Shown: positions 1 through 64,000 of the stretch, piece by piece
How the letters are laid out: every line of letters begins with the position of its first letter
Position numbering within the stretch: the stretch's first letter is position 1
Position numbers and translations under genes: made by a program
Assembly (NCBI RefSeq): GCF_918741295.1
Contig: NZ_CAKKNB010000003.1
Span: forward strand, 186,001-250,000
From: Aquabacterium sp. CECT 9606
GTDB taxonomy: Bacteria > Pseudomonadota > Gammaproteobacteria > Burkholderiales > Burkholderiaceae_C
Direction: 5' to 3'
Length of the DNA: 64,000 nt
The notes under the pieces: generated by a model
What the model was told of the DNA's origin: nothing
The model's input: only the letters and a program-made list of their open reading frames with translations
The model's database searches: none

Positions 1-1213
1 TGGGCAGGCTTTGGAGTTTGCGCACGAGCACGGCGTCGGCCTTGAGCTGGTCGGCGAACTCGATCACCGTGACGTGGGCCACGATGCCTGCCAGGTCAAT
101 GGCGGCCTCGATGCCCGAGTTGCCACCGCCGATCACCGCCGTGCGCTTGCCCTTGAACAAGGGACCGTCGCAGTGCGGGCAATAGGCCACGCCCTTGTTC
201 TTGTACTCCTGCTCGCCGGGTACGTTCACGTTGCGCCAGCGCGCGCCGGTCGACAGGATCACCGTCTTGCCCTTGAGCGAGCCGCCATTGGCCAGCTTGA
301 CTTCGATCAGGCCACCGGGCTGAGCTGCGGGGATCAACTGCTCGGCACGCTGCAGGTTCATGATGTCGACATCGTAGGTGCGGGCATGCGCTTCCAGGCC
401 CATGGCGAACTTGGGGCCGTCGGTCTCGAGCACCGAGATGTAGTTCTCGATCGCCAGGGTGTCGTTCACTTGGCCACCGAAGCGCTCGGCCGCCACACCA
501 GTGCGGATGCCCTTGCGCGCGGCGTACACGGCCGCGGCAGCACCGGCAGGGCCACCCCCGATGATCAACACATCGTAGGGTTCCTTGGCGCTGAGCTTGG
601 TTGCTTCCTTGGCGGCCGCGCCCGTGTCCAGCTTGGCCACGATCTCTTCCACGGTCATGCGGCCAGAACCAAACACCTGGCCGTTCATGTAAACCATGGG
701 CACGGCCATGATCTCGCGAGCGTTCACTTCATCCTGGAAGGCGCCGCCTTCGATGACCGTGGTCTTGACCTTGGGATTGAGCACCGCCATCAGGCTGAGG
801 GCCTGGACCACATCGGGGCAGTTGTGGCAGGTCAAGGACATGTAGACCTCGAAATTGAAGTCACCGTCCAGGCCCTTGATCTGGTCGATGATGTCTTGCT
901 CGACCTTGGGCGAGTGGCCACCGGTCCAGAGCAGGGCCAGCACCAGTGAGGTGAATTCATGGCCCAGCGGCAGGCCCGCGAAACGCAATTGGGTTTCGCT
1001 GCCATCACGCCGCAACGTGAAGGAGGGCCGACGGGCATCCTGGCCGTCGGTCTTCAAGGTGATCTTGTCGCTGCGCAAACCGACGATGGTCTGCAGCAGT
1101 TCGAGCGTCTCGCGAGACGTCTCGGAGTCGTTCAGCGATGCCACGATCTCGAGCGGCTGGGTGACACGCTCCAGGTAAGCGTGAAGTTGGGCCTTGAGGG
1201 TGTCGTCGAGCAT
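1..1213 (-). CDS. ahpF: alkyl hydroperoxide reductase subunit F (partial, C-terminus beyond left edge)
   Basis: Flavoprotein disulfide reductase that passes electrons from NAD(P)H to the peroxiredoxin AhpC. Seen: starts [10 protein letters not shown] and reads open to the left edge (404 codons; the family is about 520 residues, so the C-terminal part is missing). The N-terminal thioredoxin-fold redox pair lies in TCHNCPD (C129/C132) and the thioredoxin-reductase-like pair in YCPHCDG (C345/C348), the same positions as in E. coli AhpF. FAD and NAD(P)H nucleotide-binding glycine motifs are visible between them. It lies 85 bases downstream of ahpC on the same strand and is probably co-transcribed. 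Very sure. Confidence 0.96.
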
Positions 1214-1237
1214 GGTGTGCATCCTTTAATCTTTAGT

Positions 1238-1270
1238 GCCCCCATCAGGCCTCGTGAGTCCGACAGGGGC
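1238..1270 (-). other. possible ahpC-ahpF intercistronic stem-loop
   Basis: In the 85-base gap between ahpC and ahpF, GCCCC pairs with GGGGC around a roughly 20-base loop, with partly complementary flanks. There is no U-tract, so it is not a classic terminator. It could act as an mRNA processing or attenuation element giving more AhpC than AhpF, but the stem is short and the assignment is speculative. Confidence 0.25.
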
Positions 1271-1298
1271 GGTACAACAAATCAAACCGTCAAATCAA

Positions 1299-1874
1299 TC
1301 AGATCTTGCCAACCAGGTCCAGTGAAGGCGTCAGGGTCTTGGCGCCTTCCTTCCACTTGGCGGGGCAGACCTGGCCAGGGTTGGCGGCGGTGAACTGGGC
1401 AGCCTTCAGCTTGCGCACGGTTTCGGACACGTCACGGGCGATTTCGTTGCTGTGGATTTCAGCGGTCTTGATCACCAGATCGGGGTTGATGATGAAGGTG
1501 CCGCGCAACGCCAGGCCTTCTTCTTCGATGTGGACGCCAAAGGCGCGGGTCAGTTTGTGGGTTGGATCGCCGACCAGGGGGAACTTGGCCTTGCCGACGG
1601 CGTCGGAGGTTTCGTGCCACACCTTGTGCGAGAAGTGGGTGTCGGTGGTGACGATGTAAACCTCGGCACCGGCCTTCTTGAACTCTTCGTAGCTGTTGGC
1701 GGCGTCTTCAATCTCGGTCGGGCAGTTGAAGGTGAAGGCAGCCGGCATGAAGATCAGGACGGACCACTTGCCCTTCAGGCTTTCGTCAGAGACGGTGATG
1801 AATTCACCCTTGCCGCCACGGTTCACGAAGGCTTCGGTCTTGAAGGGTTGGACTTGCGTATTGATCAGGCTCAT
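1299..1874 (-). CDS. ahpC: alkyl hydroperoxide reductase subunit C, 2-Cys peroxiredoxin
   Basis: Cytosolic peroxiredoxin that reduces H2O2, organic peroxides and peroxynitrite. Seen: 191 residues, typical length. The peroxidatic cysteine is in AFTFNCPTEIED and the resolving cysteine in PGQVCPAKW near the C-terminus; the sequence ends SLDLVGKI. The start MSLINTQVQPF at 1874 is chosen over a longer upstream frame because it matches the family N-terminus and has TAGGAAA just upstream. AhpF, its reductase partner, follows directly. Upstream, 123 bases separate it from the next gene and probably hold the promoter; no clear OxyR site could be recognised. Very sure. Confidence 0.97.
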   Translation of the reverse strand: MSLINTQVQPFKTEAFVNRGGKGEFITVSDESLKGKWSVLIFMPAAFTFNCPTEIEDAANSYEEFKKAGAEVYIVTTDTHFSHKVWHETSDAVGKAKFPLVGDPTHKLTRAFGVHIEEEGLALRGTFIINPDLVIKTAEIHSNEIARDVSETVRKLKAAQFTAANPGQVCPAKWKEGAKTLTPSLDLVGKI

Positions 1875-1917
1875 GGCTTGTTTCCTAGTTGGTTGGTGGT
1901 TGTTGAAAAGAACATGA

Positions 1918-1947
1918 AGAATAGTAGGCCAGCTTGCGCATTGGCAA
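1918..1947 (-). promoter_or_regulatory. candidate sigma70-type promoter of ahpC
   Basis: On the minus strand TTGCCA (1942-1947) is followed after 18 bases by TATTCT (1918-1923); an alternative TACTAT lies at 1921-1926. Matches are partial and spacing is not ideal. It is placed about 45 bases upstream of the ahpC start. Confidence 0.3.
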
Positions 1948-1997
1948 GATTGATTGATCAAATTTGAGTGATTGGCAGGGGCTATGCCCGGGGGTCC

Positions 1998-2357
1998 TCA
2001 AAGCCGCGAGCGGATCCACAGCCCGTAGACAACCAGGTTGAACACCACCATCAAGATGCCCAGCACCAATTGCACGGTGGGGGTGAGGCCCTCGGGGTAG
2101 AGCAGCGACACGATGTAGTGGTCGATGAATCCGCCGTCGTAGCCTTGCTGGCCAGCTTTCAGGCGGAGGCGGTTTTCAAGAGGGGTGAGCGGACAAATGC
2201 TGCTGGTGAACTCGACGTAGATGCCCCAGATCAGGGCCGGGACATGCAACCACACCAGCGCTGGCCAGCGGAACAGCAAACCTGCCCCGAAAATCACGAA
2301 GAACACGAAAGCCAGGTGAAAGACCACCAGGGAACTGGCAAGGACGGCGTAGGGCAT
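1998..2357 (-). CDS. DUF2784 family small membrane protein
   Basis: 119-residue integral membrane protein of unknown function. Seen: three hydrophobic segments (about residues 5-27, 32-50 and 93-114) and the family signature around ICPLTPLENRLR and YDGGFIDHY between the second and third. Its start codon directly abuts the stop codon of the upstream MFS gene, so the two are probably co-translated. The family is widespread in proteobacteria without a known function; the family call is fairly sure. Confidence 0.85.
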   Translation of the reverse strand: MPYAVLASSLVVFHLAFVFFVIFGAGLLFRWPALVWLHVPALIWGIYVEFTSSICPLTPLENRLRLKAGQQGYDGGFIDHYIVSLLYPEGLTPTVQLVLGILMVVFNLVVYGLWIRSRL

Positions 2358-3494
2358 TCAGCGATCATGCCCGAGGGCGCGCCGCGCTGCCAGGCTCAGC
2401 GTGGCAGCAAACAACATCACCAATGCCATGCCGGACGACAAGGTGTGCCATTCGGCCACCACGCCGATCAGGGGCGGGCCCGCCATCATGCCCAGATAGC
2501 CCAGGGCCGCCACCGCAGCGATGCCGTCGGCGGGCGCGACGCCTGGCACCCGAGCCGCTGCACTGAACAGCACTGGCACCACATTGGCCAAGCCCAGTCC
2601 GATCAGGGCAAACCCCAGAAGCGCCACCATCGGCTTATCGGTCATCAAGGTGAGCGCCATGCCCAAGGCCGCCAGTGCACCGCAGATCTGAACCAGCCGG
2701 ACCGACGACAACTGGGCCCGCACCCAATCACCCGCAAAACGGGTGGCCGCCATGGCACCCGAAAAACTGGCATAAGCCAGGGCGGCGGTGGAGGGCGTGG
2801 CCTGCAATGACTCGTGCATGTAGAGCACGCTCCAATCGTAGATGGCGCCTTCGCACAGCAGGCCCAGCGCCGCGAGCACGCCGATCAGGCCCAGCACGCC
2901 GCGCGGCAACACCATGCCGCCGCCAGATTGCACGTCGCGCCCAGCATGCATGTGCAGGCAACCCCAGATGGTGAGCAAGCCGCACGCCACGCCAGCCGTC
3001 AACAGGTGCATGGTCGGGCTCACGCCAAGGCCTTGCATGGCGCTGCCCAGCCCGGCGCCGGCCATGCCACCCAAGCTGAACAGGCCATGAAAACCGCTCA
3101 TCAATGGGCGGTTGGCCTGGCGCTCGATTTCGCTGGCGGCCACGTTAACGGCCACGTCAAACAGGCTGGCGGTGATCCCGAAGGTGAACATCAGCAGCAG
3201 CAACGCCGCGTACTGGGTGGTGGCCAAAAGCAGCGTGATGGCCAGGGCCGCAACCAGCCCTGTCATGAGGGCCACGTTGCGGGGCCCCAGGCGGCCGACG
3301 ATCCGGCCTGCTTGGGTCAGGCCGGTGATCGAACCAAGGCCTGCCGCCAGCATGGCCAAGGCGAGGGTTTGCTCGCTCAAACCATGGTGCGCCTTGACCA
3401 TGGGCACCTGCACGCCCCAGGTGGCGAACAGGGCGCCCGCCGCAAAGAATTGACCCCGGATGGCCCAGGCGGAATGCGTGGCGTCAGCCGGCAT
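2358..3494 (-). CDS. major facilitator superfamily transporter
   Basis: 378-residue secondary transporter of the inner membrane. Seen: about 12 predicted membrane segments, an N-terminal GQFFAAGALFATWGVQVP stretch, and a cytoplasmic loop GRIVGRLGPRN between helices 2 and 3 that is the MFS motif-A region. It resembles the YbjJ/fucose-permease-like branch; substrate unknown. The start at 3494 lies inside the end of the upstream DUF2238 gene (11-base overlap) and the stop touches the DUF2784 start, so three membrane-protein genes form one transcription unit. Confidence 0.85.
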   Translation of the reverse strand: MPADATHSAWAIRGQFFAAGALFATWGVQVPMVKAHHGLSEQTLALAMLAAGLGSITGLTQAGRIVGRLGPRNVALMTGLVAALAITLLLATTQYAALLLLMFTFGITASLFDVAVNVAASEIERQANRPLMSGFHGLFSLGGMAGAGLGSAMQGLGVSPTMHLLTAGVACGLLTIWGCLHMHAGRDVQSGGGMVLPRGVLGLIGVLAALGLLCEGAIYDWSVLYMHESLQATPSTAALAYASFSGAMAATRFAGDWVRAQLSSVRLVQICGALAALGMALTLMTDKPMVALLGFALIGLGLANVVPVLFSAAARVPGVAPADGIAAVAALGYLGMMAGPPLIGVVAEWHTLSSGMALVMLFAATLSLAARRALGHDR

Positions 3495-4146
3495 CGTTGT
3501 CGGTCAGCCGCTGGATCTGGCGGTCTTGAAGGCCAGAGAACAGCGCCAGGGCCGTGATCGCGCCAATGAGCGCAAAGAACATGTCCGACTGGGTGTCCCA
3601 CTGATCGCCCTGGGTGCCCAGGAACTCGTCGGCCCCTTGGCCCATGGCCAGTGCCGCACCCCATTCGATGAACTCGTAAGTGGCGCTGATGGCCAGCACG
3701 ATGCAGACCACGATGAACGCGAGCATCTTGCGTCCGTTCACGTGCTGGCCACGGATCAGGATTTCACGCGCCACCAGGGCAGGGACCAGGCCCTGGAAGA
3801 AGTGGCCGATCTTGTCGTAAGGGTTGCGGTGCAAGCCAAGCCAGTCTTGAATTTGAAAGCCCAGCGGCACGCGCGCGTAGGTGTAAGCCCCGCCCAGCAT
3901 GAGCACCAGCGCATGCGCGAAGATGAAGGCGTAAAGCAGCGTGGTCAGCGGAAAACGCTTGTAGCTGGCCCACATGATGGGCAAGGCGATGAGCACGGGG
4001 GTGACTTCCAGCACCCAGGTGGCGAAGTCGTAGGGCCGCAGGCCCGATAGCGCGAGCAGCCCAATGAGCAGGGCCGAGGCGATCAGCAGTGGTTTGGTGC
4101 GTTGTGGTGTGGCGTGGTCAGACAATGTTGCTGCCTCCAGGTTCAT
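3484..4146 (-). CDS. DUF2238 (YjdF-like) membrane protein
   Basis: 220-residue integral membrane protein of unknown function. Seen: six or so hydrophobic segments and family motifs YDKIGHFFQGLVPALVARE and YEFIEWGAALAMG, ending near the conserved WDTQSDM. The first ATG (4146) has no Shine-Dalgarno and sits in the loop of a perfect 15-bp inverted repeat. A TTG codon at 4125 has GGAGG eight bases upstream and would give MSDHATPQR, so the true start may be 4125 (213 residues). Overlaps the MFS gene by 11 bases. Family call sure, start uncertain. Confidence 0.85.
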   Translation of the reverse strand: MNLEAATLSDHATPQRTKPLLIASALLIGLLALSGLRPYDFATWVLEVTPVLIALPIMWASYKRFPLTTLLYAFIFAHALVLMLGGAYTYARVPLGFQIQDWLGLHRNPYDKIGHFFQGLVPALVAREILIRGQHVNGRKMLAFIVVCIVLAISATYEFIEWGAALAMGQGADEFLGTQGDQWDTQSDMFFALIGAITALALFSGLQDRQIQRLTDNDAG

Positions 4147-4163
4147 GCGGCAGCAACATTGTC
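4121..4163 (-). promoter_or_regulatory. perfect 15-bp inverted repeat at the DUF2238 translation start
   Basis: GACAATGTTGCTGCC (4121-4135) and its exact complement GGCAGCAACATTGTC (4149-4163) flank a 13-base loop. In the mRNA the loop carries the ATG at 4146 and CTGGA, the start of GGAGG; the 3' arm carries the rest of the Shine-Dalgarno and a candidate TTG start at 4125. Such a stem would hide the initiation region. There is no U-tract, so a terminator for the upstream PEP-CTERM gene is less likely. Confidence 0.6.
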
Positions 4164-4210
4164 GTTGACTTGAGGCAGAAGCAGCGTGCCGCTGCTGGCC
4201 GTGTGGCGCT

Positions 4211-4774
4211 TTACGCTTGAGAGACGTTGCGTCGGCGGGCGAAGGCCGCGATGCAGACCAGGCCCATCGCCGTCAATGCAAAGCTGCCGGTTTCTGGCAC
4301 GCTGGTGACCATGCCTTGGGTATGGAGGCCAAGGGCGATGGAGCCGGCGCCAGAAGGGACTTCGTTCTTGACGACCAGTGCCAGCGAATTGAACTCGCCC
4401 GCAATGGCGTCGAAGGTGAAGGTCAGGTGGGTCAGCCCCGTGCCATCGGTGCTCGACCAGGACCAGTCTCCGACATCCACGCCGTTGACCAGCACATCCC
4501 AATTCACAGGGGTGTCGGACAGGCTGTTGTAAGAGACGTTCAAGTCCAGCTCCAGAGCGGACGCATTGAACAGACCTGTCGAGGCGTAGGTGTGGCTGAT
4601 TTTGTCACCACGCTCGACCGACCAGAACCAGCCCGTTTGATCACCGGAGGTGCCAACAGAAGCGACAACGGTAGAGGTGGCTGAGGGGAAGATGAAGCCG
4701 TAGCTGGCGGCTTGAGCCGCACCAGTCGTGGCCAGTGCGGTGGCGAGTAACGCCGTTCGCAGAATTGCGCTCAT
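4211..4774 (-). CDS. PEP-CTERM sorting domain protein
   Basis: 187-residue exported protein. Seen: an N-terminal signal peptide (MSAILRTALLATALATTGAAQA, cleavage probably after AQA). A serine/threonine-rich beta-type middle follows. The C-terminal tripartite sorting tail has VPETG in place of the usual VPEP, a hydrophobic helix (FALTAMGLVCIAAF) and an ARRR basic end. Family knowledge: such tails are processed by exosortase EpsH/XrtA in exopolysaccharide-making bacteria. No exosortase gene is in the window. Start supported by GGGAGA seven bases upstream. The function of the mature part is unknown. Confidence 0.82.
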   Translation of the reverse strand: MSAILRTALLATALATTGAAQAASYGFIFPSATSTVVASVGTSGDQTGWFWSVERGDKISHTYASTGLFNASALELDLNVSYNSLSDTPVNWDVLVNGVDVGDWSWSSTDGTGLTHLTFTFDAIAGEFNSLALVVKNEVPSGAGSIALGLHTQGMVTSVPETGSFALTAMGLVCIAAFARRRNVSQA

Positions 4775-4839
4775 TGAATCTCCCTTGACACTTATATGAA
4801 AGTTAAATCATAGATGTCCGGCCTTGTTTGATAAATCCC

Positions 4840-5721
4840 TCAGGCAAGGGTGATTGCAGCCGGGGAGATCACGCACACCGATGAGTCACCACCACTGGTT
4901 TCCAGCCAGACCACCTCCAACTCGGGAAATGCGCGCTCGAAGTTCTCGCGCTCGTTGCCGATCTCAAGCACCAGGATCGCCTCGGGCGAGAGATACCGGC
5001 CGGGATTGGCCTTCAAGGTGGCCAGCAGGGCGCGTGTGAAATCCATCCCGTCATCGCCGGAGGCCAGGGCGAGCTCGGGCTCGGCCAGGTACTCGGCGGG
5101 CAAGGCGCGCATGGACTGCGCGTTCACATACGGCGGGTTGCACAGGATCAGATCGTAGGGGCCGCGCGCCTGGGCCAGGCCGTCGCTTTGGATCAAGGTG
5201 ATGCGGTCGGCCAGGTCGTGCTTGTCCACGTTGATGCGGGCCACGGCCAAGGCATCGGTGCTGATGTCCAGACCGTCCACTGTCACATCGGGGTAGGCCA
5301 GGGCTGCGATCACGGCCAGGCTGCCATTGCCCGTGCACAGATCGAGCACGCGCAGGGTGCGCTCGCTCAGCCAATGGTCGATGCTGCCATCGGCGATCAG
5401 CTCGGCGATGAAAGAGCGCGGCACGATGGTGCGTTCGTCCACGTAGAACGGCACGCCTTGCAGCCAGGCTTCCTGGGTGAGGTAAGCCGCGGGCTTGCGG
5501 GTTTCGATGCGCTGGGTGACGAGGGCATTGACCTCGGTGTGTTGAGCCGCTTCAACGGGTTGGTCGGCCACCCCATCCAGGTCGTCCAAAGGCAAGCCCA
5601 GCTTCCACAGCACCAGCCAGGCGGCTTCGTCAAAGGCGTTGATGGTGCCGTGCCCAAACGAAACACCCGCCTGGGTGAGGCGGGCGCTGGCGGTTTCGAT
5701 CAGCTCAATGACAGTGCTCAC
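4840..5721 (-). CDS. prmB: ribosomal protein L3 N5-glutamine methyltransferase
   Basis: SAM-dependent enzyme that methylates a glutamine of ribosomal protein L3 in the cytosol. Seen: 293 residues; an N-terminal helical region with [18 protein letters not shown], a SAM-binding [16 protein letters not shown] motif, and the catalytic NPPY within [10 protein letters not shown]. The long N-terminal region and the PRSFIAELI motif favour PrmB over the release-factor enzyme PrmC. The start codon overlaps the dapE stop by four bases (ATGA), so it is translationally coupled as the last gene of the dap cluster. Confidence 0.92.
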
Positions 5722-6872
5722 GACAGCAGTCTTTCCAGGGTTTGGCGGTAGATATTTTTCAAGGGTTCGATGGCGGACACGGCCACGTGCTCGTCAATCT
5801 TGTGGATGCTGGCGTTGACGGGCCCGAACTCCACCACTTGCGGGCAAATCTGCGCAATGAAACGGCCATCGGAGGTGCCACCCGTGGTGGACAGTTCGGT
5901 GGTCAGACCGGTGACGTCTTTGATGGCGCCAGCGATGGCTTCGATCAGGCTGCCTGAACGCGTCAGGAATGGGCGGCCGCCCAAAGTCCAATCGATCTCG
6001 AAGCTCAAGCCGTGCTTGGCCAACACGGCTTGCAGGCGTTCCTTCAAGCCATCGGGCGTGGACTCGGTGGAGAAGCGGAAGTTGAAGTCCACCACCAACT
6101 CACCCGGGATGACGTTGTTGGCGCCCGTGCCGGCGTGGATGTTGGACATCTGCCAGCTGGTGGGCGGGAAGTGGTCGTTGCCCTGGTCCCAGGTGATGCT
6201 GGCCAGTTCGGCCAAGGCGGGGGCCGCCAGGTGGATGGGGTTTTGCGCCAGGTGTGGGTAAGCGATGTGGCCCTGCACGCCCTTGACGCGCAACTTGCCC
6301 GACAGCGAGCCACGTCGGCCGTTCTTGATCATGTCGCCCACGGACTTGACTGAGGTGGGCTCGCCCACGATGCAGCAGTCCAGGCGTTCGCCGCGTTGCG
6401 TCAGCCACTCGCAAACCTTGACCGTGCCATCGACCGAGGGGCCTTCTTCATCACTGGTCAGCAAAAAGGCGATGCTGCCTTGGTGCTGTGCATGGCTGGC
6501 GACGAATTCTTCGGTGGCCACCAGCATGGCGGCCAGCGAGGTTTTCATGTCGGCGGCGCCTCGGCCATAGAGCATGCCGTCGCGGTGGGTGGGCACGAAG
6601 GGCGGGCTGGTCCATTGGTCCAGTGGGCCGGTGGGGACCACGTCCGTGTGCCCGGCAAACACCAGGGTGGGCGCGCCGTTGGCATGCCCCTGGCCGCGCT
6701 TGATGGCCCACAGGTTGGTGACTGGCGCATCGGTCGGCCCAAAGGTCAGCGTGTGGCATTCAAAGCCCAAGGCTTGCAGGCGTTCAATGAACAAGGCCTG
6801 GCAAGCGCCATCGTGAGGGGTGACGGAGGAGCGGGCAATCAGCGCCTCGGTCAGGCGCAAGGTGGCGGTCAT
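5718..6872 (-). CDS. dapE: succinyl-diaminopimelate desuccinylase
   Basis: M20 dinuclear zinc hydrolase that converts N-succinyl-LL-diaminopimelate to LL-diaminopimelate and succinate for lysine and peptidoglycan synthesis. Seen: 384 residues, normal length. Metal-binding motifs are [11 protein letters not shown] (His, Asp), [11 protein letters not shown] and the catalytic LTSDEEGPS, with a late metal-ligand region around [16 protein letters not shown] dimerisation insert lies in the middle. It belongs to the dapC-dapD-pilU-dapE-prmB run, all on the minus strand with short gaps. Very sure. Confidence 0.96.
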
Positions 6873-6897
6873 GGCAAGGCCTGGGTATAAAGAAAGC

Positions 6898-8088
6898 TTA
6901 GAAGCGGGTGGTCCCGAAACCGCTGTGGCGGTCGTCGTTGTTCACATCCAGCGTGATCTCGGTGAAGGAGGGGCCTTCTTCGGAGTCTTCCACCTTGGCC
7001 GTGAGTTTGGACGAGGCCCCTTGGTCGTTCTGCAGGCGCCACATCAGGTTGGTGGGTGAGTCGGCATTGGCCAGACCTTCTTCGCGCGTGATCAGGCCTT
7101 CGCCAATCAGGCGGGCGATGTCGTGCTCAAACGCTTGCGAGCCTTCGGCCATGGACTTTTCCATGGCTTCTTTCACGCCGGTGAAGTCGCCGCGCTCGAT
7201 CAACTCTGACACCAGCTTGGTGTTGAGCAAGACTTCGACTGCGGGGATGCGGCCGCCCGCTGTGGCGCGCAACAAGCGTTGCGACACGATGGCCTTCAGG
7301 CCCGAGGCCAGGTCGCTCAGTAAAGCCGGGCGCGACTCTGGTGTGTAGAACGACAGGATGCGGCCCAGCGCGTGATAGCTGTTGTTGCCGTGCAGCGTGG
7401 ACAGCACCAAGTGGCCCGACAGCGCATACGAGATGGCCGCCGTCATGGTTTCACGGTCGCGGATTTCGCCGATCAGGATGCAATCCGGCGCCTGGCGCAG
7501 GGCGTTGCGCAAACCCACTTGCAGCGAGGCCGTGTCACGGCCCACTTCACGCTGGTTGACCACCGACTTCTTGTTCGAGAACAAGAATTCCATCGGGTCT
7601 TCGATCGTCAGAATGTGACCCGTCATGCGCTGGTTGCGCAACTCCAGCATCGACGCCAAGGTGGTGCTCTTGCCCGAGCCGGTGGCACCGGCCAGGATGA
7701 TCAGGCCGCGCTTTTCCATCACCAACGACGACAAAATGTCGGGCAGGTTCAGGGTCTCAAGCGGTGGGATCTCGGAGGGAATGTGCCGGAATACCGCCGC
7801 GATCGAGCCACGTTGCTTGAACGCACTGAGCCGGAAAATCGCCACGCCCGGGATCGTCAAACCGACGTTCAACTCGCCCGTGTCGTCCAGCTCTTCCATC
7901 TGCGTGGGCGAGAGCATCTCGGCCAGCAACTGGCGTGGCTGCGATGGCTTGAGCGGCTGGTCGGTCAGTTGCAGGATCTGTCCGTGGAGCTTGATGAGGA
8001 TGGGCGTGGCGGCCGAGAGGAAGACGTCCGAGGCCTTCTTTTCAGCCATCAAACGCAGGACTCGTTCCAGATTGCCTTCACTCATCAA
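6898..8088 (-). CDS. pilU: PilT/PilU-family type IV pilus retraction ATPase
   Basis: Cytoplasmic hexameric ATPase that powers pilus retraction. Seen: 396 residues. An N-terminal PAS-like domain begins [20 protein letters not shown], which resembles PilU more than PilT. Then Walker [10 protein letters not shown], an Asp box LTIEDPMEF, Walker [14 protein letters not shown] and a His box LSTLHGNN. The C-terminal tail past the ATPase core (ending HSGFGTTRF) also fits PilU. It sits between dapD and dapE, away from other pilus genes, and is probably co-transcribed with them. Family very sure, PilU rather than PilT fairly sure. Confidence 0.85.
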
Positions 8089-8114
8089 GTGTCTCCTTGG
8101 GGATCGGTTTTTTA

Positions 8115-8939
<825 letters not shown>

Positions 8940-8965
8940 GCTTGGAACAATCAAGAAAGTAAAAA

Positions 8966-10189
8966 TCAGAAAGACTGGATGAAGGCGCGGATGCGTTGCG
9001 CGGCTTCAAGGCATTCGTCCACGCCAGCGACCAGGGCCATGCGGACACGGCCTGCGCCGGGGTTGATGCCATTCGATTCGCGGGCCAGGTAACTGCCTGG
9101 CAGAACGGCCACATTGTATTGAGCCAGCAGTTCTTTCGCGAACCACTCGTCGCTGCCGCCACCAATGTGCGACGGGATGCCGGCCCAGAGGTAGAAGCTG
9201 GCGTCGGGCAGGGCCACGTCCATCACCTCGGCCAGGATGGGGGTCACCTGCTCGAACTTCTGCCTGTACAGGGCGCGGTTTTCCACGACATGGGCTTCGT
9301 CGTCCCAGGCGGCCGCGCTGGCACGTTGCACGGAAGGGCTCATGGCGCTGCCGTGGTAGGTGCGGTAGAGCAAGAATGCCTTGATCAGCTCGGCGTCCCC
9401 GGCCACGAAACCCGAGCGCAGGCCGGGCACGTTGGAGCGCTTGGACAGGCTGGTCAGCGCGATCAGGTTCTTGAAATCGCCGCGGCCCAGTTTGGCGGCG
9501 GCTTCCAGCCCACCCAACGGTGCGGCGCCTGGCCCTTCGCGGAAGTAGATTTCTGAATAGCATTCGTCGGAGGCGATGACGAAGCCGAACCGGTCGCTCA
9601 GTTCAAACAGCTTGGCCCATTCGTCCAGCGGCATGACCGCGCCCGTGGGGTTGCCCGGCGAGCAAACATACAGCAGCTGGGTAGTCGCCCAAGTCGATTC
9701 GGGGATGCTGGACCAGTCGGCTGCGAAATTGCGCGCTGGATCGGAATTGGCGAACACGACACGGGCGCCGGCCAGCAGCGCCGCACCTTCGTAGATTTGG
9801 TAGAAGGGGTTGGGGCAGACCACCGTGGGGCCGCCTTCAGTGGCATGTTGACCCGGGTCGATCACGGTCTGGGCGAGCGCAAACAGCGCCTCTCGCGAGC
9901 CATTGACCGGCAGGATTTGCGTGGCTGGATCGATCGAAAGCCCATACCTACGTTGCATCCAGCGCGCGCAGGATTCGCGCAGCGCGGGCTCGCCGGCCGT
10001 GGCGGGGTAGCTGGCCAGTCCATCCAGCGCATCGGTCAGTGCCTGCTTGATGAAGGCCGGCGTGGGGTGCTTGGGCTCGCCAATGCCCAGGCTGATGGCA
10101 CGCAAGGCAGGGTTGGGCTGCACGCCCGAAGTGAGTTGTCGCAGCCGCTCGAAAGGGTAGGGCTGCAGTTTGGACAGCAAAGGGTTCAT
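8966..10189 (-). CDS. dapC: succinyldiaminopimelate transaminase
   Basis: PLP-dependent class I/II aminotransferase that makes N-succinyl-diaminopimelate from the keto acid. Seen: 407 residues from [16 protein letters not shown], the family N-terminus, preferred over a start 13 codons upstream. Motifs are [13 protein letters not shown], the cofactor-binding NPTGAVM and [10 protein letters not shown], and the Schiff-base lysine in [12 protein letters not shown]. It is first in the dapC-dapD-pilU-dapE-prmB series. DapC rather than another aminotransferase is supported by motifs and context. Confidence 0.94.
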
Positions 10190-10247
10190 GCGGGGGATTA
10201 TCCCAGCCCCTGGGCCTGCCGGTGGCACGGGTTAGCGCGGAAAGGGG

Positions 10248-11414
10248 TCAACGCTTGGGCGGTGGTGCGATGACAACCCGGTCTCGGCCGGTCTTCTTGG
10301 CTTCGTACAGGGCTTGATCAGCACGCTCAATGGTCTGGCTCAAGGCCGTGATGCTGTCGTGAACGGCCACACCCGCTGAAAAAGTGATGCGCAGGGTTGG
10401 CACGGAGGCCGATAGGGTGCAACTGGCCATGGCGGTGCGCAGCCTTTCCAAGGCAACCAGGGTTTTTTCCTGGCTGGTATTGGGCATCAGGATCAAGAAT
10501 TCTTCGCCACCCCAGCGGGCGATGGTGTCGGTGTCGCGCAGCACGGCCAATGAAGCTTTGGCAAACGAGCTCAAACTGTCGTCGCCCACCCGGTGCCCGT
10601 GGCGGTCGTTGACCTGCTTGAAGTGGTCCAGGTCGATCAACACCACGGTGAAGCGCTCGCCATAGCGGTCAAAGCGCATCACGGCATTTTCAAGCTTTTC
10701 TTGCATGTGGCGCCGGTTGTACAGGCCGGTCAGCGAATCGTGGGTAGCCAATTGCTGAACCTGTTCCAAGGCGGCTTTGAGTTCAGTGCGCTGCTTGAAG
10801 AGCCGATTGCGCCAGCTTGAAATCTTGTACGCCGTGAAGATCAAGGGTGGCATGGTGCCCAGCAACAGCTCAAAGCGGATCAACTCGAGCTTGGGTGGGT
10901 AGTAGTTGGGGTCCACATGCGACAGCACGCCCATGCAGGCGCCCAACATCAACATGGCGGCCAGGCCGACCACCACGGATTGCTTGGGGGTGTGGGTGTA
11001 CATGCCAAAGACCATGACCAGGGCGATCAGCACCATGACCAGGCCCCGATCGAACGGGCCCAGTGCGGTGTAGGCGAAACCAATGGCCAGCAGCGCGAAG
11101 ACATTCTGCGGGATCATCAGCGCAGGGTCTTTGAGCTGACGAGTTTTACCGCTGCGCACCAGCCCGAAAAACACGGCATAGGCCGGAAAGGTGGTGGCCA
11201 TCAACAAACCCGGCGCGAAGGCCTTGATCAGGCCGATGTCCGCCACATACGAGGCCGCCCAGCAGCAAATCACATACATCAGGGCGCACAGCAAGATGGC
11301 CACCGTGCGTGAGCGCGTGACGCGGTCCGGTCCGAAGATGAAGGCCACCAGCCGGCTGACCCCATCCAGCAGCGGGTCGTCTTCCGGCAAGTGGGCTGAG
11401 CGTGGTTCGCTCAT
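10248..11414 (-). CDS. membrane diguanylate cyclase (GGDEF)
   Basis: Makes cyclic di-GMP from GTP. Seen: 388 residues; about six membrane helices (residues 36-200), a short coiled linker, then a GGDEF domain with the active-site GGEEF at 302-306 and an inhibitory-site RxxD (RDTD, 293-296) five residues before it, so product inhibition is expected. The membrane part has no recognised ligand-binding fold. It overlaps the upstream GGDEF gene by four bases and shares a similar membrane region (a K-DP motif after helix 3), suggesting tandem duplication. Confidence 0.92.
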   Translation of the reverse strand: MSEPRSAHLPEDDPLLDGVSRLVAFIFGPDRVTRSRTVAILLCALMYVICCWAASYVADIGLIKAFAPGLLMATTFPAYAVFFGLVRSGKTRQLKDPALMIPQNVFALLAIGFAYTALGPFDRGLVMVLIALVMVFGMYTHTPKQSVVVGLAAMLMLGACMGVLSHVDPNYYPPKLELIRFELLLGTMPPLIFTAYKISSWRNRLFKQRTELKAALEQVQQLATHDSLTGLYNRRHMQEKLENAVMRFDRYGERFTVVLIDLDHFKQVNDRHGHRVGDDSLSSFAKASLAVLRDTDTIARWGGEEFLILMPNTSQEKTLVALERLRTAMASCTLSASVPTLRITFSAGVAVHDSITALSQTIERADQALYEAKKTGRDRVVIAPPPKR

Positions 11415-12568
11415 GCCAAGGTCTCGGCAGTGGGTTCGGCGCGGGCGGGGGGCGATGCGGCCAGTACACAGCGGTTGCGGCCCTGCCGTTTGGCCTCGTA
11501 GACCGCCTGATCGGCCCGGTCCACCAAGTGCTCCAGACTTTCACCAGGCTGCGCCTGGGCGATACCGACCGAGAAAGTCAGCTGCATCAGGGCATGGTCT
11601 TTGAAAACAAGGGTCTCGACCGTTTGGCGCAGGCGCTCCAGCGCGGTCAGGGCTTCGTTTTGGGTCAACTGGGGCAGCAGGAGCAGGAACTCTTCACCGC
11701 CCCAGCGCGCCAGCTTGTCGACCTGCCGCAATTGCGGGGTGGTGCATTGGGCAAAGCCCCTGAGCGCCGTGTCGCCGGCGTGGTGGCCAAACCGGTCGTT
11801 GATGTCCTTGAAATGGTCCAGGTCGATCAGGGCCACGCACATGGGTGCGCCGGTGCGTTCCATCAGTTTCAACTCGGCCTCGGCCAGATCGGTCACCACG
11901 CGGCGGTTCAGCAGGCCGGTGAGCATGTCGGTGGTGGCCATTTGCTCCACGGTGCGCACTGCGTCGCCCAGCTCCTTGGTTTGCCGCCCCAGCTTCACGC
12001 CGATGTCGGAGATCCATTTGCCCACCAGCGACAGCATGAGAAGGGCGGATCCGCCCACCGCCAGGATGGCCCAGCTCTTGGTGACGGGGTAGCGAGCCGG
12101 GTCGTACAAGGTCAAGATGATGGTGGCCATGGCCAGCATGCCGACGGTCAAGGCGCCCAGCAAGAGCACGCGAGCGGGTTTGAGCCGGAACATCGCCGCC
12201 ACGATGGTCTGGCTGATGATGATGAGCACGTTGCTACGGTGGTCACCCAATTGCATGAAGGCCAGCACGCAGATGCCGTTGCTGGCCAAGGCATGTGGGA
12301 AGGCCATTACCGGGTCTTTGAGCCGCAGGCTCCAGCCTGAACGCACCAGTGTGAAAACTGCCACGAAGGTGATGGCGCCGCACAGGATCAGCCTGTTGGC
12401 CATGCGTTGATCCAGCAGGCCAAGGTGAACCGAATGCAGCAGGATGCCAATCGTGACGGCATACAACTGCAAGGTGGCCAGCACCAGCAGCACATAGCGC
12501 CGCGTGGGCTGTTGCCGCCCAAGTGCCCAGTCAAGCCATGGTGTCTGCCAAGAAGGTGGTTTCATCAA
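11411..12568 (-). CDS. membrane diguanylate cyclase (GGDEF), paralogue of the next gene
   Basis: 385-residue cyclic-di-GMP synthase. Seen: membrane helices at about 25-185 (RYVLLVLATLQLYAVTIGIL first), then a GGDEF domain with GGEEF at 290-294 and an I-site RQVD at 281-284. Its stop overlaps the start of the downstream GGDEF gene by ATGA, so the two cyclases are co-translated. Both have the same layout and a similar LKDP loop in the membrane part, consistent with divergence after duplication. Signal unknown. Confidence 0.92.
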   Translation of the reverse strand: MMKPPSWQTPWLDWALGRQQPTRRYVLLVLATLQLYAVTIGILLHSVHLGLLDQRMANRLILCGAITFVAVFTLVRSGWSLRLKDPVMAFPHALASNGICVLAFMQLGDHRSNVLIIISQTIVAAMFRLKPARVLLLGALTVGMLAMATIILTLYDPARYPVTKSWAILAVGGSALLMLSLVGKWISDIGVKLGRQTKELGDAVRTVEQMATTDMLTGLLNRRVVTDLAEAELKLMERTGAPMCVALIDLDHFKDINDRFGHHAGDTALRGFAQCTTPQLRQVDKLARWGGEEFLLLLPQLTQNEALTALERLRQTVETLVFKDHALMQLTFSVGIAQAQPGESLEHLVDRADQAVYEAKRQGRNRCVLAASPPARAEPTAETLA

Positions 12569-12664
12569 GTGGAGGGGTTGCCTCTGGGCTATCGGCAGAT
12601 GACAGCCATTCTTGACATTGTGTTACACCGACGGCCCCGCAATCGGGCCATCAACGTGACTAAA

Positions 12665-13171
12665 TCAACCCAGCATGCCGGATTCAGCCGAGTGTTGGGG
12701 CAGTTCCACCTTGGGCAAAGGCTTCCAGCCTTTTTTGCGGTGCTCAACCACCACATTGGTGTAGATGCCGCCGCGCACGTACCACTTGGCGGTGATGCGC
12801 AGGTAGCGTGGCTGGATGGCCTTGACGAAGTCGTCCAGGATGGCGTTGGTGACTTTTTCATGGAAGGCGCCGTCGTTGCGGTAGCTCCACATGTACATCT
12901 TCAGGCTCTTCAGCTCGATGCACAGCTTGTCGGCGATGCACTCAATGGTGAAGTGGGCGAAATCAGGCTGGCCCGTCAGCGGGCAAAAGCACGTGAATTC
13001 CGGGATCTGGAACTGGATGACGTAATCGCGCTGGGGGGCGGGATTGGGGAAGACATCCAGCTTGCGGGTGGCGGCCGAAGGCGGGGTGGCGGGCTTGGCG
13101 CGTTCACCCACGGTGATGGTGTCGGCGGTGGCGCTCTTGGCGGCGCGGACGGAAGGGGCTTTCTTGGCCAT
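12665..13171 (-). CDS. queF: NADPH-dependent 7-cyano-7-deazaguanine (preQ0) reductase
   Basis: Reduces preQ0 to preQ1 in queuosine synthesis. Seen: 168 residues from MAKKAPSVR, the short single-domain type, with an N-terminal low-complexity extension of about 45 residues. The catalytic-cysteine region is EFTCFCPLTGQPDF, followed by the QueF motif ELKSLKMYMWSYRNDGAFHE and a TAKWYVRGGIYT segment. An in-frame start 16 codons upstream is possible but less likely. Divergent from smc across 120 bases; no preQ1 riboswitch was recognised. Confidence 0.93.
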   Translation of the reverse strand: MAKKAPSVRAAKSATADTITVGERAKPATPPSAATRKLDVFPNPAPQRDYVIQFQIPEFTCFCPLTGQPDFAHFTIECIADKLCIELKSLKMYMWSYRNDGAFHEKVTNAILDDFVKAIQPRYLRITAKWYVRGGIYTNVVVEHRKKGWKPLPKVELPQHSAESGMLG

Positions 13172-13291
13172 GGTGAGCTGCGGTAGGAGGGAAATCTGGG
13201 GAAGCGCCGATGCTATCATCCCAGACCCGAATGAATGCGCTGTTTTGCGTGTTTTTTCTTATAAATCAATGACTTAGTCGACTCAACACGC

Positions 13292-16200
13292 ATGCGCCTG
13301 AATTCGATCAAGCTGTCTGGCTTCAAGTCATTCGCCGAGCCGACCACCTTCCAGCTGCCCGGGCAGTTGGTGGGGGTGGTGGGGCCCAATGGCTGCGGCA
13401 AGTCCAACATCATGGACGCGGTGCGCTGGGTGCTGGGCGAATCGAAAGCATCCGAGCTGCGTGGCGAGTCCATGCAGGATGTGATCTTCAATGGTTCGGG
13501 CAACCGCAAGCCGGCGAGCCGATCCAGTGTCGAACTCGTGTTCAGCAATGAAGACGCTCGGGCCGGCGGGCAGTGGAACCAGTTCACCGAGATCGCCGTC
13601 AAGCGCGTGCTGACCCGCGACGGCACCTCCAGCTACTTCATCAACAACCAGCCGGTGCGCCGCCGCGATGTGCAGGACGTGTTCCTGGGCACAGGCCTGG
13701 GGCCACGCGCCTACGCCATCATCGGGCAGGGCACCATCAGCCGGATCATCGAATCCAAGCCTGAAGAGCTCCGCCTGTTCCTGGAAGAAGCGGCTGGCGT
13801 GTCCAAGTACAAGGAACGCCGCCGCGAGACCGAGCACCGCCTGAAGGACACGCGCGAGAACCTGACCCGCGTGGACGACATCCTGCGCGAGCTGAACAAC
13901 AACCTTGAGAAACTGGAACGCCAGGCCGAGGTCGCCACCCGCTACAACGGGCTGCAAGAGCAGGGCACCTTGAAGCTGCACCAGCTCTGGTTCCTCAAGC
14001 ACCGCGATGCGTCAACCGAAGAGTCGCGCATCAAGCAGGACATCCTGGGTGCGACCAATGCGCTGGAAGGCCGCATGGCCGAGTTGCGCCAGGTCGAGGC
14101 CGAGCTGGAACATGTGCGCCAGGCGCACTACGAATCCAGCGACGAGCTGCACACGGCGCAAGGCGCCTTGGCCGAGGCCAACCTCGAAGTCAGCCGGCTG
14201 GAAGAGCGCATCCGCTACGTTGTAGAGGGTCGTCAAAAAGTTGAGCAACGTCTGGCCGAGTTGAAAGGCCAGAACGACCAATGGGCCGACCGCAAGGTGT
14301 CGGCCGAGGAAGAGCTGGAAACCCTGGCCGAGCGCATGGCCGCTGCCGAAGAGCAGGCCGAGATCCTGGCCGCGCAGGCTGAAGAGCTGACGGCCAATGT
14401 GCCGACCTTTGAAGACACCGTGCGCACTGCTTCGCAAAAAGCGAATGAGCAACGAGGCGTGGCTGGGCAGGTGCAGCAGCAGATCCAGTTGCTGGCCGCC
14501 GAATCACGCAACATCGACGATCAAGCGCGCCAGCTCAACCTGCGGCGCGAGCGCCTGGTTGCTGAAAAGCAGACCCTGGCCGCGCCCGACGAGTTGCGGC
14601 TGACCGAACTGACCCGCCAGTTGGAAGCGGGCCAGGAAGACCTGGCTGTGGCCGAGGCCCAACTGGGCGAGCTGACCGATTCGGTGCCCGCACTGGACGA
14701 GGCCCGCAAGGAGCGCCAGAGCGACGCCAATGCCCAGGCCAGCAAGCAATCTGAGCTGACCGCTCGCCTGGAGGCCCTGCGTGCCCTGCAAGAGAAGGTG
14801 CAGACCGAAGGCAAGCTCAAACCCTGGCTGGCCAAACATGGCCTGGATGGCTTGCCCGGCCTGTGGACCAAGATCCACATCGAACCCGGTTGGGAAAACG
14901 CGCTGGAATCGGCCCTGCGTGAGCGCCTGTCCGCGCTGGAGGTGGGCCGCGTCGAAACCGTCCGTGCCTTCGAGAACGATGCACCGCCCGCCAAGCTGGC
15001 CTTCTACAGCCCGCCCTCGGGCCAGATCGCCAACACGCACCAGACGCTGCCGCGCCTGTCCGACCTGCTGCGTTTGTCAGACGACGGCCTGAAGGCCTTG
15101 CTGAACGACTGGCTGGAAGGCGTCTACACCGCCGGCAGCCTGGAAGAAGCCCTGGCCGCGCGCGGCAAGCTGACGCACGGCGAGGTCATCATGACCAAGG
15201 CTGGCCACACGGTCAGCCAGTTCGCTGTCAGCTTCTATGCGCCCGATTCGGAACAGGCCGGCATGCTGGCCCGCGCGCAAGAGATCGAGAGCCTGGAGAA
15301 GCAGGTGCGCGCCCAGGCCATCCTGGTCGACGAATCTCGCGCCGCCTTGATCCGTGCCGAAGCGGCTTACACGGATGCCTCGCAGCGCCTGGTCAGCGCG
15401 CGCCGCGACACCAGCGAGCTGCAGCAACGCACGCACCAACTGCAGGTGGAAGTGCTGCGCCTGACGCAGCAAGCGCAACAAAGCAATGCCCGCCGCGAAC
15501 AGATCGCCTCCGAAGTGGCCGAGATCGATGGCCAATTGGAAGACTTGAACGAGCGCCGCGCCACCGGCGAAGCCCGCTTCGAAGAGCTGGACCTGTCGCT
15601 GGCCGATGCGCAGGAGCGCCACGCGCAACTGGAAGAGGCCGTGATCGAGGCCGAGCGCAAGCTGAACCAGGCCCGTGAGCAATCACGCGCCTTGGAACGC
15701 CAGGCGCAAGAGGCCCAGTTCAGCGCCCGCAGCATGTCGGCCCGTCGGGGAGAGCTGCAGCGCGGGATTGAAACGGCTGTGCAGCAGATCCAGGCCAACG
15801 AGGCCAGCGCCGTCACGCTGCACGAAGAACACGCCAAATTGAGCGAAGCGGCCGCCGGCACCGGCCTGGACGAGGCCCTGGCCGTCAAGCTGGAAAAGGA
15901 AGCCGCCCTGGGCCAGACCCGCAGCCGTTACGACGAATTGTCCATCCAACTGCGCCGTGCCGACGAGCAACGCCTGGAGTTCGAACGCAGCCTGCAACCG
16001 CTGCGCGACCAGATCACCAAGCTGCAGTTGGAAGAGCAGGCCGCATCGCTGGGCGGTGCCCAGTACATGGAGCAGCTCACCGCCGCCGAGGTCGATCTGG
16101 AAGCCCTGGCCCAGAAAATCCAGGAAGGCAACGTCAAGCTGCACGGCCTGCAATCTGAGATCGACCGCATCCAGCGCGAGATCAACGCCCTGGGCGCCGT

Positions 16201-16807
16201 CAACCTGGCCGCGCTGGATGAATTGACCGCGGCCCGCGAGCGCAAGGGCTTCCTGGACTCGCAAATGGCCGACCTGCTCGATGCCATCAACACCCTCGAA
16301 GACGCGATCCACAAGATCGACATTGAAACCCGCGACCTGCTGGCGGGCACTTTCAACACCGTCAACGAGCACTTCGGCCGCATGTTCCCCGAGTTGTTTG
16401 GTGGTGGCACGGCCAAGCTGGTCATGACCGGCGATGAAATCCTTGACGCGGGCGTGCAGGTCATGGCCCACCCGCCCGGCAAGAAAAACAGCACCATCCA
16501 TCTTTTGTCGGGTGGCGAGAAAGCACTCACGGCGATTGCCCTGGTGTTCGCCATCTTCCAGCTCAATCCCGCGCCTTTCTGCCTGCTCGACGAAGTCGAT
16601 GCGCCGCTGGACGACGCCAACACCGAGCGCTACGCCAAGCTGGTCAAACAAATGTCCAGTGGCACGCAGTTCCTGTTCATCTCGCACAACAAGATCGCCA
16701 TGGAAATGGCCGAGCAGTTGATCGGGGTGACGATGCAGGAGCAGGGCGTATCCCGCATCGTCGCCGTCGACATGGAGGCCGCCTTCTCGATGGCCCAGGC
16801 CGCCTGA
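13292..16807 (+). CDS. smc: chromosome segregation protein SMC
   Basis: 1171-residue ATPase of the SMC-ScpAB condensin complex that organises and segregates the chromosome. Seen: N-terminal Walker A GPNGCGKS (31-38), a long coiled coil, and a hinge region near residues 500-660 (LPGLWTKIHIEPGWENALES). A second coiled coil follows, then the C-terminal signature LLSGGEKALTAIAL and Walker B CLLDEVDAPLDDAN. Length is normal. The first gene of the plus-strand smc-zipA-ligA-def-marC series, with a 31-base gap to zipA. Confidence 0.98.
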   Translation: MRLNSIKLSGFKSFAEPTTFQLPGQLVGVVGPNGCGKSNIMDAVRWVLGESKASELRGESMQDVIFNGSGNRKPASRSSVELVFSNEDARAGGQWNQFTEIAVKRVLTRDGTSSYFINNQPVRRRDVQDVFLGTGLGPRAYAIIGQGTISRIIESKPEELRLFLEEAAGVSKYKERRRETEHRLKDTRENLTRVDDILRELNNNLEKLERQAEVATRYNGLQEQGTLKLHQLWFLKHRDASTEESRIKQDILGATNALEGRMAELRQVEAELEHVRQAHYESSDELHTAQGALAEANLEVSRLEERIRYVVEGRQKVEQRLAELKGQNDQWADRKVSAEEELETLAERMAAAEEQAEILAAQAEELTANVPTFEDTVRTASQKANEQRGVAGQVQQQIQLLAAESRNIDDQARQLNLRRERLVAEKQTLAAPDELRLTELTRQLEAGQEDLAVAEAQLGELTDSVPALDEARKERQSDANAQASKQSELTARLEALRALQEKVQTEGKLKPWLAKHGLDGLPGLWTKIHIEPGWENALESALRERLSALEVGRVETVRAFENDAPPAKLAFYSPPSGQIANTHQTLPRLSDLLRLSDDGLKALLNDWLEGVYTAGSLEEALAARGKLTHGEVIMTKAGHTVSQFAVSFYAPDSEQAGMLARAQEIESLEKQVRAQAILVDESRAALIRAEAAYTDASQRLVSARRDTSELQQRTHQLQVEVLRLTQQAQQSNARREQIASEVAEIDGQLEDLNERRATGEARFEELDLSLADAQERHAQLEEAVIEAERKLNQAREQSRALERQAQEAQFSARSMSARRGELQRGIETAVQQIQANEASAVTLHEEHAKLSEAAAGTGLDEALAVKLEKEAALGQTRSRYDELSIQLRRADEQRLEFERSLQPLRDQITKLQLEEQAASLGGAQYMEQLTAAEVDLEALAQKIQEGNVKLHGLQSEIDRIQREINALGAVNLAALDELTAARERKGFLDSQMADLLDAINTLEDAIHKIDIETRDLLAGTFNTVNEHFGRMFPELFGGGTAKLVMTGDEILDAGVQVMAHPPGKKNSTIHLLSGGEKALTAIALVFAIFQLNPAPFCLLDEVDAPLDDANTERYAKLVKQMSSGTQFLFISHNKIAMEMAEQLIGVTMQEQGVSRIVAVDMEAAFSMAQAA

Positions 16808-16838
16808 GCGAAGCGACGCAGAACCCAACACATTCCCC

Positions 16839-17924
16839 ATGAACAACTCACTCACCTTGTATCTGGCCCTGTTGGGCGGCCTGGTCCTCGCGGCATTCGT
16901 GGCCCATGGCGCCTGGACCGCCCGCAAGAACGCCGCGCGCCAGCCCCGGCGTGCCGCGCTCGAGCCCTTGGGCACCGGCACCATTGATCGCTCCGAGGCC
17001 GACACCATCCCCACCGAGATGGGCGACACCCTGCCTGGCGAACCCACGCTCGATGAGCGCGACGCTGGCGCGATCAACCTGCCGCCACCCGTCAAGCGCA
17101 ATCAGCCCAAGCTGGACGCCCTGATCGACGCCATCGCCACCTTGACCATCGACACGCCGGTGAGCGGTGACAACGTGCTGCTGCACCTGCCGACCACGCG
17201 CCGCGCTGGCAGCAAGCCCTTCATGATCGAAGGCCTGCGCGTTGATTGCAGCGAATGGGAAGCGCCCCAGCTTGGCGTGGTCTACAGCGAGCTGCAGGCC
17301 GGCGTGCTGCTGGCCAACCGCACTGGTGGTCTCAACGAGATCGAATACTCCGAGTTCGTGCAGAAGGTGCAGGCTTGTGCCGATGCCATGGGCGCCTCGG
17401 TCGAGTTCCCCGACATGCTGGACGTGGTCGCGCGGGCCAAAGAGCTGGACAGTTTCGCCAGCGCCCACGATGCCCAACTGGCTTTGCGCCTGTATGCCCA
17501 GGGCAGCGCTTGGTCGATCGGCTATGTGCAACAACAGGCTGCGCGCCATGGCTTCATGCCGGGCGCCTTGCCGGGCCGCTTCGTGATGCCATCGGCGGAA
17601 GAGGGTGCGCCGCCCGTGCTGACCTTGCAGTTCGACGCCCAGGCCGCTTTCGCCGAAGACCAGGACCAGGCCACCTTGCGTGAGCTGATCTTGTCGTTTG
17701 ACGTGCCTCAGACGGCCGCGGAGGGCGCGCCTTTCAACGCCTGGTGTGCGGCGGGGCAAGCCTTGTCGCTCGGCCTGGACGCCATGATGGCCGATGACCA
17801 GGGCCAGCCGTTTTCGCCGGCGGCGTTCGCGTCCATCGAGGGCGAGTTGCAACGCCTGTACGAGGCCCTGGCCACGCGCGATCTGGCGGCCGGCTCGGCA
17901 GCAGCGCGGCGCTTGTTCAGCTGA
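16839..17924 (+). CDS. zipA: cell division protein ZipA
   Basis: Inner-membrane anchor that tethers FtsZ at the division site. Seen: 361 residues; one N-terminal membrane helix (LTLYLALLGGLVLAAFVAH), a basic then acidic/proline-rich linker, and a C-terminal FtsZ-binding domain (about 125-355, with YSELQAGVLLANRTGGLNE and LTLQFDAQAAFAED). The usual order smc-zipA-ligA supports the call. The linker is short compared with gammaproteobacterial ZipA, as is common in betaproteobacteria. Confidence 0.9.
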   Translation: MNNSLTLYLALLGGLVLAAFVAHGAWTARKNAARQPRRAALEPLGTGTIDRSEADTIPTEMGDTLPGEPTLDERDAGAINLPPPVKRNQPKLDALIDAIATLTIDTPVSGDNVLLHLPTTRRAGSKPFMIEGLRVDCSEWEAPQLGVVYSELQAGVLLANRTGGLNEIEYSEFVQKVQACADAMGASVEFPDMLDVVARAKELDSFASAHDAQLALRLYAQGSAWSIGYVQQQAARHGFMPGALPGRFVMPSAEEGAPPVLTLQFDAQAAFAEDQDQATLRELILSFDVPQTAAEGAPFNAWCAAGQALSLGLDAMMADDQGQPFSPAAFASIEGELQRLYEALATRDLAAGSAAARRLFS

Positions 17925-20550
<2,626 letters not shown>

Positions 20551-20570
20551 GCCGGCGCACAATCGTTGGC

Positions 20571-21188
20571 ATGAGCCACACGATCACGTCGGCGTTCATC
20601 TTGCTGCTCCTGGTGCTTGATCCCTTTGGCACTTTGCCGATCTTCATCTCGGTGATGCGCGGGGTGGCCCCGCAAAGGCGGGTCTGGGTGGCCTTGCGCG
20701 AGGCCTGCATGGCCTTTGGCGTGTTGCTGGCCTTCATGCTGGGCGGCCGCACCTTCCTGGCGCTGATGCGCCTGTCCGAGCGCTCGCTGGAAGTGGCCGG
20801 GGGCGTGATCTTGCTGCTGCTGTCCATCCGCATCATCTTTGCCTCGGGCCGCCGGTTGTTCGATGAAGAAGCCGCGCCGTCATCCACGGAGTCAGGTCGC
20901 GAGCCTTTTTTGTTCCCGATCGCCGTGCCCTTGTTGGCCGGCCCTTCGGCCATGGCCACGGTGCTGCTGCTCGCCTCGCGCCAACCCGCCCAGTTGGCCG
21001 AGTGGATCGCAGCCCTGGCCGCAGCCGTCGGCGTGTGTGCGGTCGTGCTGTTGGCCAGCCAACCCTTGCACCGCTGGCTGGGCGAGTCGGTCGTCACCGC
21101 GATTGAAAAGCTCATGGGCCTGGTGCTGTGCGCTATTGCGGTCGAGATGATCCTGGCCGGCATCAAGCACTATTTCTCTGCAGCGTGA
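20571..21188 (+). CDS. MarC family integral membrane protein
   Basis: 205-residue inner-membrane protein of the MarC/NAAT family, whose role is unsettled. Seen: six hydrophobic segments and the family motifs LLLVLDPFGTLPIF at the N-terminus and FPIAVPLLAGPSAMATVLLL in the middle. The start MSHTITSAF at 20571 is preferred over longer frames that run back into def. It follows def by 20 bases and ends the smc-zipA-ligA-def-marC series. Confidence 0.9.
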   Translation: MSHTITSAFILLLLVLDPFGTLPIFISVMRGVAPQRRVWVALREACMAFGVLLAFMLGGRTFLALMRLSERSLEVAGGVILLLLSIRIIFASGRRLFDEEAAPSSTESGREPFLFPIAVPLLAGPSAMATVLLLASRQPAQLAEWIAALAAAVGVCAVVLLASQPLHRWLGESVVTAIEKLMGLVLCAIAVEMILAGIKHYFSAA

Positions 21189-21264
21189 GAAATTCCACAG
21201 TTTGCGATAAGGGTTTGCGCTAGGAAAGGGCCGAAGACGTCGATACTGGCCGGGCACTGGGAGA

Positions 21265-23292
21265 GTGGGCTTGTTGGGATCTGAATCGTTCATCTGGACA
21301 TTGGCGGCTTTGCTTCTGCTGGTTTTGGGGGGTGCGCTCGGTCACGGACTGGCCTGGTTTGGCGTTCGCCGCCATCGCCAGCGCGGGGATGAGCAGTCAG
21401 CGGGGGTTCATGCCTTGCTGGCCCAGAGCGAGGCCAAACGGCAGTTCATATTCGAAACCGCCGATGTGAGCTTCTTCGAGGTGGATGTGCCGTCAGGCAA
21501 GGTGAGGGTGGATGGCCGCTTGCCGCAGACCTCACCGGACGCAGGCGTCGAGTCGCGCCTGTTCAGCCAACAGCAGTGGCGCGATTTGATCCACCCCGAC
21601 GAGGTGGAGCAGGCTTGTGCACAGTTGAAGGACTACCTGAGTGGCACTTCGCCGCGCTACGAGTTGCGCTTTCGCTTCAAGGTGTCGGGTGATGACTGGC
21701 GCTGGGTGTTGTGCAAAGCCCGCATCGTTGCGCGTGACGCCCAGGGCCAGCCTGCCAAAGTGCATGGCAGCCTGATCGACGTTCACCAAAGCTGGCTGAT
21801 GCGCCTGGCCCTGCACGAGGAGCGTGAGATGTTCGCCACGGGGCCCGTGGTCATGATCCGCGCGCAATATGCCCATGGCACCTCCAAATTCGTTTACGTG
21901 TCCACCAATGTGCGCAAGCTGTGGGGTTACGAGCCAGCGGCCTTGACCAGCCTGTCCAACACCATGTCCATCGTTCACCCGGACGACTCGCGGTTGCTGA
22001 AAGACCGCTTCGTCGAGGCCATGAACAGTGCGGATGAAATGCAGGTCGAGTTCGAAGCCCGGTTGCGCATGGCCGATGGCAGTTACCGCTGGCATCTGTA
22101 CAACAGCACCATCGACCGTTCGCATTCCGAGCGACGTGGTTATTTCATCGACATCGACGCGCGCAAGCAAGCCGAGCTGGAAGCCGCCGTGCAGCGTCGG
22201 CGCCTTCATGAAATGGTGCAAGAACTGCGTGCTGCGCAGGACGAAGGCGTGGTGGTGCAAGAGGCCAGCGACATGTTGCACGCTGCCGACAACCTCGATG
22301 AGGCCTTCAGCATCATCCGCCAGGCTTGTGAGCGGCTGTTTCCGGGCTGGTCTGGGTGGCTGGCGGCCACTCAGCCTGGTGGCAACCAGTTGCAAATCGG
22401 TGCCTCTTGGGGGCGGGCGCCCTCACAGGCGGAGCAGCATTTCCTGGCCCGCGACTGCTGGGGCATGCGCCGTGGCAAGCCCCACGCCTTCAATGGGCAT
22501 GACCACGGCGTGTGCTGCGTCCACCTGAAGAGCATCCCCCGTGAAGATCTTCGCCCCTATCTGTGCGTGCCCATGGTGGCCCATGGTGAAACGGTGGGCA
22601 CGCTGCACCTGTTCAGCCAGCAGACCCGGGTGGCCGATGACCGCATGGCCGATGTCCAGGCTCGCGCTGTGCGGTTCGCCGAAACCCTGAAGCTGGCGCT
22701 GAGCAACCTGATGTTGCGCAATTCCTTGCACGACCAGGCCATGACCGACTCCCTGACCGGCCTGCACAACCGTCGCTTCATGGACGAATGCCTGGGCAAC
22801 GAGCTGCAACGCGTGCGGCGTGACCATGGCGTGGTGTCATTGGCCATGATCGACATTGACCACTTCAAGCAGTTCAACGACAGCCGTGGCCATGATGCGG
22901 GCGATGTGGTCTTGAAGGCCGTCGCGGGTGTCCTGCTGGAATGCATCCGGGGCTATGACATTGCCTGCCGTTATGGCGGCGAGGAAATGGCCCTGGTGCT
23001 GCCAGGTTGCGAACAGGCCGATGCGGTGTTGCGCATGGAGCAAATCCGGCGGGCGATTGAGAACCTGGAAGTCCACCACGACGGGGTGCTGATGCCCAAG
23101 GTGACCATTTCGGCTGGCGTGGCGCAGGCCATTGGCGGCAACTCCGAAACGCTGATCCGTTGGGCCGACGAGGCCTTGTACCAAGCCAAACGCATGGGAC
23201 GCAACCAGGTGCGGGTGTCCACCAAGACCGGGCTGGCGGTGGTGACCGACCTGGGCGAGCTGGATCCGCTGGAACAAGCCAACCGCGGCTGA
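21265..23292 (+). CDS. PAS-PAS-GAF-GGDEF diguanylate cyclase
   Basis: 675-residue membrane-anchored cyclic-di-GMP synthase. Seen: one N-terminal membrane helix (about 9-32), two PAS-like segments (about 55-165 and 180-300; the second ends YFIDIDARKQAELEA), a GAF-like region (about 335-490) and a C-terminal GGDEF domain. The active site reads GGEEM rather than GGEEF, a tolerated variant, with RGYD as the inhibitory site five residues before it. The start is GTG at 21265 or TTG at 21271; the TTG has better spacing from GGGAG. Convergent with the DUF2237 gene. Confidence 0.9.
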   Translation: MGLLGSESFIWTLAALLLLVLGGALGHGLAWFGVRRHRQRGDEQSAGVHALLAQSEAKRQFIFETADVSFFEVDVPSGKVRVDGRLPQTSPDAGVESRLFSQQQWRDLIHPDEVEQACAQLKDYLSGTSPRYELRFRFKVSGDDWRWVLCKARIVARDAQGQPAKVHGSLIDVHQSWLMRLALHEEREMFATGPVVMIRAQYAHGTSKFVYVSTNVRKLWGYEPAALTSLSNTMSIVHPDDSRLLKDRFVEAMNSADEMQVEFEARLRMADGSYRWHLYNSTIDRSHSERRGYFIDIDARKQAELEAAVQRRRLHEMVQELRAAQDEGVVVQEASDMLHAADNLDEAFSIIRQACERLFPGWSGWLAATQPGGNQLQIGASWGRAPSQAEQHFLARDCWGMRRGKPHAFNGHDHGVCCVHLKSIPREDLRPYLCVPMVAHGETVGTLHLFSQQTRVADDRMADVQARAVRFAETLKLALSNLMLRNSLHDQAMTDSLTGLHNRRFMDECLGNELQRVRRDHGVVSLAMIDIDHFKQFNDSRGHDAGDVVLKAVAGVLLECIRGYDIACRYGGEEMALVLPGCEQADAVLRMEQIRRAIENLEVHHDGVLMPKVTISAGVAQAIGGNSETLIRWADEALYQAKRMGRNQVRVSTKTGLAVVTDLGELDPLEQANRG

Positions 23293-23308
23293 ATCAAAAA
23301 AAAGCGGG

Positions 23309-23707
23309 CTATTCGTCCAAAGGCCGGGCGGAGGCCAGGGCATGGGCGGTGAGGGCCTCCATGGGGATCACCTCCAGGGCCTGTTCATGCGTTGCCTCCA
23401 GCACCACAGGCGGCGCCATGCCGGCTTGCCAGGCCTCCAGCCAGCGGCTGGCGCACAGGCACCAACGATCGCCCGGCTTCAAGCCCGGAAAGCGCGCCTC
23501 GGGGATGGCCGTGCTCAGGTCATTGCCCTGGGCGGCCGAGAAGGCCAGGAACTCCGCCGTCACCTTGACGCAGACCACGTGCAGACCGACATCATCGCGT
23601 CGCGTGCGGCAGCAACCGTCCCGGAAAAAACCGGTCACGGGCGCGTATGAGCAGCCCCGCAGGGGGCCACCCAGAACATTGCGGGCGCTGGCGATGTCAA
23701 TGGCCAT
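23309..23707 (-). CDS. DUF2237 family protein
   Basis: 132-residue cytosolic protein of unknown function. Seen: the family hallmarks NVLGGPLRGCS near the N-terminus, GFFRDGCCRT, HVVCVKVTAEFL and PGDRWCLCASRWLEAW, with Cys residues placed as in the family; it ends MEALTAHAL. Nine bases separate it from the upstream Band-7 gene, so it is probably the last member of an nfeD-qmcA-DUF2237 unit. Confidence 0.88.
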   Translation of the reverse strand: MAIDIASARNVLGGPLRGCSYAPVTGFFRDGCCRTRRDDVGLHVVCVKVTAEFLAFSAAQGNDLSTAIPEARFPGLKPGDRWCLCASRWLEAWQAGMAPPVVLEATHEQALEVIPMEALTAHALASARPLDE

Positions 23708-23716
23708 GATCGATGG

Positions 23717-24622
23717 TCAGTTGCTGCGTTTCATCAGAGTCATCGCGGTACCGATCAAGGCGGAGACCTCGCTCATGTTGCCGGGCACGATCATCGTGTT
23801 GTTCTTCTGGGCCAACTGAGCATAAGCCTCAACGGCTTTCTCGGCCACCTTCAGGTTCACGGCGTCTTGCCCACCAGGTTGCTGGATGGCCGCAGCGATC
23901 TTGCGGATGGCGTCGGCGGTGGCATCGGCCACGGCGGTGATGGCGGCTGCTTCACCTTGCGCCTTGTTGATCTCGGCCTGCTTTTCGCCTTCAGATCTGG
24001 CAATGAAAGCTTCGCGCTCGCCTGTGGCGATGTTGATCTGCTCTTGACGGCGCCCCTCGGAGGCAGCGATCAAGGCACGCTTTTCACGCTCGGCCGTGAT
24101 CTGGGCCTGCATGCTGCGCAGGATCTCGACCGGTGGTGTCAGGTCCTTGATTTCGTAGCGCAAGACCTTCACGCCCCAGTTCAAGGCGGCTTCGTCCAGC
24201 GCATTGACCACGGCGGTATTGATCACGGCGCGCTCTTCAAAGGTCTTGTCCAGCTCCATGCGGCCCACCACCGAACGCAAGGTGGTTTGCGCTAATTGGG
24301 TGATGGCCACCACGTAGTTCGAGGCGCCATAACTGGCCCGCATCGGGTCGGTCACCTGGAAGTACAAGATGCCGTCCACCTGCAACTGCGTGTTGTCCTT
24401 GGTGATGCAAACCTGGCTGGGCACGTCCAGCGCGATTTCCTTGAGCGAGTGCTTGTAGCCCACCACGTCGACGAAGGGCAGCACCACGTTCAGGCCGGGT
24501 GTGAGGGTGGCGTGGTATTTGCCCAGTCGCTCCAGCACCCAGGCATTTTGCTGGGGCACCACCTTGACCGACTTGGCCACAAAGATCACGGCCAGAACCA
24601 GGATGACGAGGGCGAATTCCAT
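23717..24622 (-). CDS. qmcA: SPFH/Band-7 membrane protein (QmcA/stomatin-like)
   Basis: 301-residue membrane-anchored prohibitin-homology protein, thought to form large ring scaffolds in the membrane. Seen: an N-terminal helix (FALVILVLAVIFVAKSV), the Band-7 domain (about 25-190, with VLERLGKYHATLTPGLNVVLPF and EEAALNWGVKVLRYEIKDL-like motif), then an Ala/Glu-rich coiled coil and a hydrophobic end. NfeD, its usual partner, lies immediately upstream. Family sure; qmcA name by resemblance. Confidence 0.9.
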   Translation of the reverse strand: MEFALVILVLAVIFVAKSVKVVPQQNAWVLERLGKYHATLTPGLNVVLPFVDVVGYKHSLKEIALDVPSQVCITKDNTQLQVDGILYFQVTDPMRASYGASNYVVAITQLAQTTLRSVVGRMELDKTFEERAVINTAVVNALDEAALNWGVKVLRYEIKDLTPPVEILRSMQAQITAEREKRALIAASEGRRQEQINIATGEREAFIARSEGEKQAEINKAQGEAAAITAVADATADAIRKIAAAIQQPGGQDAVNLKVAEKAVEAYAQLAQKNNTMIVPGNMSEVSALIGTAMTLMKRSN

Positions 24623-24643
24623 GTGCAGGGGCTTTCGGTTGGT

Positions 24644-25075
24644 TCAAATCTTGGCAAGGACCAGGGTGTTGCCTTCAACAGCCTGAATGCGGTGCGCGCC
24701 AGGCTGGGCGGGTGGGGTGCCCAGGTAGCGGGCGTCCCACTCGGCGCCGCGGTAGTGAACGCGGGCACGGCCGTCAGGAGACCACTGCGCCACTTCCACC
24801 GTCTGGCCCAGATCCAGGTGCAAGTCGGGGTTGGCGCGGCCTTCGCTTTGGGCTTGGTCGCGGCTGCGTTGCCGCTTGAGGTGCCAGCCCAGCGCGGCCA
24901 CGCCGCCCACCGCGCCGGCCATCAGCATCTGGGTGGACAGGGGATGGCCCAGTTGGGCACTGATCGCCGCCGCCGCTGCGCCCAGGGCGAGCATCAGCAG
25001 GTAAAACGTGCCAGTCAACAACTCCAGCCCGACGATCACGCCGGCCGCAATCCACCACAGTGTTGTCTCACTCAT
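24644..25075 (-). CDS. NfeD family protein
   Basis: 143-residue partner of the Band-7 protein encoded next. Seen: hydrophobic segments at about 7-60 (WWIAAGVIVGLELLTGTFYLL first) and a soluble C-terminal OB-fold region (DLGQTVEVAQWSPDGRARVHYRGAEWDAR). This is the short NfeD type without a ClpP-like protease domain. The 21-base gap to the Band-7 gene and shared strand indicate an operon. Confidence 0.9.
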   Translation of the reverse strand: MSETTLWWIAAGVIVGLELLTGTFYLLMLALGAAAAAISAQLGHPLSTQMLMAGAVGGVAALGWHLKRQRSRDQAQSEGRANPDLHLDLGQTVEVAQWSPDGRARVHYRGAEWDARYLGTPPAQPGAHRIQAVEGNTLVLAKI

Positions 25076-25204
25076 GGGCGCAGTGTACGGCGCCTGTGGC
25101 GGTTTTCATGCGACTGTCATCCACAGTGCCCGCAGAAGTCCTACACTTCGCGCTTTCGCGTTTTTCCGGGCGCCCGCCCGACTTTGCCCACAGGGGTCTT
25201 GGCT

Positions 25205-27475
25205 ATGCTGCGTTTCCGTTTTCCCATCGTCATCATCGACGAAGACTTCCGCTCCGAGAACACCTCGGGACTGGGCATCCGCGCCCTGGCCGACGCCATC
25301 GTGAAAGAGGGCTTCGAAGTGCTGGGCGTGACCAACTACGGTGACCTGTCGCAGTTCGCGCAGCAGCAAAGTCGGGCCAGCGCCTTCATCTTGTCGATCG
25401 ACGACGAAGAGTTTGGCGCAGGCTCCAAAGGCGAGGTCGATTCGGCCCTCAAGGTTTTGCGCGCATTCGTGAGCGAGATCCGCTTCAAGAACGCCGACAT
25501 CCCCATCTACCTGTATGGCGAAACGCGCACCTCGCAGCACATCCCCAACGACATCCTGCGCGAGTTGCACGGCTTCATCCACATGTTCGAGGAGACGCCC
25601 GAGTTCCTCGCGCGCCACGTGATCCGCGAGGCCAAGAGCTACCTGGACTCCCTGGCGCCGCCTTTCTTCAAGGCGCTGATGGACTATGCGCAAGATGGCT
25701 CCTACTCCTGGCACTGCCCCGGGCATTCCGGCGGCGTGGCCTTCTTGAAGAGCCCCGTGGGGCAGATGTTCCACCAGTTCTATGGCGAGAACATGCTGCG
25801 TGCCGACGTGTGCAACGCAGTCGAAGAACTTGGCCAACTGCTGGACCACACTGGCCCCGTGGCTGCGTCCGAGCGCAACGCCGCACGCATCTTCAACGCC
25901 GACCACTGCTATTTCGTCACCAACGGCACGTCCACCTCCAACAAGATGGTGTGGCACCACACGGTGGCGCCGGGCGATGTGGTGCTGGTTGACCGCAACT
26001 GCCACAAGTCCATCCTCCACGCGATCATCATGACCGGGGCCATCCCTGTGTTCCTGACGCCCACGCGCAACCACTTCGGCCTGATCGGTCCGATCCCGCA
26101 GAGCGAGTTCACCAAGGCTTCGATTGAGAAGAAGATCAAGGCCCACCCGCTGCTCAAGGGCGTGGACCCGAAGAAGGTCAAGCCGCGCATCCTGACGATC
26201 ACGCAGAGCACCTACGACGGCGTGCTCTACAACACCGAGACCATCAAGGGCATGCTTGACGGCTGGATCGACAACATCCACTTCGACGAAGCCTGGTTGC
26301 CACACGCCGCCTTCCACAGCTTTTATGGCGAGTTCCATGCCATGGGCAAGGACCGCGTGCGCCCCAAGCAGGCCGTGGTCTACGCCACCCAATCCACGCA
26401 CAAGCTGCTGGCCGGCATCAGCCAGGCCTCGCAAGTGCTGGTGCAGGACGCGCAGAACACCAAGCTGGACACGCACCTCTTCAATGAGGCCTACCTGATG
26501 CACACCTCCACCAGCCCGCAATACGCCATCATCGCCTCGTGCGATGTGGCCGCGGCCATGATGGAGCCGCCCGGCGGCACGGCCCTGGTCGAAGAAAGCC
26601 TGAAAGAAGCGCTGGATTTCCGCCGCGCCATGCGCAAGGTGGACAAGGAGTTCGGCAAGGACTGGTGGTTCAAGGTTTGGGGCCCCGACAAGCTCACCAA
26701 GGACGACGTGGGCTCACCCGACGACTGGATGCTCAAGGGCAATGCCAAGTGGCACGGCTTTGGCGACCTGGCCGATGGCTTCAACATGCTCGACCCCATC
26801 AAGTCGACCATCGTGAACCCGGGCCTGGACTTGTCGGGCAAATTCGCCGACACCGGCATTCCCGCCAGCATCGTCACCAAGTACCTGGCCGAGCACGGCG
26901 TGGTGGTCGAGAAGACCGGCTTGTATTCGTTCTTCATCATGTTCACCATCGGCATCACCAAGGGCCGTTGGAACACACTGTTGACTGCTTTGCAGCAGTT
27001 CAAGGACGACTACGACAAGAACCAGCCCATGTGGCGTGTGCTGCCCGAGTTCTGCGCCAAGTTCCCGATCTATGAACGCATGGGCCTGCGTGATCTTTGC
27101 CAGCGCATCCACGAGATGTACGCCAAGAGCGACATCGCGCGCCTGACCACCGAGATGTACCTGTCGGACCTGCAGCCTGCGATGAAGCCCAGCGAGGCCT
27201 TTGCCTACATCGCGCACCGCAAGACCGAGCGCGTTGAAATCGAGCAGTTGGAAGGCCGTGTCACGACCGCCTTGCTGACGCCTTACCCGCCCGGCATCCC
27301 CTTGCTGATCCCGGGTGAGCGCTTCAACAAGAAGATCGTGGACTACCTGCGCTTTGCCCGCGACTTCAACAGCATGTTCCCCGGCTTCACCACCGATGTG
27401 CATGGCCTTGTGGCGCAGGTGAACGAGTTTGGCGAGCTGTGCTACTACGTTGACTGCGTCAAGGGCGAGGCCTGA
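25205..27475 (+). CDS. PLP-dependent arginine/lysine/ornithine decarboxylase
   Basis: 756-residue fold-type I decarboxylase that makes a polyamine (agmatine, cadaverine or putrescine) from its amino acid and consumes a proton. Seen: an N-terminal receiver-like wing domain starting MLRFRFPIVIIDEDF, the core with WHCPGHSGGVAFLKSPVG, the PLP-binding lysine near residue 400 in STHKLLAGISQASQ, and a C-terminal domain with LLTPYPPGIPLLIPGERF. Length matches the inducible E. coli AdiA/LdcI/SpeF group. Substrate cannot be decided by eye. The start is fixed by homology; a long upstream open extension is spurious. Confidence 0.9.
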   Translation: MLRFRFPIVIIDEDFRSENTSGLGIRALADAIVKEGFEVLGVTNYGDLSQFAQQQSRASAFILSIDDEEFGAGSKGEVDSALKVLRAFVSEIRFKNADIPIYLYGETRTSQHIPNDILRELHGFIHMFEETPEFLARHVIREAKSYLDSLAPPFFKALMDYAQDGSYSWHCPGHSGGVAFLKSPVGQMFHQFYGENMLRADVCNAVEELGQLLDHTGPVAASERNAARIFNADHCYFVTNGTSTSNKMVWHHTVAPGDVVLVDRNCHKSILHAIIMTGAIPVFLTPTRNHFGLIGPIPQSEFTKASIEKKIKAHPLLKGVDPKKVKPRILTITQSTYDGVLYNTETIKGMLDGWIDNIHFDEAWLPHAAFHSFYGEFHAMGKDRVRPKQAVVYATQSTHKLLAGISQASQVLVQDAQNTKLDTHLFNEAYLMHTSTSPQYAIIASCDVAAAMMEPPGGTALVEESLKEALDFRRAMRKVDKEFGKDWWFKVWGPDKLTKDDVGSPDDWMLKGNAKWHGFGDLADGFNMLDPIKSTIVNPGLDLSGKFADTGIPASIVTKYLAEHGVVVEKTGLYSFFIMFTIGITKGRWNTLLTALQQFKDDYDKNQPMWRVLPEFCAKFPIYERMGLRDLCQRIHEMYAKSDIARLTTEMYLSDLQPAMKPSEAFAYIAHRKTERVEIEQLEGRVTTALLTPYPPGIPLLIPGERFNKKIVDYLRFARDFNSMFPGFTTDVHGLVAQVNEFGELCYYVDCVKGEA

Positions 27476-27478
27476 GCC

Positions 27479-28099
27479 TCAAGGTAGCCAAAGCTCGAAA
27501 CTGGCGCCGCCTTGCGGGCGGTTGACCAGCGCGACCCGGCCTTCGCGGCCGTTGCAGCGGTGGGCTTTGGCCACGGCCTCGCACAGGGCGGTGCCCAGGC
27601 CGGTGGACTGGTCGGAGGGATCGATGGCGCCCAGGCCGGGGCCATCGTCCTCGATGCTCAGCACCAGGTAATCGTCTTGCTGGCGCGCGCTCAGCACCAC
27701 ATGCTGCTTGCTGAAGCGCATGGCGTTGTGCAAGGCCGCTTCCAGGGCCATGTAGACCAAGCGCCGGTCGAGGTACCAAAATGAAGGCATGGCCTGCGCA
27801 TCGCCCAAGCTCACCTTGGGGGTGCCCGGCGTGATGAGGCGCTTCAGCGCGGCGATGTGTTGCAACGATTTGAGCATGTCCAGCGGTGACTCGTCTTCGC
27901 TGTGCACCTTCAGGCCATCGCCCGCGCCATACACGGTCAGGAACTGCACGAACTGCCGGCGCAGCTCGGTGCAATGCACGTAGGCACTTTGTGCCAGGCC
28001 GGGGTCCGGCTGGTCGATCAAGGCTTCCAGCTCGCTCTCGAGGGCGCCCAGCGCATTCTTCAAATCATGCGCGATGAGGGCAAAAGAAGCGGTTTCCAT
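27479..28099 (-). CDS. short histidine kinase without a sensor domain
   Basis: 206-residue cytosolic kinase-like protein. Seen: an H-box FALIAHDLKNALGAL with the phospho-acceptor H11, an N-box EAALHNAMRFSK, a G1 box IEDDGPG and a G2 region STGLGTALCEAVAKAH, ending FELWLP. No membrane helix, PAS or HAMP domain is present, so it must take its signal from a partner. It lies 17 bases downstream of a response regulator gene, its likely partner. The stop codons of this gene and the convergent decarboxylase are three bases apart. Confidence 0.85.
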   Translation of the reverse strand: METASFALIAHDLKNALGALESELEALIDQPDPGLAQSAYVHCTELRRQFVQFLTVYGAGDGLKVHSEDESPLDMLKSLQHIAALKRLITPGTPKVSLGDAQAMPSFWYLDRRLVYMALEAALHNAMRFSKQHVVLSARQQDDYLVLSIEDDGPGLGAIDPSDQSTGLGTALCEAVAKAHRCNGREGRVALVNRPQGGASFELWLP

Positions 28100-28116
28100 C
28101 GTGTTCTTGTTCAGGC

Positions 28117-29757
28117 TCAGTGGGCAGCCGAGGCAGGTTCCATGCTGGCCAAGGTCTCTCGGAAATAGCGTTTCATCATGGTCACGCGGTCATTGGCGGG
28201 CAGCAGCTGTTCCAGGCGGTTGAGGTACAAGCGGACACGCTCCACCATGGCCTGGTTGTATTCCTTCTTCAGCCGCAGGGCCATGCAATTGATCTGGGCC
28301 GCCTGCAGCAACACGCCAGTGTTCTCGGGGTAGTCGCGCACCGCGGTTTCAATCGCCGTCACGGCCTCGTCGATCTGGCTGTCGCGCAGCAATTTGCGGG
28401 CGTCTTGCACGCGGGTCTGCATGGCAGCCGATGCGGTGTTGATGATGCGGTCGACCTTGTCTTCGTGCCCTGTCTCGCGCAGTGCATTGCCGATCATCTG
28501 CTTGGTTTTGGGGTTCTCGTGGTCCGAGCTGACGGCGGTGGCCAGCAAGGCCAGGCCTTCTTCCTCGTGCCCGGCCATCAGCTCGGCCTTGGCCAGGGCA
28601 ATGGTGGCAAAGTCGGCCTTGCCCTTGCGCAGGGTTTCGCGGGCGCGCTTGAGGGTTTTTTCAGCCTCGTCTGGCGTGCCCGCCTTGACCTGGGCCTGAA
28701 CCTGGATGGCCAGGGCCACGCTGCCAAAGGCCGGCAGGTTGCGGTACAGGGTGTTGCCTTCAGCCAGCAGTTTCAAAGCTTCGGCTGATTCACCCAGATC
28801 GACCATGGCCTGGGCCAGCAACAAGGTGTCCTGAGGCTGGGCGATCACCGATCCGCGGGTGGCTTTGGCCACTTTTTGCATGCATTCCTTGGCGGTGTCC
28901 AGGTCGCCATTGCGGTAGGCGCTTTCGCCCAGCAGTCGTTGACGGCGGGCTGAGGGCACCACGGTGGCGGCATCGCGCAATACCCACATGGCGCCTTGCG
29001 CGTCGCCCTGGGCGTCCATCGATTCGGCCACCACGTCATAGGCGGCCACGTTCTTTTCCCCTTCGGGGGTCTGGATGATGTCTTGCGCCAATTGCCTGGC
29101 CTGGTCGAATTGCCCAGCCGCCTTGTGCGCCCGCGCCAGGCCCAATTGCGCCCAGGCCAGGTTGGCGCGCTTGTCCAGCGCCTGGCGGTAGGTTTGCTTG
29201 GCTTCTTCGTGCTTGCCCAGTTGCAGCAGGGTTTTGCCCTTGATCTGCAGGGCGGCCATGGTCCAGCGGTTCTCGGCCTTCAGGATCTGATCGCAAGCCT
29301 GCACCGCGCCGAGAAGGTCCTCTTTGGCAAGTTTCTGGGTGATGGGCAGCAGGGCATCGCGCTTTTCAAGCAAGGCCTTCAAGCGGTCTTCGATGTGGCT
29401 GGCGGTGATCGGCTTGAGCAGGTAGGCGTCCGGGTGGTGCTCCGTGGCGGCGGCCACCGAGGCATAGGCGCTTTCTGCGGTCACCATGAAGAACAGGCAG
29501 TCCACGGGCAGCAGGTTGCTGTCGCGCAGGTGCTCGAACAGTTGCTGGCCGTCGGTTTTCTGGTTCAGGTTGTAGTCACACAGGATGAGGTTGTAGCGGC
29601 GGCTCTTGATCAGGCGCGCGGCGTCTTCCGCGTTGGCCGCCACATCGACCCGGGTGATGCCCAGCTGGCCCAACTGACCACGCAAGGTGGTCTGTTGCAC
29701 CGACATGTCATCAATGACAAGGGCCTGGAGGTTTGAAAACTGAGTTTGAGTTGCCAT
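28117..29757 (-). CDS. response regulator with tetratricopeptide repeats
   Basis: 546-residue cytosolic signalling protein. Seen: an N-terminal receiver domain (about 10-130) with the acidic pair D16/D17, the phospho-acceptor D61 in LCDYNL, T93 and K115 in LLKPIT. Then a long helical region of TPR-type repeats (about 140-520, for example QIKGKTLLQLGKHEEAKQTY). No DNA-binding or enzymatic output domain is seen, so output is probably by protein contact. It is transcribed just before the short histidine kinase. Confidence 0.88.
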   Translation of the reverse strand: MATQTQFSNLQALVIDDMSVQQTTLRGQLGQLGITRVDVAANAEDAARLIKSRRYNLILCDYNLNQKTDGQQLFEHLRDSNLLPVDCLFFMVTAESAYASVAAATEHHPDAYLLKPITASHIEDRLKALLEKRDALLPITQKLAKEDLLGAVQACDQILKAENRWTMAALQIKGKTLLQLGKHEEAKQTYRQALDKRANLAWAQLGLARAHKAAGQFDQARQLAQDIIQTPEGEKNVAAYDVVAESMDAQGDAQGAMWVLRDAATVVPSARRQRLLGESAYRNGDLDTAKECMQKVAKATRGSVIAQPQDTLLLAQAMVDLGESAEALKLLAEGNTLYRNLPAFGSVALAIQVQAQVKAGTPDEAEKTLKRARETLRKGKADFATIALAKAELMAGHEEEGLALLATAVSSDHENPKTKQMIGNALRETGHEDKVDRIINTASAAMQTRVQDARKLLRDSQIDEAVTAIETAVRDYPENTGVLLQAAQINCMALRLKKEYNQAMVERVRLYLNRLEQLLPANDRVTMMKRYFRETLASMEPASAAH

Positions 29758-29902
29758 GAAAAATCACCCGCATCCTGTGGCTGAACCACGCTGTATTTCG
29801 CATTTCGGCATTTGAGTGGCATTACTTGAGGCTTGCGCACGCGCTGTGCACAGTTCTTGCGTAGCCAGGGCATGCCCTTTTGCCATCGTGGAGTTCTGTG
29901 AA

Positions 29903-30928
29903 ATGACTTTGTCCAAGCTGTTCCGTCGTGTCCTCCTGCTCCAGATCGCTGGCGTGAGCCTGTGCCATGCCGCCACCCCCATCAAATTCCAACTCGATTG
30001 GCGCTTCGAGGGGCCTGCTGCCTTGTTCTTGCAGCCAGTGGCCAAGGGGTACTTCAAACAAGCAGGCCTGGACGTGAGCGTGGATGCCGGCAACGGGTCG
30101 GGCGGAACGGTCACCCGGGTGGCATCAGGCTCTTATGACCTGGGCTTTGCCGACATGGCCGCGCTGATGGAGTTCCACGCCAACAACCCGGATGCGCCGA
30201 ACAAACCAGTGGCCATCATGATGGTTTACAACAACACGCCAGCCGCCGCGTTTGCCCTCAAGACATCGGGCATCAAAGCGCCGGCCGACTTGGCAGGCAA
30301 GAAACTGGGCGCCCCGGTGTTCGACGCTGGCCGCAAGGCCTGGCCCATCTTTGCCAAAGCCAACAAGGTGGGGGCGGTGACCTGGACCAGCATGGACCCG
30401 GCCTTGCGCGAAACCATGCTGGTGCGTGGCGATGTCGATGCCATCACCGGTTTTTCATTCACGTCCATGCTGAACCTGGAAGCGCGGGGCGTCAAGCCTC
30501 AGGACATCGTGGTGCTGCCCTATTCGCAATATGGGGTGAAGTTGTACGGCAACGCCATCATCGCCTCGCCGCGCATCCTGAAAGAGAACCCCGAGGCGGT
30601 GAAGGCGTTTTTGCTGGCGTTCACCAAAGGCATCAAGGACGTGCTGGCCAACCCCGACGCCAGCATCGAGGCGGTCAAGGCCCGCGACGGCATCATCAAT
30701 GTCGAGGTTGAAAAGCGCCGGCTCAAGATGGCCATCGACCAGGTGGTGAACAGCCCGGATGCGCGTGCCGAGGGCTTTGGCCAGGTGAAGTTGCCGCGCC
30801 TGTCCTTGATGGCCTCTCAGGTGGCCGACGCCTACAGCACCAAATCACGTGTGAACCCCGACGCCGTCTGGACCTCCGCCTACTTGCCATCCAGCGCCGA
30901 GCTGAATGTGCTGCCTGCCAAGAAGTGA
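29903..30928 (+). CDS. ABC transporter substrate-binding protein (NMT1/THI5-like)
   Basis: 341-residue periplasmic binding protein of a nitrate/sulfonate/thiamine-precursor type importer. Seen: a signal peptide (MTLSKLFRRVLLLQIAGVSLCHA) and the family opening IKFQLDWRFEGPAALFLQPV, with GYFKQAGLDVSVDAG and GSYDLGFADMAALMEF. The opening resembles pyrimidine-precursor binders of the THI5/NMT1 family, but the substrate is unproven. The start at 29903 has GGAG nine bases upstream and gives a clean signal peptide; an upstream in-frame start does not. First gene of a three-gene importer operon. Confidence 0.88.
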   Translation: MTLSKLFRRVLLLQIAGVSLCHAATPIKFQLDWRFEGPAALFLQPVAKGYFKQAGLDVSVDAGNGSGGTVTRVASGSYDLGFADMAALMEFHANNPDAPNKPVAIMMVYNNTPAAAFALKTSGIKAPADLAGKKLGAPVFDAGRKAWPIFAKANKVGAVTWTSMDPALRETMLVRGDVDAITGFSFTSMLNLEARGVKPQDIVVLPYSQYGVKLYGNAIIASPRILKENPEAVKAFLLAFTKGIKDVLANPDASIEAVKARDGIINVEVEKRRLKMAIDQVVNSPDARAEGFGQVKLPRLSLMASQVADAYSTKSRVNPDAVWTSAYLPSSAELNVLPAKK

Positions 30929-30942
30929 GCGAGCCATCCACG

Positions 30943-31770
30943 ATGAGCGCCTTTGTCGATTTCAAAAACGTCTGGCTGGCTTACAACGAAGCGCTTCTGG
31001 CGCAGCAGCAATTCGCGGTGGAAGACGTCAGCCTGCGCATCCGCGAAGGCGAGTTCGTGGCCATCGTGGGCCCCTCGGGCTGTGGCAAATCCACTTTCAT
31101 GAAATTGACCACTGGCCTGAAGATGCCCTCGCGCGGCAGCATCACCATCGGTGGCCAGCCCGTGACCGGCCCCTTAAAGATCACTGGCATGGCGTTTCAA
31201 GCGCCATCGCTGCTGCCTTGGCGGACCACCGTGGACAACGTGCTGTTGCCGCTGGAGATCGTCGAACCCTACCGCTCCAGCTTCCGCGCCAAGCGGACCG
31301 AGTACGAAGCCAAGGCCCGGGCCTTGCTGCAAAGCGTGGGTTTGGGCGGCTACGAAGACAAATTTCCCTGGCAGTTGTCGGGAGGCATGCAGCAGCGCGC
31401 CAGCATCTGCAGGGCCCTCATCCACGAGCCCAAGATGCTGCTGCTGGATGAGCCCTTTGGCGCCCTGGATGCGTTCACGCGCGAAGAGCTGTGGTGTGCC
31501 TTGCGCGACCTGCAAGCACAGCGTGGCTTCAATGTCATCCTGGTGACCCACGACTTGCGTGAAGCCGTGTTCCTGGCCGACACGGTGTACGTGATGAGCC
31601 GCAGCCCCGGCCGCATCCTGGCCAAGCGCGAGATCGAGTTGCCTCGCCCACGCGACCTGGAGGTGACCTACACGCCGGAGTTCACCAACACAGTGCACGA
31701 GTTGCGCGCGCACATTGGTGCCATGCGCAAGCCTGCCTCCATGGCAGCCTCACCGGAGGTTGCGCCATGA
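30943..31770 (+). CDS. ABC transporter ATP-binding protein
   Basis: 275-residue cytosolic ATPase of the importer. Seen: Walker A GPSGCGKST, a Q-loop in GMAFQAPSLLPW, the signature LSGGMQQRA, Walker B MLLLDEPFGALD and the H-loop VTHDLREAVFLAD. The pattern is that of the SsuB/TauB/ThiZ group. The ATG at 30943 is chosen with a GAGCGAG ribosome-binding site; a GTG overlapping the previous stop (30925) is a possible alternative. It overlaps the permease gene by four bases. Confidence 0.92.
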   Translation: MSAFVDFKNVWLAYNEALLAQQQFAVEDVSLRIREGEFVAIVGPSGCGKSTFMKLTTGLKMPSRGSITIGGQPVTGPLKITGMAFQAPSLLPWRTTVDNVLLPLEIVEPYRSSFRAKRTEYEAKARALLQSVGLGGYEDKFPWQLSGGMQQRASICRALIHEPKMLLLDEPFGALDAFTREELWCALRDLQAQRGFNVILVTHDLREAVFLADTVYVMSRSPGRILAKREIELPRPRDLEVTYTPEFTNTVHELRAHIGAMRKPASMAASPEVAP

Positions 31771-32549
31771 CGGCCATGGTCTTGACCTCATCGCAGCGTG
31801 AGCGCTGGGCGCCCTGGGGCCTGTTGCTGATCATTTTTCTGCTGTGGCAGGCGGTCTGCTCGGCCTTCTCGGTGTCCGAGTACATTTTCCCCAGCCCCGT
31901 GCGCATTGCCCAGCAGTTGCTCGAGTTCCACGCCGAGATCCTGAAACATGCCTGGCGCACCTTCTGGGTGACGATGGTGGGGTTTGGCATCGCCATCGTG
32001 GTGGGCGTGCTGCTGGGCTTCCTGGTGGGCAGCTCGCGCCTGGCTTATTCGGCGATCTACCCGCTGATGACGGCTTTCAATGCGCTGCCCAAGGCGGCCT
32101 TCATCCCAATCCTGGTAGTGTGGTTCGGCATTGGCGTGGGGCCCGCGGTGTTGACGGCGTTCCTGATCAGTTTTTTCCCGATCATGGTCAACATCGCGAC
32201 GGGCCTGGCCACGTTGGAGCCGGAGCTGGAAGACGTGTTGCGGGTGCTGGGCGCGCGCCGTTGGGATGTCCTGGTCAAGGTGGGCCTGCCACGCTCCATG
32301 CCGTACTTCTATGGCTCGCTGAAGGTGGCCATCACCTTGGCTTTCGTGGGCACCACCGTGTCCGAGATGACGGCCTCGAACGAAGGCATCGGCTACCTGT
32401 TGATCTCGGCCGGATCGTCCATGCAGATGGGTCTTGCGTTTGGCGGGCTGATGGTGGTGGGGGCGATGGCCATGGCCATGTACGAGCTATTTTCGGTGAT
32501 AGAAAAGCGCACCACGGCGTGGGCGCACCGCAGCAGCCAGAACCACTGA
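31767..32549 (+). CDS. ABC transporter permease
   Basis: 260-residue inner-membrane permease of the BPD_transp_1 type. Seen: about six helices and the EAA loop LRVLGARRWDVLVKVGLPRS that contacts the ATPase. The start ATGA overlaps the ATPase stop. With the binding protein and ATPase it forms a complete single-permease (homodimeric) importer; substrate unknown. A hairpin terminator follows. Confidence 0.92.
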   Translation: MTAMVLTSSQRERWAPWGLLLIIFLLWQAVCSAFSVSEYIFPSPVRIAQQLLEFHAEILKHAWRTFWVTMVGFGIAIVVGVLLGFLVGSSRLAYSAIYPLMTAFNALPKAAFIPILVVWFGIGVGPAVLTAFLISFFPIMVNIATGLATLEPELEDVLRVLGARRWDVLVKVGLPRSMPYFYGSLKVAITLAFVGTTVSEMTASNEGIGYLLISAGSSMQMGLAFGGLMVVGAMAMAMYELFSVIEKRTTAWAHRSSQNH

Positions 32550-32559
32550 GCCATTGAAA

Positions 32560-32579
32560 AAGGCACCCGAGGGTGCCTT
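32560..32579. terminator. bidirectional hairpin terminator
   Basis: AAGGCACCC (32560-32568) pairs with GGGTGCCTT (32571-32579). A run of A on the left and a T-rich tract on the right suit termination in both directions, between the importer operon and the convergent dnaJ. Confidence 0.75.
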
Positions 32580-32597
32580 GGTTTGCTTTGCTTCACG

Positions 32598-33749
32598 TCA
32601 CTTGAAGATGTTCTTCACCCGATCGGTCCAGCTTTTGCTGTTGGGTGAGTGCTTCTCGCCGCCTTTTTTGAAGGACTCGTCCAGCTCCTTCAGCAGCTTG
32701 CGCTGGTGCTCGGTCAGCTTGACGGGTGTCTCGACCGCGATGTGGCAGTACAGGTCGCCCGGGTAGCTGGCCCGGATGCCCTTGATGCCCTTGCCGCGCA
32801 GGCGGAAGGTCTTGCCGTGCTGCGTGCCTTCGGGGATGTCGATCTCGGCCTTGCCGCCCAGCGTGGGCACCTCGATCGAACCGCCCAGGGCTGCAGAGGT
32901 CAGCGGGATCGGCACATTGCAGTGCAGGTCGTCGCCATCGCGCTCGAAGATCTCGTGCTGCTTGATACGGATCTCGATGTACAGGTCACCAGCCGGGCCG
33001 CCATTGGTGCCAGGCTCGCCATTGCCGGCCGAGCGGATGCGCATGCCTTCGTTGATGCCCGCCGGGATCTTGACTTCCAGCGTCTTGGTCTTCTTGACAC
33101 GGCCTTGGCCGTTGCAAGTGACGCAAGGCTCGGGGATGACCTTGCCGGTGCCCTGGCAGTGCGGGCAGGTTTGCTGCACGCTGAAAAAGCCCTGGCGCAT
33201 GTGCACATTGCCCGCGCCATTGCAGGTGGGGCAGGTCTTGGCGCTGGTGCCGGGTTTGGCGCCGGTGCCGCTGCAGGTGACGCAGTCTTCCCAACTGGGG
33301 ATGCGGATCTGTGTGTCCTTGCCACTGGCGGCTTCCTCCAGCGTGATCTCCATCGCGTAGGACAGGTCGCTGCCGCGATAGACCTGAGGTCCGCCGCCGC
33401 GCCGTCCGCCACCTTGGCCACCCTGGCCGAAGATGTCGCCAAAGATGTCGCCGAAGGCATCGGCGAAGCCGCCAAAGCCTTCCGCGCCCGGTCCGCCACG
33501 TCCGCCACCCATGTTGGGGTCCACGCCCGCATGGCCAAACTGGTCGTAGGCCGCGCGCTTCTTGGCGTCCGAGAGCATCTCGTAGGCCTCCTTGGCCTCC
33601 TTGAACTTGTTCTCGGCGTCCTTGGTCTTGTCCCCCTGATTGCGGTCAGGGTGATATTTCATGGCCAGCTTGCGGTAGGCCTTCTTGATGTCTTCCTCGG
33701 AGGCGCCTTTGGCGAGTCCCAGAACTTCGTAGTAATCGCGTTTCGCCAT
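32598..33749 (-). CDS. dnaJ: chaperone DnaJ (Hsp40)
   Basis: Co-chaperone that delivers clients to DnaK and stimulates its ATPase. Seen: 383 residues; a J domain with HPD at 33-35, a Gly/Phe-rich region, four CxxCxGxG zinc-binding repeats ([32 protein letters not shown]), then the substrate-binding C-terminal domains. Last gene of grpE-dnaK-dnaJ, 93 bases after dnaK. Confidence 0.98.
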
Positions 33750-33780
33750 GATGCTTTCAGGCTGCTGCTGTGAGTGACAA

Positions 33781-33823
33781 GGGGCACAGGGGTGCGAGAT
33801 TGTCTCTCACACGACTGTGCCCC
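33781..33823 (-). other. dnaK-dnaJ intercistronic stem-loop
   Basis: GGGGCACAG (33781-33789) is perfectly complementary to CTGTGCCCC (33815-33823), with further inner pairing (GAGA with TCTC). No U-tract follows, so it is more likely an mRNA stability or processing element or a partial attenuator than a full terminator. Confidence 0.5.
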
Positions 33824-33842
33824 GGTATCGCGACGAGCGGCG

Positions 33843-35786
<1,944 letters not shown>

Positions 35787-35861
35787 GTTCTAGCTCCTTG
35801 GAAACTTCAAAATTCAGTTGTTCGTCATTTGCGTCTGTTGCGGGGAATTTCAAGGCCTTTG

Positions 35862-35899
35862 GGCGGTTTTTTAAGCGTTTTTTCGCTTTTTCGGCCGCC
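35862..35899 (-). other. grpE-dnaK intercistronic inverted repeat
   Basis: Outer arms GGCGG and CCGCC enclose an inner AAGCG/CGCTT stem with A/T-rich loops, in the 129 bases between grpE and dnaK. In the grpE direction the inner hairpin is followed by a run of A, not U, so termination is unlikely; processing is possible. Confidence 0.3.
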
Positions 35900-35915
35900 A
35901 GGCACCCAGACGTTT

Positions 35916-36461
35916 TTACTTTGGCGCGGCCACGGTGACCAAGGCCGGGCGCAGGACGCGGTCGTTGATCAGGTAACCCTTTTGCAGCACGCCCACCACG
36001 GTATTGGCTTCCTGGTCGGCGGGCACCATGCTGATGGCTTGATGCTGATGCGGATCAAACTTGGCGCCGTTGGCGGGGTTGATCTCGATCACCTTGTTGC
36101 GCTCCAGGGCCGCACCCAACTGGCGCAAGGTGGCCTGAACGCCCTCCATCACAGTTTCGATGGGCGTGTCGGGCTTGGACAGTTGCGTGGCGATGGCGGC
36201 TTCCAGGCTGTCCTTGACGGGCAACAGGCTATCGGCGAAGGATTCCACCGCGAACTTGCGCGCCTTGGAGATCTCTTCATCAGCACGACGGCGGGTGTTC
36301 TCGGCCTCGGCCTTGGCGCGCAGGTAAGCGTCCGACACTTCGGTGTGCTTGGCGTGCAGTTCGGCCAGTTGTTGCTCGATGCTGGACTCAAGCGGCTCGG
36401 CGGTGCCGGGGGCGGCATCGACCGGATCAAGGTTTTCGGCGTTCGCAGGCGTGTCGCTCAT
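35916..36461 (-). CDS. grpE: nucleotide exchange factor GrpE
   Basis: Releases ADP from DnaK. Seen: 181 residues; an acidic N-terminus, a long coiled-coil helix (about 25-90, with [18 protein letters not shown]), and a C-terminal beta domain ([21 protein letters not shown], then [20 protein letters not shown]). First gene of the heat-shock operon and directly downstream of a sigma-32 promoter. Confidence 0.97.
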
Positions 36462-36506
36462 GGTGTTTATTGGAATTAATGAGGTGAGTCAATCAAAGCC
36501 CAGCAG

Positions 36507-36534
36507 ATCTCGGGGCGGCGGACGGGGTTTCAAG
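36507..36534 (-). promoter_or_regulatory. sigma-32 (RpoH) heat-shock promoter of grpE-dnaK-dnaJ
   Basis: On the minus strand CTTGAA (36529-36534) is separated by 13 bases from CCCCGAGAT (36507-36515). Known consensus: CTTGAA, 13-15 bases, CCCCATnT. It lies about 45 bases upstream of the grpE start and just past the hslR stop. Confidence 0.8.
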
Positions 36535-36551
36535 ACCCTTGCAAGAAATTT

Positions 36552-36953
36552 TTAATCGTCGACGCCAGCGCTCCAGCGGTTCCAGTCGGCCAATTGCCGC
36601 CGGTCGCGCTTGGTGGGGCGGCCTTGGTCAATGGCCAGGGCGGGGTCGGGTTGGGTGCGGCGCTCCTCGGCGTGGCGTTCGCGCCGGGCAATGCTGTCGG
36701 GCGTTTCTTCGTACATTGTCTGGGCCACGGGCGCACCGCCGCGAACGCTGCTGAGGGTTTTGACGATGACGGTGCGCACCAATGTGCCCTGGCGCAGGTC
36801 GATCCGGTCGCCGATCTTCAGCTCGCGCGAAGGCTTGGCCACGATCTCGTTGACCTGCACCCGGCCTTTGTCAATGTCGTCAGCGGCCAGGCTGCGCGTC
36901 TTGTAAAAGCGCGCGGCCCACAGCCATTTGTCCAGACGTAATTTGTCGCTCAT
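36552..36953 (-). CDS. hslR: ribosome-associated heat shock protein Hsp15 (S4 domain)
   Basis: 133-residue RNA-binding protein; the E. coli homologue rescues 50S subunits carrying a stalled nascent chain. Seen: an S4 domain opening LRLDKWLWAARFYKTRSLA with VQVNEIVAKPSRELKIGDRI, and a basic C-terminal half. It lies upstream of grpE on the same strand but is separated from it by the sigma-32 promoter. Divergent from a small lysine-rich protein gene. Confidence 0.92.
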   Translation of the reverse strand: MSDKLRLDKWLWAARFYKTRSLAADDIDKGRVQVNEIVAKPSRELKIGDRIDLRQGTLVRTVIVKTLSSVRGGAPVAQTMYEETPDSIARRERHAEERRTQPDPALAIDQGRPTKRDRRQLADWNRWSAGVDD

Positions 36954-37059
36954 GTCTCAAGTATTTTTCCAGCCTGCCAGTGTACCCACCTCGGCGCGCC
37001 AGGTTTTGCGACGACAATGTTGCCCAGCGGTGCCCACAGCGGGTGCCAGAGGACCAAAA

Positions 37060-37272
37060 TTGGCAAAACCCAACTATCAGTTTGAAAAGCGTCAGCGCGA
37101 GCTGGCCAAGAAGAAGAAAAAAGAAGAAAAGATCCAGCAACGCCGCAGTGGCACGGGTGAGGCTGGTGCCCCCGACGCCGATCAAGACGCGGCCGAAGGC
37201 GAAGCCACGCCCGACAACGCCGAATCTGGCGACGACAACGGCGCGGCGCCTCAAGCCGAAGCCTCAGCCTGA
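37060..37272 (+). CDS. small lysine-rich conserved-type protein of unknown function
   Basis: 70-residue protein, probably starting at TTG (37060) with AGAGGA six bases upstream and reading MAKPNYQFEKRQRELAKKKK. The N-terminal half is strongly basic and helical (KKKKKEEKIQQRR); the C-terminal half is acidic and Ala-rich. Similar short MAKPNYQFEKRQ proteins occur in betaproteobacteria (from memory); function unknown, nucleic-acid or ribosome contact plausible. Its stop overlaps the stop of convergent mnmC by nine bases. Confidence 0.7.
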   Translation: MAKPNYQFEKRQRELAKKKKKEEKIQQRRSGTGEAGAPDADQDAAEGEATPDNAESGDDNGAAPQAEASA

Positions 37273-39159
37273 GGTTTGCGCCCTGGCTTTGGCCCGCGTC
37301 ACGATGCGGGCAGGGTCGAGCGCGTCGCGCAAAGCCGCCTCGACCGGGCACGGACTGCCCGTGACCCACGAGGCCAGCAATTCACCGGCCAGAGCCGCCC
37401 AGGTGATGCCTCTGGAGCCAAATCCTGTGATGACGTAAACCCCGCCGTGCTCATTGCACAGCCGGGGTATCAGCCGTGGTTGATCCAATCGGGGTGATTT
37501 TTGCCCGGGGATTGGCTGGGCGCTGTCTGCCAGGTTCAAGGGCAGCGCGCCCACATACGGCAGGCGATCGGGCGTGACGGCACGCCAGGCCACCCGACCT
37601 TGCAGGTCAGTTGACAGGGCCTTCTTGTCCAGCATCGACAAGCAGCCCAATTGCGTGGCTTGTTCCAGGTTGTGCGCGTGGTCGGCGGCACGCAAGCTTG
37701 GGTCCAGGTCATCAAGATCGCTGGTGGCGCCAAACAGCAAACGGCCGCCATGTGAAGGCAGGACATAGCCGGCGCCCGCCACCGGAATGGCCGGTGCCAA
37801 GACACCATCCTGCAAAGGCAGGCTGCTGATCTGGCCCCGCACGGGTGACACAGGCAGGGGTGCCGCCTGGGGCAAGGCCTTCAGCAAAGTGAGCGTGTCC
37901 ACGGCGCTGGCCAGCACCACCACAGGGGCCTCGGCGATGATTTCCCCTCGGGTATCCAGCGCCTGCCAGGGCTTTTGGCCATGCGTGGCTGCTTGCAGTT
38001 GGTGCACGGCCTGCCCTGCCAGAAAAACCACATTGGCATGGGCTTGGGCATCGGCCAGCAGTGCTTGTGCGTAGCCAGCAGGCTCCAACCAGCCGCCCTG
38101 GCGAAACAGCCAGCCACCACTGGGCGCTGGAATGTGGGCCGTGGTACGGGCCTGTGCCTGGTCAAGCCATTGCACGTGCTCGACTGGCAGGCCCAGCCGA
38201 TGGGCCTGCGACTTCGCCTGCGCCGCATCGGTCTGGGCGTCCAGCCTGAGCAGCCCTTGGCATGCGCCCGCAAATCGGCTCTGCGCCAACATGGGCGCAG
38301 CGACGGCCACTGTGCGCATGGCGGCGGCGCGGTGGGCTCGGGCGTGGGTGCCGTCCTCACCATGGATGATGCTGTGGAACAAGCCGCCCGGGTTGCCCGA
38401 GGCCCCTCGTGCCGGGGCCGCGTGGGCATCGATCAAGGTGATGCGCCAGCCTTGCCGTGCCAAGGCCCAAGCGGCGGCACAACCTGCCAGGCCTGCGCCG
38501 ATGACCATGGCGTGCCTCTGCTTTGGCCCGATTGCCGTGGGCCGAAGACCACCGGGCAAAGGTGGTGGGGTGTGACGAGGCTCGAAGCGGAAGTTCATCC
38601 GATCCGTGGCAGGCGCCGCATGGATGCCCCCGGCTTTGAAGCCAGACTGGCGCAAGCCTTCAATCACCTGCGCGGATTCGCCGCAAGCAACGGCGGTGCA
38701 TCCTGGGGCGGCCAGGCGTGCCAAACGCGACAGCCAGCCCTCATCGCCGTTGGGTGCCAAGGGGGCAGGGGGCACATCCTCCAACAAGAAGGCATCCACC
38801 CGTGCCACCATTTGAGGCACCAGATCGGCGGCTTCTCCCGCGGCCAGCAGCAAAGTGACCTGGCTGGCGGGGCCTTCATCGAACACCAGCGTGTGCATGC
38901 CGGGCGTCAACACGGGCCAGCTTTGGGCCAATCTGTCGGCCAAGGATGGCGTTTCAGAGAATTTGCTCAAGGGCAACTGCCGGGGCAGTTGAGCGGCCAC
39001 GGCAATGTAGAACAGGCGCTGGCACCGGTTCGGATCGGCCCGCCAGGCGGCCCAGGTGTTCAAAAAACGCTGGCCCTGGCCAAAGCCGGCTTCCAGAATG
39101 ACAAAGTTGTCCCGGTGTGCCCATTGGGCGGGCAGGGCGGCGCCTGCCAGAGCGGCCAT
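37264..39159 (-). CDS. mnmC: MnmC-like tRNA modification protein: intact FAD oxidoreductase, degenerate methyltransferase domain
   Basis: Bifunctional MnmC makes mnm5s2U34 in tRNA: the C-terminal FAD domain removes the carboxymethyl group and the N-terminal domain methylates. Seen: about 631 residues. The FAD domain (about 215-620) keeps VIGAGLAGCAAAWALARQGW, GASGNPGGLFHSI and a GSRGITWAALAGELLAS end. The N-terminal domain lacks the usual first 40-odd residues (no DDVYF). Its DGFxP catalytic motif reads EDVPPA and its SAM motif EAGFGQGQRFL, so methylation is probably lost. The start at 39159 is five bases after the upstream stop; GTG at 39234 is an alternative. Confidence 0.82.
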   Translation of the reverse strand: MAALAGAALPAQWAHRDNFVILEAGFGQGQRFLNTWAAWRADPNRCQRLFYIAVAAQLPRQLPLSKFSETPSLADRLAQSWPVLTPGMHTLVFDEGPASQVTLLLAAGEAADLVPQMVARVDAFLLEDVPPAPLAPNGDEGWLSRLARLAAPGCTAVACGESAQVIEGLRQSGFKAGGIHAAPATDRMNFRFEPRHTPPPLPGGLRPTAIGPKQRHAMVIGAGLAGCAAAWALARQGWRITLIDAHAAPARGASGNPGGLFHSIIHGEDGTHARAHRAAAMRTVAVAAPMLAQSRFAGACQGLLRLDAQTDAAQAKSQAHRLGLPVEHVQWLDQAQARTTAHIPAPSGGWLFRQGGWLEPAGYAQALLADAQAHANVVFLAGQAVHQLQAATHGQKPWQALDTRGEIIAEAPVVVLASAVDTLTLLKALPQAAPLPVSPVRGQISSLPLQDGVLAPAIPVAGAGYVLPSHGGRLLFGATSDLDDLDPSLRAADHAHNLEQATQLGCLSMLDKKALSTDLQGRVAWRAVTPDRLPYVGALPLNLADSAQPIPGQKSPRLDQPRLIPRLCNEHGGVYVITGFGSRGITWAALAGELLASWVTGSPCPVEAALRDALDPARIVTRAKARAQTSG

Positions 39160-39164
39160 CGGGC

Positions 39165-39947
39165 TTATTGCGCCAACCAGCCGCCGTCCATGTTCCAGGC
39201 CACGCCGCGCACATTGTCGCCAGCCGATGAGCACAAGAACACCGCCAAATCACCCAGCTGGGCGGGCGTCACGAACTGCAGGGAGGGCTGTTTTTCACCC
39301 AGCAGGCCGCGTTGGGCGTCTTCAACACTGACACCTTCGCGCTCGGCCTTGGCCTCGATCTGTTTTTGCACCAACGGTGTCAACACCCAGCCGGGGCAAA
39401 TGGCGTTGACTGTGACGCCGGTGGTGGCGGTCTCAAGCGCGACCGACTTGGTCAGACCGACCAGGCCGTGCTTGGCCGCCACGTAGGCCGATTTGCCTGC
39501 CGAGGCCACCAGGCCATGGGCCGAAGCGACGTTGATGATGCGCCCCCAGTTTTTGGCCCGCATGGCCGGCACCGCCAGGCGCATGGTGTGGAACGCCGAA
39601 CTGAGGTTGATGGCGATGATGGCGTCCCATTTCTCGACCGGAAAGTCCTCGACATTGGCCACGTGCTGGATGCCGGCGTTGTTGACCAGGATGTCCACGC
39701 CACCAAACTCTGCGGTGGCGTAAGCCATCATGGCCTCGATCTCGGCTGGCTTGCTCATGTCGGCCCCGTGGTAACCCACCCGGATGCCGTGTGCTTTGCC
39801 AGCGGCCAACACTTCGGCCTTGGGCGCATCAACATCGCCAAAGCCGTTCAGAATGACGTTGGCGCCTTGGGCGGCCAGTTGATTCGCCATGCCCAAACCT
39901 ATGCCGCTGGTCGATCCAGTGACGAGGGCGGTTTTTCCATTCAACAT
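39165..39947 (-). CDS. bdhA: 3-hydroxybutyrate dehydrogenase
   Basis: Short-chain dehydrogenase converting D-3-hydroxybutyrate to acetoacetate with NAD+, used when polyhydroxybutyrate is degraded. Seen: 260 residues; TGSTSGIGLGMA cofactor motif, NNAGIQHV, catalytic Ser in INVASAHGLVAS and the YxxxK motif in SAYVAAKHG. The segment IQHVANVEDFPVEKWDAII is typical of this enzyme. AGGAGG lies six bases before the ATG. Divergent from the hydrolase-relA pair. Confidence 0.93.
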   Translation of the reverse strand: MLNGKTALVTGSTSGIGLGMANQLAAQGANVILNGFGDVDAPKAEVLAAGKAHGIRVGYHGADMSKPAEIEAMMAYATAEFGGVDILVNNAGIQHVANVEDFPVEKWDAIIAINLSSAFHTMRLAVPAMRAKNWGRIINVASAHGLVASAGKSAYVAAKHGLVGLTKSVALETATTGVTVNAICPGWVLTPLVQKQIEAKAEREGVSVEDAQRGLLGEKQPSLQFVTPAQLGDLAVFLCSSAGDNVRGVAWNMDGGWLAQ

Positions 39948-40014
39948 TCAGGCCTCCTGTGGCAAGAACAAACACAATGTCGTACCGAATCCAATTATCT
40001 GCCGAGGCACTGCC

Positions 40015-40953
40015 ATGACCACCCCGGATCACAACAATCTCACCAGCCCCACTTTGAACCACGTGGTGTGCCCAGGCGCAAGCAAGACCGATGCTCAAAC
40101 CCACCGCATGGCTTACTGGTCGTGGGGTGACGAAGCCAATCCCCGGATTTTGATCTGCGTGCATGGTTTAAGCCGCCAGGGCCGTGACTTCGACGCCTTG
40201 GCCCGGTCGTTGAGCGGCCACTACCGCGTGATTTGCCCCGATGTGGTCGGGCGTGGGCATTCCGACTGGTTGGCCACACCTTCCGGGTACCAGGTCTTTT
40301 CCTATGTGTCCGACATGGTGGCGTTGGTGCAGCAGTTGCGCACTTCGCTCAAGGCCCCCAGCCCCATGGACATCGACTGGGTGGGCACCTCCATGGGCGG
40401 CTTGATCGGCCTGGGCTTTTCCAGCTTGCCGCCCGAAGTGACCGGCGTGCGTGTTCGCAAGATGGTGCTCAATGACGTGGGGCCAAGGTTGCGCCACGAT
40501 GCCCTGGTGCGCATTGGCGAGTACCTGGGGCAGCCCAAGCGCTTTGCCACGGAGCAAGAGGCGGCCGACTATTTGTGGACCATCTCCACCGGCTTTGGCC
40601 CGCACACGCCCGAGCAGTGGCTGGCTTTGTCGCTGCCTTTGCTTCGCCCTGCTGCCGATGGCCAGGGCTGGCAGTTGCATTACGACCCGGCCATTGCCGA
40701 GCCCTTCAAGACCATGTCGGCCGATGCCGCCACCAGTGGCGAAGCCGCCCTGTGGAGTGTCTACGATGGCCTGAAATGCGAGGTGCTGTTGCTGCGCGGC
40801 AAAAACTCCGACTTGTTGGACCATGAGACTGCCCTGAGCATGACCCAGCGCGGCCCCAAGGCACGTTTGGTTGAGTTCGAAGGCGTGGGCCACGCGCCCA
40901 CCCTGATCGCCGCTGACCAGATCGCCACCATCAAGGACTTCTTGTTGGCATGA
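40015..40953 (+). CDS. alpha/beta hydrolase
   Basis: 312-residue alpha/beta-fold hydrolase, probably cytosolic. Seen: HG motif ICVHGLSRQGRDF, nucleophile elbow VGTSMGGLIG (Ser), a late acid around KNSDLL and the catalytic His in EGVGHAPTL. The start MTTPDHNNL has GAGG seven bases upstream; longer frames run into the divergent bdhA gene. Substrate unknown. It overlaps relA by four bases (ATGA) and is co-translated with it. Confidence 0.88.
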   Translation: MTTPDHNNLTSPTLNHVVCPGASKTDAQTHRMAYWSWGDEANPRILICVHGLSRQGRDFDALARSLSGHYRVICPDVVGRGHSDWLATPSGYQVFSYVSDMVALVQQLRTSLKAPSPMDIDWVGTSMGGLIGLGFSSLPPEVTGVRVRKMVLNDVGPRLRHDALVRIGEYLGQPKRFATEQEAADYLWTISTGFGPHTPEQWLALSLPLLRPAADGQGWQLHYDPAIAEPFKTMSADAATSGEAALWSVYDGLKCEVLLLRGKNSDLLDHETALSMTQRGPKARLVEFEGVGHAPTLIAADQIATIKDFLLA

Positions 40954-43208
40954 AGACAGGGATTCTTGACGCGCCTCACGCGGCCATTGTTGATTTGGTC
41001 GACCTGAGCCTGCCAGAGCAGGATGGCAGCGCCGCCCACGCCTTGGCCCGCGCCAGGGCGTTTGCCGAGCCCTTGCTGGCCGGGCAATTGTTCGACACGG
41101 GCGAGAACGCCCTGGCACATGCCGATGGCGTCTCGCAAATTCTGCTGGGCATTGGGGCGCCACCTTCACTGCGCGCGGCGGCTTACCTGGTCTACGCCAG
41201 CGAGTACCTGACCCCGCCTGATGAGGTCATTGGCCGGGCCTTTGGCCCCGATGCTGCCGCCCTGGTGGCCCACACGCGCAAGCTGGTGCAGATCCAGCGC
41301 AATGCGCGCGACTCGCTGGGGGACGACACCGATGGCCCCTTGCGCGCCGAACAGGTCGAACGCATCCGCAAGATGCTGCTGGCCTTCTCGCGTGATTTGC
41401 GCGTGGTGCTGATGCGCCTGGCATCGCGGCTTCAGACGCTGCGCCACTATGCCGAGACCAAACTACCGTGCCCCAAGGCTTTGGCACGCGAGTCCATGCA
41501 GGTGTTCGCCCCGCTGGCCAGCCGCCTGGGCATCGGCCAGATCAAATGGGAGATGGAAGACCTGTCCTTCCGGTTCCTGATGCCCGACACCTACCGCTCG
41601 ATCGCGCGCTCGCTCGACGAAAAGCGGCTGGAGCGTGAGCGCGATGTGGAGCAGGTGCGCCGCACACTGGCCGAGGCCCTGGCTCAAGCCGGCCTGCAAG
41701 CCCAGGTTCAGGGTCGCCCCAAACACCTGTACAGCATCTGGAAGAAGATGCAGGGCAAAGGCTTGTCCATCGACCGCGTGTTCGATGTGCGCGCTTTGCG
41801 CGTCATCGTGGCCGACATCCCAGCCTGCTATGCGGCGCTGAGCCGGGCCCACGAGATCTGGCGCCCCATGCCCGATCACTTCTCTGACTACATCGCCCGC
41901 CCCAAGCCCAATGGCTACCAATCACTGCACACGGTGGTGCTGGGCGATGACGGCAAGCCCATCGAGATCCAGATTCGCAGTTTGGCCATGCATGAGCACG
42001 CCGACAGCGGCGTGGCGGCCCACTGGGCTTACAAAGAGGCGGGCGCCAAAGGCTACGCTGGCGTGCAGGTGGTCGGTGAATTCGAAAGCCGCGTGGCGGC
42101 GGCCCGCAAGACCGTGCTGCGCCAACTGCTGGCCTGGGAGCGCGACCTGGCCGCGGCCGACGAGACCGAAGGTGGCGGCCCAGCCGGCCACGGCTACTTC
42201 GACGACCGCATCTACGTGTTCACGCCCGACGGCAAGATCATCGACCTGGTGCATGGCGCCACGCCGGTGGACTTTGCCTACACGCTGCACACCGACCTGG
42301 GGCACCGTTGCCGGGGTGCAAAGGTTGATGGGGTCATGGTGCCCTTGAACACGGCCTTGCAAAGCGGCCAGACGATCGAGATCGTGTCGGCCAGAGAGGG
42401 TGGGCCATCGCTGGACTGGCTGAACCAGGACCTGGGCTATGTCCGCAGCCCCCGGGCGCGTGCCAAGGTGCGCGCCTGGTTCAACGCGCTGGCCCAGCAA
42501 AGCACCATTGCGAAAGGCCGTGAGCTGGTTGAGAAGTTATTGCAGCGCGAAGGCAAAACTGCGGTCAAGCTGGAAGACTTGGCCGCGGACCTGGGCTTCC
42601 GCAGTGCCGATGCCTTGTTCGATGTGGTGGGCAAAGATGAATTCTCGCTGCGCAACATCGAGCAGCTGCTGCGCCCCGCCGCGCCCGAGCAAGACCCGGA
42701 TCAGGTGGTGGCCCAACGCATTGCGCGCAGTGAGGCCGAGCTGGACCGCAGCGGCAATGGTCGGGGCGTGCTGGTGGTGGGCATGGATTCACTGTTGACG
42801 CAGTTGGCCCGCTGTTGCAAACCCGCGCCGCCTGATGCGATTGGCGGCTACGTGACGCGGGGCAAGGGCGTGGCTGTGCACCGCTCTGACTGCAGCAATT
42901 TCCGGCAGATGGCGGGGCGCCATGGTGAGCGCGTCATACCCGTTGCCTGGGGCCAGCATGCGGCCGCGCAGAGCGCGCACTACGCGGTGGACGTGTTGGT
43001 GGAAGCGCACGACCGTCCAGGCCTGCTGCGGGATGTGTGTGATGCCCTGGCGCAAGGCAAGACCCATGTGGTGGCCATGAACAGCCAGACTCAGCGTGAT
43101 CACACCACCATCACCCTCACGGTGCAGACCTCGGACACGGCCAGGCTGGGTCCGGTGCTCGCGCGTGTTGCACAAGTGAACGGTGTTTTGAAGGCGCGGC
43201 GAAAATAG
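40950..43208 (+). CDS. relA: RelA-type (p)ppGpp synthetase
   Basis: Stringent-response enzyme making (p)ppGpp from GTP/GDP and ATP on stalled ribosomes. Seen: 752 residues. The N-terminal hydrolase region lacks the HD/ED metal motifs, so hydrolysis is lost as in RelA. The synthetase domain has RPKHLYSIWKKMQGKG, FDVRALRVIV, PKPNGYQSLHTVVLG and MHEHADSGVAAHWAYKE, followed by a TGS domain (VHGATPVDFAYTLHTDLGH) and a C-terminal ACT domain. The loop before DYIA reads HFSD, neither the RelA-type FDD nor SpoT-type FKD. Translationally coupled to the preceding hydrolase gene. Confidence 0.9.
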   Translation: MKTGILDAPHAAIVDLVDLSLPEQDGSAAHALARARAFAEPLLAGQLFDTGENALAHADGVSQILLGIGAPPSLRAAAYLVYASEYLTPPDEVIGRAFGPDAAALVAHTRKLVQIQRNARDSLGDDTDGPLRAEQVERIRKMLLAFSRDLRVVLMRLASRLQTLRHYAETKLPCPKALARESMQVFAPLASRLGIGQIKWEMEDLSFRFLMPDTYRSIARSLDEKRLERERDVEQVRRTLAEALAQAGLQAQVQGRPKHLYSIWKKMQGKGLSIDRVFDVRALRVIVADIPACYAALSRAHEIWRPMPDHFSDYIARPKPNGYQSLHTVVLGDDGKPIEIQIRSLAMHEHADSGVAAHWAYKEAGAKGYAGVQVVGEFESRVAAARKTVLRQLLAWERDLAAADETEGGGPAGHGYFDDRIYVFTPDGKIIDLVHGATPVDFAYTLHTDLGHRCRGAKVDGVMVPLNTALQSGQTIEIVSAREGGPSLDWLNQDLGYVRSPRARAKVRAWFNALAQQSTIAKGRELVEKLLQREGKTAVKLEDLAADLGFRSADALFDVVGKDEFSLRNIEQLLRPAAPEQDPDQVVAQRIARSEAELDRSGNGRGVLVVGMDSLLTQLARCCKPAPPDAIGGYVTRGKGVAVHRSDCSNFRQMAGRHGERVIPVAWGQHAAAQSAHYAVDVLVEAHDRPGLLRDVCDALAQGKTHVVAMNSQTQRDHTTITLTVQTSDTARLGPVLARVAQVNGVLKARRK

Positions 43209-43238
43209 AAAAAAGTCATGCTATAGTAGCGGTCTTGA

Positions 43239-43315
43239 AGGCGCGTAGCTCAGCTGGTTAGAGCACCACCTTGACATGGTGGGGGTCGTTGGTTCGAGTC
43301 CAATCGCGCCTACCA
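43239..43315 (+). tRNA. tRNA-Val (anticodon GAC)
   Basis: 77-base cloverleaf with encoded CCA end. Acceptor AGGCGCG pairs with CGCGCCT; the anticodon stem CCACC/GGTGG holds loop TTGACAT with GAC at 43273-43275; the T arm GTTGG/CCAAT carries TTCGAGT. A TATAGT box at 43222 may be its -10. It lies 30 bases after relA. Confidence 0.96.
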
Positions 43316-43328
43316 AATTGGTAGCCCC

Positions 43329-43369
43329 GGAAAGCCGGTAAGTTGTTGTAGCGACTTACCGGCTTTTCC
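43329..43369 (+). terminator. hairpin terminator after tRNA-Val
   Basis: AAAGCCGGTAAGT (43331-43343) pairs perfectly with ACTTACCGGCTTT (43354-43366), loop of ten bases, followed by a T-rich TTCCGTTTCC. It ends tRNA-Val transcription and may also fold from the convergent acyltransferase transcript. Confidence 0.65.
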
Positions 43370-43409
43370 GTTTCCGGGCCCATATCGGCCACAACCTGCG
43401 GAAACAGGT

Positions 43410-44528
43410 TCAACCCCGAAGAGGCGGCTCCGCGGTCTCTCCATCGTCGATGACCGCGGCTTGTTGCGCATGCGAGGCTTGCTTTTGCCACCGTTTTGAC
43501 CACGCTTTTCTCACCGGTTCGTCAAACTGCTTGAGCATCAGCCACGACAAGACTGCGGTGATGGACAGCGCAATCACGACCAGCACAGGGCTGTGTCCAT
43601 TTTGGTTCATGGTTTGCTTGATGCCCGAAGTGATGAGCAGAATCGGAAAGTGCAACACATACAAGGGGTATGACAAATCGCCCAAGAATGTGCCCGCACT
43701 GGTTTTCACTTGGCTCGGACCACTTCCAAAATATGCCAAGAGTGGAAGCAGTATGAAAATACTGACCAGGTCCCACAGCAGATTGTGCGGCATGAGAAGA
43801 ATACCCGCTAAAAGTGCACACAGCATCCCGCCGGTCAACCCCGCTTTATTTTCATTGGATGTGCGAAATCTGTGTATCAGCACGCCGGTTAAAAAGCCAA
43901 ACGTGACCCTTGGGAAACCTGCCAGGTAAGTTAGGGAATCCCAGCCCAGGTTGGCGTTGCCAAAGTTCATCACCGCGGCCGCGTACAAGGCCCCGCTGAT
44001 AGCCGTGATGGCACACAAGATGGACGTTCTTGCCTTGACCAGGCAGGACGCCCAGATCAGGTTGATGATCACCTCAAACGAGAGGCTCCAGAGGGGCCCA
44101 TTGCCAGGAAACGCCACGAACTTGGTGATGTCCGTCGTGAAGAACGATGGCAGCAGTAAGGCGTTGAGGCCACTTGACACCAGAATCGTCGGCAGTGTTT
44201 CAACTTTTCCTGGCGAAACCAGGTATTTCAAAAGCAAGACGGCAAGCCCCAGGGCAGCGCCTGACACGGCGAGCGGATAGAGCCGGATAATGCGTGCCCG
44301 CACGAAATCAAAGAACCCCATGCCTGATATCAGTCTGTGGCTGTAAGCGTGGGCGATGACAATTCCACTGAGTATAAAAAAGAGGTCAACTGCCAGATAA
44401 CCATGTGGCACGAAAGTGATCGAGAGTTTGGCTGTTGCCAGGTGATATATCACGACGAATACTGCAGCAGCACCTCTCAATGCGTCCAGGTTGTGCAAAC
44501 GAGTGGGAAGCCCTGATTCATTGTTCAT
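43410..44528 (-). CDS. acyltransferase 3 family (OafA/YrhL-like) membrane protein
   Basis: 372-residue integral membrane O-acyltransferase that typically acetylates cell-surface glycans. Seen: the family opening RLHNLDALRGAAAVFVVIYH with the catalytic-type His, HGYLAVDLFFILSGIVIAH, about ten membrane helices, and a polar C-terminal tail. The start MNNESGLPTRLHNLDALRG is chosen by family resemblance over a GTG 19 codons upstream; neither has a strong ribosome-binding site. Base composition is clearly more A/T-rich than the neighbours, and it lies next to a tRNA, so it was probably acquired by transfer. Confidence 0.88.
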   Translation of the reverse strand: MNNESGLPTRLHNLDALRGAAAVFVVIYHLATAKLSITFVPHGYLAVDLFFILSGIVIAHAYSHRLISGMGFFDFVRARIIRLYPLAVSGAALGLAVLLLKYLVSPGKVETLPTILVSSGLNALLLPSFFTTDITKFVAFPGNGPLWSLSFEVIINLIWASCLVKARTSILCAITAISGALYAAAVMNFGNANLGWDSLTYLAGFPRVTFGFLTGVLIHRFRTSNENKAGLTGGMLCALLAGILLMPHNLLWDLVSIFILLPLLAYFGSGPSQVKTSAGTFLGDLSYPLYVLHFPILLITSGIKQTMNQNGHSPVLVVIALSITAVLSWLMLKQFDEPVRKAWSKRWQKQASHAQQAAVIDDGETAEPPLRG

Positions 44529-44690
44529 GGTCTGCCGCGCAAAATATGAGCGCTCTCCAAGGTTTATTCGAAAAGCGGCTTGCACGGACGCAGTGACTCA
44601 GCAGATTGAATATCTGCTGCACCGCTATGAGTCATGCAAACTGCGCTTTTCCCTTGGCCGAACAATAAGCAGGTTGTGGGCCAGCGCACC

Positions 44691-44758
44691 CATTGAGTGG
44701 CCGACAGCGCGGAAAGGAGCGGCGGATGCTTCAGCGCCGCCGCATGGGTTGCTCAATG
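44691..44758. repeat. nested inverted repeat at the end of the DUF6496 gene
   Basis: Outer arms CATTGAG (44691-44697) and CTCAATG (44752-44758) enclose an inner stem GCGGCGG (44719-44725) with CCGCCGC (44737-44743). It overlaps the DUF6496 stop codon and could terminate or stabilise its mRNA. No U-tract. The 44586-44752 gap holds nothing else recognised. Confidence 0.4.
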
Positions 44759-44941
44759 AGTCTTGGAGCGATCCTTGGGCACCTTGCCGCCGGCTTTCCT
44801 GGCCTCGGACAAGCCAATCGCAATCGCCTGCTTCCGGCTGGTCACCTTCTTGCCCGACGTGCCGCTTTTCAGCTTGCCAGCTTTGAGTTCGTGCATGGCC
44901 TTGCCGACCTTTTCAGATGCCTTTTCACCATACCTTGCCAT
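44753..44941 (-). CDS. DUF6496 family small basic protein
   Basis: 62-residue lysine-rich protein starting MARYGEKASEKVGKAMHELK and containing GKKVTSRKQAIAIGLSEARK, the usual signature of this small family. Start fixed by AAAGGAGAA a few bases upstream. Function unknown; related short proteins are often plasmid- or stress-associated (from memory). Neighbours are the acquired-looking acyltransferase and serA. Confidence 0.8.
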   Translation of the reverse strand: MARYGEKASEKVGKAMHELKAGKLKSGTSGKKVTSRKQAIAIGLSEARKAGGKVPKDRSKTH

Positions 44942-45013
44942 GATGTTCTCCTTTGATGGAAGTGGACACAGGCAAAATCTGGCAATCAGCATGCCGGCCC
45001 AGGGCTTTCTGAA

Positions 45014-46243
45014 TCAGTACAAAACGCGGCTGCGGATCGTGCCTGGAATGTTCTGGATTTTCTGCAGCGCCACTTCTGAATAGGCGGCGTCCACGTCCAT
45101 CACCAGGTAGCCGATGGCCTCGTTGGTCATCAGGCTTTGAGCTGAGATATTGATGTTGTTTTCGGCGAATACCTTGTTCACATTGGACAGCACGCCCGGC
45201 ACGTTCTCGTGGATGTGCAGCAAGCGGTGCTTGCCCGCGCCCAGCGGCATGGACACCTCTGGGAAGTTGACGGCCGACAGCGTGGTGCCGCAATCTGAAT
45301 AGCGCACGAATTTTTCGGCCACTTCCAGCCCGATGTTGGCTTGGGCCTCCAGCGTGGATCCACCGATGTGCGGCGTCAGGATCACATTGTCGAACGCACG
45401 CAAGGGCGATTGAAACTCTTCATCGTTCGCCTTCGGTTCAACCGGAAAGACGTCAATGGCCGCGCCACCGAGATGCTCACTTTTCAGGCTGTCGGCCAGG
45501 GCATCAATGTCGACACAGGTGCCGCGCGCGGCGTTCATGAAGATGGCGCCACGCTTCATCTTGGCGAAGTGTTCGGCGCGCATCATGTTTTGCGTGGAGG
45601 GTAGTTCAGGCACGTGCAGGGTGACCACGTCGGCCACGCTGAGCAACTCACTCAGGCTGCCGAGTTGGCGCGCATTGCCCAGGGGCAGTTTGGTGACGGT
45701 GTCGTAATACACCACCTGCATGCCCAGCGATTCGGCCAGCACCGACAGTTGCGAACCAATGTTGCCGTAGCCCACGATGCCCAGGGTCTTGCCGCGTGCC
45801 TCCCAAGAGCCTTCGGCCGATTTGCTCCAACCGCCACGGTGCACCAGCGCGTTCTTCTGCGGGATGCCCCGCAGCAGCAAGATCAACTGGCCCAGCACCA
45901 GTTCGGCCACCGAGCGGGTGTTGGAGTAAGGCGCGTTGAAAACCGGCACCCCCTTGCGCATGGCGTGCTGCAGCGCGACCTGGTTGGTGCCGATGCAGAA
46001 ACAACCGATGGACACCAGCTTGTTGGCCGCTTCCAGCACGGCGGGCGTCACCTGGGTTCGCGAACGGATGCCCAGAAAATGCACATCTCGCACCCTCTCC
46101 AGCAAGGCCGATTCGTCAAGGGCGGTCTTGAGGTATTCGATGTTGGTGTAACCGTTCTTGTGCAACACATCCAAGGCGTTCTGGTGCACACCCTCCAGCA
46201 GCAGAAAGCGAATCTTGTCCTTGTCGAGCGAAAGCTGCTGCAT
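45014..46243 (-). CDS. serA: D-3-phosphoglycerate dehydrogenase
   Basis: First enzyme of serine synthesis: oxidises 3-phosphoglycerate with NAD+; the E. coli type also reduces 2-oxoglutarate to D-2-hydroxyglutarate. Seen: 409 residues, close to E. coli SerA throughout: LSLDKDKIRFLLLEGVHQNA at the start, Rossmann GIVGYGNIGSQLSVLAES, the catalytic region LTPHIGGSTLEAQ and a C-terminal ACT domain (HIHENVPGVLSNVN) for serine feedback. The start at 46243 has GAAGGA eight bases upstream. Divergent from a D-2-hydroxyacid dehydrogenase gene across 70 bases. Confidence 0.96.
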   Translation of the reverse strand: MQQLSLDKDKIRFLLLEGVHQNALDVLHKNGYTNIEYLKTALDESALLERVRDVHFLGIRSRTQVTPAVLEAANKLVSIGCFCIGTNQVALQHAMRKGVPVFNAPYSNTRSVAELVLGQLILLLRGIPQKNALVHRGGWSKSAEGSWEARGKTLGIVGYGNIGSQLSVLAESLGMQVVYYDTVTKLPLGNARQLGSLSELLSVADVVTLHVPELPSTQNMMRAEHFAKMKRGAIFMNAARGTCVDIDALADSLKSEHLGGAAIDVFPVEPKANDEEFQSPLRAFDNVILTPHIGGSTLEAQANIGLEVAEKFVRYSDCGTTLSAVNFPEVSMPLGAGKHRLLHIHENVPGVLSNVNKVFAENNINISAQSLMTNEAIGYLVMDVDAAYSEVALQKIQNIPGTIRSRVLY

Positions 46244-46313
46244 GCCTGAATCCTTCATGTGGTGAGTGTTGATCAGCCAGACGCTACCATGATGAGGATT
46301 TTCCACTGAAAGA

Positions 46314-47720
46314 ATGGTCATGCCGACAGCACCCGACGACATCCTTGCCCGGCTCCATGGGATCGTGGGCGAAAGCCATGTGAAGACCGACCCCGACAGC
46401 CTCAAACACTGGGGTTGCGACTGGACCAAGGTGCGCACCCCGGCCCCTTTGGCCATCGTGTTTCCGTCGAGCATTGAAGAGGTTCAGGCCATCGTGCGCC
46501 TGGCCAACGAGTTGCAACTGGCCCTGGTGCCCTCTGGCGGGCGCACGGGTTTGTCGGCGGCAGCCGTGGCCGCTGAAGGCGAAGTGGTGGTCAGCTTTGA
46601 CCGCATGAACCGCATCATCGAATTCATGCCGGAAGACCGCTTGGTGCGGCTTCAGGCGGGTGTTGTCACGGCTCAGTTGCAAGCATTTGCCGAAGAGCAG
46701 GGGCTGTACTACCCGGTGGACTTTGCCAGCGCCGGCTCGTCGCAACTGGGCGGCAACATCGGCACCAACGCGGGGGGTATCAAGGTCATCAAATACGGCA
46801 TGACGCGCAACTGGGTGCTGGGCCTGAAGGTGGTCACTGGCAAGGGCGATGTGCTGGACCTGAACAAGGGCATGGTGAAGAACGCCACCGGCTACGATTT
46901 GCGCCAATTGTTCATCGGAGCGGAAGGCACGCTGGGTTTCGTGGTCGAGGCGATGATGAAGCTCGACCGGGCGCCGCGTGATTTGCGCGTGATGGTGCTG
47001 GGCACACCCGACTTCGCCGCGGTGATGAAGGTGCTGGCGGCGTTTCAGAAGCAGCTGGACCTGACGGCCTTTGAGTTCTTCTCGGAGTTGTCGGTGCAAC
47101 TGGTGACCAAGCACCAGGGCGTGCCACGGCCTTTCAATGCAGCCACGCCGTTTTACGCCTTGCTGGAGTTCGAGGCATCCAGCGAGAAGGTGGTGGACGA
47201 GGCCATGGCCTTGTTCGAGTCCTGCGTGGAACAGGGCTGGGTGGTCGATGGCGTGATGAGCCAGAACCAGACGCAGGCCAAATCGCTTTGGCGTTTGCGC
47301 GAAGGCATTTCTGAAACCATCTCGCACTACACGCCGTATAAAAACGACTTGTCGGTGCTGATCCAGCATGTGCCGGCGTTCATCGCCGAGATCGATGGCA
47401 TCGTGGCCGAGCAGTACCCCGACTTCCGAGTCGTCTGGTTCGGCCACATCGGCGATGGCAATGTGCACCTGAACATCCTCAAGCCTGACGACATGGCCAA
47501 GGAGGATTTCTTTGCCAGGTGCGCCACCGTGAACACGCAGATCTTCGAAACGGTGGCACGGTACGAGGGATCGGTGTCGGCCGAGCATGGCGTGGGCCTG
47601 ACCAAAAAACCCTACCTGGGCTACAGCCGATCGCCGGAGGAGCTGGCCTACATGAAAGCCGTCAAGCTCGTGTTCGACCCCAACAACGTGATGAACCCGG
47701 GCAAGGTGTTTGACCTTTGA
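46314..47720 (+). CDS. FAD-binding D-2-hydroxyacid dehydrogenase, probably D-2-hydroxyglutarate dehydrogenase
   Basis: 468-residue flavoenzyme of the GlcD/DLD family that oxidises a D-2-hydroxyacid and passes electrons to the respiratory chain. Seen: FAD-binding PCMH domain (ALVPSGGRTGLSAAAV; QLGGNIGTNAGGIKVIKYGM) and a C-terminal FAD-oxidase domain with metal-site motifs GHIGDGNVHLN and EHGVGLTKKPYLG. The serA neighbour favours D-2-hydroxyglutarate: in Pseudomonas SerA makes that compound and this enzyme recycles it. Glycolate or D-lactate remains possible. Confidence 0.88.
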   Translation: MVMPTAPDDILARLHGIVGESHVKTDPDSLKHWGCDWTKVRTPAPLAIVFPSSIEEVQAIVRLANELQLALVPSGGRTGLSAAAVAAEGEVVVSFDRMNRIIEFMPEDRLVRLQAGVVTAQLQAFAEEQGLYYPVDFASAGSSQLGGNIGTNAGGIKVIKYGMTRNWVLGLKVVTGKGDVLDLNKGMVKNATGYDLRQLFIGAEGTLGFVVEAMMKLDRAPRDLRVMVLGTPDFAAVMKVLAAFQKQLDLTAFEFFSELSVQLVTKHQGVPRPFNAATPFYALLEFEASSEKVVDEAMALFESCVEQGWVVDGVMSQNQTQAKSLWRLREGISETISHYTPYKNDLSVLIQHVPAFIAEIDGIVAEQYPDFRVVWFGHIGDGNVHLNILKPDDMAKEDFFARCATVNTQIFETVARYEGSVSAEHGVGLTKKPYLGYSRSPEELAYMKAVKLVFDPNNVMNPGKVFDL

Positions 47721-47750
47721 AGGGCTGGGCTGCCGATGGATGCGTGCGGC

Positions 47751-50700
47751 TCACTGCAGCACGCCGATCACGATCAGAACACTGTTGCCGCCCGAGATTT
47801 GGGCCGGGCCTTCGCCACCATGCGGGTCGCCCATCTGCGCGGCCCGGCCTGGGTCGATCTTGTCAGCGCCGGTGTTGACCTGGGCGCCGTAGAACACGCT
47901 GTCGATCTGCACCTTGCCCCTCACGCCATAGAGCATGGGTGACTGGTTGTTGAAGTAATCAAGCTGGCTGCCGGAGCCCGACAGTTCAATGCGGAAAGCA
48001 GGCTTGTCGGCGGTGCCGTCCTTGCCCAGGTAGGTGTACGAGATGTCGCCACGCCAGTCCGACAGGTTCACGGATTGGCCGCTGGTGGCCGTGATGCCCG
48101 CGCTGCCGCCCACCGCCAGCGAACTGCCCCCGCCCAGTTTGAAATCGAAGGATCCGAAAGGTTGCACGCGGTTGACCGAGCCGGCCGTGGGGGTGCCACT
48201 GGCATCCTTGGGGGCCAGGCTGTCTTCGGCCTTCCAGCTCATGTGGGTGACCTTGAAGCCGACCTTCTTGAGTGGCCCTTCAGCCGGCGCATAGGCCAGG
48301 CCTTCGGTGAAGAACATGGACGTGAGCTGCTTGGCCTGCGGCCCGCTGTAGTGCCCGCCAACGTCGGCCAGGATGAACATGCCCTCGCTGCCGAACAAGG
48401 CGCCAGCCCTGAAGCGCGCATCGGCCACGCGGCCTTGGTCGGCCAGCTCGGGCGTGGGCCGCAGGCGCTGGTAGTCACCCCAGACGCTGCCTTGCCAGCC
48501 CCGGTACTTGCGAGGGTCGTCCAGGTCGGCCGCGCCCAGCTTGTTCTGCTCATTGGGCGCCACCAGCTTGGCCAGGTTGACCGTGCCGCCCAGGTGCAGC
48601 AGGTCGCCGCCGTTGGGGCCCGAAGCTGCATCCACGTTCAGACCGGTGGGCAGGTTGCCGCCAAAGTAGCTGTCTTGGGCATAGTAGGGGTGGCTGGGCG
48701 TGAGCAGTGGGCCGACGTCGAAGATGCCCGGCGCCTTGAGCTTTTCCTTGAAGATAAGACCCACCATGGTCTTGGCCAGCAGCAAATCGGCGTTCCAGGT
48801 CTCATCGACCAGGCCGCCTTCATCGGGGCTCGGCGGTGCAGCGCGGTCCTTGGTGAGGATGCCAATCTGTGCCATCCAGGCCAGGAAAAGTACCGTCTGG
48901 TAGTTGTCCTTGAGGCGCTTGGTGAAGGTGTCGCTGCCCAGGTATTCGTCCACCCGTAAACCGACCATGCGGCTGACGATGTCGGTTTTGATCGAGTTGC
49001 TGGGTGTGAGGGGTTCGATGGCGTCGAGGTACTTGCCGAAGGTGGACAGGTTGCTGCCGATGCTGTCGCCATACTGCAGCCCACCGACGCCCCCATTGGG
49101 CAGGATGGCGGCGCTGAACAGGGCGCCATACGAGGCGGACTCGGTGCCTTTGAGCTTGAATTTCTGGCGCTCTTCGGCTGAGAAGTCTGTGCCATAGCGC
49201 AAGTCTTTGTAGATGTCGCTGACGAGCCCGACCACGAGCGGGTGGTCTGCCGCCTTTTTGGCAGCTTCCTCCAGCTTGGGGTCGGCCTTGGCCTCCGTTT
49301 TGGCCGGGTCTTTTCCATCGGCCGTGGGTGGCGTGGCTGCGCTGGGTTCACGTTGAATCACCGGCCCGGCCGCGCTGATGGCGGCAGGGTCGGCCATGCG
49401 CATGATCTGATCAGCGACCGCGTCAGCCTCTTGCTCCAACGCATCACCAGGCGTGCTGACGGTGGCTTTGCGTTGCACGGTGGCCTCGGTTGCCACATTC
49501 TTCTTCAAGATGTCGAGCGCGCGTTCATAAGCTTTGGTCTTGCGTTGGCCGGCCTGCTTGACGCCGTTCCAGAAGGCCAGGCGCTCGGTGGCATCGGGGT
49601 TGCCCTTGGCCTTCTCGCCCGTCCAGTGCGCGATCTTGGCGTCGAAGTTGTCGCCACCGGTTTCCCACCGGTCTTCCGGGCCGGTGCCACCAAAGTTGGC
49701 GGTTTTGCCGCTCATCTCGGTCGAGGCCTGCACCCCGCCGCTGGCGTGCATGGCCGCCGCGGAAAAGATGAAGGCGTATTGCGGATCAGCGGCGGCGGTC
49801 GGGTTGGCCTTGACGGCTGCGGAGGTGGCCCGCGCCAGGGCCGCATCATCGGTCTGGCCTTGCGAATCAAGCCGCTCGGCCTGTTCGTCCAGGTAGGCCA
49901 GGGCTTTGATGTACTGCTGCCGGAAGGTGATCTGCAAGGGCCCCCGGCCCGCGAATTGGCCCACCACGGCGGGGTCGGCCTGGGCCGTCAGCGAGCGCAG
50001 GCCGCGCGACTCGACGGCGGCGTGTGCCAGGTACAAGGCCTGCGCTTGCAGGGTGTCGATCTGCATCACCCTGAAAGCCTCGGTGAGGCGCTCGCCCGCG
50101 CCGGTGGCGGCTTGTTTGATCTGGGCCAGGTCTTTGTCCCCATAGCCGGGGTCGGTCATCACCGCTTCCACGTCGGCGTCGGTCAAGGCCTTGCTCATGT
50201 CCATGCGGGTGCCGGTTTGGCCGTTGGGGCCGACGGCTTCGCTGGCAGATTCCAGGTCCGCCTGGTGGCGTGTTTTCTGCTTCTTGTCCTGTCCGGTGAA
50301 GGTCACGTCCTCGCCAATGGTGCCCCGTTCGGCGCCATAGGCCGTGGCAGGGTTCTTGCCATAGGCCTTGTTCCACTTTTTGTTCTTGATCTCTTCCTCG
50401 GCCTGGGTCTCGGCATCCACGATGTCGTAGAACTCGCGGGCGATGTTGCTGGGCCCGGTGCGTTGGCCGTTTTGCTGAACGATGTGGGTCAACTCGTGGG
50501 CCAGCAGCCGTTTGCCACCCTCGGTGTCGGGCGCGTATTGGCCCGCGCCAAACACGATGTTTTGCCCGGTGGTGTAGGCCTTGGCCTGGATGCCTTGTGC
50601 GGCCTGCGCCGCTTTGCCATCGGTGTGGAGCCGCACCTGGCTGAAGTCCTGGCCAAAGCGTGGCTCGAAATAGGACCGCAGCTCCTGGGGCAGGGCCTGG

Positions 50701-50945
50701 CCGCTGCGCTGCGCGGTCTCAACAGCCGTGCGGGTGTCCAGCGGTTCACTCGTCTGGCCGGACTCTTGGCGGGCTTCTCGCTGCAAGGTGGCCGGCTGGC
50801 AACGTGGGCAAGCGCCGCCACAGGCGCAGCCTGAGGGCGAGCGCATCAGCTGGTTCAATGGCCCGGAAGAAGCCGCAGGGGCCGCGCGCCTGGCCAGCGC
50901 GGGCGTTTTGGGGGCGTGGGCAGGCGGAGATTTTTGAGATGACAT
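47751..50945 (-). CDS. eCIS-associated DUF4157 protein with a GH19-like lytic segment (probable cargo)
   Basis: 1064-residue multidomain protein, no signal peptide. Seen in order: CxCGGxCxxC motif (40-49, CACGGACPRC); DUF4157/eCIS-core domain (about 85-160) with HELTHIVQQ at 150-158; a segment (about 300-350) with AHAAVESRG and GRGPLQITFRQQY, like the GH19 chitinase/endolysin active site (E312 as candidate acid). Then a second EQEADAVADQIMRM stretch (504-517) of the kind that usually precedes DUF4157, and an unrecognised 540-residue C-terminal region with beta-rich repeats. Last gene of the injection operon, nine bases after the previous one. Lytic or toxic activity is inferred. Confidence 0.75.
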   Translation of the reverse strand: MSSQKSPPAHAPKTPALARRAAPAASSGPLNQLMRSPSGCACGGACPRCQPATLQREARQESGQTSEPLDTRTAVETAQRSGQALPQELRSYFEPRFGQDFSQVRLHTDGKAAQAAQGIQAKAYTTGQNIVFGAGQYAPDTEGGKRLLAHELTHIVQQNGQRTGPSNIAREFYDIVDAETQAEEEIKNKKWNKAYGKNPATAYGAERGTIGEDVTFTGQDKKQKTRHQADLESASEAVGPNGQTGTRMDMSKALTDADVEAVMTDPGYGDKDLAQIKQAATGAGERLTEAFRVMQIDTLQAQALYLAHAAVESRGLRSLTAQADPAVVGQFAGRGPLQITFRQQYIKALAYLDEQAERLDSQGQTDDAALARATSAAVKANPTAAADPQYAFIFSAAAMHASGGVQASTEMSGKTANFGGTGPEDRWETGGDNFDAKIAHWTGEKAKGNPDATERLAFWNGVKQAGQRKTKAYERALDILKKNVATEATVQRKATVSTPGDALEQEADAVADQIMRMADPAAISAAGPVIQREPSAATPPTADGKDPAKTEAKADPKLEEAAKKAADHPLVVGLVSDIYKDLRYGTDFSAEERQKFKLKGTESASYGALFSAAILPNGGVGGLQYGDSIGSNLSTFGKYLDAIEPLTPSNSIKTDIVSRMVGLRVDEYLGSDTFTKRLKDNYQTVLFLAWMAQIGILTKDRAAPPSPDEGGLVDETWNADLLLAKTMVGLIFKEKLKAPGIFDVGPLLTPSHPYYAQDSYFGGNLPTGLNVDAASGPNGGDLLHLGGTVNLAKLVAPNEQNKLGAADLDDPRKYRGWQGSVWGDYQRLRPTPELADQGRVADARFRAGALFGSEGMFILADVGGHYSGPQAKQLTSMFFTEGLAYAPAEGPLKKVGFKVTHMSWKAEDSLAPKDASGTPTAGSVNRVQPFGSFDFKLGGGSSLAVGGSAGITATSGQSVNLSDWRGDISYTYLGKDGTADKPAFRIELSGSGSQLDYFNNQSPMLYGVRGKVQIDSVFYGAQVNTGADKIDPGRAAQMGDPHGGEGPAQISGGNSVLIVIGVLQ

Positions 50946-50954
50946 CGCGGCAAC

Positions 50955-52142
50955 TCAGGGCGTGCATTCAAGTTTGATTTTGGTGCCAGGCACCGGGTGG
51001 GCCTGGTTGTAGGTGTCGATGGTGGTGCCCACGCAATGGGTGAGCTTGTTCGATGCTTTCTCGGCACTGGCCGCGTAGGCCTTGACGGCGGCTTTGTAGG
51101 TGGCGATCTCGTCGGTGAACTTCCGGCGCGTCATGCCGCTGGTGCCGTTGAAGGTGGGCAAGGGGTTGGCCTTCAGGTAGGCGACATAGTCCAACCCATG
51201 GTTGCCTTCGTGCCAGCGCAAGGTGGTGGATGCCGGGTTGACCTTGCCGCCAGCGATGTCTTCGGCCGTGGTGCCGCGCCCATAGCCCGAGGTGGTGGAG
51301 CCGGGCATGCCTGGCGGGTAGGCGGTCTGGATGGTGGCCAGGTTGGCGGGGGCGGTGAAGGTGTCGATGGTCTCTGTCTTGCCAGAGATCAAGGTGGTGA
51401 ATGGGATGTCCACCGGGATCAACAGGCGAGTGACTGGCGTGGTGATGCTGGGGTCCACCATGTCCGTCAGGATCTTCACGCTGGTGCCGCTGGATGTGCT
51501 GAAACCCACCTCGCCGCTCAAGGGGTCGACGGCTTGCCCTTGGTCAAGCGGTGTTGAAATGCCCGTTTCCTGGCGGTGCGCCGACCGCCAGGCCCACATG
51601 GGGATGCGCGCGCTGTTGATGCCATAAAGCGCATCCTCGGTGGTGCTGAGCGCGGTGGCGGCCTTGGGCATCAGGGCTCGGATGGCGCTGATGTAGGCGG
51701 CTTGCAGGTCTCGGTCCAGCAGGGTGTCGCCGCTGAGCTGGTCCTTGATGAGTTTCTGGGTGTCGGTCACCTTGGCGTACCAGCCATTGATGTCGGTCTC
51801 GAAAGAGGCGGCGTCCACCTTGCCCTGGGCGCTGCCGATCGTGGTGGCCGCGTTGGTGAAGGCGGCGATGGCGGCCTTGACAGCATCGCGGTGGTCCTTT
51901 TCGGTGGGGGCGCCGGGCTTGGGCTCGCGGGCGATCACGGGGCCGGCGGTCTGGGTGATCGGCAAGGTGGCTGGCGAGGCGGACTGGCAGCGCTGGCAGC
52001 CCCCGCCGCAGGCACAGCCTTGTCTTTGCACGGTCGGGCCGGTTGCAGGAGATGCGTCGGTCCGCGGGCCAGGCGTCTGCCGTGGTGTGGTGGGGGCGAG
52101 GATGCGGGTGGACTGGCCCTGCGGGGCCTTCAAGGCAGGCAT
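50955..52142 (-). CDS. eCIS-associated putative metallopeptidase with Cys-motif N-terminus (probable cargo)
   Basis: 395-residue protein, no signal peptide. Seen: a Pro/Thr-rich N-terminus with CxCGGxCxxC at 43-52 (CACGGGCQRC) as in both neighbours; a helical middle (about 80-175); then a C-terminal region with HEGNHGLDYV, an HExxH zinc-site match at 311-315. No DUF4157 domain is visible. The start MPALKAPQG lies five bases after the preceding stop; a frame extended 45 codons upstream overlaps that gene and is not supported. Function inferred only from the motif and context. Confidence 0.65.
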   Translation of the reverse strand: MPALKAPQGQSTRILAPTTPRQTPGPRTDASPATGPTVQRQGCACGGGCQRCQSASPATLPITQTAGPVIAREPKPGAPTEKDHRDAVKAAIAAFTNAATTIGSAQGKVDAASFETDINGWYAKVTDTQKLIKDQLSGDTLLDRDLQAAYISAIRALMPKAATALSTTEDALYGINSARIPMWAWRSAHRQETGISTPLDQGQAVDPLSGEVGFSTSSGTSVKILTDMVDPSITTPVTRLLIPVDIPFTTLISGKTETIDTFTAPANLATIQTAYPPGMPGSTTSGYGRGTTAEDIAGGKVNPASTTLRWHEGNHGLDYVAYLKANPLPTFNGTSGMTRRKFTDEIATYKAAVKAYAASAEKASNKLTHCVGTTIDTYNQAHPVPGTKIKLECTP

Positions 52143-52147
52143 CTGGG

Positions 52148-53374
52148 CTAGCCTGCCGTGTGGCCAACGCAGGATGCGGGCGCAGCTTGTCCGGACACCC
52201 GGGCCGCGAATGATTCGAAGCAGGACGAATCTGCCCGGCGCAAGGCGTTGGGCGCGTGCTGGAGCATCGAGAACCACACGTGGAAGGGTTCGTGCAGCAG
52301 GGTCAGGCCCCGCTGGTCAGGCGTGTTCCAGAACGTGGGGCATAGCACGATCAGGCGGTTGCCAGGGCAGCTGAAAGCGAAGTTGGTGCCGCAAGCGCCA
52401 GCGGTGCAGCCCACGAGCTTGAAGTTTTCGCCACCCAGGCATTGGTAGCGCAAGTAGCCGCTTTCCAGCGTGGTGCGGACACGGTTGAAACGGGTGATCT
52501 GCTGCTGGATGATGGGGAAGTGGGCGCGGTTGGTCAGCGTCAGCCCCAACTCCTCCTGCAAGATGGTGTCGAAGGCCGCGTCCACCGGATCGCCTGCGCG
52601 CGCCGAGTCCAGGTTGGTGGTCAGCTGGTCTTCTGCAGCTTGAGCCAGCGTGATCGCTTCAGCATCGGCATCCGTGATGGCCTGCACGACTTCGTCGCCG
52701 GTCAGGGCCGGGTTGGTCAAACCATCGGCTTCACAACTGACATTGGCCCGGCGCACCAGGCGGTTCACCATGGGCTCGATCGCGGCCTGCTGCTGCACCA
52801 CGTGGGTCAGTTCGTGCGCCAGCAGTTGGCGGCCAGACTGGCTTTGCGGCGTGTACTCGTTGGCGCCAAACACGATGTCGGCACCTACCGTGTAGGCGCG
52901 GGCATTGATCCCTTCGGCGGATTGGGCTGCTTCGGCGCCATCGTGAACGCGGACTTCGGCGAAGTCATGCCCAAAGCGCGATTCCATGAAGTCGCGCGTG
53001 GACGAGTCCAATGGTTTGCCGGGCGATTGAAGGCCGCTGGCCACGGGGGTGCCAGCCATGGCCGCATCGGTGTCGCGGATTGGTTTGCGCCGAACAGCGG
53101 GGCGATCCTCAGATTCGCTTTGCTCGATGGGTGCGCTGGGACTGCGCATGACCTTGTCGGCGACCTGGTCCGCCTCGCGCTCCAGGGCATCGTCCGGTTC
53201 GCTCACGCGCAATGCCGAGGATGCCCCGGCCTGGCAACGCGGGCAACTGCCACCGCAGGCGCAGCTGGCCCGCTGGACCAGCGACGGCGGCCATCCCTGC
53301 GCACGCCGCACAGGCTCGCCTTTGGAGAACCTGGCCCGCGCCGGAGACCTGGCCAGCAGTTGGTGGTTCATCAT
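52148..53374 (-). CDS. eCIS-core (DUF4157) protein with a second HExxH peptidase motif (probable cargo)
   Basis: 408-residue protein, no signal peptide. Seen: CxCGGxCxxC at 38-47 (CACGGSCPRC), a DALEREADQVADKVMR stretch, and a DUF4157 domain (about 122-195; FMESRFGHDFAEVRVHDG) with HELTHVVQQ at 187-195. A C-terminal Cys-rich domain carries LCPTFWN and HEPFH at 361-365, which resembles deuterolysin/M35-like peptidases. Family knowledge: DUF4157 marks proteins linked to extracellular contractile injection systems. A good ribosome-binding site (GAGGAG) precedes the ATG. Whether it is a protease toxin or a loading factor is unknown. Confidence 0.78.
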   Translation of the reverse strand: MMNHQLLARSPARARFSKGEPVRRAQGWPPSLVQRASCACGGSCPRCQAGASSALRVSEPDDALEREADQVADKVMRSPSAPIEQSESEDRPAVRRKPIRDTDAAMAGTPVASGLQSPGKPLDSSTRDFMESRFGHDFAEVRVHDGAEAAQSAEGINARAYTVGADIVFGANEYTPQSQSGRQLLAHELTHVVQQQAAIEPMVNRLVRRANVSCEADGLTNPALTGDEVVQAITDADAEAITLAQAAEDQLTTNLDSARAGDPVDAAFDTILQEELGLTLTNRAHFPIIQQQITRFNRVRTTLESGYLRYQCLGGENFKLVGCTAGACGTNFAFSCPGNRLIVLCPTFWNTPDQRGLTLLHEPFHVWFSMLQHAPNALRRADSSCFESFAARVSGQAAPASCVGHTAG

Positions 53375-53386
53375 GGCGAGGACTCC

Positions 53387-54130
53387 TCAGCGTTTGCGTT
53401 TGGCGGCGACAGGCTTGACTTCGGGTTCGTTGTCGGGCTTCTTGGCGGCTTTGGGCGTGCTTTTGCTCGGGGCTGTTCTGGGCTTGGGGGCTTCTGTCAC
53501 CACGTCTGTGAAGGCCGGTCGAAGCTTGAGTTTGTCCAACTCGCCCGCCTGAAGCCGTGTTTCATGGGCCGTCATCTGCCCGGCGGTCAGTGAAAACGGC
53601 TTGCTCGCCTGCGGCACCAATTTACCGCTGTCGCTGCCAATCTGCAATGTCAGCTTTCGGTTGGCGCCGATGGCATCCACCTGCGCGGGTTGCAGGATGA
53701 AGGCGTAGTAGCCCGAGGCATCGGTGGTTGCTGGCGCCACGCCGGTCACTGGCTTGCCGGCTTCGTCGATCAGGGTGACCTGAACGTGCGCGGCGGCTTT
53801 TGAGGCCTCATCGGTGATGCGCCCTTGCAGCAAGGTCTCGGTCTTGGTGACGGGGGGCACGCGGATGTTGGCGATCTGGACCTCGACCTCCAGCGCGGCC
53901 ACGCGTTGCAGCATGCTCTTACTGGCATTGGCGTAGCGCTTCACGCGCGGGTCATCGGGGTTGACGTCCGATCGAAGACGGCGAGCTTCTTCGACGATAA
54001 GCAGGCGGGACGCCAGCTGCGCGTCGAGCACCATGCCGAGCAGGTCGCTGCGCTGCACTTGCAAGGTTTCGAAAGCACCCTGCAGATCGCTTTTGTAGGT
54101 TTTTTGTCCGGTGTTGGAGATGATGGCCAT
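53387..54130 (-). CDS. eCIS-operon protein with carboxypeptidase-regulatory-like domain
   Basis: 247-residue protein of unknown role. Seen: a helical N-terminal region (about 1-90, with LQVQRSDLLGMVLDAQLASR), a beta-sandwich segment (about 100-175: LLQGRITDEASKAAAHVQV and DASGYYAFIL, typical of the carboxypeptidase-regulatory-like fold), and a lysine/proline-rich tail ending KPVAAKRKR. It lies four bases after the DUF6519 gene and 12 bases before the first DUF4157 gene, so it may be a connector, chaperone or structural accessory of the particle. Confidence 0.6.
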   Translation of the reverse strand: MAIISNTGQKTYKSDLQGAFETLQVQRSDLLGMVLDAQLASRLLIVEEARRLRSDVNPDDPRVKRYANASKSMLQRVAALEVEVQIANIRVPPVTKTETLLQGRITDEASKAAAHVQVTLIDEAGKPVTGVAPATTDASGYYAFILQPAQVDAIGANRKLTLQIGSDSGKLVPQASKPFSLTAGQMTAHETRLQAGELDKLKLRPAFTDVVTEAPKPRTAPSKSTPKAAKKPDNEPEVKPVAAKRKR

Positions 54131-54134
54131 GACG

Positions 54135-57100
54135 TCACCCGTGAGGTTTGAAGAGGATGCCGGAGGTGGTGCTGCGGCTGGCGCACAGTGCGCTGGGGTT
54201 GAGCACCTGGTTGCCGACCTTGACCTCGGCCATGGCCGGGTTCATATCGTTGGCCACGATGCAGTGGTCGCCCTGGTTGAAACTGGCATTGACGAGCCGC
54301 ACGCCCAAGGCGAACAGCGACAGCAGTGTTTCGGGGCCTCGTTCGCTGAAGCGGTTGTTGGTGGCGCGCAGGGTATTGCCCATGAGCAGACCGTTGGCGA
54401 AGAGGTTGCCACTGCGCAGGCTGAAGGACTGGTTGCTTTGGTAGGACAGGTCGTCCATCGAGGCGATGAGGTGGCAGGAGAGGCTGGTGTTGCTTTGCCC
54501 GGTGCGCGATTGGTTGTCGTTGAACATCACATTGCCCGCCGGGAAGAGCCTGGCCACGGCCGCATCGCGCTGGACCGCCATGGCAGCGGGCGCGGCATGC
54601 AGGCCTGTGGCTGCGTTGGTTTCGACACCTGCTGCGTCCACCCGCGAGGCTGGCGCGGTTGTCAGGCTGCCTTCCCGTTGAAGCTCCACGCCCGCACCGG
54701 CGTTGTTCACCCCGCCCAGGTCAAAGAGGAAGACCGTGCCAGCCATGCGCTCCTGGGCGCTGAGCCCTGACAGCTCGCTGGAAAACGCGTTGTCGTTGCA
54801 TTGCACCGGCCCGAATGCCACCGCGTACAAGGCCAGGCCCACGGGCTGATCGACCAGGTTCTCGTGGATGCGCGCGGCCGGGCGTTGGCTGAAGGCCTCG
54901 CCTTGCGCCATGGCTTGCCGGTCCAGCAGGTTGAAGTTGCTGACCAGCTTGATCACGATGCCGCCCCGATGGCCGGGGATCAGTGATTCGGTCGTGATGT
55001 CGGGGCTCAAGGGGCCGTTGTTGACCAGCCGGTTGTGGGTGATTTCCACGTCTTCACCATAGGCGATGAAAATGCCGCACACCGGGTTGGCGCCGGTCAC
55101 GCCGTTGTCTTCGATCTGGTTGTCAACGATGGCCAGGGCCTCGCACAAGCCCAGCGAGATGCCGCCCAGGCCTTGCTTGGCGGCCGTGCTGCGCAGGGCG
55201 TTGTCGAAGAGGTTCAACAGGCAGCCGGTGATCTGGTTGCCCAGGATGCGCAAGCCCACCACGGGCGTGCCGAGTTGGCCCAAGGCCGTTGACAGGGCGC
55301 TGCTTCGCAGCTTGCTGGCCTCTTGCGTGGCCGCGGTCACGCCGATGCCGGACAGGCCCATGGCCGTCAGGGTATTGCGTTCGATGGTGATGTCATAGAG
55401 GAAGCCGCTGTCTTCTCGCGTGGGCTTCTCGTCGTCTTTCAAGGTGATGGTGAGGTCGAAGCGCTGAGCGCCGGGGATGGGCTGAAGGTCCAGCTTGTCG
55501 ATGCTCAAGCCGGGCTCGCCTTCGGTCACGCGGAAGGTGGCGGGGTTGCTGCCGAAGCGGAAAGTGCCATCGGCGCCGCTCACCTCCACCCGGGTGTCGC
55601 CCGTGGCGGTGTCGGTCAAGGTGATTTGCACACCGGCACGTGGCTTGCCGTCGGGGCCCAGCACCAGGCCGATCACGCCGGACTCACGTGGCAGGGTGAA
55701 AACGTGCTCGGGCTCCGGCTCAGGGACGGGCAAGGACGCCCCCAAGGTCACGCCATTGCCCGCGCCGCCGACGACGGTGTTCTCCAGCACCCGCACGCGC
55801 TCGCTGCCACCGCCCAACTGGATGCCGCCCAGCGCGCGGTAAGGCTGTGTCAACAGGGTCAAGGGGGTCAGCAAGATCTCCCAGACGGTGTTGACGTAGC
55901 TGATGATCAGCCGGGGGTTGAAGTAGACGATGTCGAGCTTGGCGCAGGGGTCGTTCGGGTCCAGCGGATCGGGTTCGGTGGGCACGTCGATGGGCGGCAT
56001 GCGCAGGGCGGGCACCAGACGGATGTCGTTGCGCTCGATCAGGCTGTCGTCACCGGCCAGGTAGATGGCCACGTCGCTGCCGCGCTTGTCCAGCATGCGG
56101 ATGCGGTTGTGGTGGATGTTGGCGCCGCGCGCGTTGCGCGCGCGGATGGCATTGGTGCAGGCCAGGATGCGGTTGTGGGCCACTTCGATGTCCACCACCT
56201 CACCGGCCTTCTTGGCACTGATGACGATGGCGGTGCCGCCCAGGGTCACCATGTCCATGTGCTCCAGGCTGATGTTGACCGAGTCGCGGATGGTGAAGAT
56301 GGGCAGCTTGTCGCCGTCCTTGCGCGGGATCACCTTGGTCTTGGTGTCGCAGCCCTTGATCTTGACGTTGCGCCGGCCGTCGATGACGGCATTGGTCTGG
56401 TGCAGGCCGGGCAGCAGGCAGATTTCGCCCCCGCTGGCGGGCAGGTGCTGGATGGCTTCTTCGATGGAGTCGAAATCGCCATGGCTGGTGCGGCCATCGC
56501 CCACGTTGTAGGTGCAGCAGATTTTCTGGTTGGTGAGCGGGCGGAAGATGCGGCGGCAGTCGTCGATCTGGCCGGCGGCCCAGGTGATGGTGGTGGAGGG
56601 CGCGGCGTTCCAGTTCAGGATGGCCAGGGCGACGCGGTGGTGGCGCACGCCTTGCGGCGGCGCGTTGGCGGGCCACACGGGCGGCTCGAAGGCGGCGCCC
56701 GAGGCGCGCACCGGGAAGGTCCAGTAGTCGCCGGGCTGGTAGTTGGCGTTGCTGGCGGTGGCGGCATCGAATTCAAGCCGGATGCCGTCTTTCAGCTCGG
56801 TCGGGTTGGGGCCGCCAACCGGGAAATCCGCGACCAGTTCGATGCCGTTCCACAAGCGGAAGAAGCCGGTGGCGGGTGTCACGGCGGGCCAGGGCCCTTG
56901 CACATTGGTGAGCGACAGGATGCCGTCTTGCGACAAGGTGGCATCGGCTGTGAGGGTGATGCGCCAGCTGCCCAGGCCGGCGTCGAAGGCCAGCGCCTCA
57001 AGGTAGAAGTCGGTGACGCCGCAATGGTTGATCATCTGATCATTGGCGGTGATGGTCACCGTGCCGGTGCCTGGGGCCGCTGCCGCGTACAGGCCACGGC

Positions 57101-57848
57101 CCACCAGGCCGCCGTTCCACTGCGACCATTTGAAGCGCGCCCGGTTGGCGGCATCGGGGTCGGCCACTTCGATGCGGTACAGGTAGTGTTCGAGGCCGGT
57201 GTAACCGCCACCGGCTTCCAGCGGGCAGTCGCCGGTGATGGTGAGCACAGGCGCGGGCGACACGGTGAGCTTGCCTTTGGCGCCGAAGTTGTCGGCCAGG
57301 CCAGCGGCGGCGCTGCAATCGTCGTTGGGGCCCAGGCGCAGCAGCTTCAGGTTGGCGAAGGTCTGGGTGCGTTCGGTGGTGTCCGGGCCGCCCAGTGCAG
57401 GTTCGATCAGGTTGAGCGGGTCCTGGAAGCCGCTGACGGTGTCTTCCCACACATCCAGCACCAGCAAGTCGCGGATGCCATCGGCGATGTTGGCGGGGGT
57501 GGCCTGCGGTGTCTGGAAGGGTGGCGCCAAGTAGGTGGCGATGAAGGTGGACGGCAGGTCCAGGGTCATCGACAGCCCATCGGCCCAGGCGCGCCCGGCA
57601 TCCAGCTCGACCTTGACCAAGGTGCCATCGGTGCTGGCGCTCAGCGCCTTGAAGGCCTTGGTGTTGGACGAAGGCACGGCCAGCACGCCCGGGCCGAAGG
57701 TGTCGCGGCCCACGGCAGCTTGCCAGGTGGCGGCAATGGCCGCGGCCTCGTTCCAGTCACGGTCCAGCAGCACGCGGCCTTGCTGGTGCAGCACCCCCGA
57801 ATAATGCGGCTCCGTGTCAAAAGCCAGGAATGAAAAATCGCCCTTCAT
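54135..57848 (-). CDS. DUF6519 and right-handed beta-helix giant protein (eCIS operon)
   Basis: 1237-residue protein. Seen: the DUF6519 opening MKGDFSFLAFDTEPHYSGVL with QQGRVLLDRDWNEAAAI. A mixed beta region follows, then (about 490-700 and 870-1200) repeated short N-x-I/V beta-helix coils such as VEVAHNRILACTNAIRARN and LRILGNQITGCLLNLFDNA. Inserted between them is a carboxypeptidase-regulatory-like segment (SGVIGLVLGPDGKPRAGVQI). The start at 57848 has GAGGGA upstream; the frame extends 29 codons further but without family support. Likely a tail-fibre, adhesin or polysaccharide-binding part; this is inference. Confidence 0.75.
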   Translation of the reverse strand: MKGDFSFLAFDTEPHYSGVLHQQGRVLLDRDWNEAAAIAATWQAAVGRDTFGPGVLAVPSSNTKAFKALSASTDGTLVKVELDAGRAWADGLSMTLDLPSTFIATYLAPPFQTPQATPANIADGIRDLLVLDVWEDTVSGFQDPLNLIEPALGGPDTTERTQTFANLKLLRLGPNDDCSAAAGLADNFGAKGKLTVSPAPVLTITGDCPLEAGGGYTGLEHYLYRIEVADPDAANRARFKWSQWNGGLVGRGLYAAAAPGTGTVTITANDQMINHCGVTDFYLEALAFDAGLGSWRITLTADATLSQDGILSLTNVQGPWPAVTPATGFFRLWNGIELVADFPVGGPNPTELKDGIRLEFDAATASNANYQPGDYWTFPVRASGAAFEPPVWPANAPPQGVRHHRVALAILNWNAAPSTTITWAAGQIDDCRRIFRPLTNQKICCTYNVGDGRTSHGDFDSIEEAIQHLPASGGEICLLPGLHQTNAVIDGRRNVKIKGCDTKTKVIPRKDGDKLPIFTIRDSVNISLEHMDMVTLGGTAIVISAKKAGEVVDIEVAHNRILACTNAIRARNARGANIHHNRIRMLDKRGSDVAIYLAGDDSLIERNDIRLVPALRMPPIDVPTEPDPLDPNDPCAKLDIVYFNPRLIISYVNTVWEILLTPLTLLTQPYRALGGIQLGGGSERVRVLENTVVGGAGNGVTLGASLPVPEPEPEHVFTLPRESGVIGLVLGPDGKPRAGVQITLTDTATGDTRVEVSGADGTFRFGSNPATFRVTEGEPGLSIDKLDLQPIPGAQRFDLTITLKDDEKPTREDSGFLYDITIERNTLTAMGLSGIGVTAATQEASKLRSSALSTALGQLGTPVVGLRILGNQITGCLLNLFDNALRSTAAKQGLGGISLGLCEALAIVDNQIEDNGVTGANPVCGIFIAYGEDVEITHNRLVNNGPLSPDITTESLIPGHRGGIVIKLVSNFNLLDRQAMAQGEAFSQRPAARIHENLVDQPVGLALYAVAFGPVQCNDNAFSSELSGLSAQERMAGTVFLFDLGGVNNAGAGVELQREGSLTTAPASRVDAAGVETNAATGLHAAPAAMAVQRDAAVARLFPAGNVMFNDNQSRTGQSNTSLSCHLIASMDDLSYQSNQSFSLRSGNLFANGLLMGNTLRATNNRFSERGPETLLSLFALGVRLVNASFNQGDHCIVANDMNPAMAEVKVGNQVLNPSALCASRSTTSGILFKPHG

Positions 57849-57859
57849 GATCGTGTCCC

Positions 57860-60223
57860 TCAAGTGATCGGGATCAGCACGGGTCGCACGCCAACTGGCA
57901 TGAACTCCCGCAGCCTTATCCCGATGTTTTTCCATTTGTGCGTGCCCCGCAGGTAGCTAAAGGCCCCCATCTCGTCGTCGTGGCTGCCGCCTTCGCGGAC
58001 GCGGCGGTCGCAGTCGGGCCGCAGTTGGGCGTAGCCGGGTTGGCCAAACCATTCGGTGGTGAAGCGCAAGCGCGCGTCTGGCCCGAACACGCAGGCGAAG
58101 TGCTGCGGCAGGCGGTCGTGCTTGCCGCTGAACCAGCAGAACTTCAGACAACTGCCGCGCTGGGCCAGGCCAATGTCGACGATGTGGCTGTCCTGGTTGT
58201 CGTGCACCTCCAGGCGGTGCACGAACAGGCCGCTTTCGCCGCGCGCGGTTTGCACGCGGGTACGGCCGAAGATGGTGACGCCCTGAATGACCAGATCGGG
58301 GCCCCATTCGAGGTCGGGGTTGCCGGTGGCCGCGCCAATGGCCAGGGCGAATGGCGTGGCCGCTGCGATGCCGCTGCCCGCGTCGACGATGCTGTCGCTC
58401 AGGGTCAGCAGGTAGCCTGTGTCGATGGACAACGGGCCGGTGATGCTGCGCTGGATGGTCACCGCGGGCACTTGGTCGAAGGCGCCCAGGTCAGGTGACA
58501 CCAGGCCGTAGTCATTGCCCAGGCGCATGGCCTGGCGGATGGCGGCACGTTTGCCAGTCACACTGCCATCCAGGATTTGGCCGCCGCCGGGGTCGAGGGT
58601 GCAACCCAGCACGTTCAACTGGCCGAGCGCAGCCTGCATGATCAGGGCGTCGGTCGCCGGGAAGGTGGCATCGCGGGTGAGGTACAGGCCTTCCAGCGTC
58701 ACTTCCAGTTGCTCGGCGTTGATGGCGCCAGGGCCTGTGATCTGTGTGGGCCTGAACCGCAGGGGTTGGCGCAGGCGGATCACCGGGCGTTGTCCTGGCG
58801 CGCTGCGGATCCACAGCGAATGGGCCAAGCGCAGGGACAGCACGCCAGCGTCATTGCCGATGCCGTTGATGGCGTTCAGGTCCAGCACATGGGTCTGGCT
58901 GTCGGTGATCTCGATGACCAGGGGACGGTTGCGGGTGGGCAGGCCGTCCAGTGCCTTCTGCAAGGCCAAGGAGTCGTCGAACCAGTTGATGGTCTTGAGC
59001 TCGTAGGATTGTTCGGCGGGCCAGGTGGCGGGCAGGGCCGATCGCTTGATGGGTTGTGCGCCCGTGGGGCCGGCCAGGGCGTGGGTGGCAGATACCAGCA
59101 GGCCATCCTGCAAGGGGGTGGCTTGCGTGGCCGGGTTGGCATCGGGCACGCCAAAGACCAGGCGACCGCGCTCGGGATCGATGACGACCTCCCAGGCGCG
59201 CAATGGGGGCGCCAGGCCCGATTCCCAGGCGCAGAGGTTGGCGCCTCGGACCTGCCAGGCCTGGCCCAGGAAGGGCGTGGCGGGCAGGTGCAGGACCAGA
59301 CCGACGGCATCCGGGCCCGGGTGGGCGTTGCGCGGATCGCTGTAGGTTTGCACGGACACGTACTGGGCCGCGCGGCCGGCTGGTGTGCCGTCGGTGAGCC
59401 GTGCGGTGGGCATGGGGCCGGGCACCTCGTCTTCGCTGCCCAGGCGGGGCGGATCTTCGTCGGCGTGGAAGCGGTGCGTGTTGAACAGCGGCCAGGGCTC
59501 GCCCTGAGCTTGCACGTCGAAGCGCACGGCGAGCGCAGCCGAGCCGGGGCTGGGTGGCACGGGCGCAATCAGCCTGAACACGGGGCGCGACAAAGGCACC
59601 TGGAAATCCTCCAGACGCCAGAGCAGCACCGCCAGGTTGGGCAGGTTCCAGCCCGACATGCCCAGCGTGGGCGGCTTGATGTCCACCACGCGGGCGAACG
59701 GATCGAAGGCGCCATTGACCAGGGACAGCAGCGCCGGGTCGCGCAGTGATGTCGTGCCGCCGCGCACGGCCGATCGCATGTCGGTACGCCGCTTGAGTGG
59801 GGGCGTGCCGCCCGCATCGGGCCGCTGGTGATTGAGGTGTTGGTTCCAGGCCAGGCGTTCGCGCATCTCGACCGCGTGGGCAGCCCATCCGGACAGCGTG
59901 AACACTTGGGACTCGACCGCGCCCAGCGTGCCTTTGCGGCGCCGGTGGAAGACGGTGCGCGCCACGTCGGCCCGCAAGGTCCACGGGTCGCCAGACAGGC
60001 GGGTGGTGCCCAGCAGATCGGCGATGTAGGCCACCACCCAGTCGTCGCAATGCTCGACGAACAGGTCGTGGTATTGCGCATCGGTGCGGGCGTGCAGCGC
60101 GGCCATCGCGTCTTCGATGACGCCCAGGAAGGCTTGCAGTTGACCTGGCGGCGTTTGCTCGGTGTCGCGGATGCGGTAGATCTCGGGGAGCCGATCGAAC
60201 AGCGGCTGGCGTGGGGAGCTCAT
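57860..60223 (-). CDS. phage tail/baseplate (gpI-like) protein with beta-helix extension (eCIS operon)
   Basis: 787-residue protein. Seen: an N-terminal tail-protein domain (about 1-150) opening LFDRLPEIYRIRDTEQTPPG with WVVAYIADLLGT and FHRRRKGTLGAVE, matching the phage tail family related to P2 gpI. A long beta-rich middle follows with helix-like coils (about 480-680). The C-terminus has GQPGYAQLRPDC, DDEMGAFSYL and RLREFMPVGVRPVLIP, a conserved end in contractile injection loci. The start overlaps the upstream baseplate stop by ATGA. Probably a baseplate wedge tip; the much longer upstream frame is not used. Confidence 0.8.
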   Translation of the reverse strand: MSSPRQPLFDRLPEIYRIRDTEQTPPGQLQAFLGVIEDAMAALHARTDAQYHDLFVEHCDDWVVAYIADLLGTTRLSGDPWTLRADVARTVFHRRRKGTLGAVESQVFTLSGWAAHAVEMRERLAWNQHLNHQRPDAGGTPPLKRRTDMRSAVRGGTTSLRDPALLSLVNGAFDPFARVVDIKPPTLGMSGWNLPNLAVLLWRLEDFQVPLSRPVFRLIAPVPPSPGSAALAVRFDVQAQGEPWPLFNTHRFHADEDPPRLGSEDEVPGPMPTARLTDGTPAGRAAQYVSVQTYSDPRNAHPGPDAVGLVLHLPATPFLGQAWQVRGANLCAWESGLAPPLRAWEVVIDPERGRLVFGVPDANPATQATPLQDGLLVSATHALAGPTGAQPIKRSALPATWPAEQSYELKTINWFDDSLALQKALDGLPTRNRPLVIEITDSQTHVLDLNAINGIGNDAGVLSLRLAHSLWIRSAPGQRPVIRLRQPLRFRPTQITGPGAINAEQLEVTLEGLYLTRDATFPATDALIMQAALGQLNVLGCTLDPGGGQILDGSVTGKRAAIRQAMRLGNDYGLVSPDLGAFDQVPAVTIQRSITGPLSIDTGYLLTLSDSIVDAGSGIAAATPFALAIGAATGNPDLEWGPDLVIQGVTIFGRTRVQTARGESGLFVHRLEVHDNQDSHIVDIGLAQRGSCLKFCWFSGKHDRLPQHFACVFGPDARLRFTTEWFGQPGYAQLRPDCDRRVREGGSHDDEMGAFSYLRGTHKWKNIGIRLREFMPVGVRPVLIPIT

Positions 60224-62937
60224 GATGGCTGGGCCTCCTTGTCCACGGCAAGTTGCAATTGCAAGGCGGTGGACGTCAATGAGAGCAATCGGTCGCCGGC
60301 GCAGGGCAGGGAGCGTTGGGTGGCCGTGGTCGCGTGCAGGGTGGAGAAGGCCAACGCTGAAAGCAGCAACTGCGGCTGGTGGGTGGACATCCTGGTCAAG
60401 CGCACCCAGGCGACGCCCGGCACGTTTTGCACCGCGCCCACCACCTGCGAGCCATGCGCGCTTTCGCCGAACTGTCGTTGCTGCCAACTGAACAGGCCTC
60501 GCGATGAATCAATGCCGTCGCCTTCTTCGCCCGTGGCACCTAGGGCTTGCAGGATGGCGGCGCGCACATCGTCGGCGCGGCGGGTGGCTTCATAACCCAC
60601 GACGAGTTTCAAGGCGACCTCGGTGCGCGAGCCCTGGACCACCAGCAGTGGGCAGCGCCCCGCGCCGCGCGTGCGAACGGCCGTGCGCAAGGCGTCGGCG
60701 GCGGCCAGGGCATCGGCCTCCAGCGCGCTGTCGGTCAGGATGGTGACGCGCACCAGCGGCGAGCCGTCCACGCTGACCCAGGCGGCGCGGGCCTTGAGGA
60801 CACCGGGGATGGACAGGGCTTCGGCTTCGTAGTCGGCCAGACTGACGATGCGCCCCAGGCTTTGCATGGTACCGGGCGCGGCGGTGCGGCCGCCGTCTTC
60901 GGTTTCAGCTTGGGCGCCCCCGGTGGCGGGTTCCAGCATGAAAACGGCGTCCAGCCCGGCGGGCTTCTTGTCGGCCTGAGGCTTGGCATCCAACTTCAGC
61001 GGGCCATTTGCGCCATCGCCCGTGCGGTACACGGCGACGACGTTGCCGCGGCCCGAACGCAGTCGCGCGCCCGTCTTGCCATCGCCAAACTGCACCCAGC
61101 TCTTGCCTTCGGCGTCTTCGCGCACGATGTAGACGTGCTCTTTGGGGCCACGTCCGAACAGGCTGTCGACGCGGGTCCATTCGATGCCGTTCACCCACAC
61201 CTGCACCTGGGGCCAGTGCGGTTGAGACTGCGTGGTGTCCAGCAGGTAGGTCAGCGGGGTCTTGGGCAAGGCGAAGGTCTGGAATGTGGCGCGCGCATCG
61301 CCATCGCCCAAGGCCACTTGCGCCTCGGTCTTGCCTTGCGTGGCCTCGACCAGGTTGCCGTAGACCGTGACTTGGGGATCGTCGTGGCCGAACTGCGCGT
61401 AGGTGAACTCGCGGTCCAGTTGCACGCGGTGAAAGCCGGGTTGGTTGGCATCGACACCCGCCGTGTCCACCGCCAGCGCGGTGGCCTGGGTCAAGTCATC
61501 GCCTGGCCCTTTGAGCAACAGGCTCCGCTTGGCCAGGGCTGCAGCCTCCTGGGCCGTGCCGTAGAAGTGCAATTCATGGCCACTGGTCGCGAGGCTGGGG
61601 GTGAAGTCTGCATGCAAGCCGAAGGGCTCGCCCACCACTTCGTGGAAGCTGATGCCACGGATGTCGGCATGGCCCAGGGTGGTGAACAACTCGGTGATGG
61701 CCAGCGAATCGTCCAGGCTCAGCACAGTACTGGCGCCGGTCAAAGGCCCCCAGGTCAAGGATTGCCGATCCACCTGCGACACGCGCCGCTCCAGCAAGCG
61801 CTTGCGGTCGCTGCCGTTGCTGCTGGCCCGCAGGTTGGCCTCGATCAGGATCCGGGTTCCGGCCACGACGCTGCTCACCTCGCCATCCAAGGGCATTTGC
61901 GTGGCGCTCAAGCTGGGCACCGAAGGCGCGCCCGTGTTGGCGTTGAGCCGCCGCTTGTACGAGACCTCGGAGGTGACGGCACGCCCCAGGCTGTCGACCA
62001 CGACCTGCTGCGCGGGCGCGTTGTGCCCGAAGTGCCGGTGCGTGCTGCCCAGCTTCCAGGCTTGCAAACGCGGCGTCGAAGTCAAAGCGGGCACGCCCAA
62101 GCCCGCGGCCAGGATGGTGGTCGAGGACAGCAAGCTGATGCTGGACGAGATGGCTGGCGCGCTCAGGCTGAAACTGAAGGTCAAAGGCAAGGCCAGCAAG
62201 CTCAGCTTTTTCAGGCTGGTGACACCGCCTTTCATTTTCACGACCGTGCTGCCGAAGGACTCCCAGGTCTTGTCCACCACCAGCACTTGCAGGTGGTCGT
62301 AGGCATCGCCGCTGCCGCGCGCCACGCCGACCATCACGCGGTCACCCGCTTTCAGGCTCACGTTCGTGCCCGCGTCCAGCACCAGCGTGAAAGTGTGGGT
62401 GCCATGGCGGATGGCGGGCACCTGGCGTGGCCGGTACAGGTGGAACTGCGAGAGGGCGGGGTGCGCGATCAGCTGGCGGCTGGTCTCGAAGACGGCTGGC
62501 TTGTCCTCGCCTTCAAGTTGGGCCTTGACGCCCAGGCCCATGGGCAGCACCACAGGCTGCGTGCCTTTGACCGCGAAGGCAAAACGCGCTTTGCCGCCCA
62601 TGCCCGGGGCCAGTCGGTAGCCCAGCAGGCGCACCAGGTCGGCCACGCTGTCGCGCCATTTGGCGCTGCGCAGGTAGGCCTCGTTGGCGTACAGATCCTG
62701 GTAGAAGCTGAGGATGTCGCCAACCTCGGCGGCGGCTTCGATCAGGGCGATGCCGGGGTCGTCGGGCAGGCGGTGCGTCCACGCGGCCAACGCGGGGCTG
62801 GCGTCCAACAAGGACAGCATGTGTTCGCGCAGGTCAGCATAGCTGCCGATGCGGTAGCCGATGGTGGACAGGCCTGGTCGGTTGAAGACCACCTTGGGGA
62901 AGTCCGCCGCTTGGCGGCAGTCGTTGTCGCAGCTCAT
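60220..62937 (-). CDS. putative baseplate assembly protein (baseplate J-like, eCIS operon)
   Basis: 905-residue structural protein. Seen: an N-terminal segment GIALIEAAAEVGDILSFYQDLYANEAYLRSA with LVRLLGYRLAPG, characteristic of the putative baseplate-assembly family found in phage-tail-like injection loci (TIGR02243-like). Later come FGDGKTGARLRSGRGNVVAVYRTG, a baseplate-J/gp47 strand, and the GRIVSLADYEAEALSIPGV motif. Overlaps the next gene by ATGA and the previous baseplate gene by four bases. Role: wedge component that joins tube, sheath and spike. Confidence 0.88.
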   Translation of the reverse strand: MSCDNDCRQAADFPKVVFNRPGLSTIGYRIGSYADLREHMLSLLDASPALAAWTHRLPDDPGIALIEAAAEVGDILSFYQDLYANEAYLRSAKWRDSVADLVRLLGYRLAPGMGGKARFAFAVKGTQPVVLPMGLGVKAQLEGEDKPAVFETSRQLIAHPALSQFHLYRPRQVPAIRHGTHTFTLVLDAGTNVSLKAGDRVMVGVARGSGDAYDHLQVLVVDKTWESFGSTVVKMKGGVTSLKKLSLLALPLTFSFSLSAPAISSSISLLSSTTILAAGLGVPALTSTPRLQAWKLGSTHRHFGHNAPAQQVVVDSLGRAVTSEVSYKRRLNANTGAPSVPSLSATQMPLDGEVSSVVAGTRILIEANLRASSNGSDRKRLLERRVSQVDRQSLTWGPLTGASTVLSLDDSLAITELFTTLGHADIRGISFHEVVGEPFGLHADFTPSLATSGHELHFYGTAQEAAALAKRSLLLKGPGDDLTQATALAVDTAGVDANQPGFHRVQLDREFTYAQFGHDDPQVTVYGNLVEATQGKTEAQVALGDGDARATFQTFALPKTPLTYLLDTTQSQPHWPQVQVWVNGIEWTRVDSLFGRGPKEHVYIVREDAEGKSWVQFGDGKTGARLRSGRGNVVAVYRTGDGANGPLKLDAKPQADKKPAGLDAVFMLEPATGGAQAETEDGGRTAAPGTMQSLGRIVSLADYEAEALSIPGVLKARAAWVSVDGSPLVRVTILTDSALEADALAAADALRTAVRTRGAGRCPLLVVQGSRTEVALKLVVGYEATRRADDVRAAILQALGATGEEGDGIDSSRGLFSWQQRQFGESAHGSQVVGAVQNVPGVAWVRLTRMSTHQPQLLLSALAFSTLHATTATQRSLPCAGDRLLSLTSTALQLQLAVDKEAQPS

Positions 62938-64000
62938 CGGCGGCCTCCGGTGATCTCGAAGGTGATGCGGCCGGTTTCCAGGTGGTCCGGGTCATTGGCG
63001 ACGAGGATGATCTCGAAGGCGCCCACGTCCAGCTTCTCGGTGCGGGATTCGGGCAGCTCCGAGGGATCGATGTCGACCACGGTGATGCCGCCGCCGCTGC
63101 CAGGGTTCCAGCGCCGCATGCGCAGGCGCAGCACGCGGCCGATGCCGGTCACCTTCAGGGCTCGGCCGATCAACTGGCTGGCGTAGAGGGGCTGGCCAAA
63201 GGTCCAGGCGTCGGGGTTGAAGAAGCCGGAGCGGCCGTCGCCCGTCCAGCTGTCAGAGAACTCTTCTTCAAGCGCAGCGCGCAGGTCTTCAGGCCAGTAG
63301 GCCTGTTGGGCACACAGCGTCATCTTGATGTCCAGCGGCACGTAGCTGGCGGGTCGCACCTCCAGATCCTCGCCGATCAAGCGCACGGCTTCCAGGTGGT
63401 TGGCGATGGTCTGGCGCAAGGGTTCGGCCAGCACGGTGGTGCCCACGGGGTCGACGGCCACGCGCACGGTGCGCCAGCTGCCGGTCCAGGCGTACCTGGC
63501 TTTGGCGTGCGAGACGCCAGGCAACTCTTCCGCACGCTTGGCATAGTCCTGCAAGGTGACGGCACGCAGTTGGCGTTGGCGGTAGGCCTCGGGCACGCGG
63601 CGCACGATCTCGGCCACGGGCTCGGGGTCGCGCCCGTTGAGCACGTCAAATGGATTCCAGACAGCTTGCACTGCGCCGCTGGCATCGTCGAAGTTGACGA
63701 GGGTATCGGCTCCGACGTTGCCCTGGCTGCCTTGGCCCACGCGGTATCGGCAACGAACGAAGGCGTTGGACGGCAGGGCTGCGCCATTGGTGCCGTCGCC
63801 AAAGCGGATCGAGCTGCCACCCAGCTCATCGGTCTCGACGATGAAGTGCTCGTCGTCACCTTCACTTTCGATCAGGTCGGACTGCTCCTGCCAGGGCTGG
63901 GCAAAGCCCTGCACCGAGACCTGCGCGGTGGTGCGCGTGGGCAGGTCGCCGCCGGGCGTGGTCGCGCGGTAGGCCAGGGGCGAGGCCGGGAAGGGACACA
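62934..64000 (-). CDS. putative baseplate assembly protein, C-terminal part (5' end beyond right edge)
   Basis: The frame is open to the right edge, so at least 354 residues of a longer protein are seen. Motifs: SIRFGDGTNGAALPSN, YRVGQGSQGNVGADTL, VRRVPEAYRQRQLRAVTLQDYAKRAE and LPGVSHAKARYAWTGSW, the baseplate-J signature region. It resembles the second, larger baseplate protein usually paired with the one encoded next. The four-base overlap (62934-62937) shows translational coupling. The upstream part of the injection-system operon must lie to the right. Confidence 0.86.
   Translation of the reverse strand, partial: CPFPASPLAYRATTPGGDLPTRTTAQVSVQGFAQPWQEQSDLIESEGDDEHFIVETDELGGSSIRFGDGTNGAALPSNAFVRCRYRVGQGSQGNVGADTLVNFDDASGAVQAVWNPFDVLNGRDPEPVAEIVRRVPEAYRQRQLRAVTLQDYAKRAEELPGVSHAKARYAWTGSWRTVRVAVDPVGTTVLAEPLRQTIANHLEAVRLIGEDLEVRPASYVPLDIKMTLCAQQAYWPEDLRAALEEEFSDSWTGDGRSGFFNPDAWTFGQPLYASQLIGRALKVTGIGRVLRLRMRRWNPGSGGGITVVDIDPSELPESRTEKLDVGAFEIILVANDPDHLETGRITFEITGGRR

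Follow-up and report, generated by a model that had tools for sequence, protein, structure and literature searches.

Extracellular contractile injection systems (eCIS) have been divided into subtypes by five fibre-anchor domains, one of which, eBAP5, is DUF6519; that study, published in January 2026, places all eBAP types in some Pseudomonadota and describes the eBAP5 systems of Actinobacteriota as a subtype previously missed (PMC12923769). A variable cargo with DUF4157 at the 3' end is the published norm, and both the choice of cargo and the role of DUF4157 are given as open questions (PMC8213781, PMC11297309). PVC signal peptides are loaded by the AAA+ ATPase Pvc15 (PMC11495950). In the Streptomyces CIS the effector Tme is a DUF4157 protein related to the tape measure (PMC11126660), and in a contact-dependent haloarchaeal system a tape measure was not found (PMC11566945).

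The locus described here lies at the right-hand end of the window, the whole stretch of 64,000 nucleotides that was analysed. We read it as probably the 3' half of an apparently complete and conserved operon for an eCIS of the eBAP5 type, with a DUF6519 fibre, working as proposed below. Eight co-directional minus-strand genes occupy 47751-64000, with intergenic distances of -4 to +12 bases, and 14 more genes to the right of the window complete the apparent eCIS gene set. The window genes, in the order in which they are read, are as follows.

62934-65513, minus strand: baseplate J-type protein 1 (859 aa; cut by the window edge at 64000); PF04865 E=1.7e-12, TIGR02243 E=7.6e-60
60220-62937, minus strand: baseplate J-type protein 2 (905 aa); TIGR02243 E=5.6e-49
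57860-60223, minus strand: putative gpI / Tail_P2_I-like baseplate adaptor (787 aa; start corrected), from position and a weak profile
54135-57848, minus strand: tail fibre (1237 aa; start corrected); N-terminal DUF6519, CarboxypepD_reg-like region, right-handed beta-helix
53387-54130, minus strand: small accessory protein, carboxypeptidase-regulatory-like (247 aa), between fibre and cargo; PF13620 E=6e-6, below cut-off
52148-53374, minus strand: cargo 1 (P0003; 408 aa); leader, tetracysteine tag, eCIS_core, C-terminal M35-like metallopeptidase region with HEPFH
50955-52142, minus strand: cargo 2 (P0002; 395 aa); leader, tetracysteine tag, no DUF4157, C-terminal domain with HEGxH
47751-50945, minus strand: cargo 3 (P0001; 1064 aa); basic leader, tetracysteine tag, eCIS_core, endolysin-like region, orphan C-terminal region

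The original prediction had seen in this tightly packed run of eight genes the distal end of an eCIS with a cargo cassette, and the structural genes do adjoin the window on the right. Its two baseplate-J-like proteins both score above the cut-off of TIGR02243 ('putative baseplate assembly protein'); its beta-helix giant is the DUF6519 fibre, its small accessory protein is present, and of its three probable cargos two carry DUF4157 (PF13699, in 47751-50945 and 52148-53374). Its suggestion of a new subtype no longer holds, because a DUF6519 fibre is the published eBAP5 type. Three features lay beyond that account: the four-cysteine leader shared by the cargo N-termini, a sigma-54 site and a clean empty site.

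The DUF6519 match (PF20129, E=1.3e-19) spans residues 1-173 of the fibre and covers profile positions 1-177 of 593; the CarboxypepD_reg-like match is sub-threshold. A relative of the accessory protein follows the fibre in L006, L008, L009, L010, L011 and L012, and not in L007. For the adaptor, the predicted gpI-like identity comes mostly from position and conserved gene order and is tentative, as Tail_P2_I (PF09684) reached E=0.064, below cut-off, on the longer reading frame and the corrected gene has no match at E<=0.01. Its relatives are 44-94% identical in ten loci and 26-30% identical in G018, G051 and G059, with gene order kept throughout. A membrane anchor in the second J-type protein was considered and rejected, its hydrophobic stretches being borderline (1.64-1.65, where the cut is 1.6) and recurring in two of eight informative homologues; a single borderline stretch was likewise seen in the AAA+ protein and in the activator.

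To the right of the window, Pfam matches identify a contractile sheath (PF04984, E=1.1e-11; the sole such match in the genome), a T4 gp19-type tube (PF06841, E=1.6e-39), a gp25 gene (E=2.7e-14), an AAA+ ATPase (PF00004, E=7.5e-30) and a cap with Pvc16_N (PF14065, E=3.7e-26), which we take to be the DUF4255 terminator/cap domain. An OB-fold spike (PF04717, E=6.4e-25) and a sigma-54 activator (E=3.1e-62) are also encoded. Of the core eCIS domains listed in PMC8213781, sheath and gp19-type tube are present in the same cluster, as are gp25, Baseplate_J, cap, AAA ATPase and DUF4157. Of the genes that had been expected on this side, sheath, tube, spike and ATPase were found, as were cap and gp25; a LysM gene is seen only as a sub-threshold Phage_tail_X match, and no tape measure was recognised, there being, by gene length rather than profile, no long unassigned gene in the G000 operon. 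No PAAR match was recognised in the operon. A gpD-like gene has no Pfam match; its NCBIfam match is weak (E=3e-5, well short of the cut-off), as are its PHROG matches. Between tube and cap lies p278, which appears disordered by eye, evolves fast (dN/dS 0.63), aligns without gaps over its full 278 aa in G004 and has a 288-aa counterpart at the same place in G041; it is a possible ruler.

The sole perfect match to the sigma-54 motif TGGCACN5TTGC in L003 (C3:263036-263050) stands before the structural genes, 31 bases from the ATG of the gene that follows the activator. Four perfect matches occur in 318,963 bases of eCIS regions, three of them at this operon position: in G000, in its close relative G014 and, with a different spacer and 38 bases ahead of an in-frame ATG, in G041. 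The fourth is in G004, away from the operon, and G059 yielded none. Near-exact matches show no enrichment in L003, where 35 were counted and 38.0 expected. A promoter-like site of this kind, together with the operon's own activator, suggests how the operon may be induced.

In all three cargos, including cargo 2, which lacks DUF4157, a basic N-terminal leader of about 40 residues precedes the motif CxCGGxCxxC.

53234-53263, minus strand: tag CACGGSCPRC of cargo 1
51987-52016, minus strand: tag CACGGGCQRC of cargo 2
50799-50828, minus strand: tag CACGGACPRC of cargo 3

Cargos 1 and 3 match eCIS_core (PF13699) at E=9.4e-33 and E=1.3e-33; the scores of the two genes are 112.7 and 115.5 bits in either order, with a cut-off of 22, and cargo 3 has a second pre-core-like helix near residue 500. 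The start of cargo 2 was first called at 52277; the ATG at 52142 is favoured by tag position and homologues. Judged from motifs and weak, sub-threshold profiles, the C-terminal regions of cargos 1 and 2 look metallopeptidase-like (PF14521 in cargo 1, E=1.1e-5, below cut-off), and cargo 3 looks cell-wall-hydrolase-like. In a relative of cargo 2 in L010 (55% identical), as in all three sequences compared, HEGNH/HEGQH and the four tag cysteines are invariant. Residues 234-345, approximately, of cargo 3 are endolysin-like (PHROG endolysin profiles, E=1.1e-4 and 0.0079). Its GRGPLQIT stretch, by eye, resembles chitinase family 19 (GH19), for which there was no Pfam match, nor did any solved structure match by sequence. 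Three queries from the cargo C-terminal regions, two taken from cargo 3 and the third from cargo 2, each matched only their own genome among 274 sampled from the class, and close relatives outside that sample do have these regions. A part of cargo 3 had no match in phage records and one in plasmid records, to a DUF4157 protein over 12% of the query; a homologue of cargo 3 in L006 is 96% identical. The next gene past cargo 3 is on the opposite strand, 30 bases away.

Six-frame searches found CxCGGxCxxC 28 times in 536,790 bases, a total that counts some bases twice because L013 overlaps L043/L044, and not once in any of 12 randomised sets. These are not 28 independent events, because L006 and L009, to judge by equal lengths, are apparently the contigs G004:C160 and G014:C74, and the L006 cassette is nearly the same as that of the window; two come from loci (L066, L067) chosen for holding DUF4157 genes. 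All 28 stand near a possible start of a cargo-like frame ('cargo-like' being judged from position and DUF4157 motif), a placement that is partly by construction because a script picked the start codon 20-52 residues ahead of the motif; an initial listing gave 26 matches, with 2 lacking any available ATG. The part preceding the tag is net positive in 27 of 28, charge being compared with the rest of the same proteins rather than with other N-termini. At least one tagged cargo is present in 11 of 14 informative DUF6519-bearing loci or genomes (G000, L006, L007, L008, L009, L010, L011, L012, L014, G018 and G041; L015 and L016 do not count, their sequence ending at or just after the fibre). Of the three untagged, G051 has the tag on none of four DUF4157 genes examined among its seven, and none was seen in G059 or L017. 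One of the two DUF4157 proteins of G018 is untagged, one DUF4157 cargo of L009 is without the strict form, and the two tagged DUF4157 genes of G041 are on contigs other than its eCIS locus.

We propose, from sequence comparison, that the tetracysteine leader is a cargo-loading tag. In its general form, that Proteobacterial eBAP5 eCIS address their cargo with a two-part tag at the N-terminus (a basic leader, poor in acidic residues and about 25-50 residues long, plus CxCGGxCxxC), independently of DUF4157 and also on cargo encoded elsewhere, the proposal is tentative, with a chance of being right just short of even. Alternatively, the segment could have been inherited as part of the DUF4157 region, for instance as a knuckle that binds metal and stabilises the domain; this is a real possibility, though on balance doubtful. 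In other phyla, too, DUF4157 is probably preceded by similar CxCGG...CxxC segments. The core motif of DUF4157 accompanies the tag in 21 of the 28 frames, and three DUF4157 proteins of G008 carry a longer CxCGN...CxxC variant, as such an origin would predict. However, the other seven frames (one a broken copy) lack the core motif, among them cargo 2 and its L010 relative, in which the cysteines are invariant although the leader around them has diverged; moreover, none of the 16 informative DUF4157 proteins from genomes of the same genus that have no DUF6519 match carries the strict tag. As a loading tag, the leader would reveal DUF4157-less effectors from sequence and mark the injector to which a cargo belongs, and its occurrence with or without DUF4157, at the locus and far away, makes the loading code directly testable. 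It appears to be new, as far as searches of the open-access literature go, which found no mention of a DUF4157 cysteine motif or an eCIS tetracysteine nor, among the papers listed, of a zinc ribbon or, in the four on eCIS, of a cysteine-rich segment; in the available text, PMC11297309 has 'cysteine' solely among its references and PMC11495950 does not use the word.

The operon shows purifying selection. In G004, whose fibre is 96.8% identical, 19 of the 20 matched eCIS genes have dN/dS of 0-0.17, p278 being the exception; the three cargos are among the 19, with 0.09 (cargo 3), 0.17 and 0.10. None of the 20 copies contains a stop, and the first small gene and the activator had no match there. 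G336, a genome of the same genus, has a precise empty site at which about 31 kb is absent: it aligns to 40096-47728 and again from 78699 on, with 5 bases between. The injector therefore behaves as one gained-or-lost unit, with these junctions.

47721-47750, no strand: left junction of the unit of about 31 kb, from the G336 alignment
near 78698 on the window scale (C3:264698), no strand: right junction, from the G336 alignment

The scanned flanks hold housekeeping genes. No direct repeats of at least 7 bases were found between the two short junction strips compared, and the one tRNA in 40000-64000, tRNA-Val at 43239-43315, is 4.4 kb from the left junction. The PLP-enzyme gene next to this locus also has an eCIS about 4 kb away in G001, G016 and G033, but one of another type and with its cargo end towards that gene; in G001 the gene on the far side is a different one. 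An exchange hotspot was rejected, and no shared insertion site is claimed, because these are only three related genomes with no shared junction. In G031 a different sheath gene lies near an FAD oxidase.

In the proposed working of the system, the dedicated activator would switch the operon on from the sigma-54 promoter ahead of the next gene, where the site is found. Tube, sheath, cap, spike and baseplate, all present as genes, would form a contractile tail without a head. The AAA+ ATPase may load the three cargos into the tube lumen by recognizing the basic, probably disordered leader and CxCGGxCxxC, which may fold around a metal ion. Attached to the baseplate by way of the gpI-like protein, the DUF6519/beta-helix fibre would bind the target cell, as in the published type, and contraction would then inject cargo with putative metallopeptidase-like (cargos 1 and 2) and cell-wall-hydrolase-like (cargo 3) regions. 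Release into the medium is not assured, because a tape measure is not recognisable, as in the contact-dependent haloarchaeal system.

It is unlikely, though the idea keeps some weight, that the machine stays attached to the cell or inside the cytoplasm instead of being released into the medium, as in the Streptomyces cytoplasmic CIS or the haloarchaeal 'T6SS', with cargo acting in neighbours on contact or in the producer. The closest solved relative of the sheath is 8bky (E=1.4e-73), the Streptomyces coelicolor CIS sheath Cis2 (PMC11566945), ahead of Pvc2 and Afp3 (E about 1e-43); the sheaths of pyocin and of gp18-type phages match far more weakly (E=1e-10 and worse). No lysis gene was recognised, any more than a tape measure, gaps of at most 12 bases leave no room for an immunity gene between cargos, and prediction of the mode of action from sequence only can be unreliable (PMC12998442). 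Set against this are the large DUF6519/beta-helix fibre, given the published assumption that intracellular CIS should lack fibres (PMC12923769), and the fact that no gene of the operon encodes a confident transmembrane segment.

A decayed prophage tail or myovirus remnant is scarcely credible: contractile systems and phage tails share ancestry and distant sheath matches occur in 1,647 of 50,697 phage records, but none covers 80% of the sheath or reaches 60% identity, and the housekeeping flanks, purifying selection, kept gene order and eCIS markers (cap, AAA+ ATPase, DUF4157) all speak against it. As the original prediction noted for capsid and terminase, no Pfam match to capsid, portal or terminase was found among the scanned operon and flank proteins; p278 and frames of 86, 99 and 109 aa had no Pfam match at all and so are not excluded by homology. 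A T6SS, whose genes would likewise have told against an eCIS, is rejected, as the genome carries its two TssK genes away from the cluster, on contigs C2 and C4.

With Afp and PVC (lineage I eCIS) the locus shares sheath, tube, cap (Pvc16_N), AAA+ ATPase, spike, gp25, J-type baseplate and a 3' cargo cassette, and Pvc2-4/Afp2-4 are among the solved relatives of the sheath. Afp and PVC have several sheath and tube genes, whereas here there is one sheath, one recognised tube gene and no recognised tape measure, together with a DUF6519 fibre, a sigma-54 activator and a distinct cargo leader; the locus differs from both, as the original prediction had said of the cargo arrangement. The Halogeometricum borinquense CIS resembles it in its DUF4157 cargo and in that a tape measure was not found, but its toxic cargos have downstream partners that prevent toxicity (PMC11566945), for which there is no room between the cargos here. 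The Streptomyces CIS has the closest solved sheath and a DUF4157 effector, Tme (PMC11126660); here, in contrast, there is no long DUF4157 gene among the structural genes and a large fibre gene is present.

Among eBAP5 eCIS, the available text of PMC12923769 mentions no four-cysteine cargo leader, and reports that eBAP3/5 loci are largely without Afp12 homologues; the present locus has two J-type genes. Like those systems, it has a putative gpI (Tail_P2_I)-like gene before the fibre, a fibre directly after the baseplate genes, and in that fibre an N-terminal DUF6519 and a beta-helix C-terminal region (PMC12923769).

The eight closely packed minus-strand genes that the original prediction described at 47751-64000 are real. 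After correction of the starts of three of them (cargo 2 to 52142, the gpI-like gene to 60223 and the fibre gene to 57848), all gaps between them lie between -4 and +12 bases. The stretch to the right of the window, which had been named for checking, contains sheath, tube, spike and AAA+ ATPase genes. The whole is a complete-looking extracellular contractile injection system (eCIS) of a published type, and in this respect the system had been spotted correctly. The genes to the right are as follows, in window coordinates continued rightwards; adding 186000 gives the position on contig C3, of which the window covers 186001-250000:

65515-65898, gp25 (domain match)
about 65895-66194, 99-aa protein of unknown family
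66212-66928, OB-fold spike (domain match)
66928-68043, gpD-like protein (weak profile matches)
68049-68345, 98-aa protein (sub-threshold Phage_tail_X match)
68342-69031, 229-aa protein (no domain matches)
69031-69291, 86-aa protein (no domain matches)
69288-71423, AAA+ ATPase (domain match)
71420-72574, Pvc16_N cap (domain match)
72578-73414, 278-aa protein, here p278 (no domain matches)
74190-74699, tube (domain match)
74722-76698, sheath (domain match)
76729-77004, 91-aa protein (no domain matches)
77216-78598, sigma-54 activator (domain match)

Housekeeping genes follow on the right (among them serine hydrolase, Cys/Met PLP enzyme, ribose-5-phosphate isomerase, M3 peptidase, folD-type enzyme and pyruvate dehydrogenase E1), and an FAD-linked oxidase and a 2-hydroxyacid dehydrogenase lie on the left. 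The source genome encodes a single PF04984 sheath. Its two TssK genes are both located off the eCIS contig, at C2:383252-384526 and C4:402270-403574, and from these it probably also carries two ordinary T6SS clusters.

The system appears to come and go as one unit. In G336, a genome of the same genus, stretches 91 and 93% identical to the source genome meet with 5 bases between them, and the stretch between cargo 3 and the sigma-54 activator, both included (47729-78698, about 31 kb), is absent. Genome G034, which has no sheath match, lacks the system and also three further genes at the same site. The element is richer in G+C (65.9%) than its flanks (61.8 and 62.9%). As the scanned genes include no recognisable integrase, and the junctions show no short repeats, we can only infer that the unit was gained or lost by recombination. 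In three other genomes (G001:C9, G016:C37 and G033:C99), the PLP-enzyme gene that borders this system has a different eCIS type about 4 kb away, one with a long DUF4157 gene.

Comparison with the genome G004 gave dN/dS values of 0-0.17 for 19 of the 20 matched eCIS genes, the three cargos among them, and 0.63 for p278. The G004 contig has no match to the first small gene or the activator, and cuts off the first 23 residues of the sheath. Synonymous divergence of the eCIS genes (47751-76698) was 0.09-0.31, below that of the single flanking gene compared (0.48), and may reflect recombination between species. The fast-evolving p278 (72578-73414) is apparently disordered, of equal length in G004 and of similar length in G041; it is a candidate ruler or assembly factor.

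In L003, the locus covering this region, the only perfect match to the sigma-54 pattern TGGCACN5TTGC occupies minus-strand positions 18036-18050 (C3:263036-263050), 31 bases upstream of the ATG of the gene next after the activator. Across nine corresponding regions (318,963 bases) there are four perfect matches: this one, the same site in the close relative G014, one at the equivalent gene in G041, and one outside the operon in G004. The G041 match has a different spacer and lies 38 bases upstream of an in-frame ATG of the corresponding gene; G059 gave no perfect match. When up to two mismatches are allowed, L003 shows no enrichment (35 matches versus 38.0 expected), and a looser pattern gives further matches within genes.

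The cargo leader is the part of the system worth following. Gene content behind the fibre differs from locus to locus, and few of the cargos resemble each other in their C-terminal regions. The exceptions are the family of cargo 2 (P0002; L006, L009 and L010), cargo 1 (P0003), which is similar to one cargo of L012 (30% over 96 residues), and a pair of cargos from L012 and L014 (55%). The N-terminal design is common to them: a leader of 25-49 residues is followed by CxCGGxCxxC and usually by a DUF4157 region. This tag was matched 28 times in six frames of 536,790 bases, drawn from 22 loci and from 119 kb surrounding the window and extending to its right, and never in any of 12 randomised sets. 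The leader is net positive in 27 of the 28, with at most three acidic residues; the DUF4157 core motif is missing from seven. In cargo 2 and its relatives the four cysteines are conserved, the remaining leader having diverged. Cargo 3 is present at full length in the source genome and L006; a broken, shortened copy at L009:10742 (apparently G014:C74), with a frame of 99 residues, retains leader and tag.

The tag is found in 11 of 14 informative loci or genomes bearing DUF6519, the fibre domain of this system; those without it are G051, G059 and L017. Among 20 DUF4157 proteins read from individual genomes the strict tag occurs in two, both from G041, where the eCIS is on contig C24, which has no DUF4157 match, and DUF4157 genes are on C5, C6 and C2; those on C5 and C6, the two read, are the tagged ones. 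It is absent from all 16 informative proteins of same-genus genomes without a DUF6519 match, three of which, all from G008, have a longer cysteine variant. The remaining two are a G051 protein (a DUF6519 genome) without the strict tag and a G009 protein cut before the relevant part. The G008 proteins (L057) carry CACGN...CAEC in a genome with neither sheath nor DUF6519 match. Two G043 stretches gave no DUF4157 match with the profile used. Signals of eCIS cargos have been described as positively charged and disordered (PMC11297309), and Pvc15 has been shown to use N-terminal signals (PMC11495950); in the main text of these two articles, 'cysteine' does not appear in connection with eCIS signals.

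The enzyme classes of the cargos are guesses from sequence: cargo 1 has HEPFH in an M35-like C-terminal region (sub-threshold profile match), cargo 2 has HEGxH in all three family members, and a stretch of cargo 3 resembles endolysins. The three genes lie too close together to leave space for an immunity gene. At L008:15626-16030 and L009:9063-9446 a gene of about 130 aa, its starts alike by eye, lies behind a DUF4157 cargo and is possibly an immunity or partner gene; no counterpart fits between the cargos of the window. The structural operon of G018 itself includes a gene for a DUF4157 protein that carries an AHH nuclease domain (L037:12406-14625; E=1e-7); it is placed between the gene for the AAA+ ATPase and those for the baseplate.

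The fibre as query retrieved 12 loci, in which gene order was judged from ORFs that we picked ourselves. Five have the full series gpD, spike, gp25, J1, J2, gpI-like, DUF6519 (L006 Aquabacterium, L008 Accumulibacter, L010 Rhizobacter, L013 Burkholderiales and L015 Planctomycetaceae). One or two separately picked genes are missing in L007 (Rhizobacter), L011 (a beta-proteobacterium) and L012 (Bradyrhizobium), a contig end cuts the order in L009 and L016, and L014 and L017 are beyond the resolution of the ORF picker. Sheath matches occur in 25 of 61 genomes (the source among them), DUF4157 matches in 22 and DUF6519 matches in seven. Other contractile systems are commoner in the genus, since 21 of its 37 genomes have a sheath match, some of the weak ones possibly phage, against four with DUF6519.

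Apart from GPD, whose assignment is weak, and PAAR, which the domain search did not find among the operon genes, the eCIS core domains listed in PMC8213781 are present in the operon. DUF6519 has been named eBAP5 in PMC12923769, which reports 658 fibre genes with this domain and frequent beta-helix folds at their ends. The suggestion that this might be a new subtype is not borne out: the system is an eCIS of published type with a DUF6519 (eBAP5) fibre.
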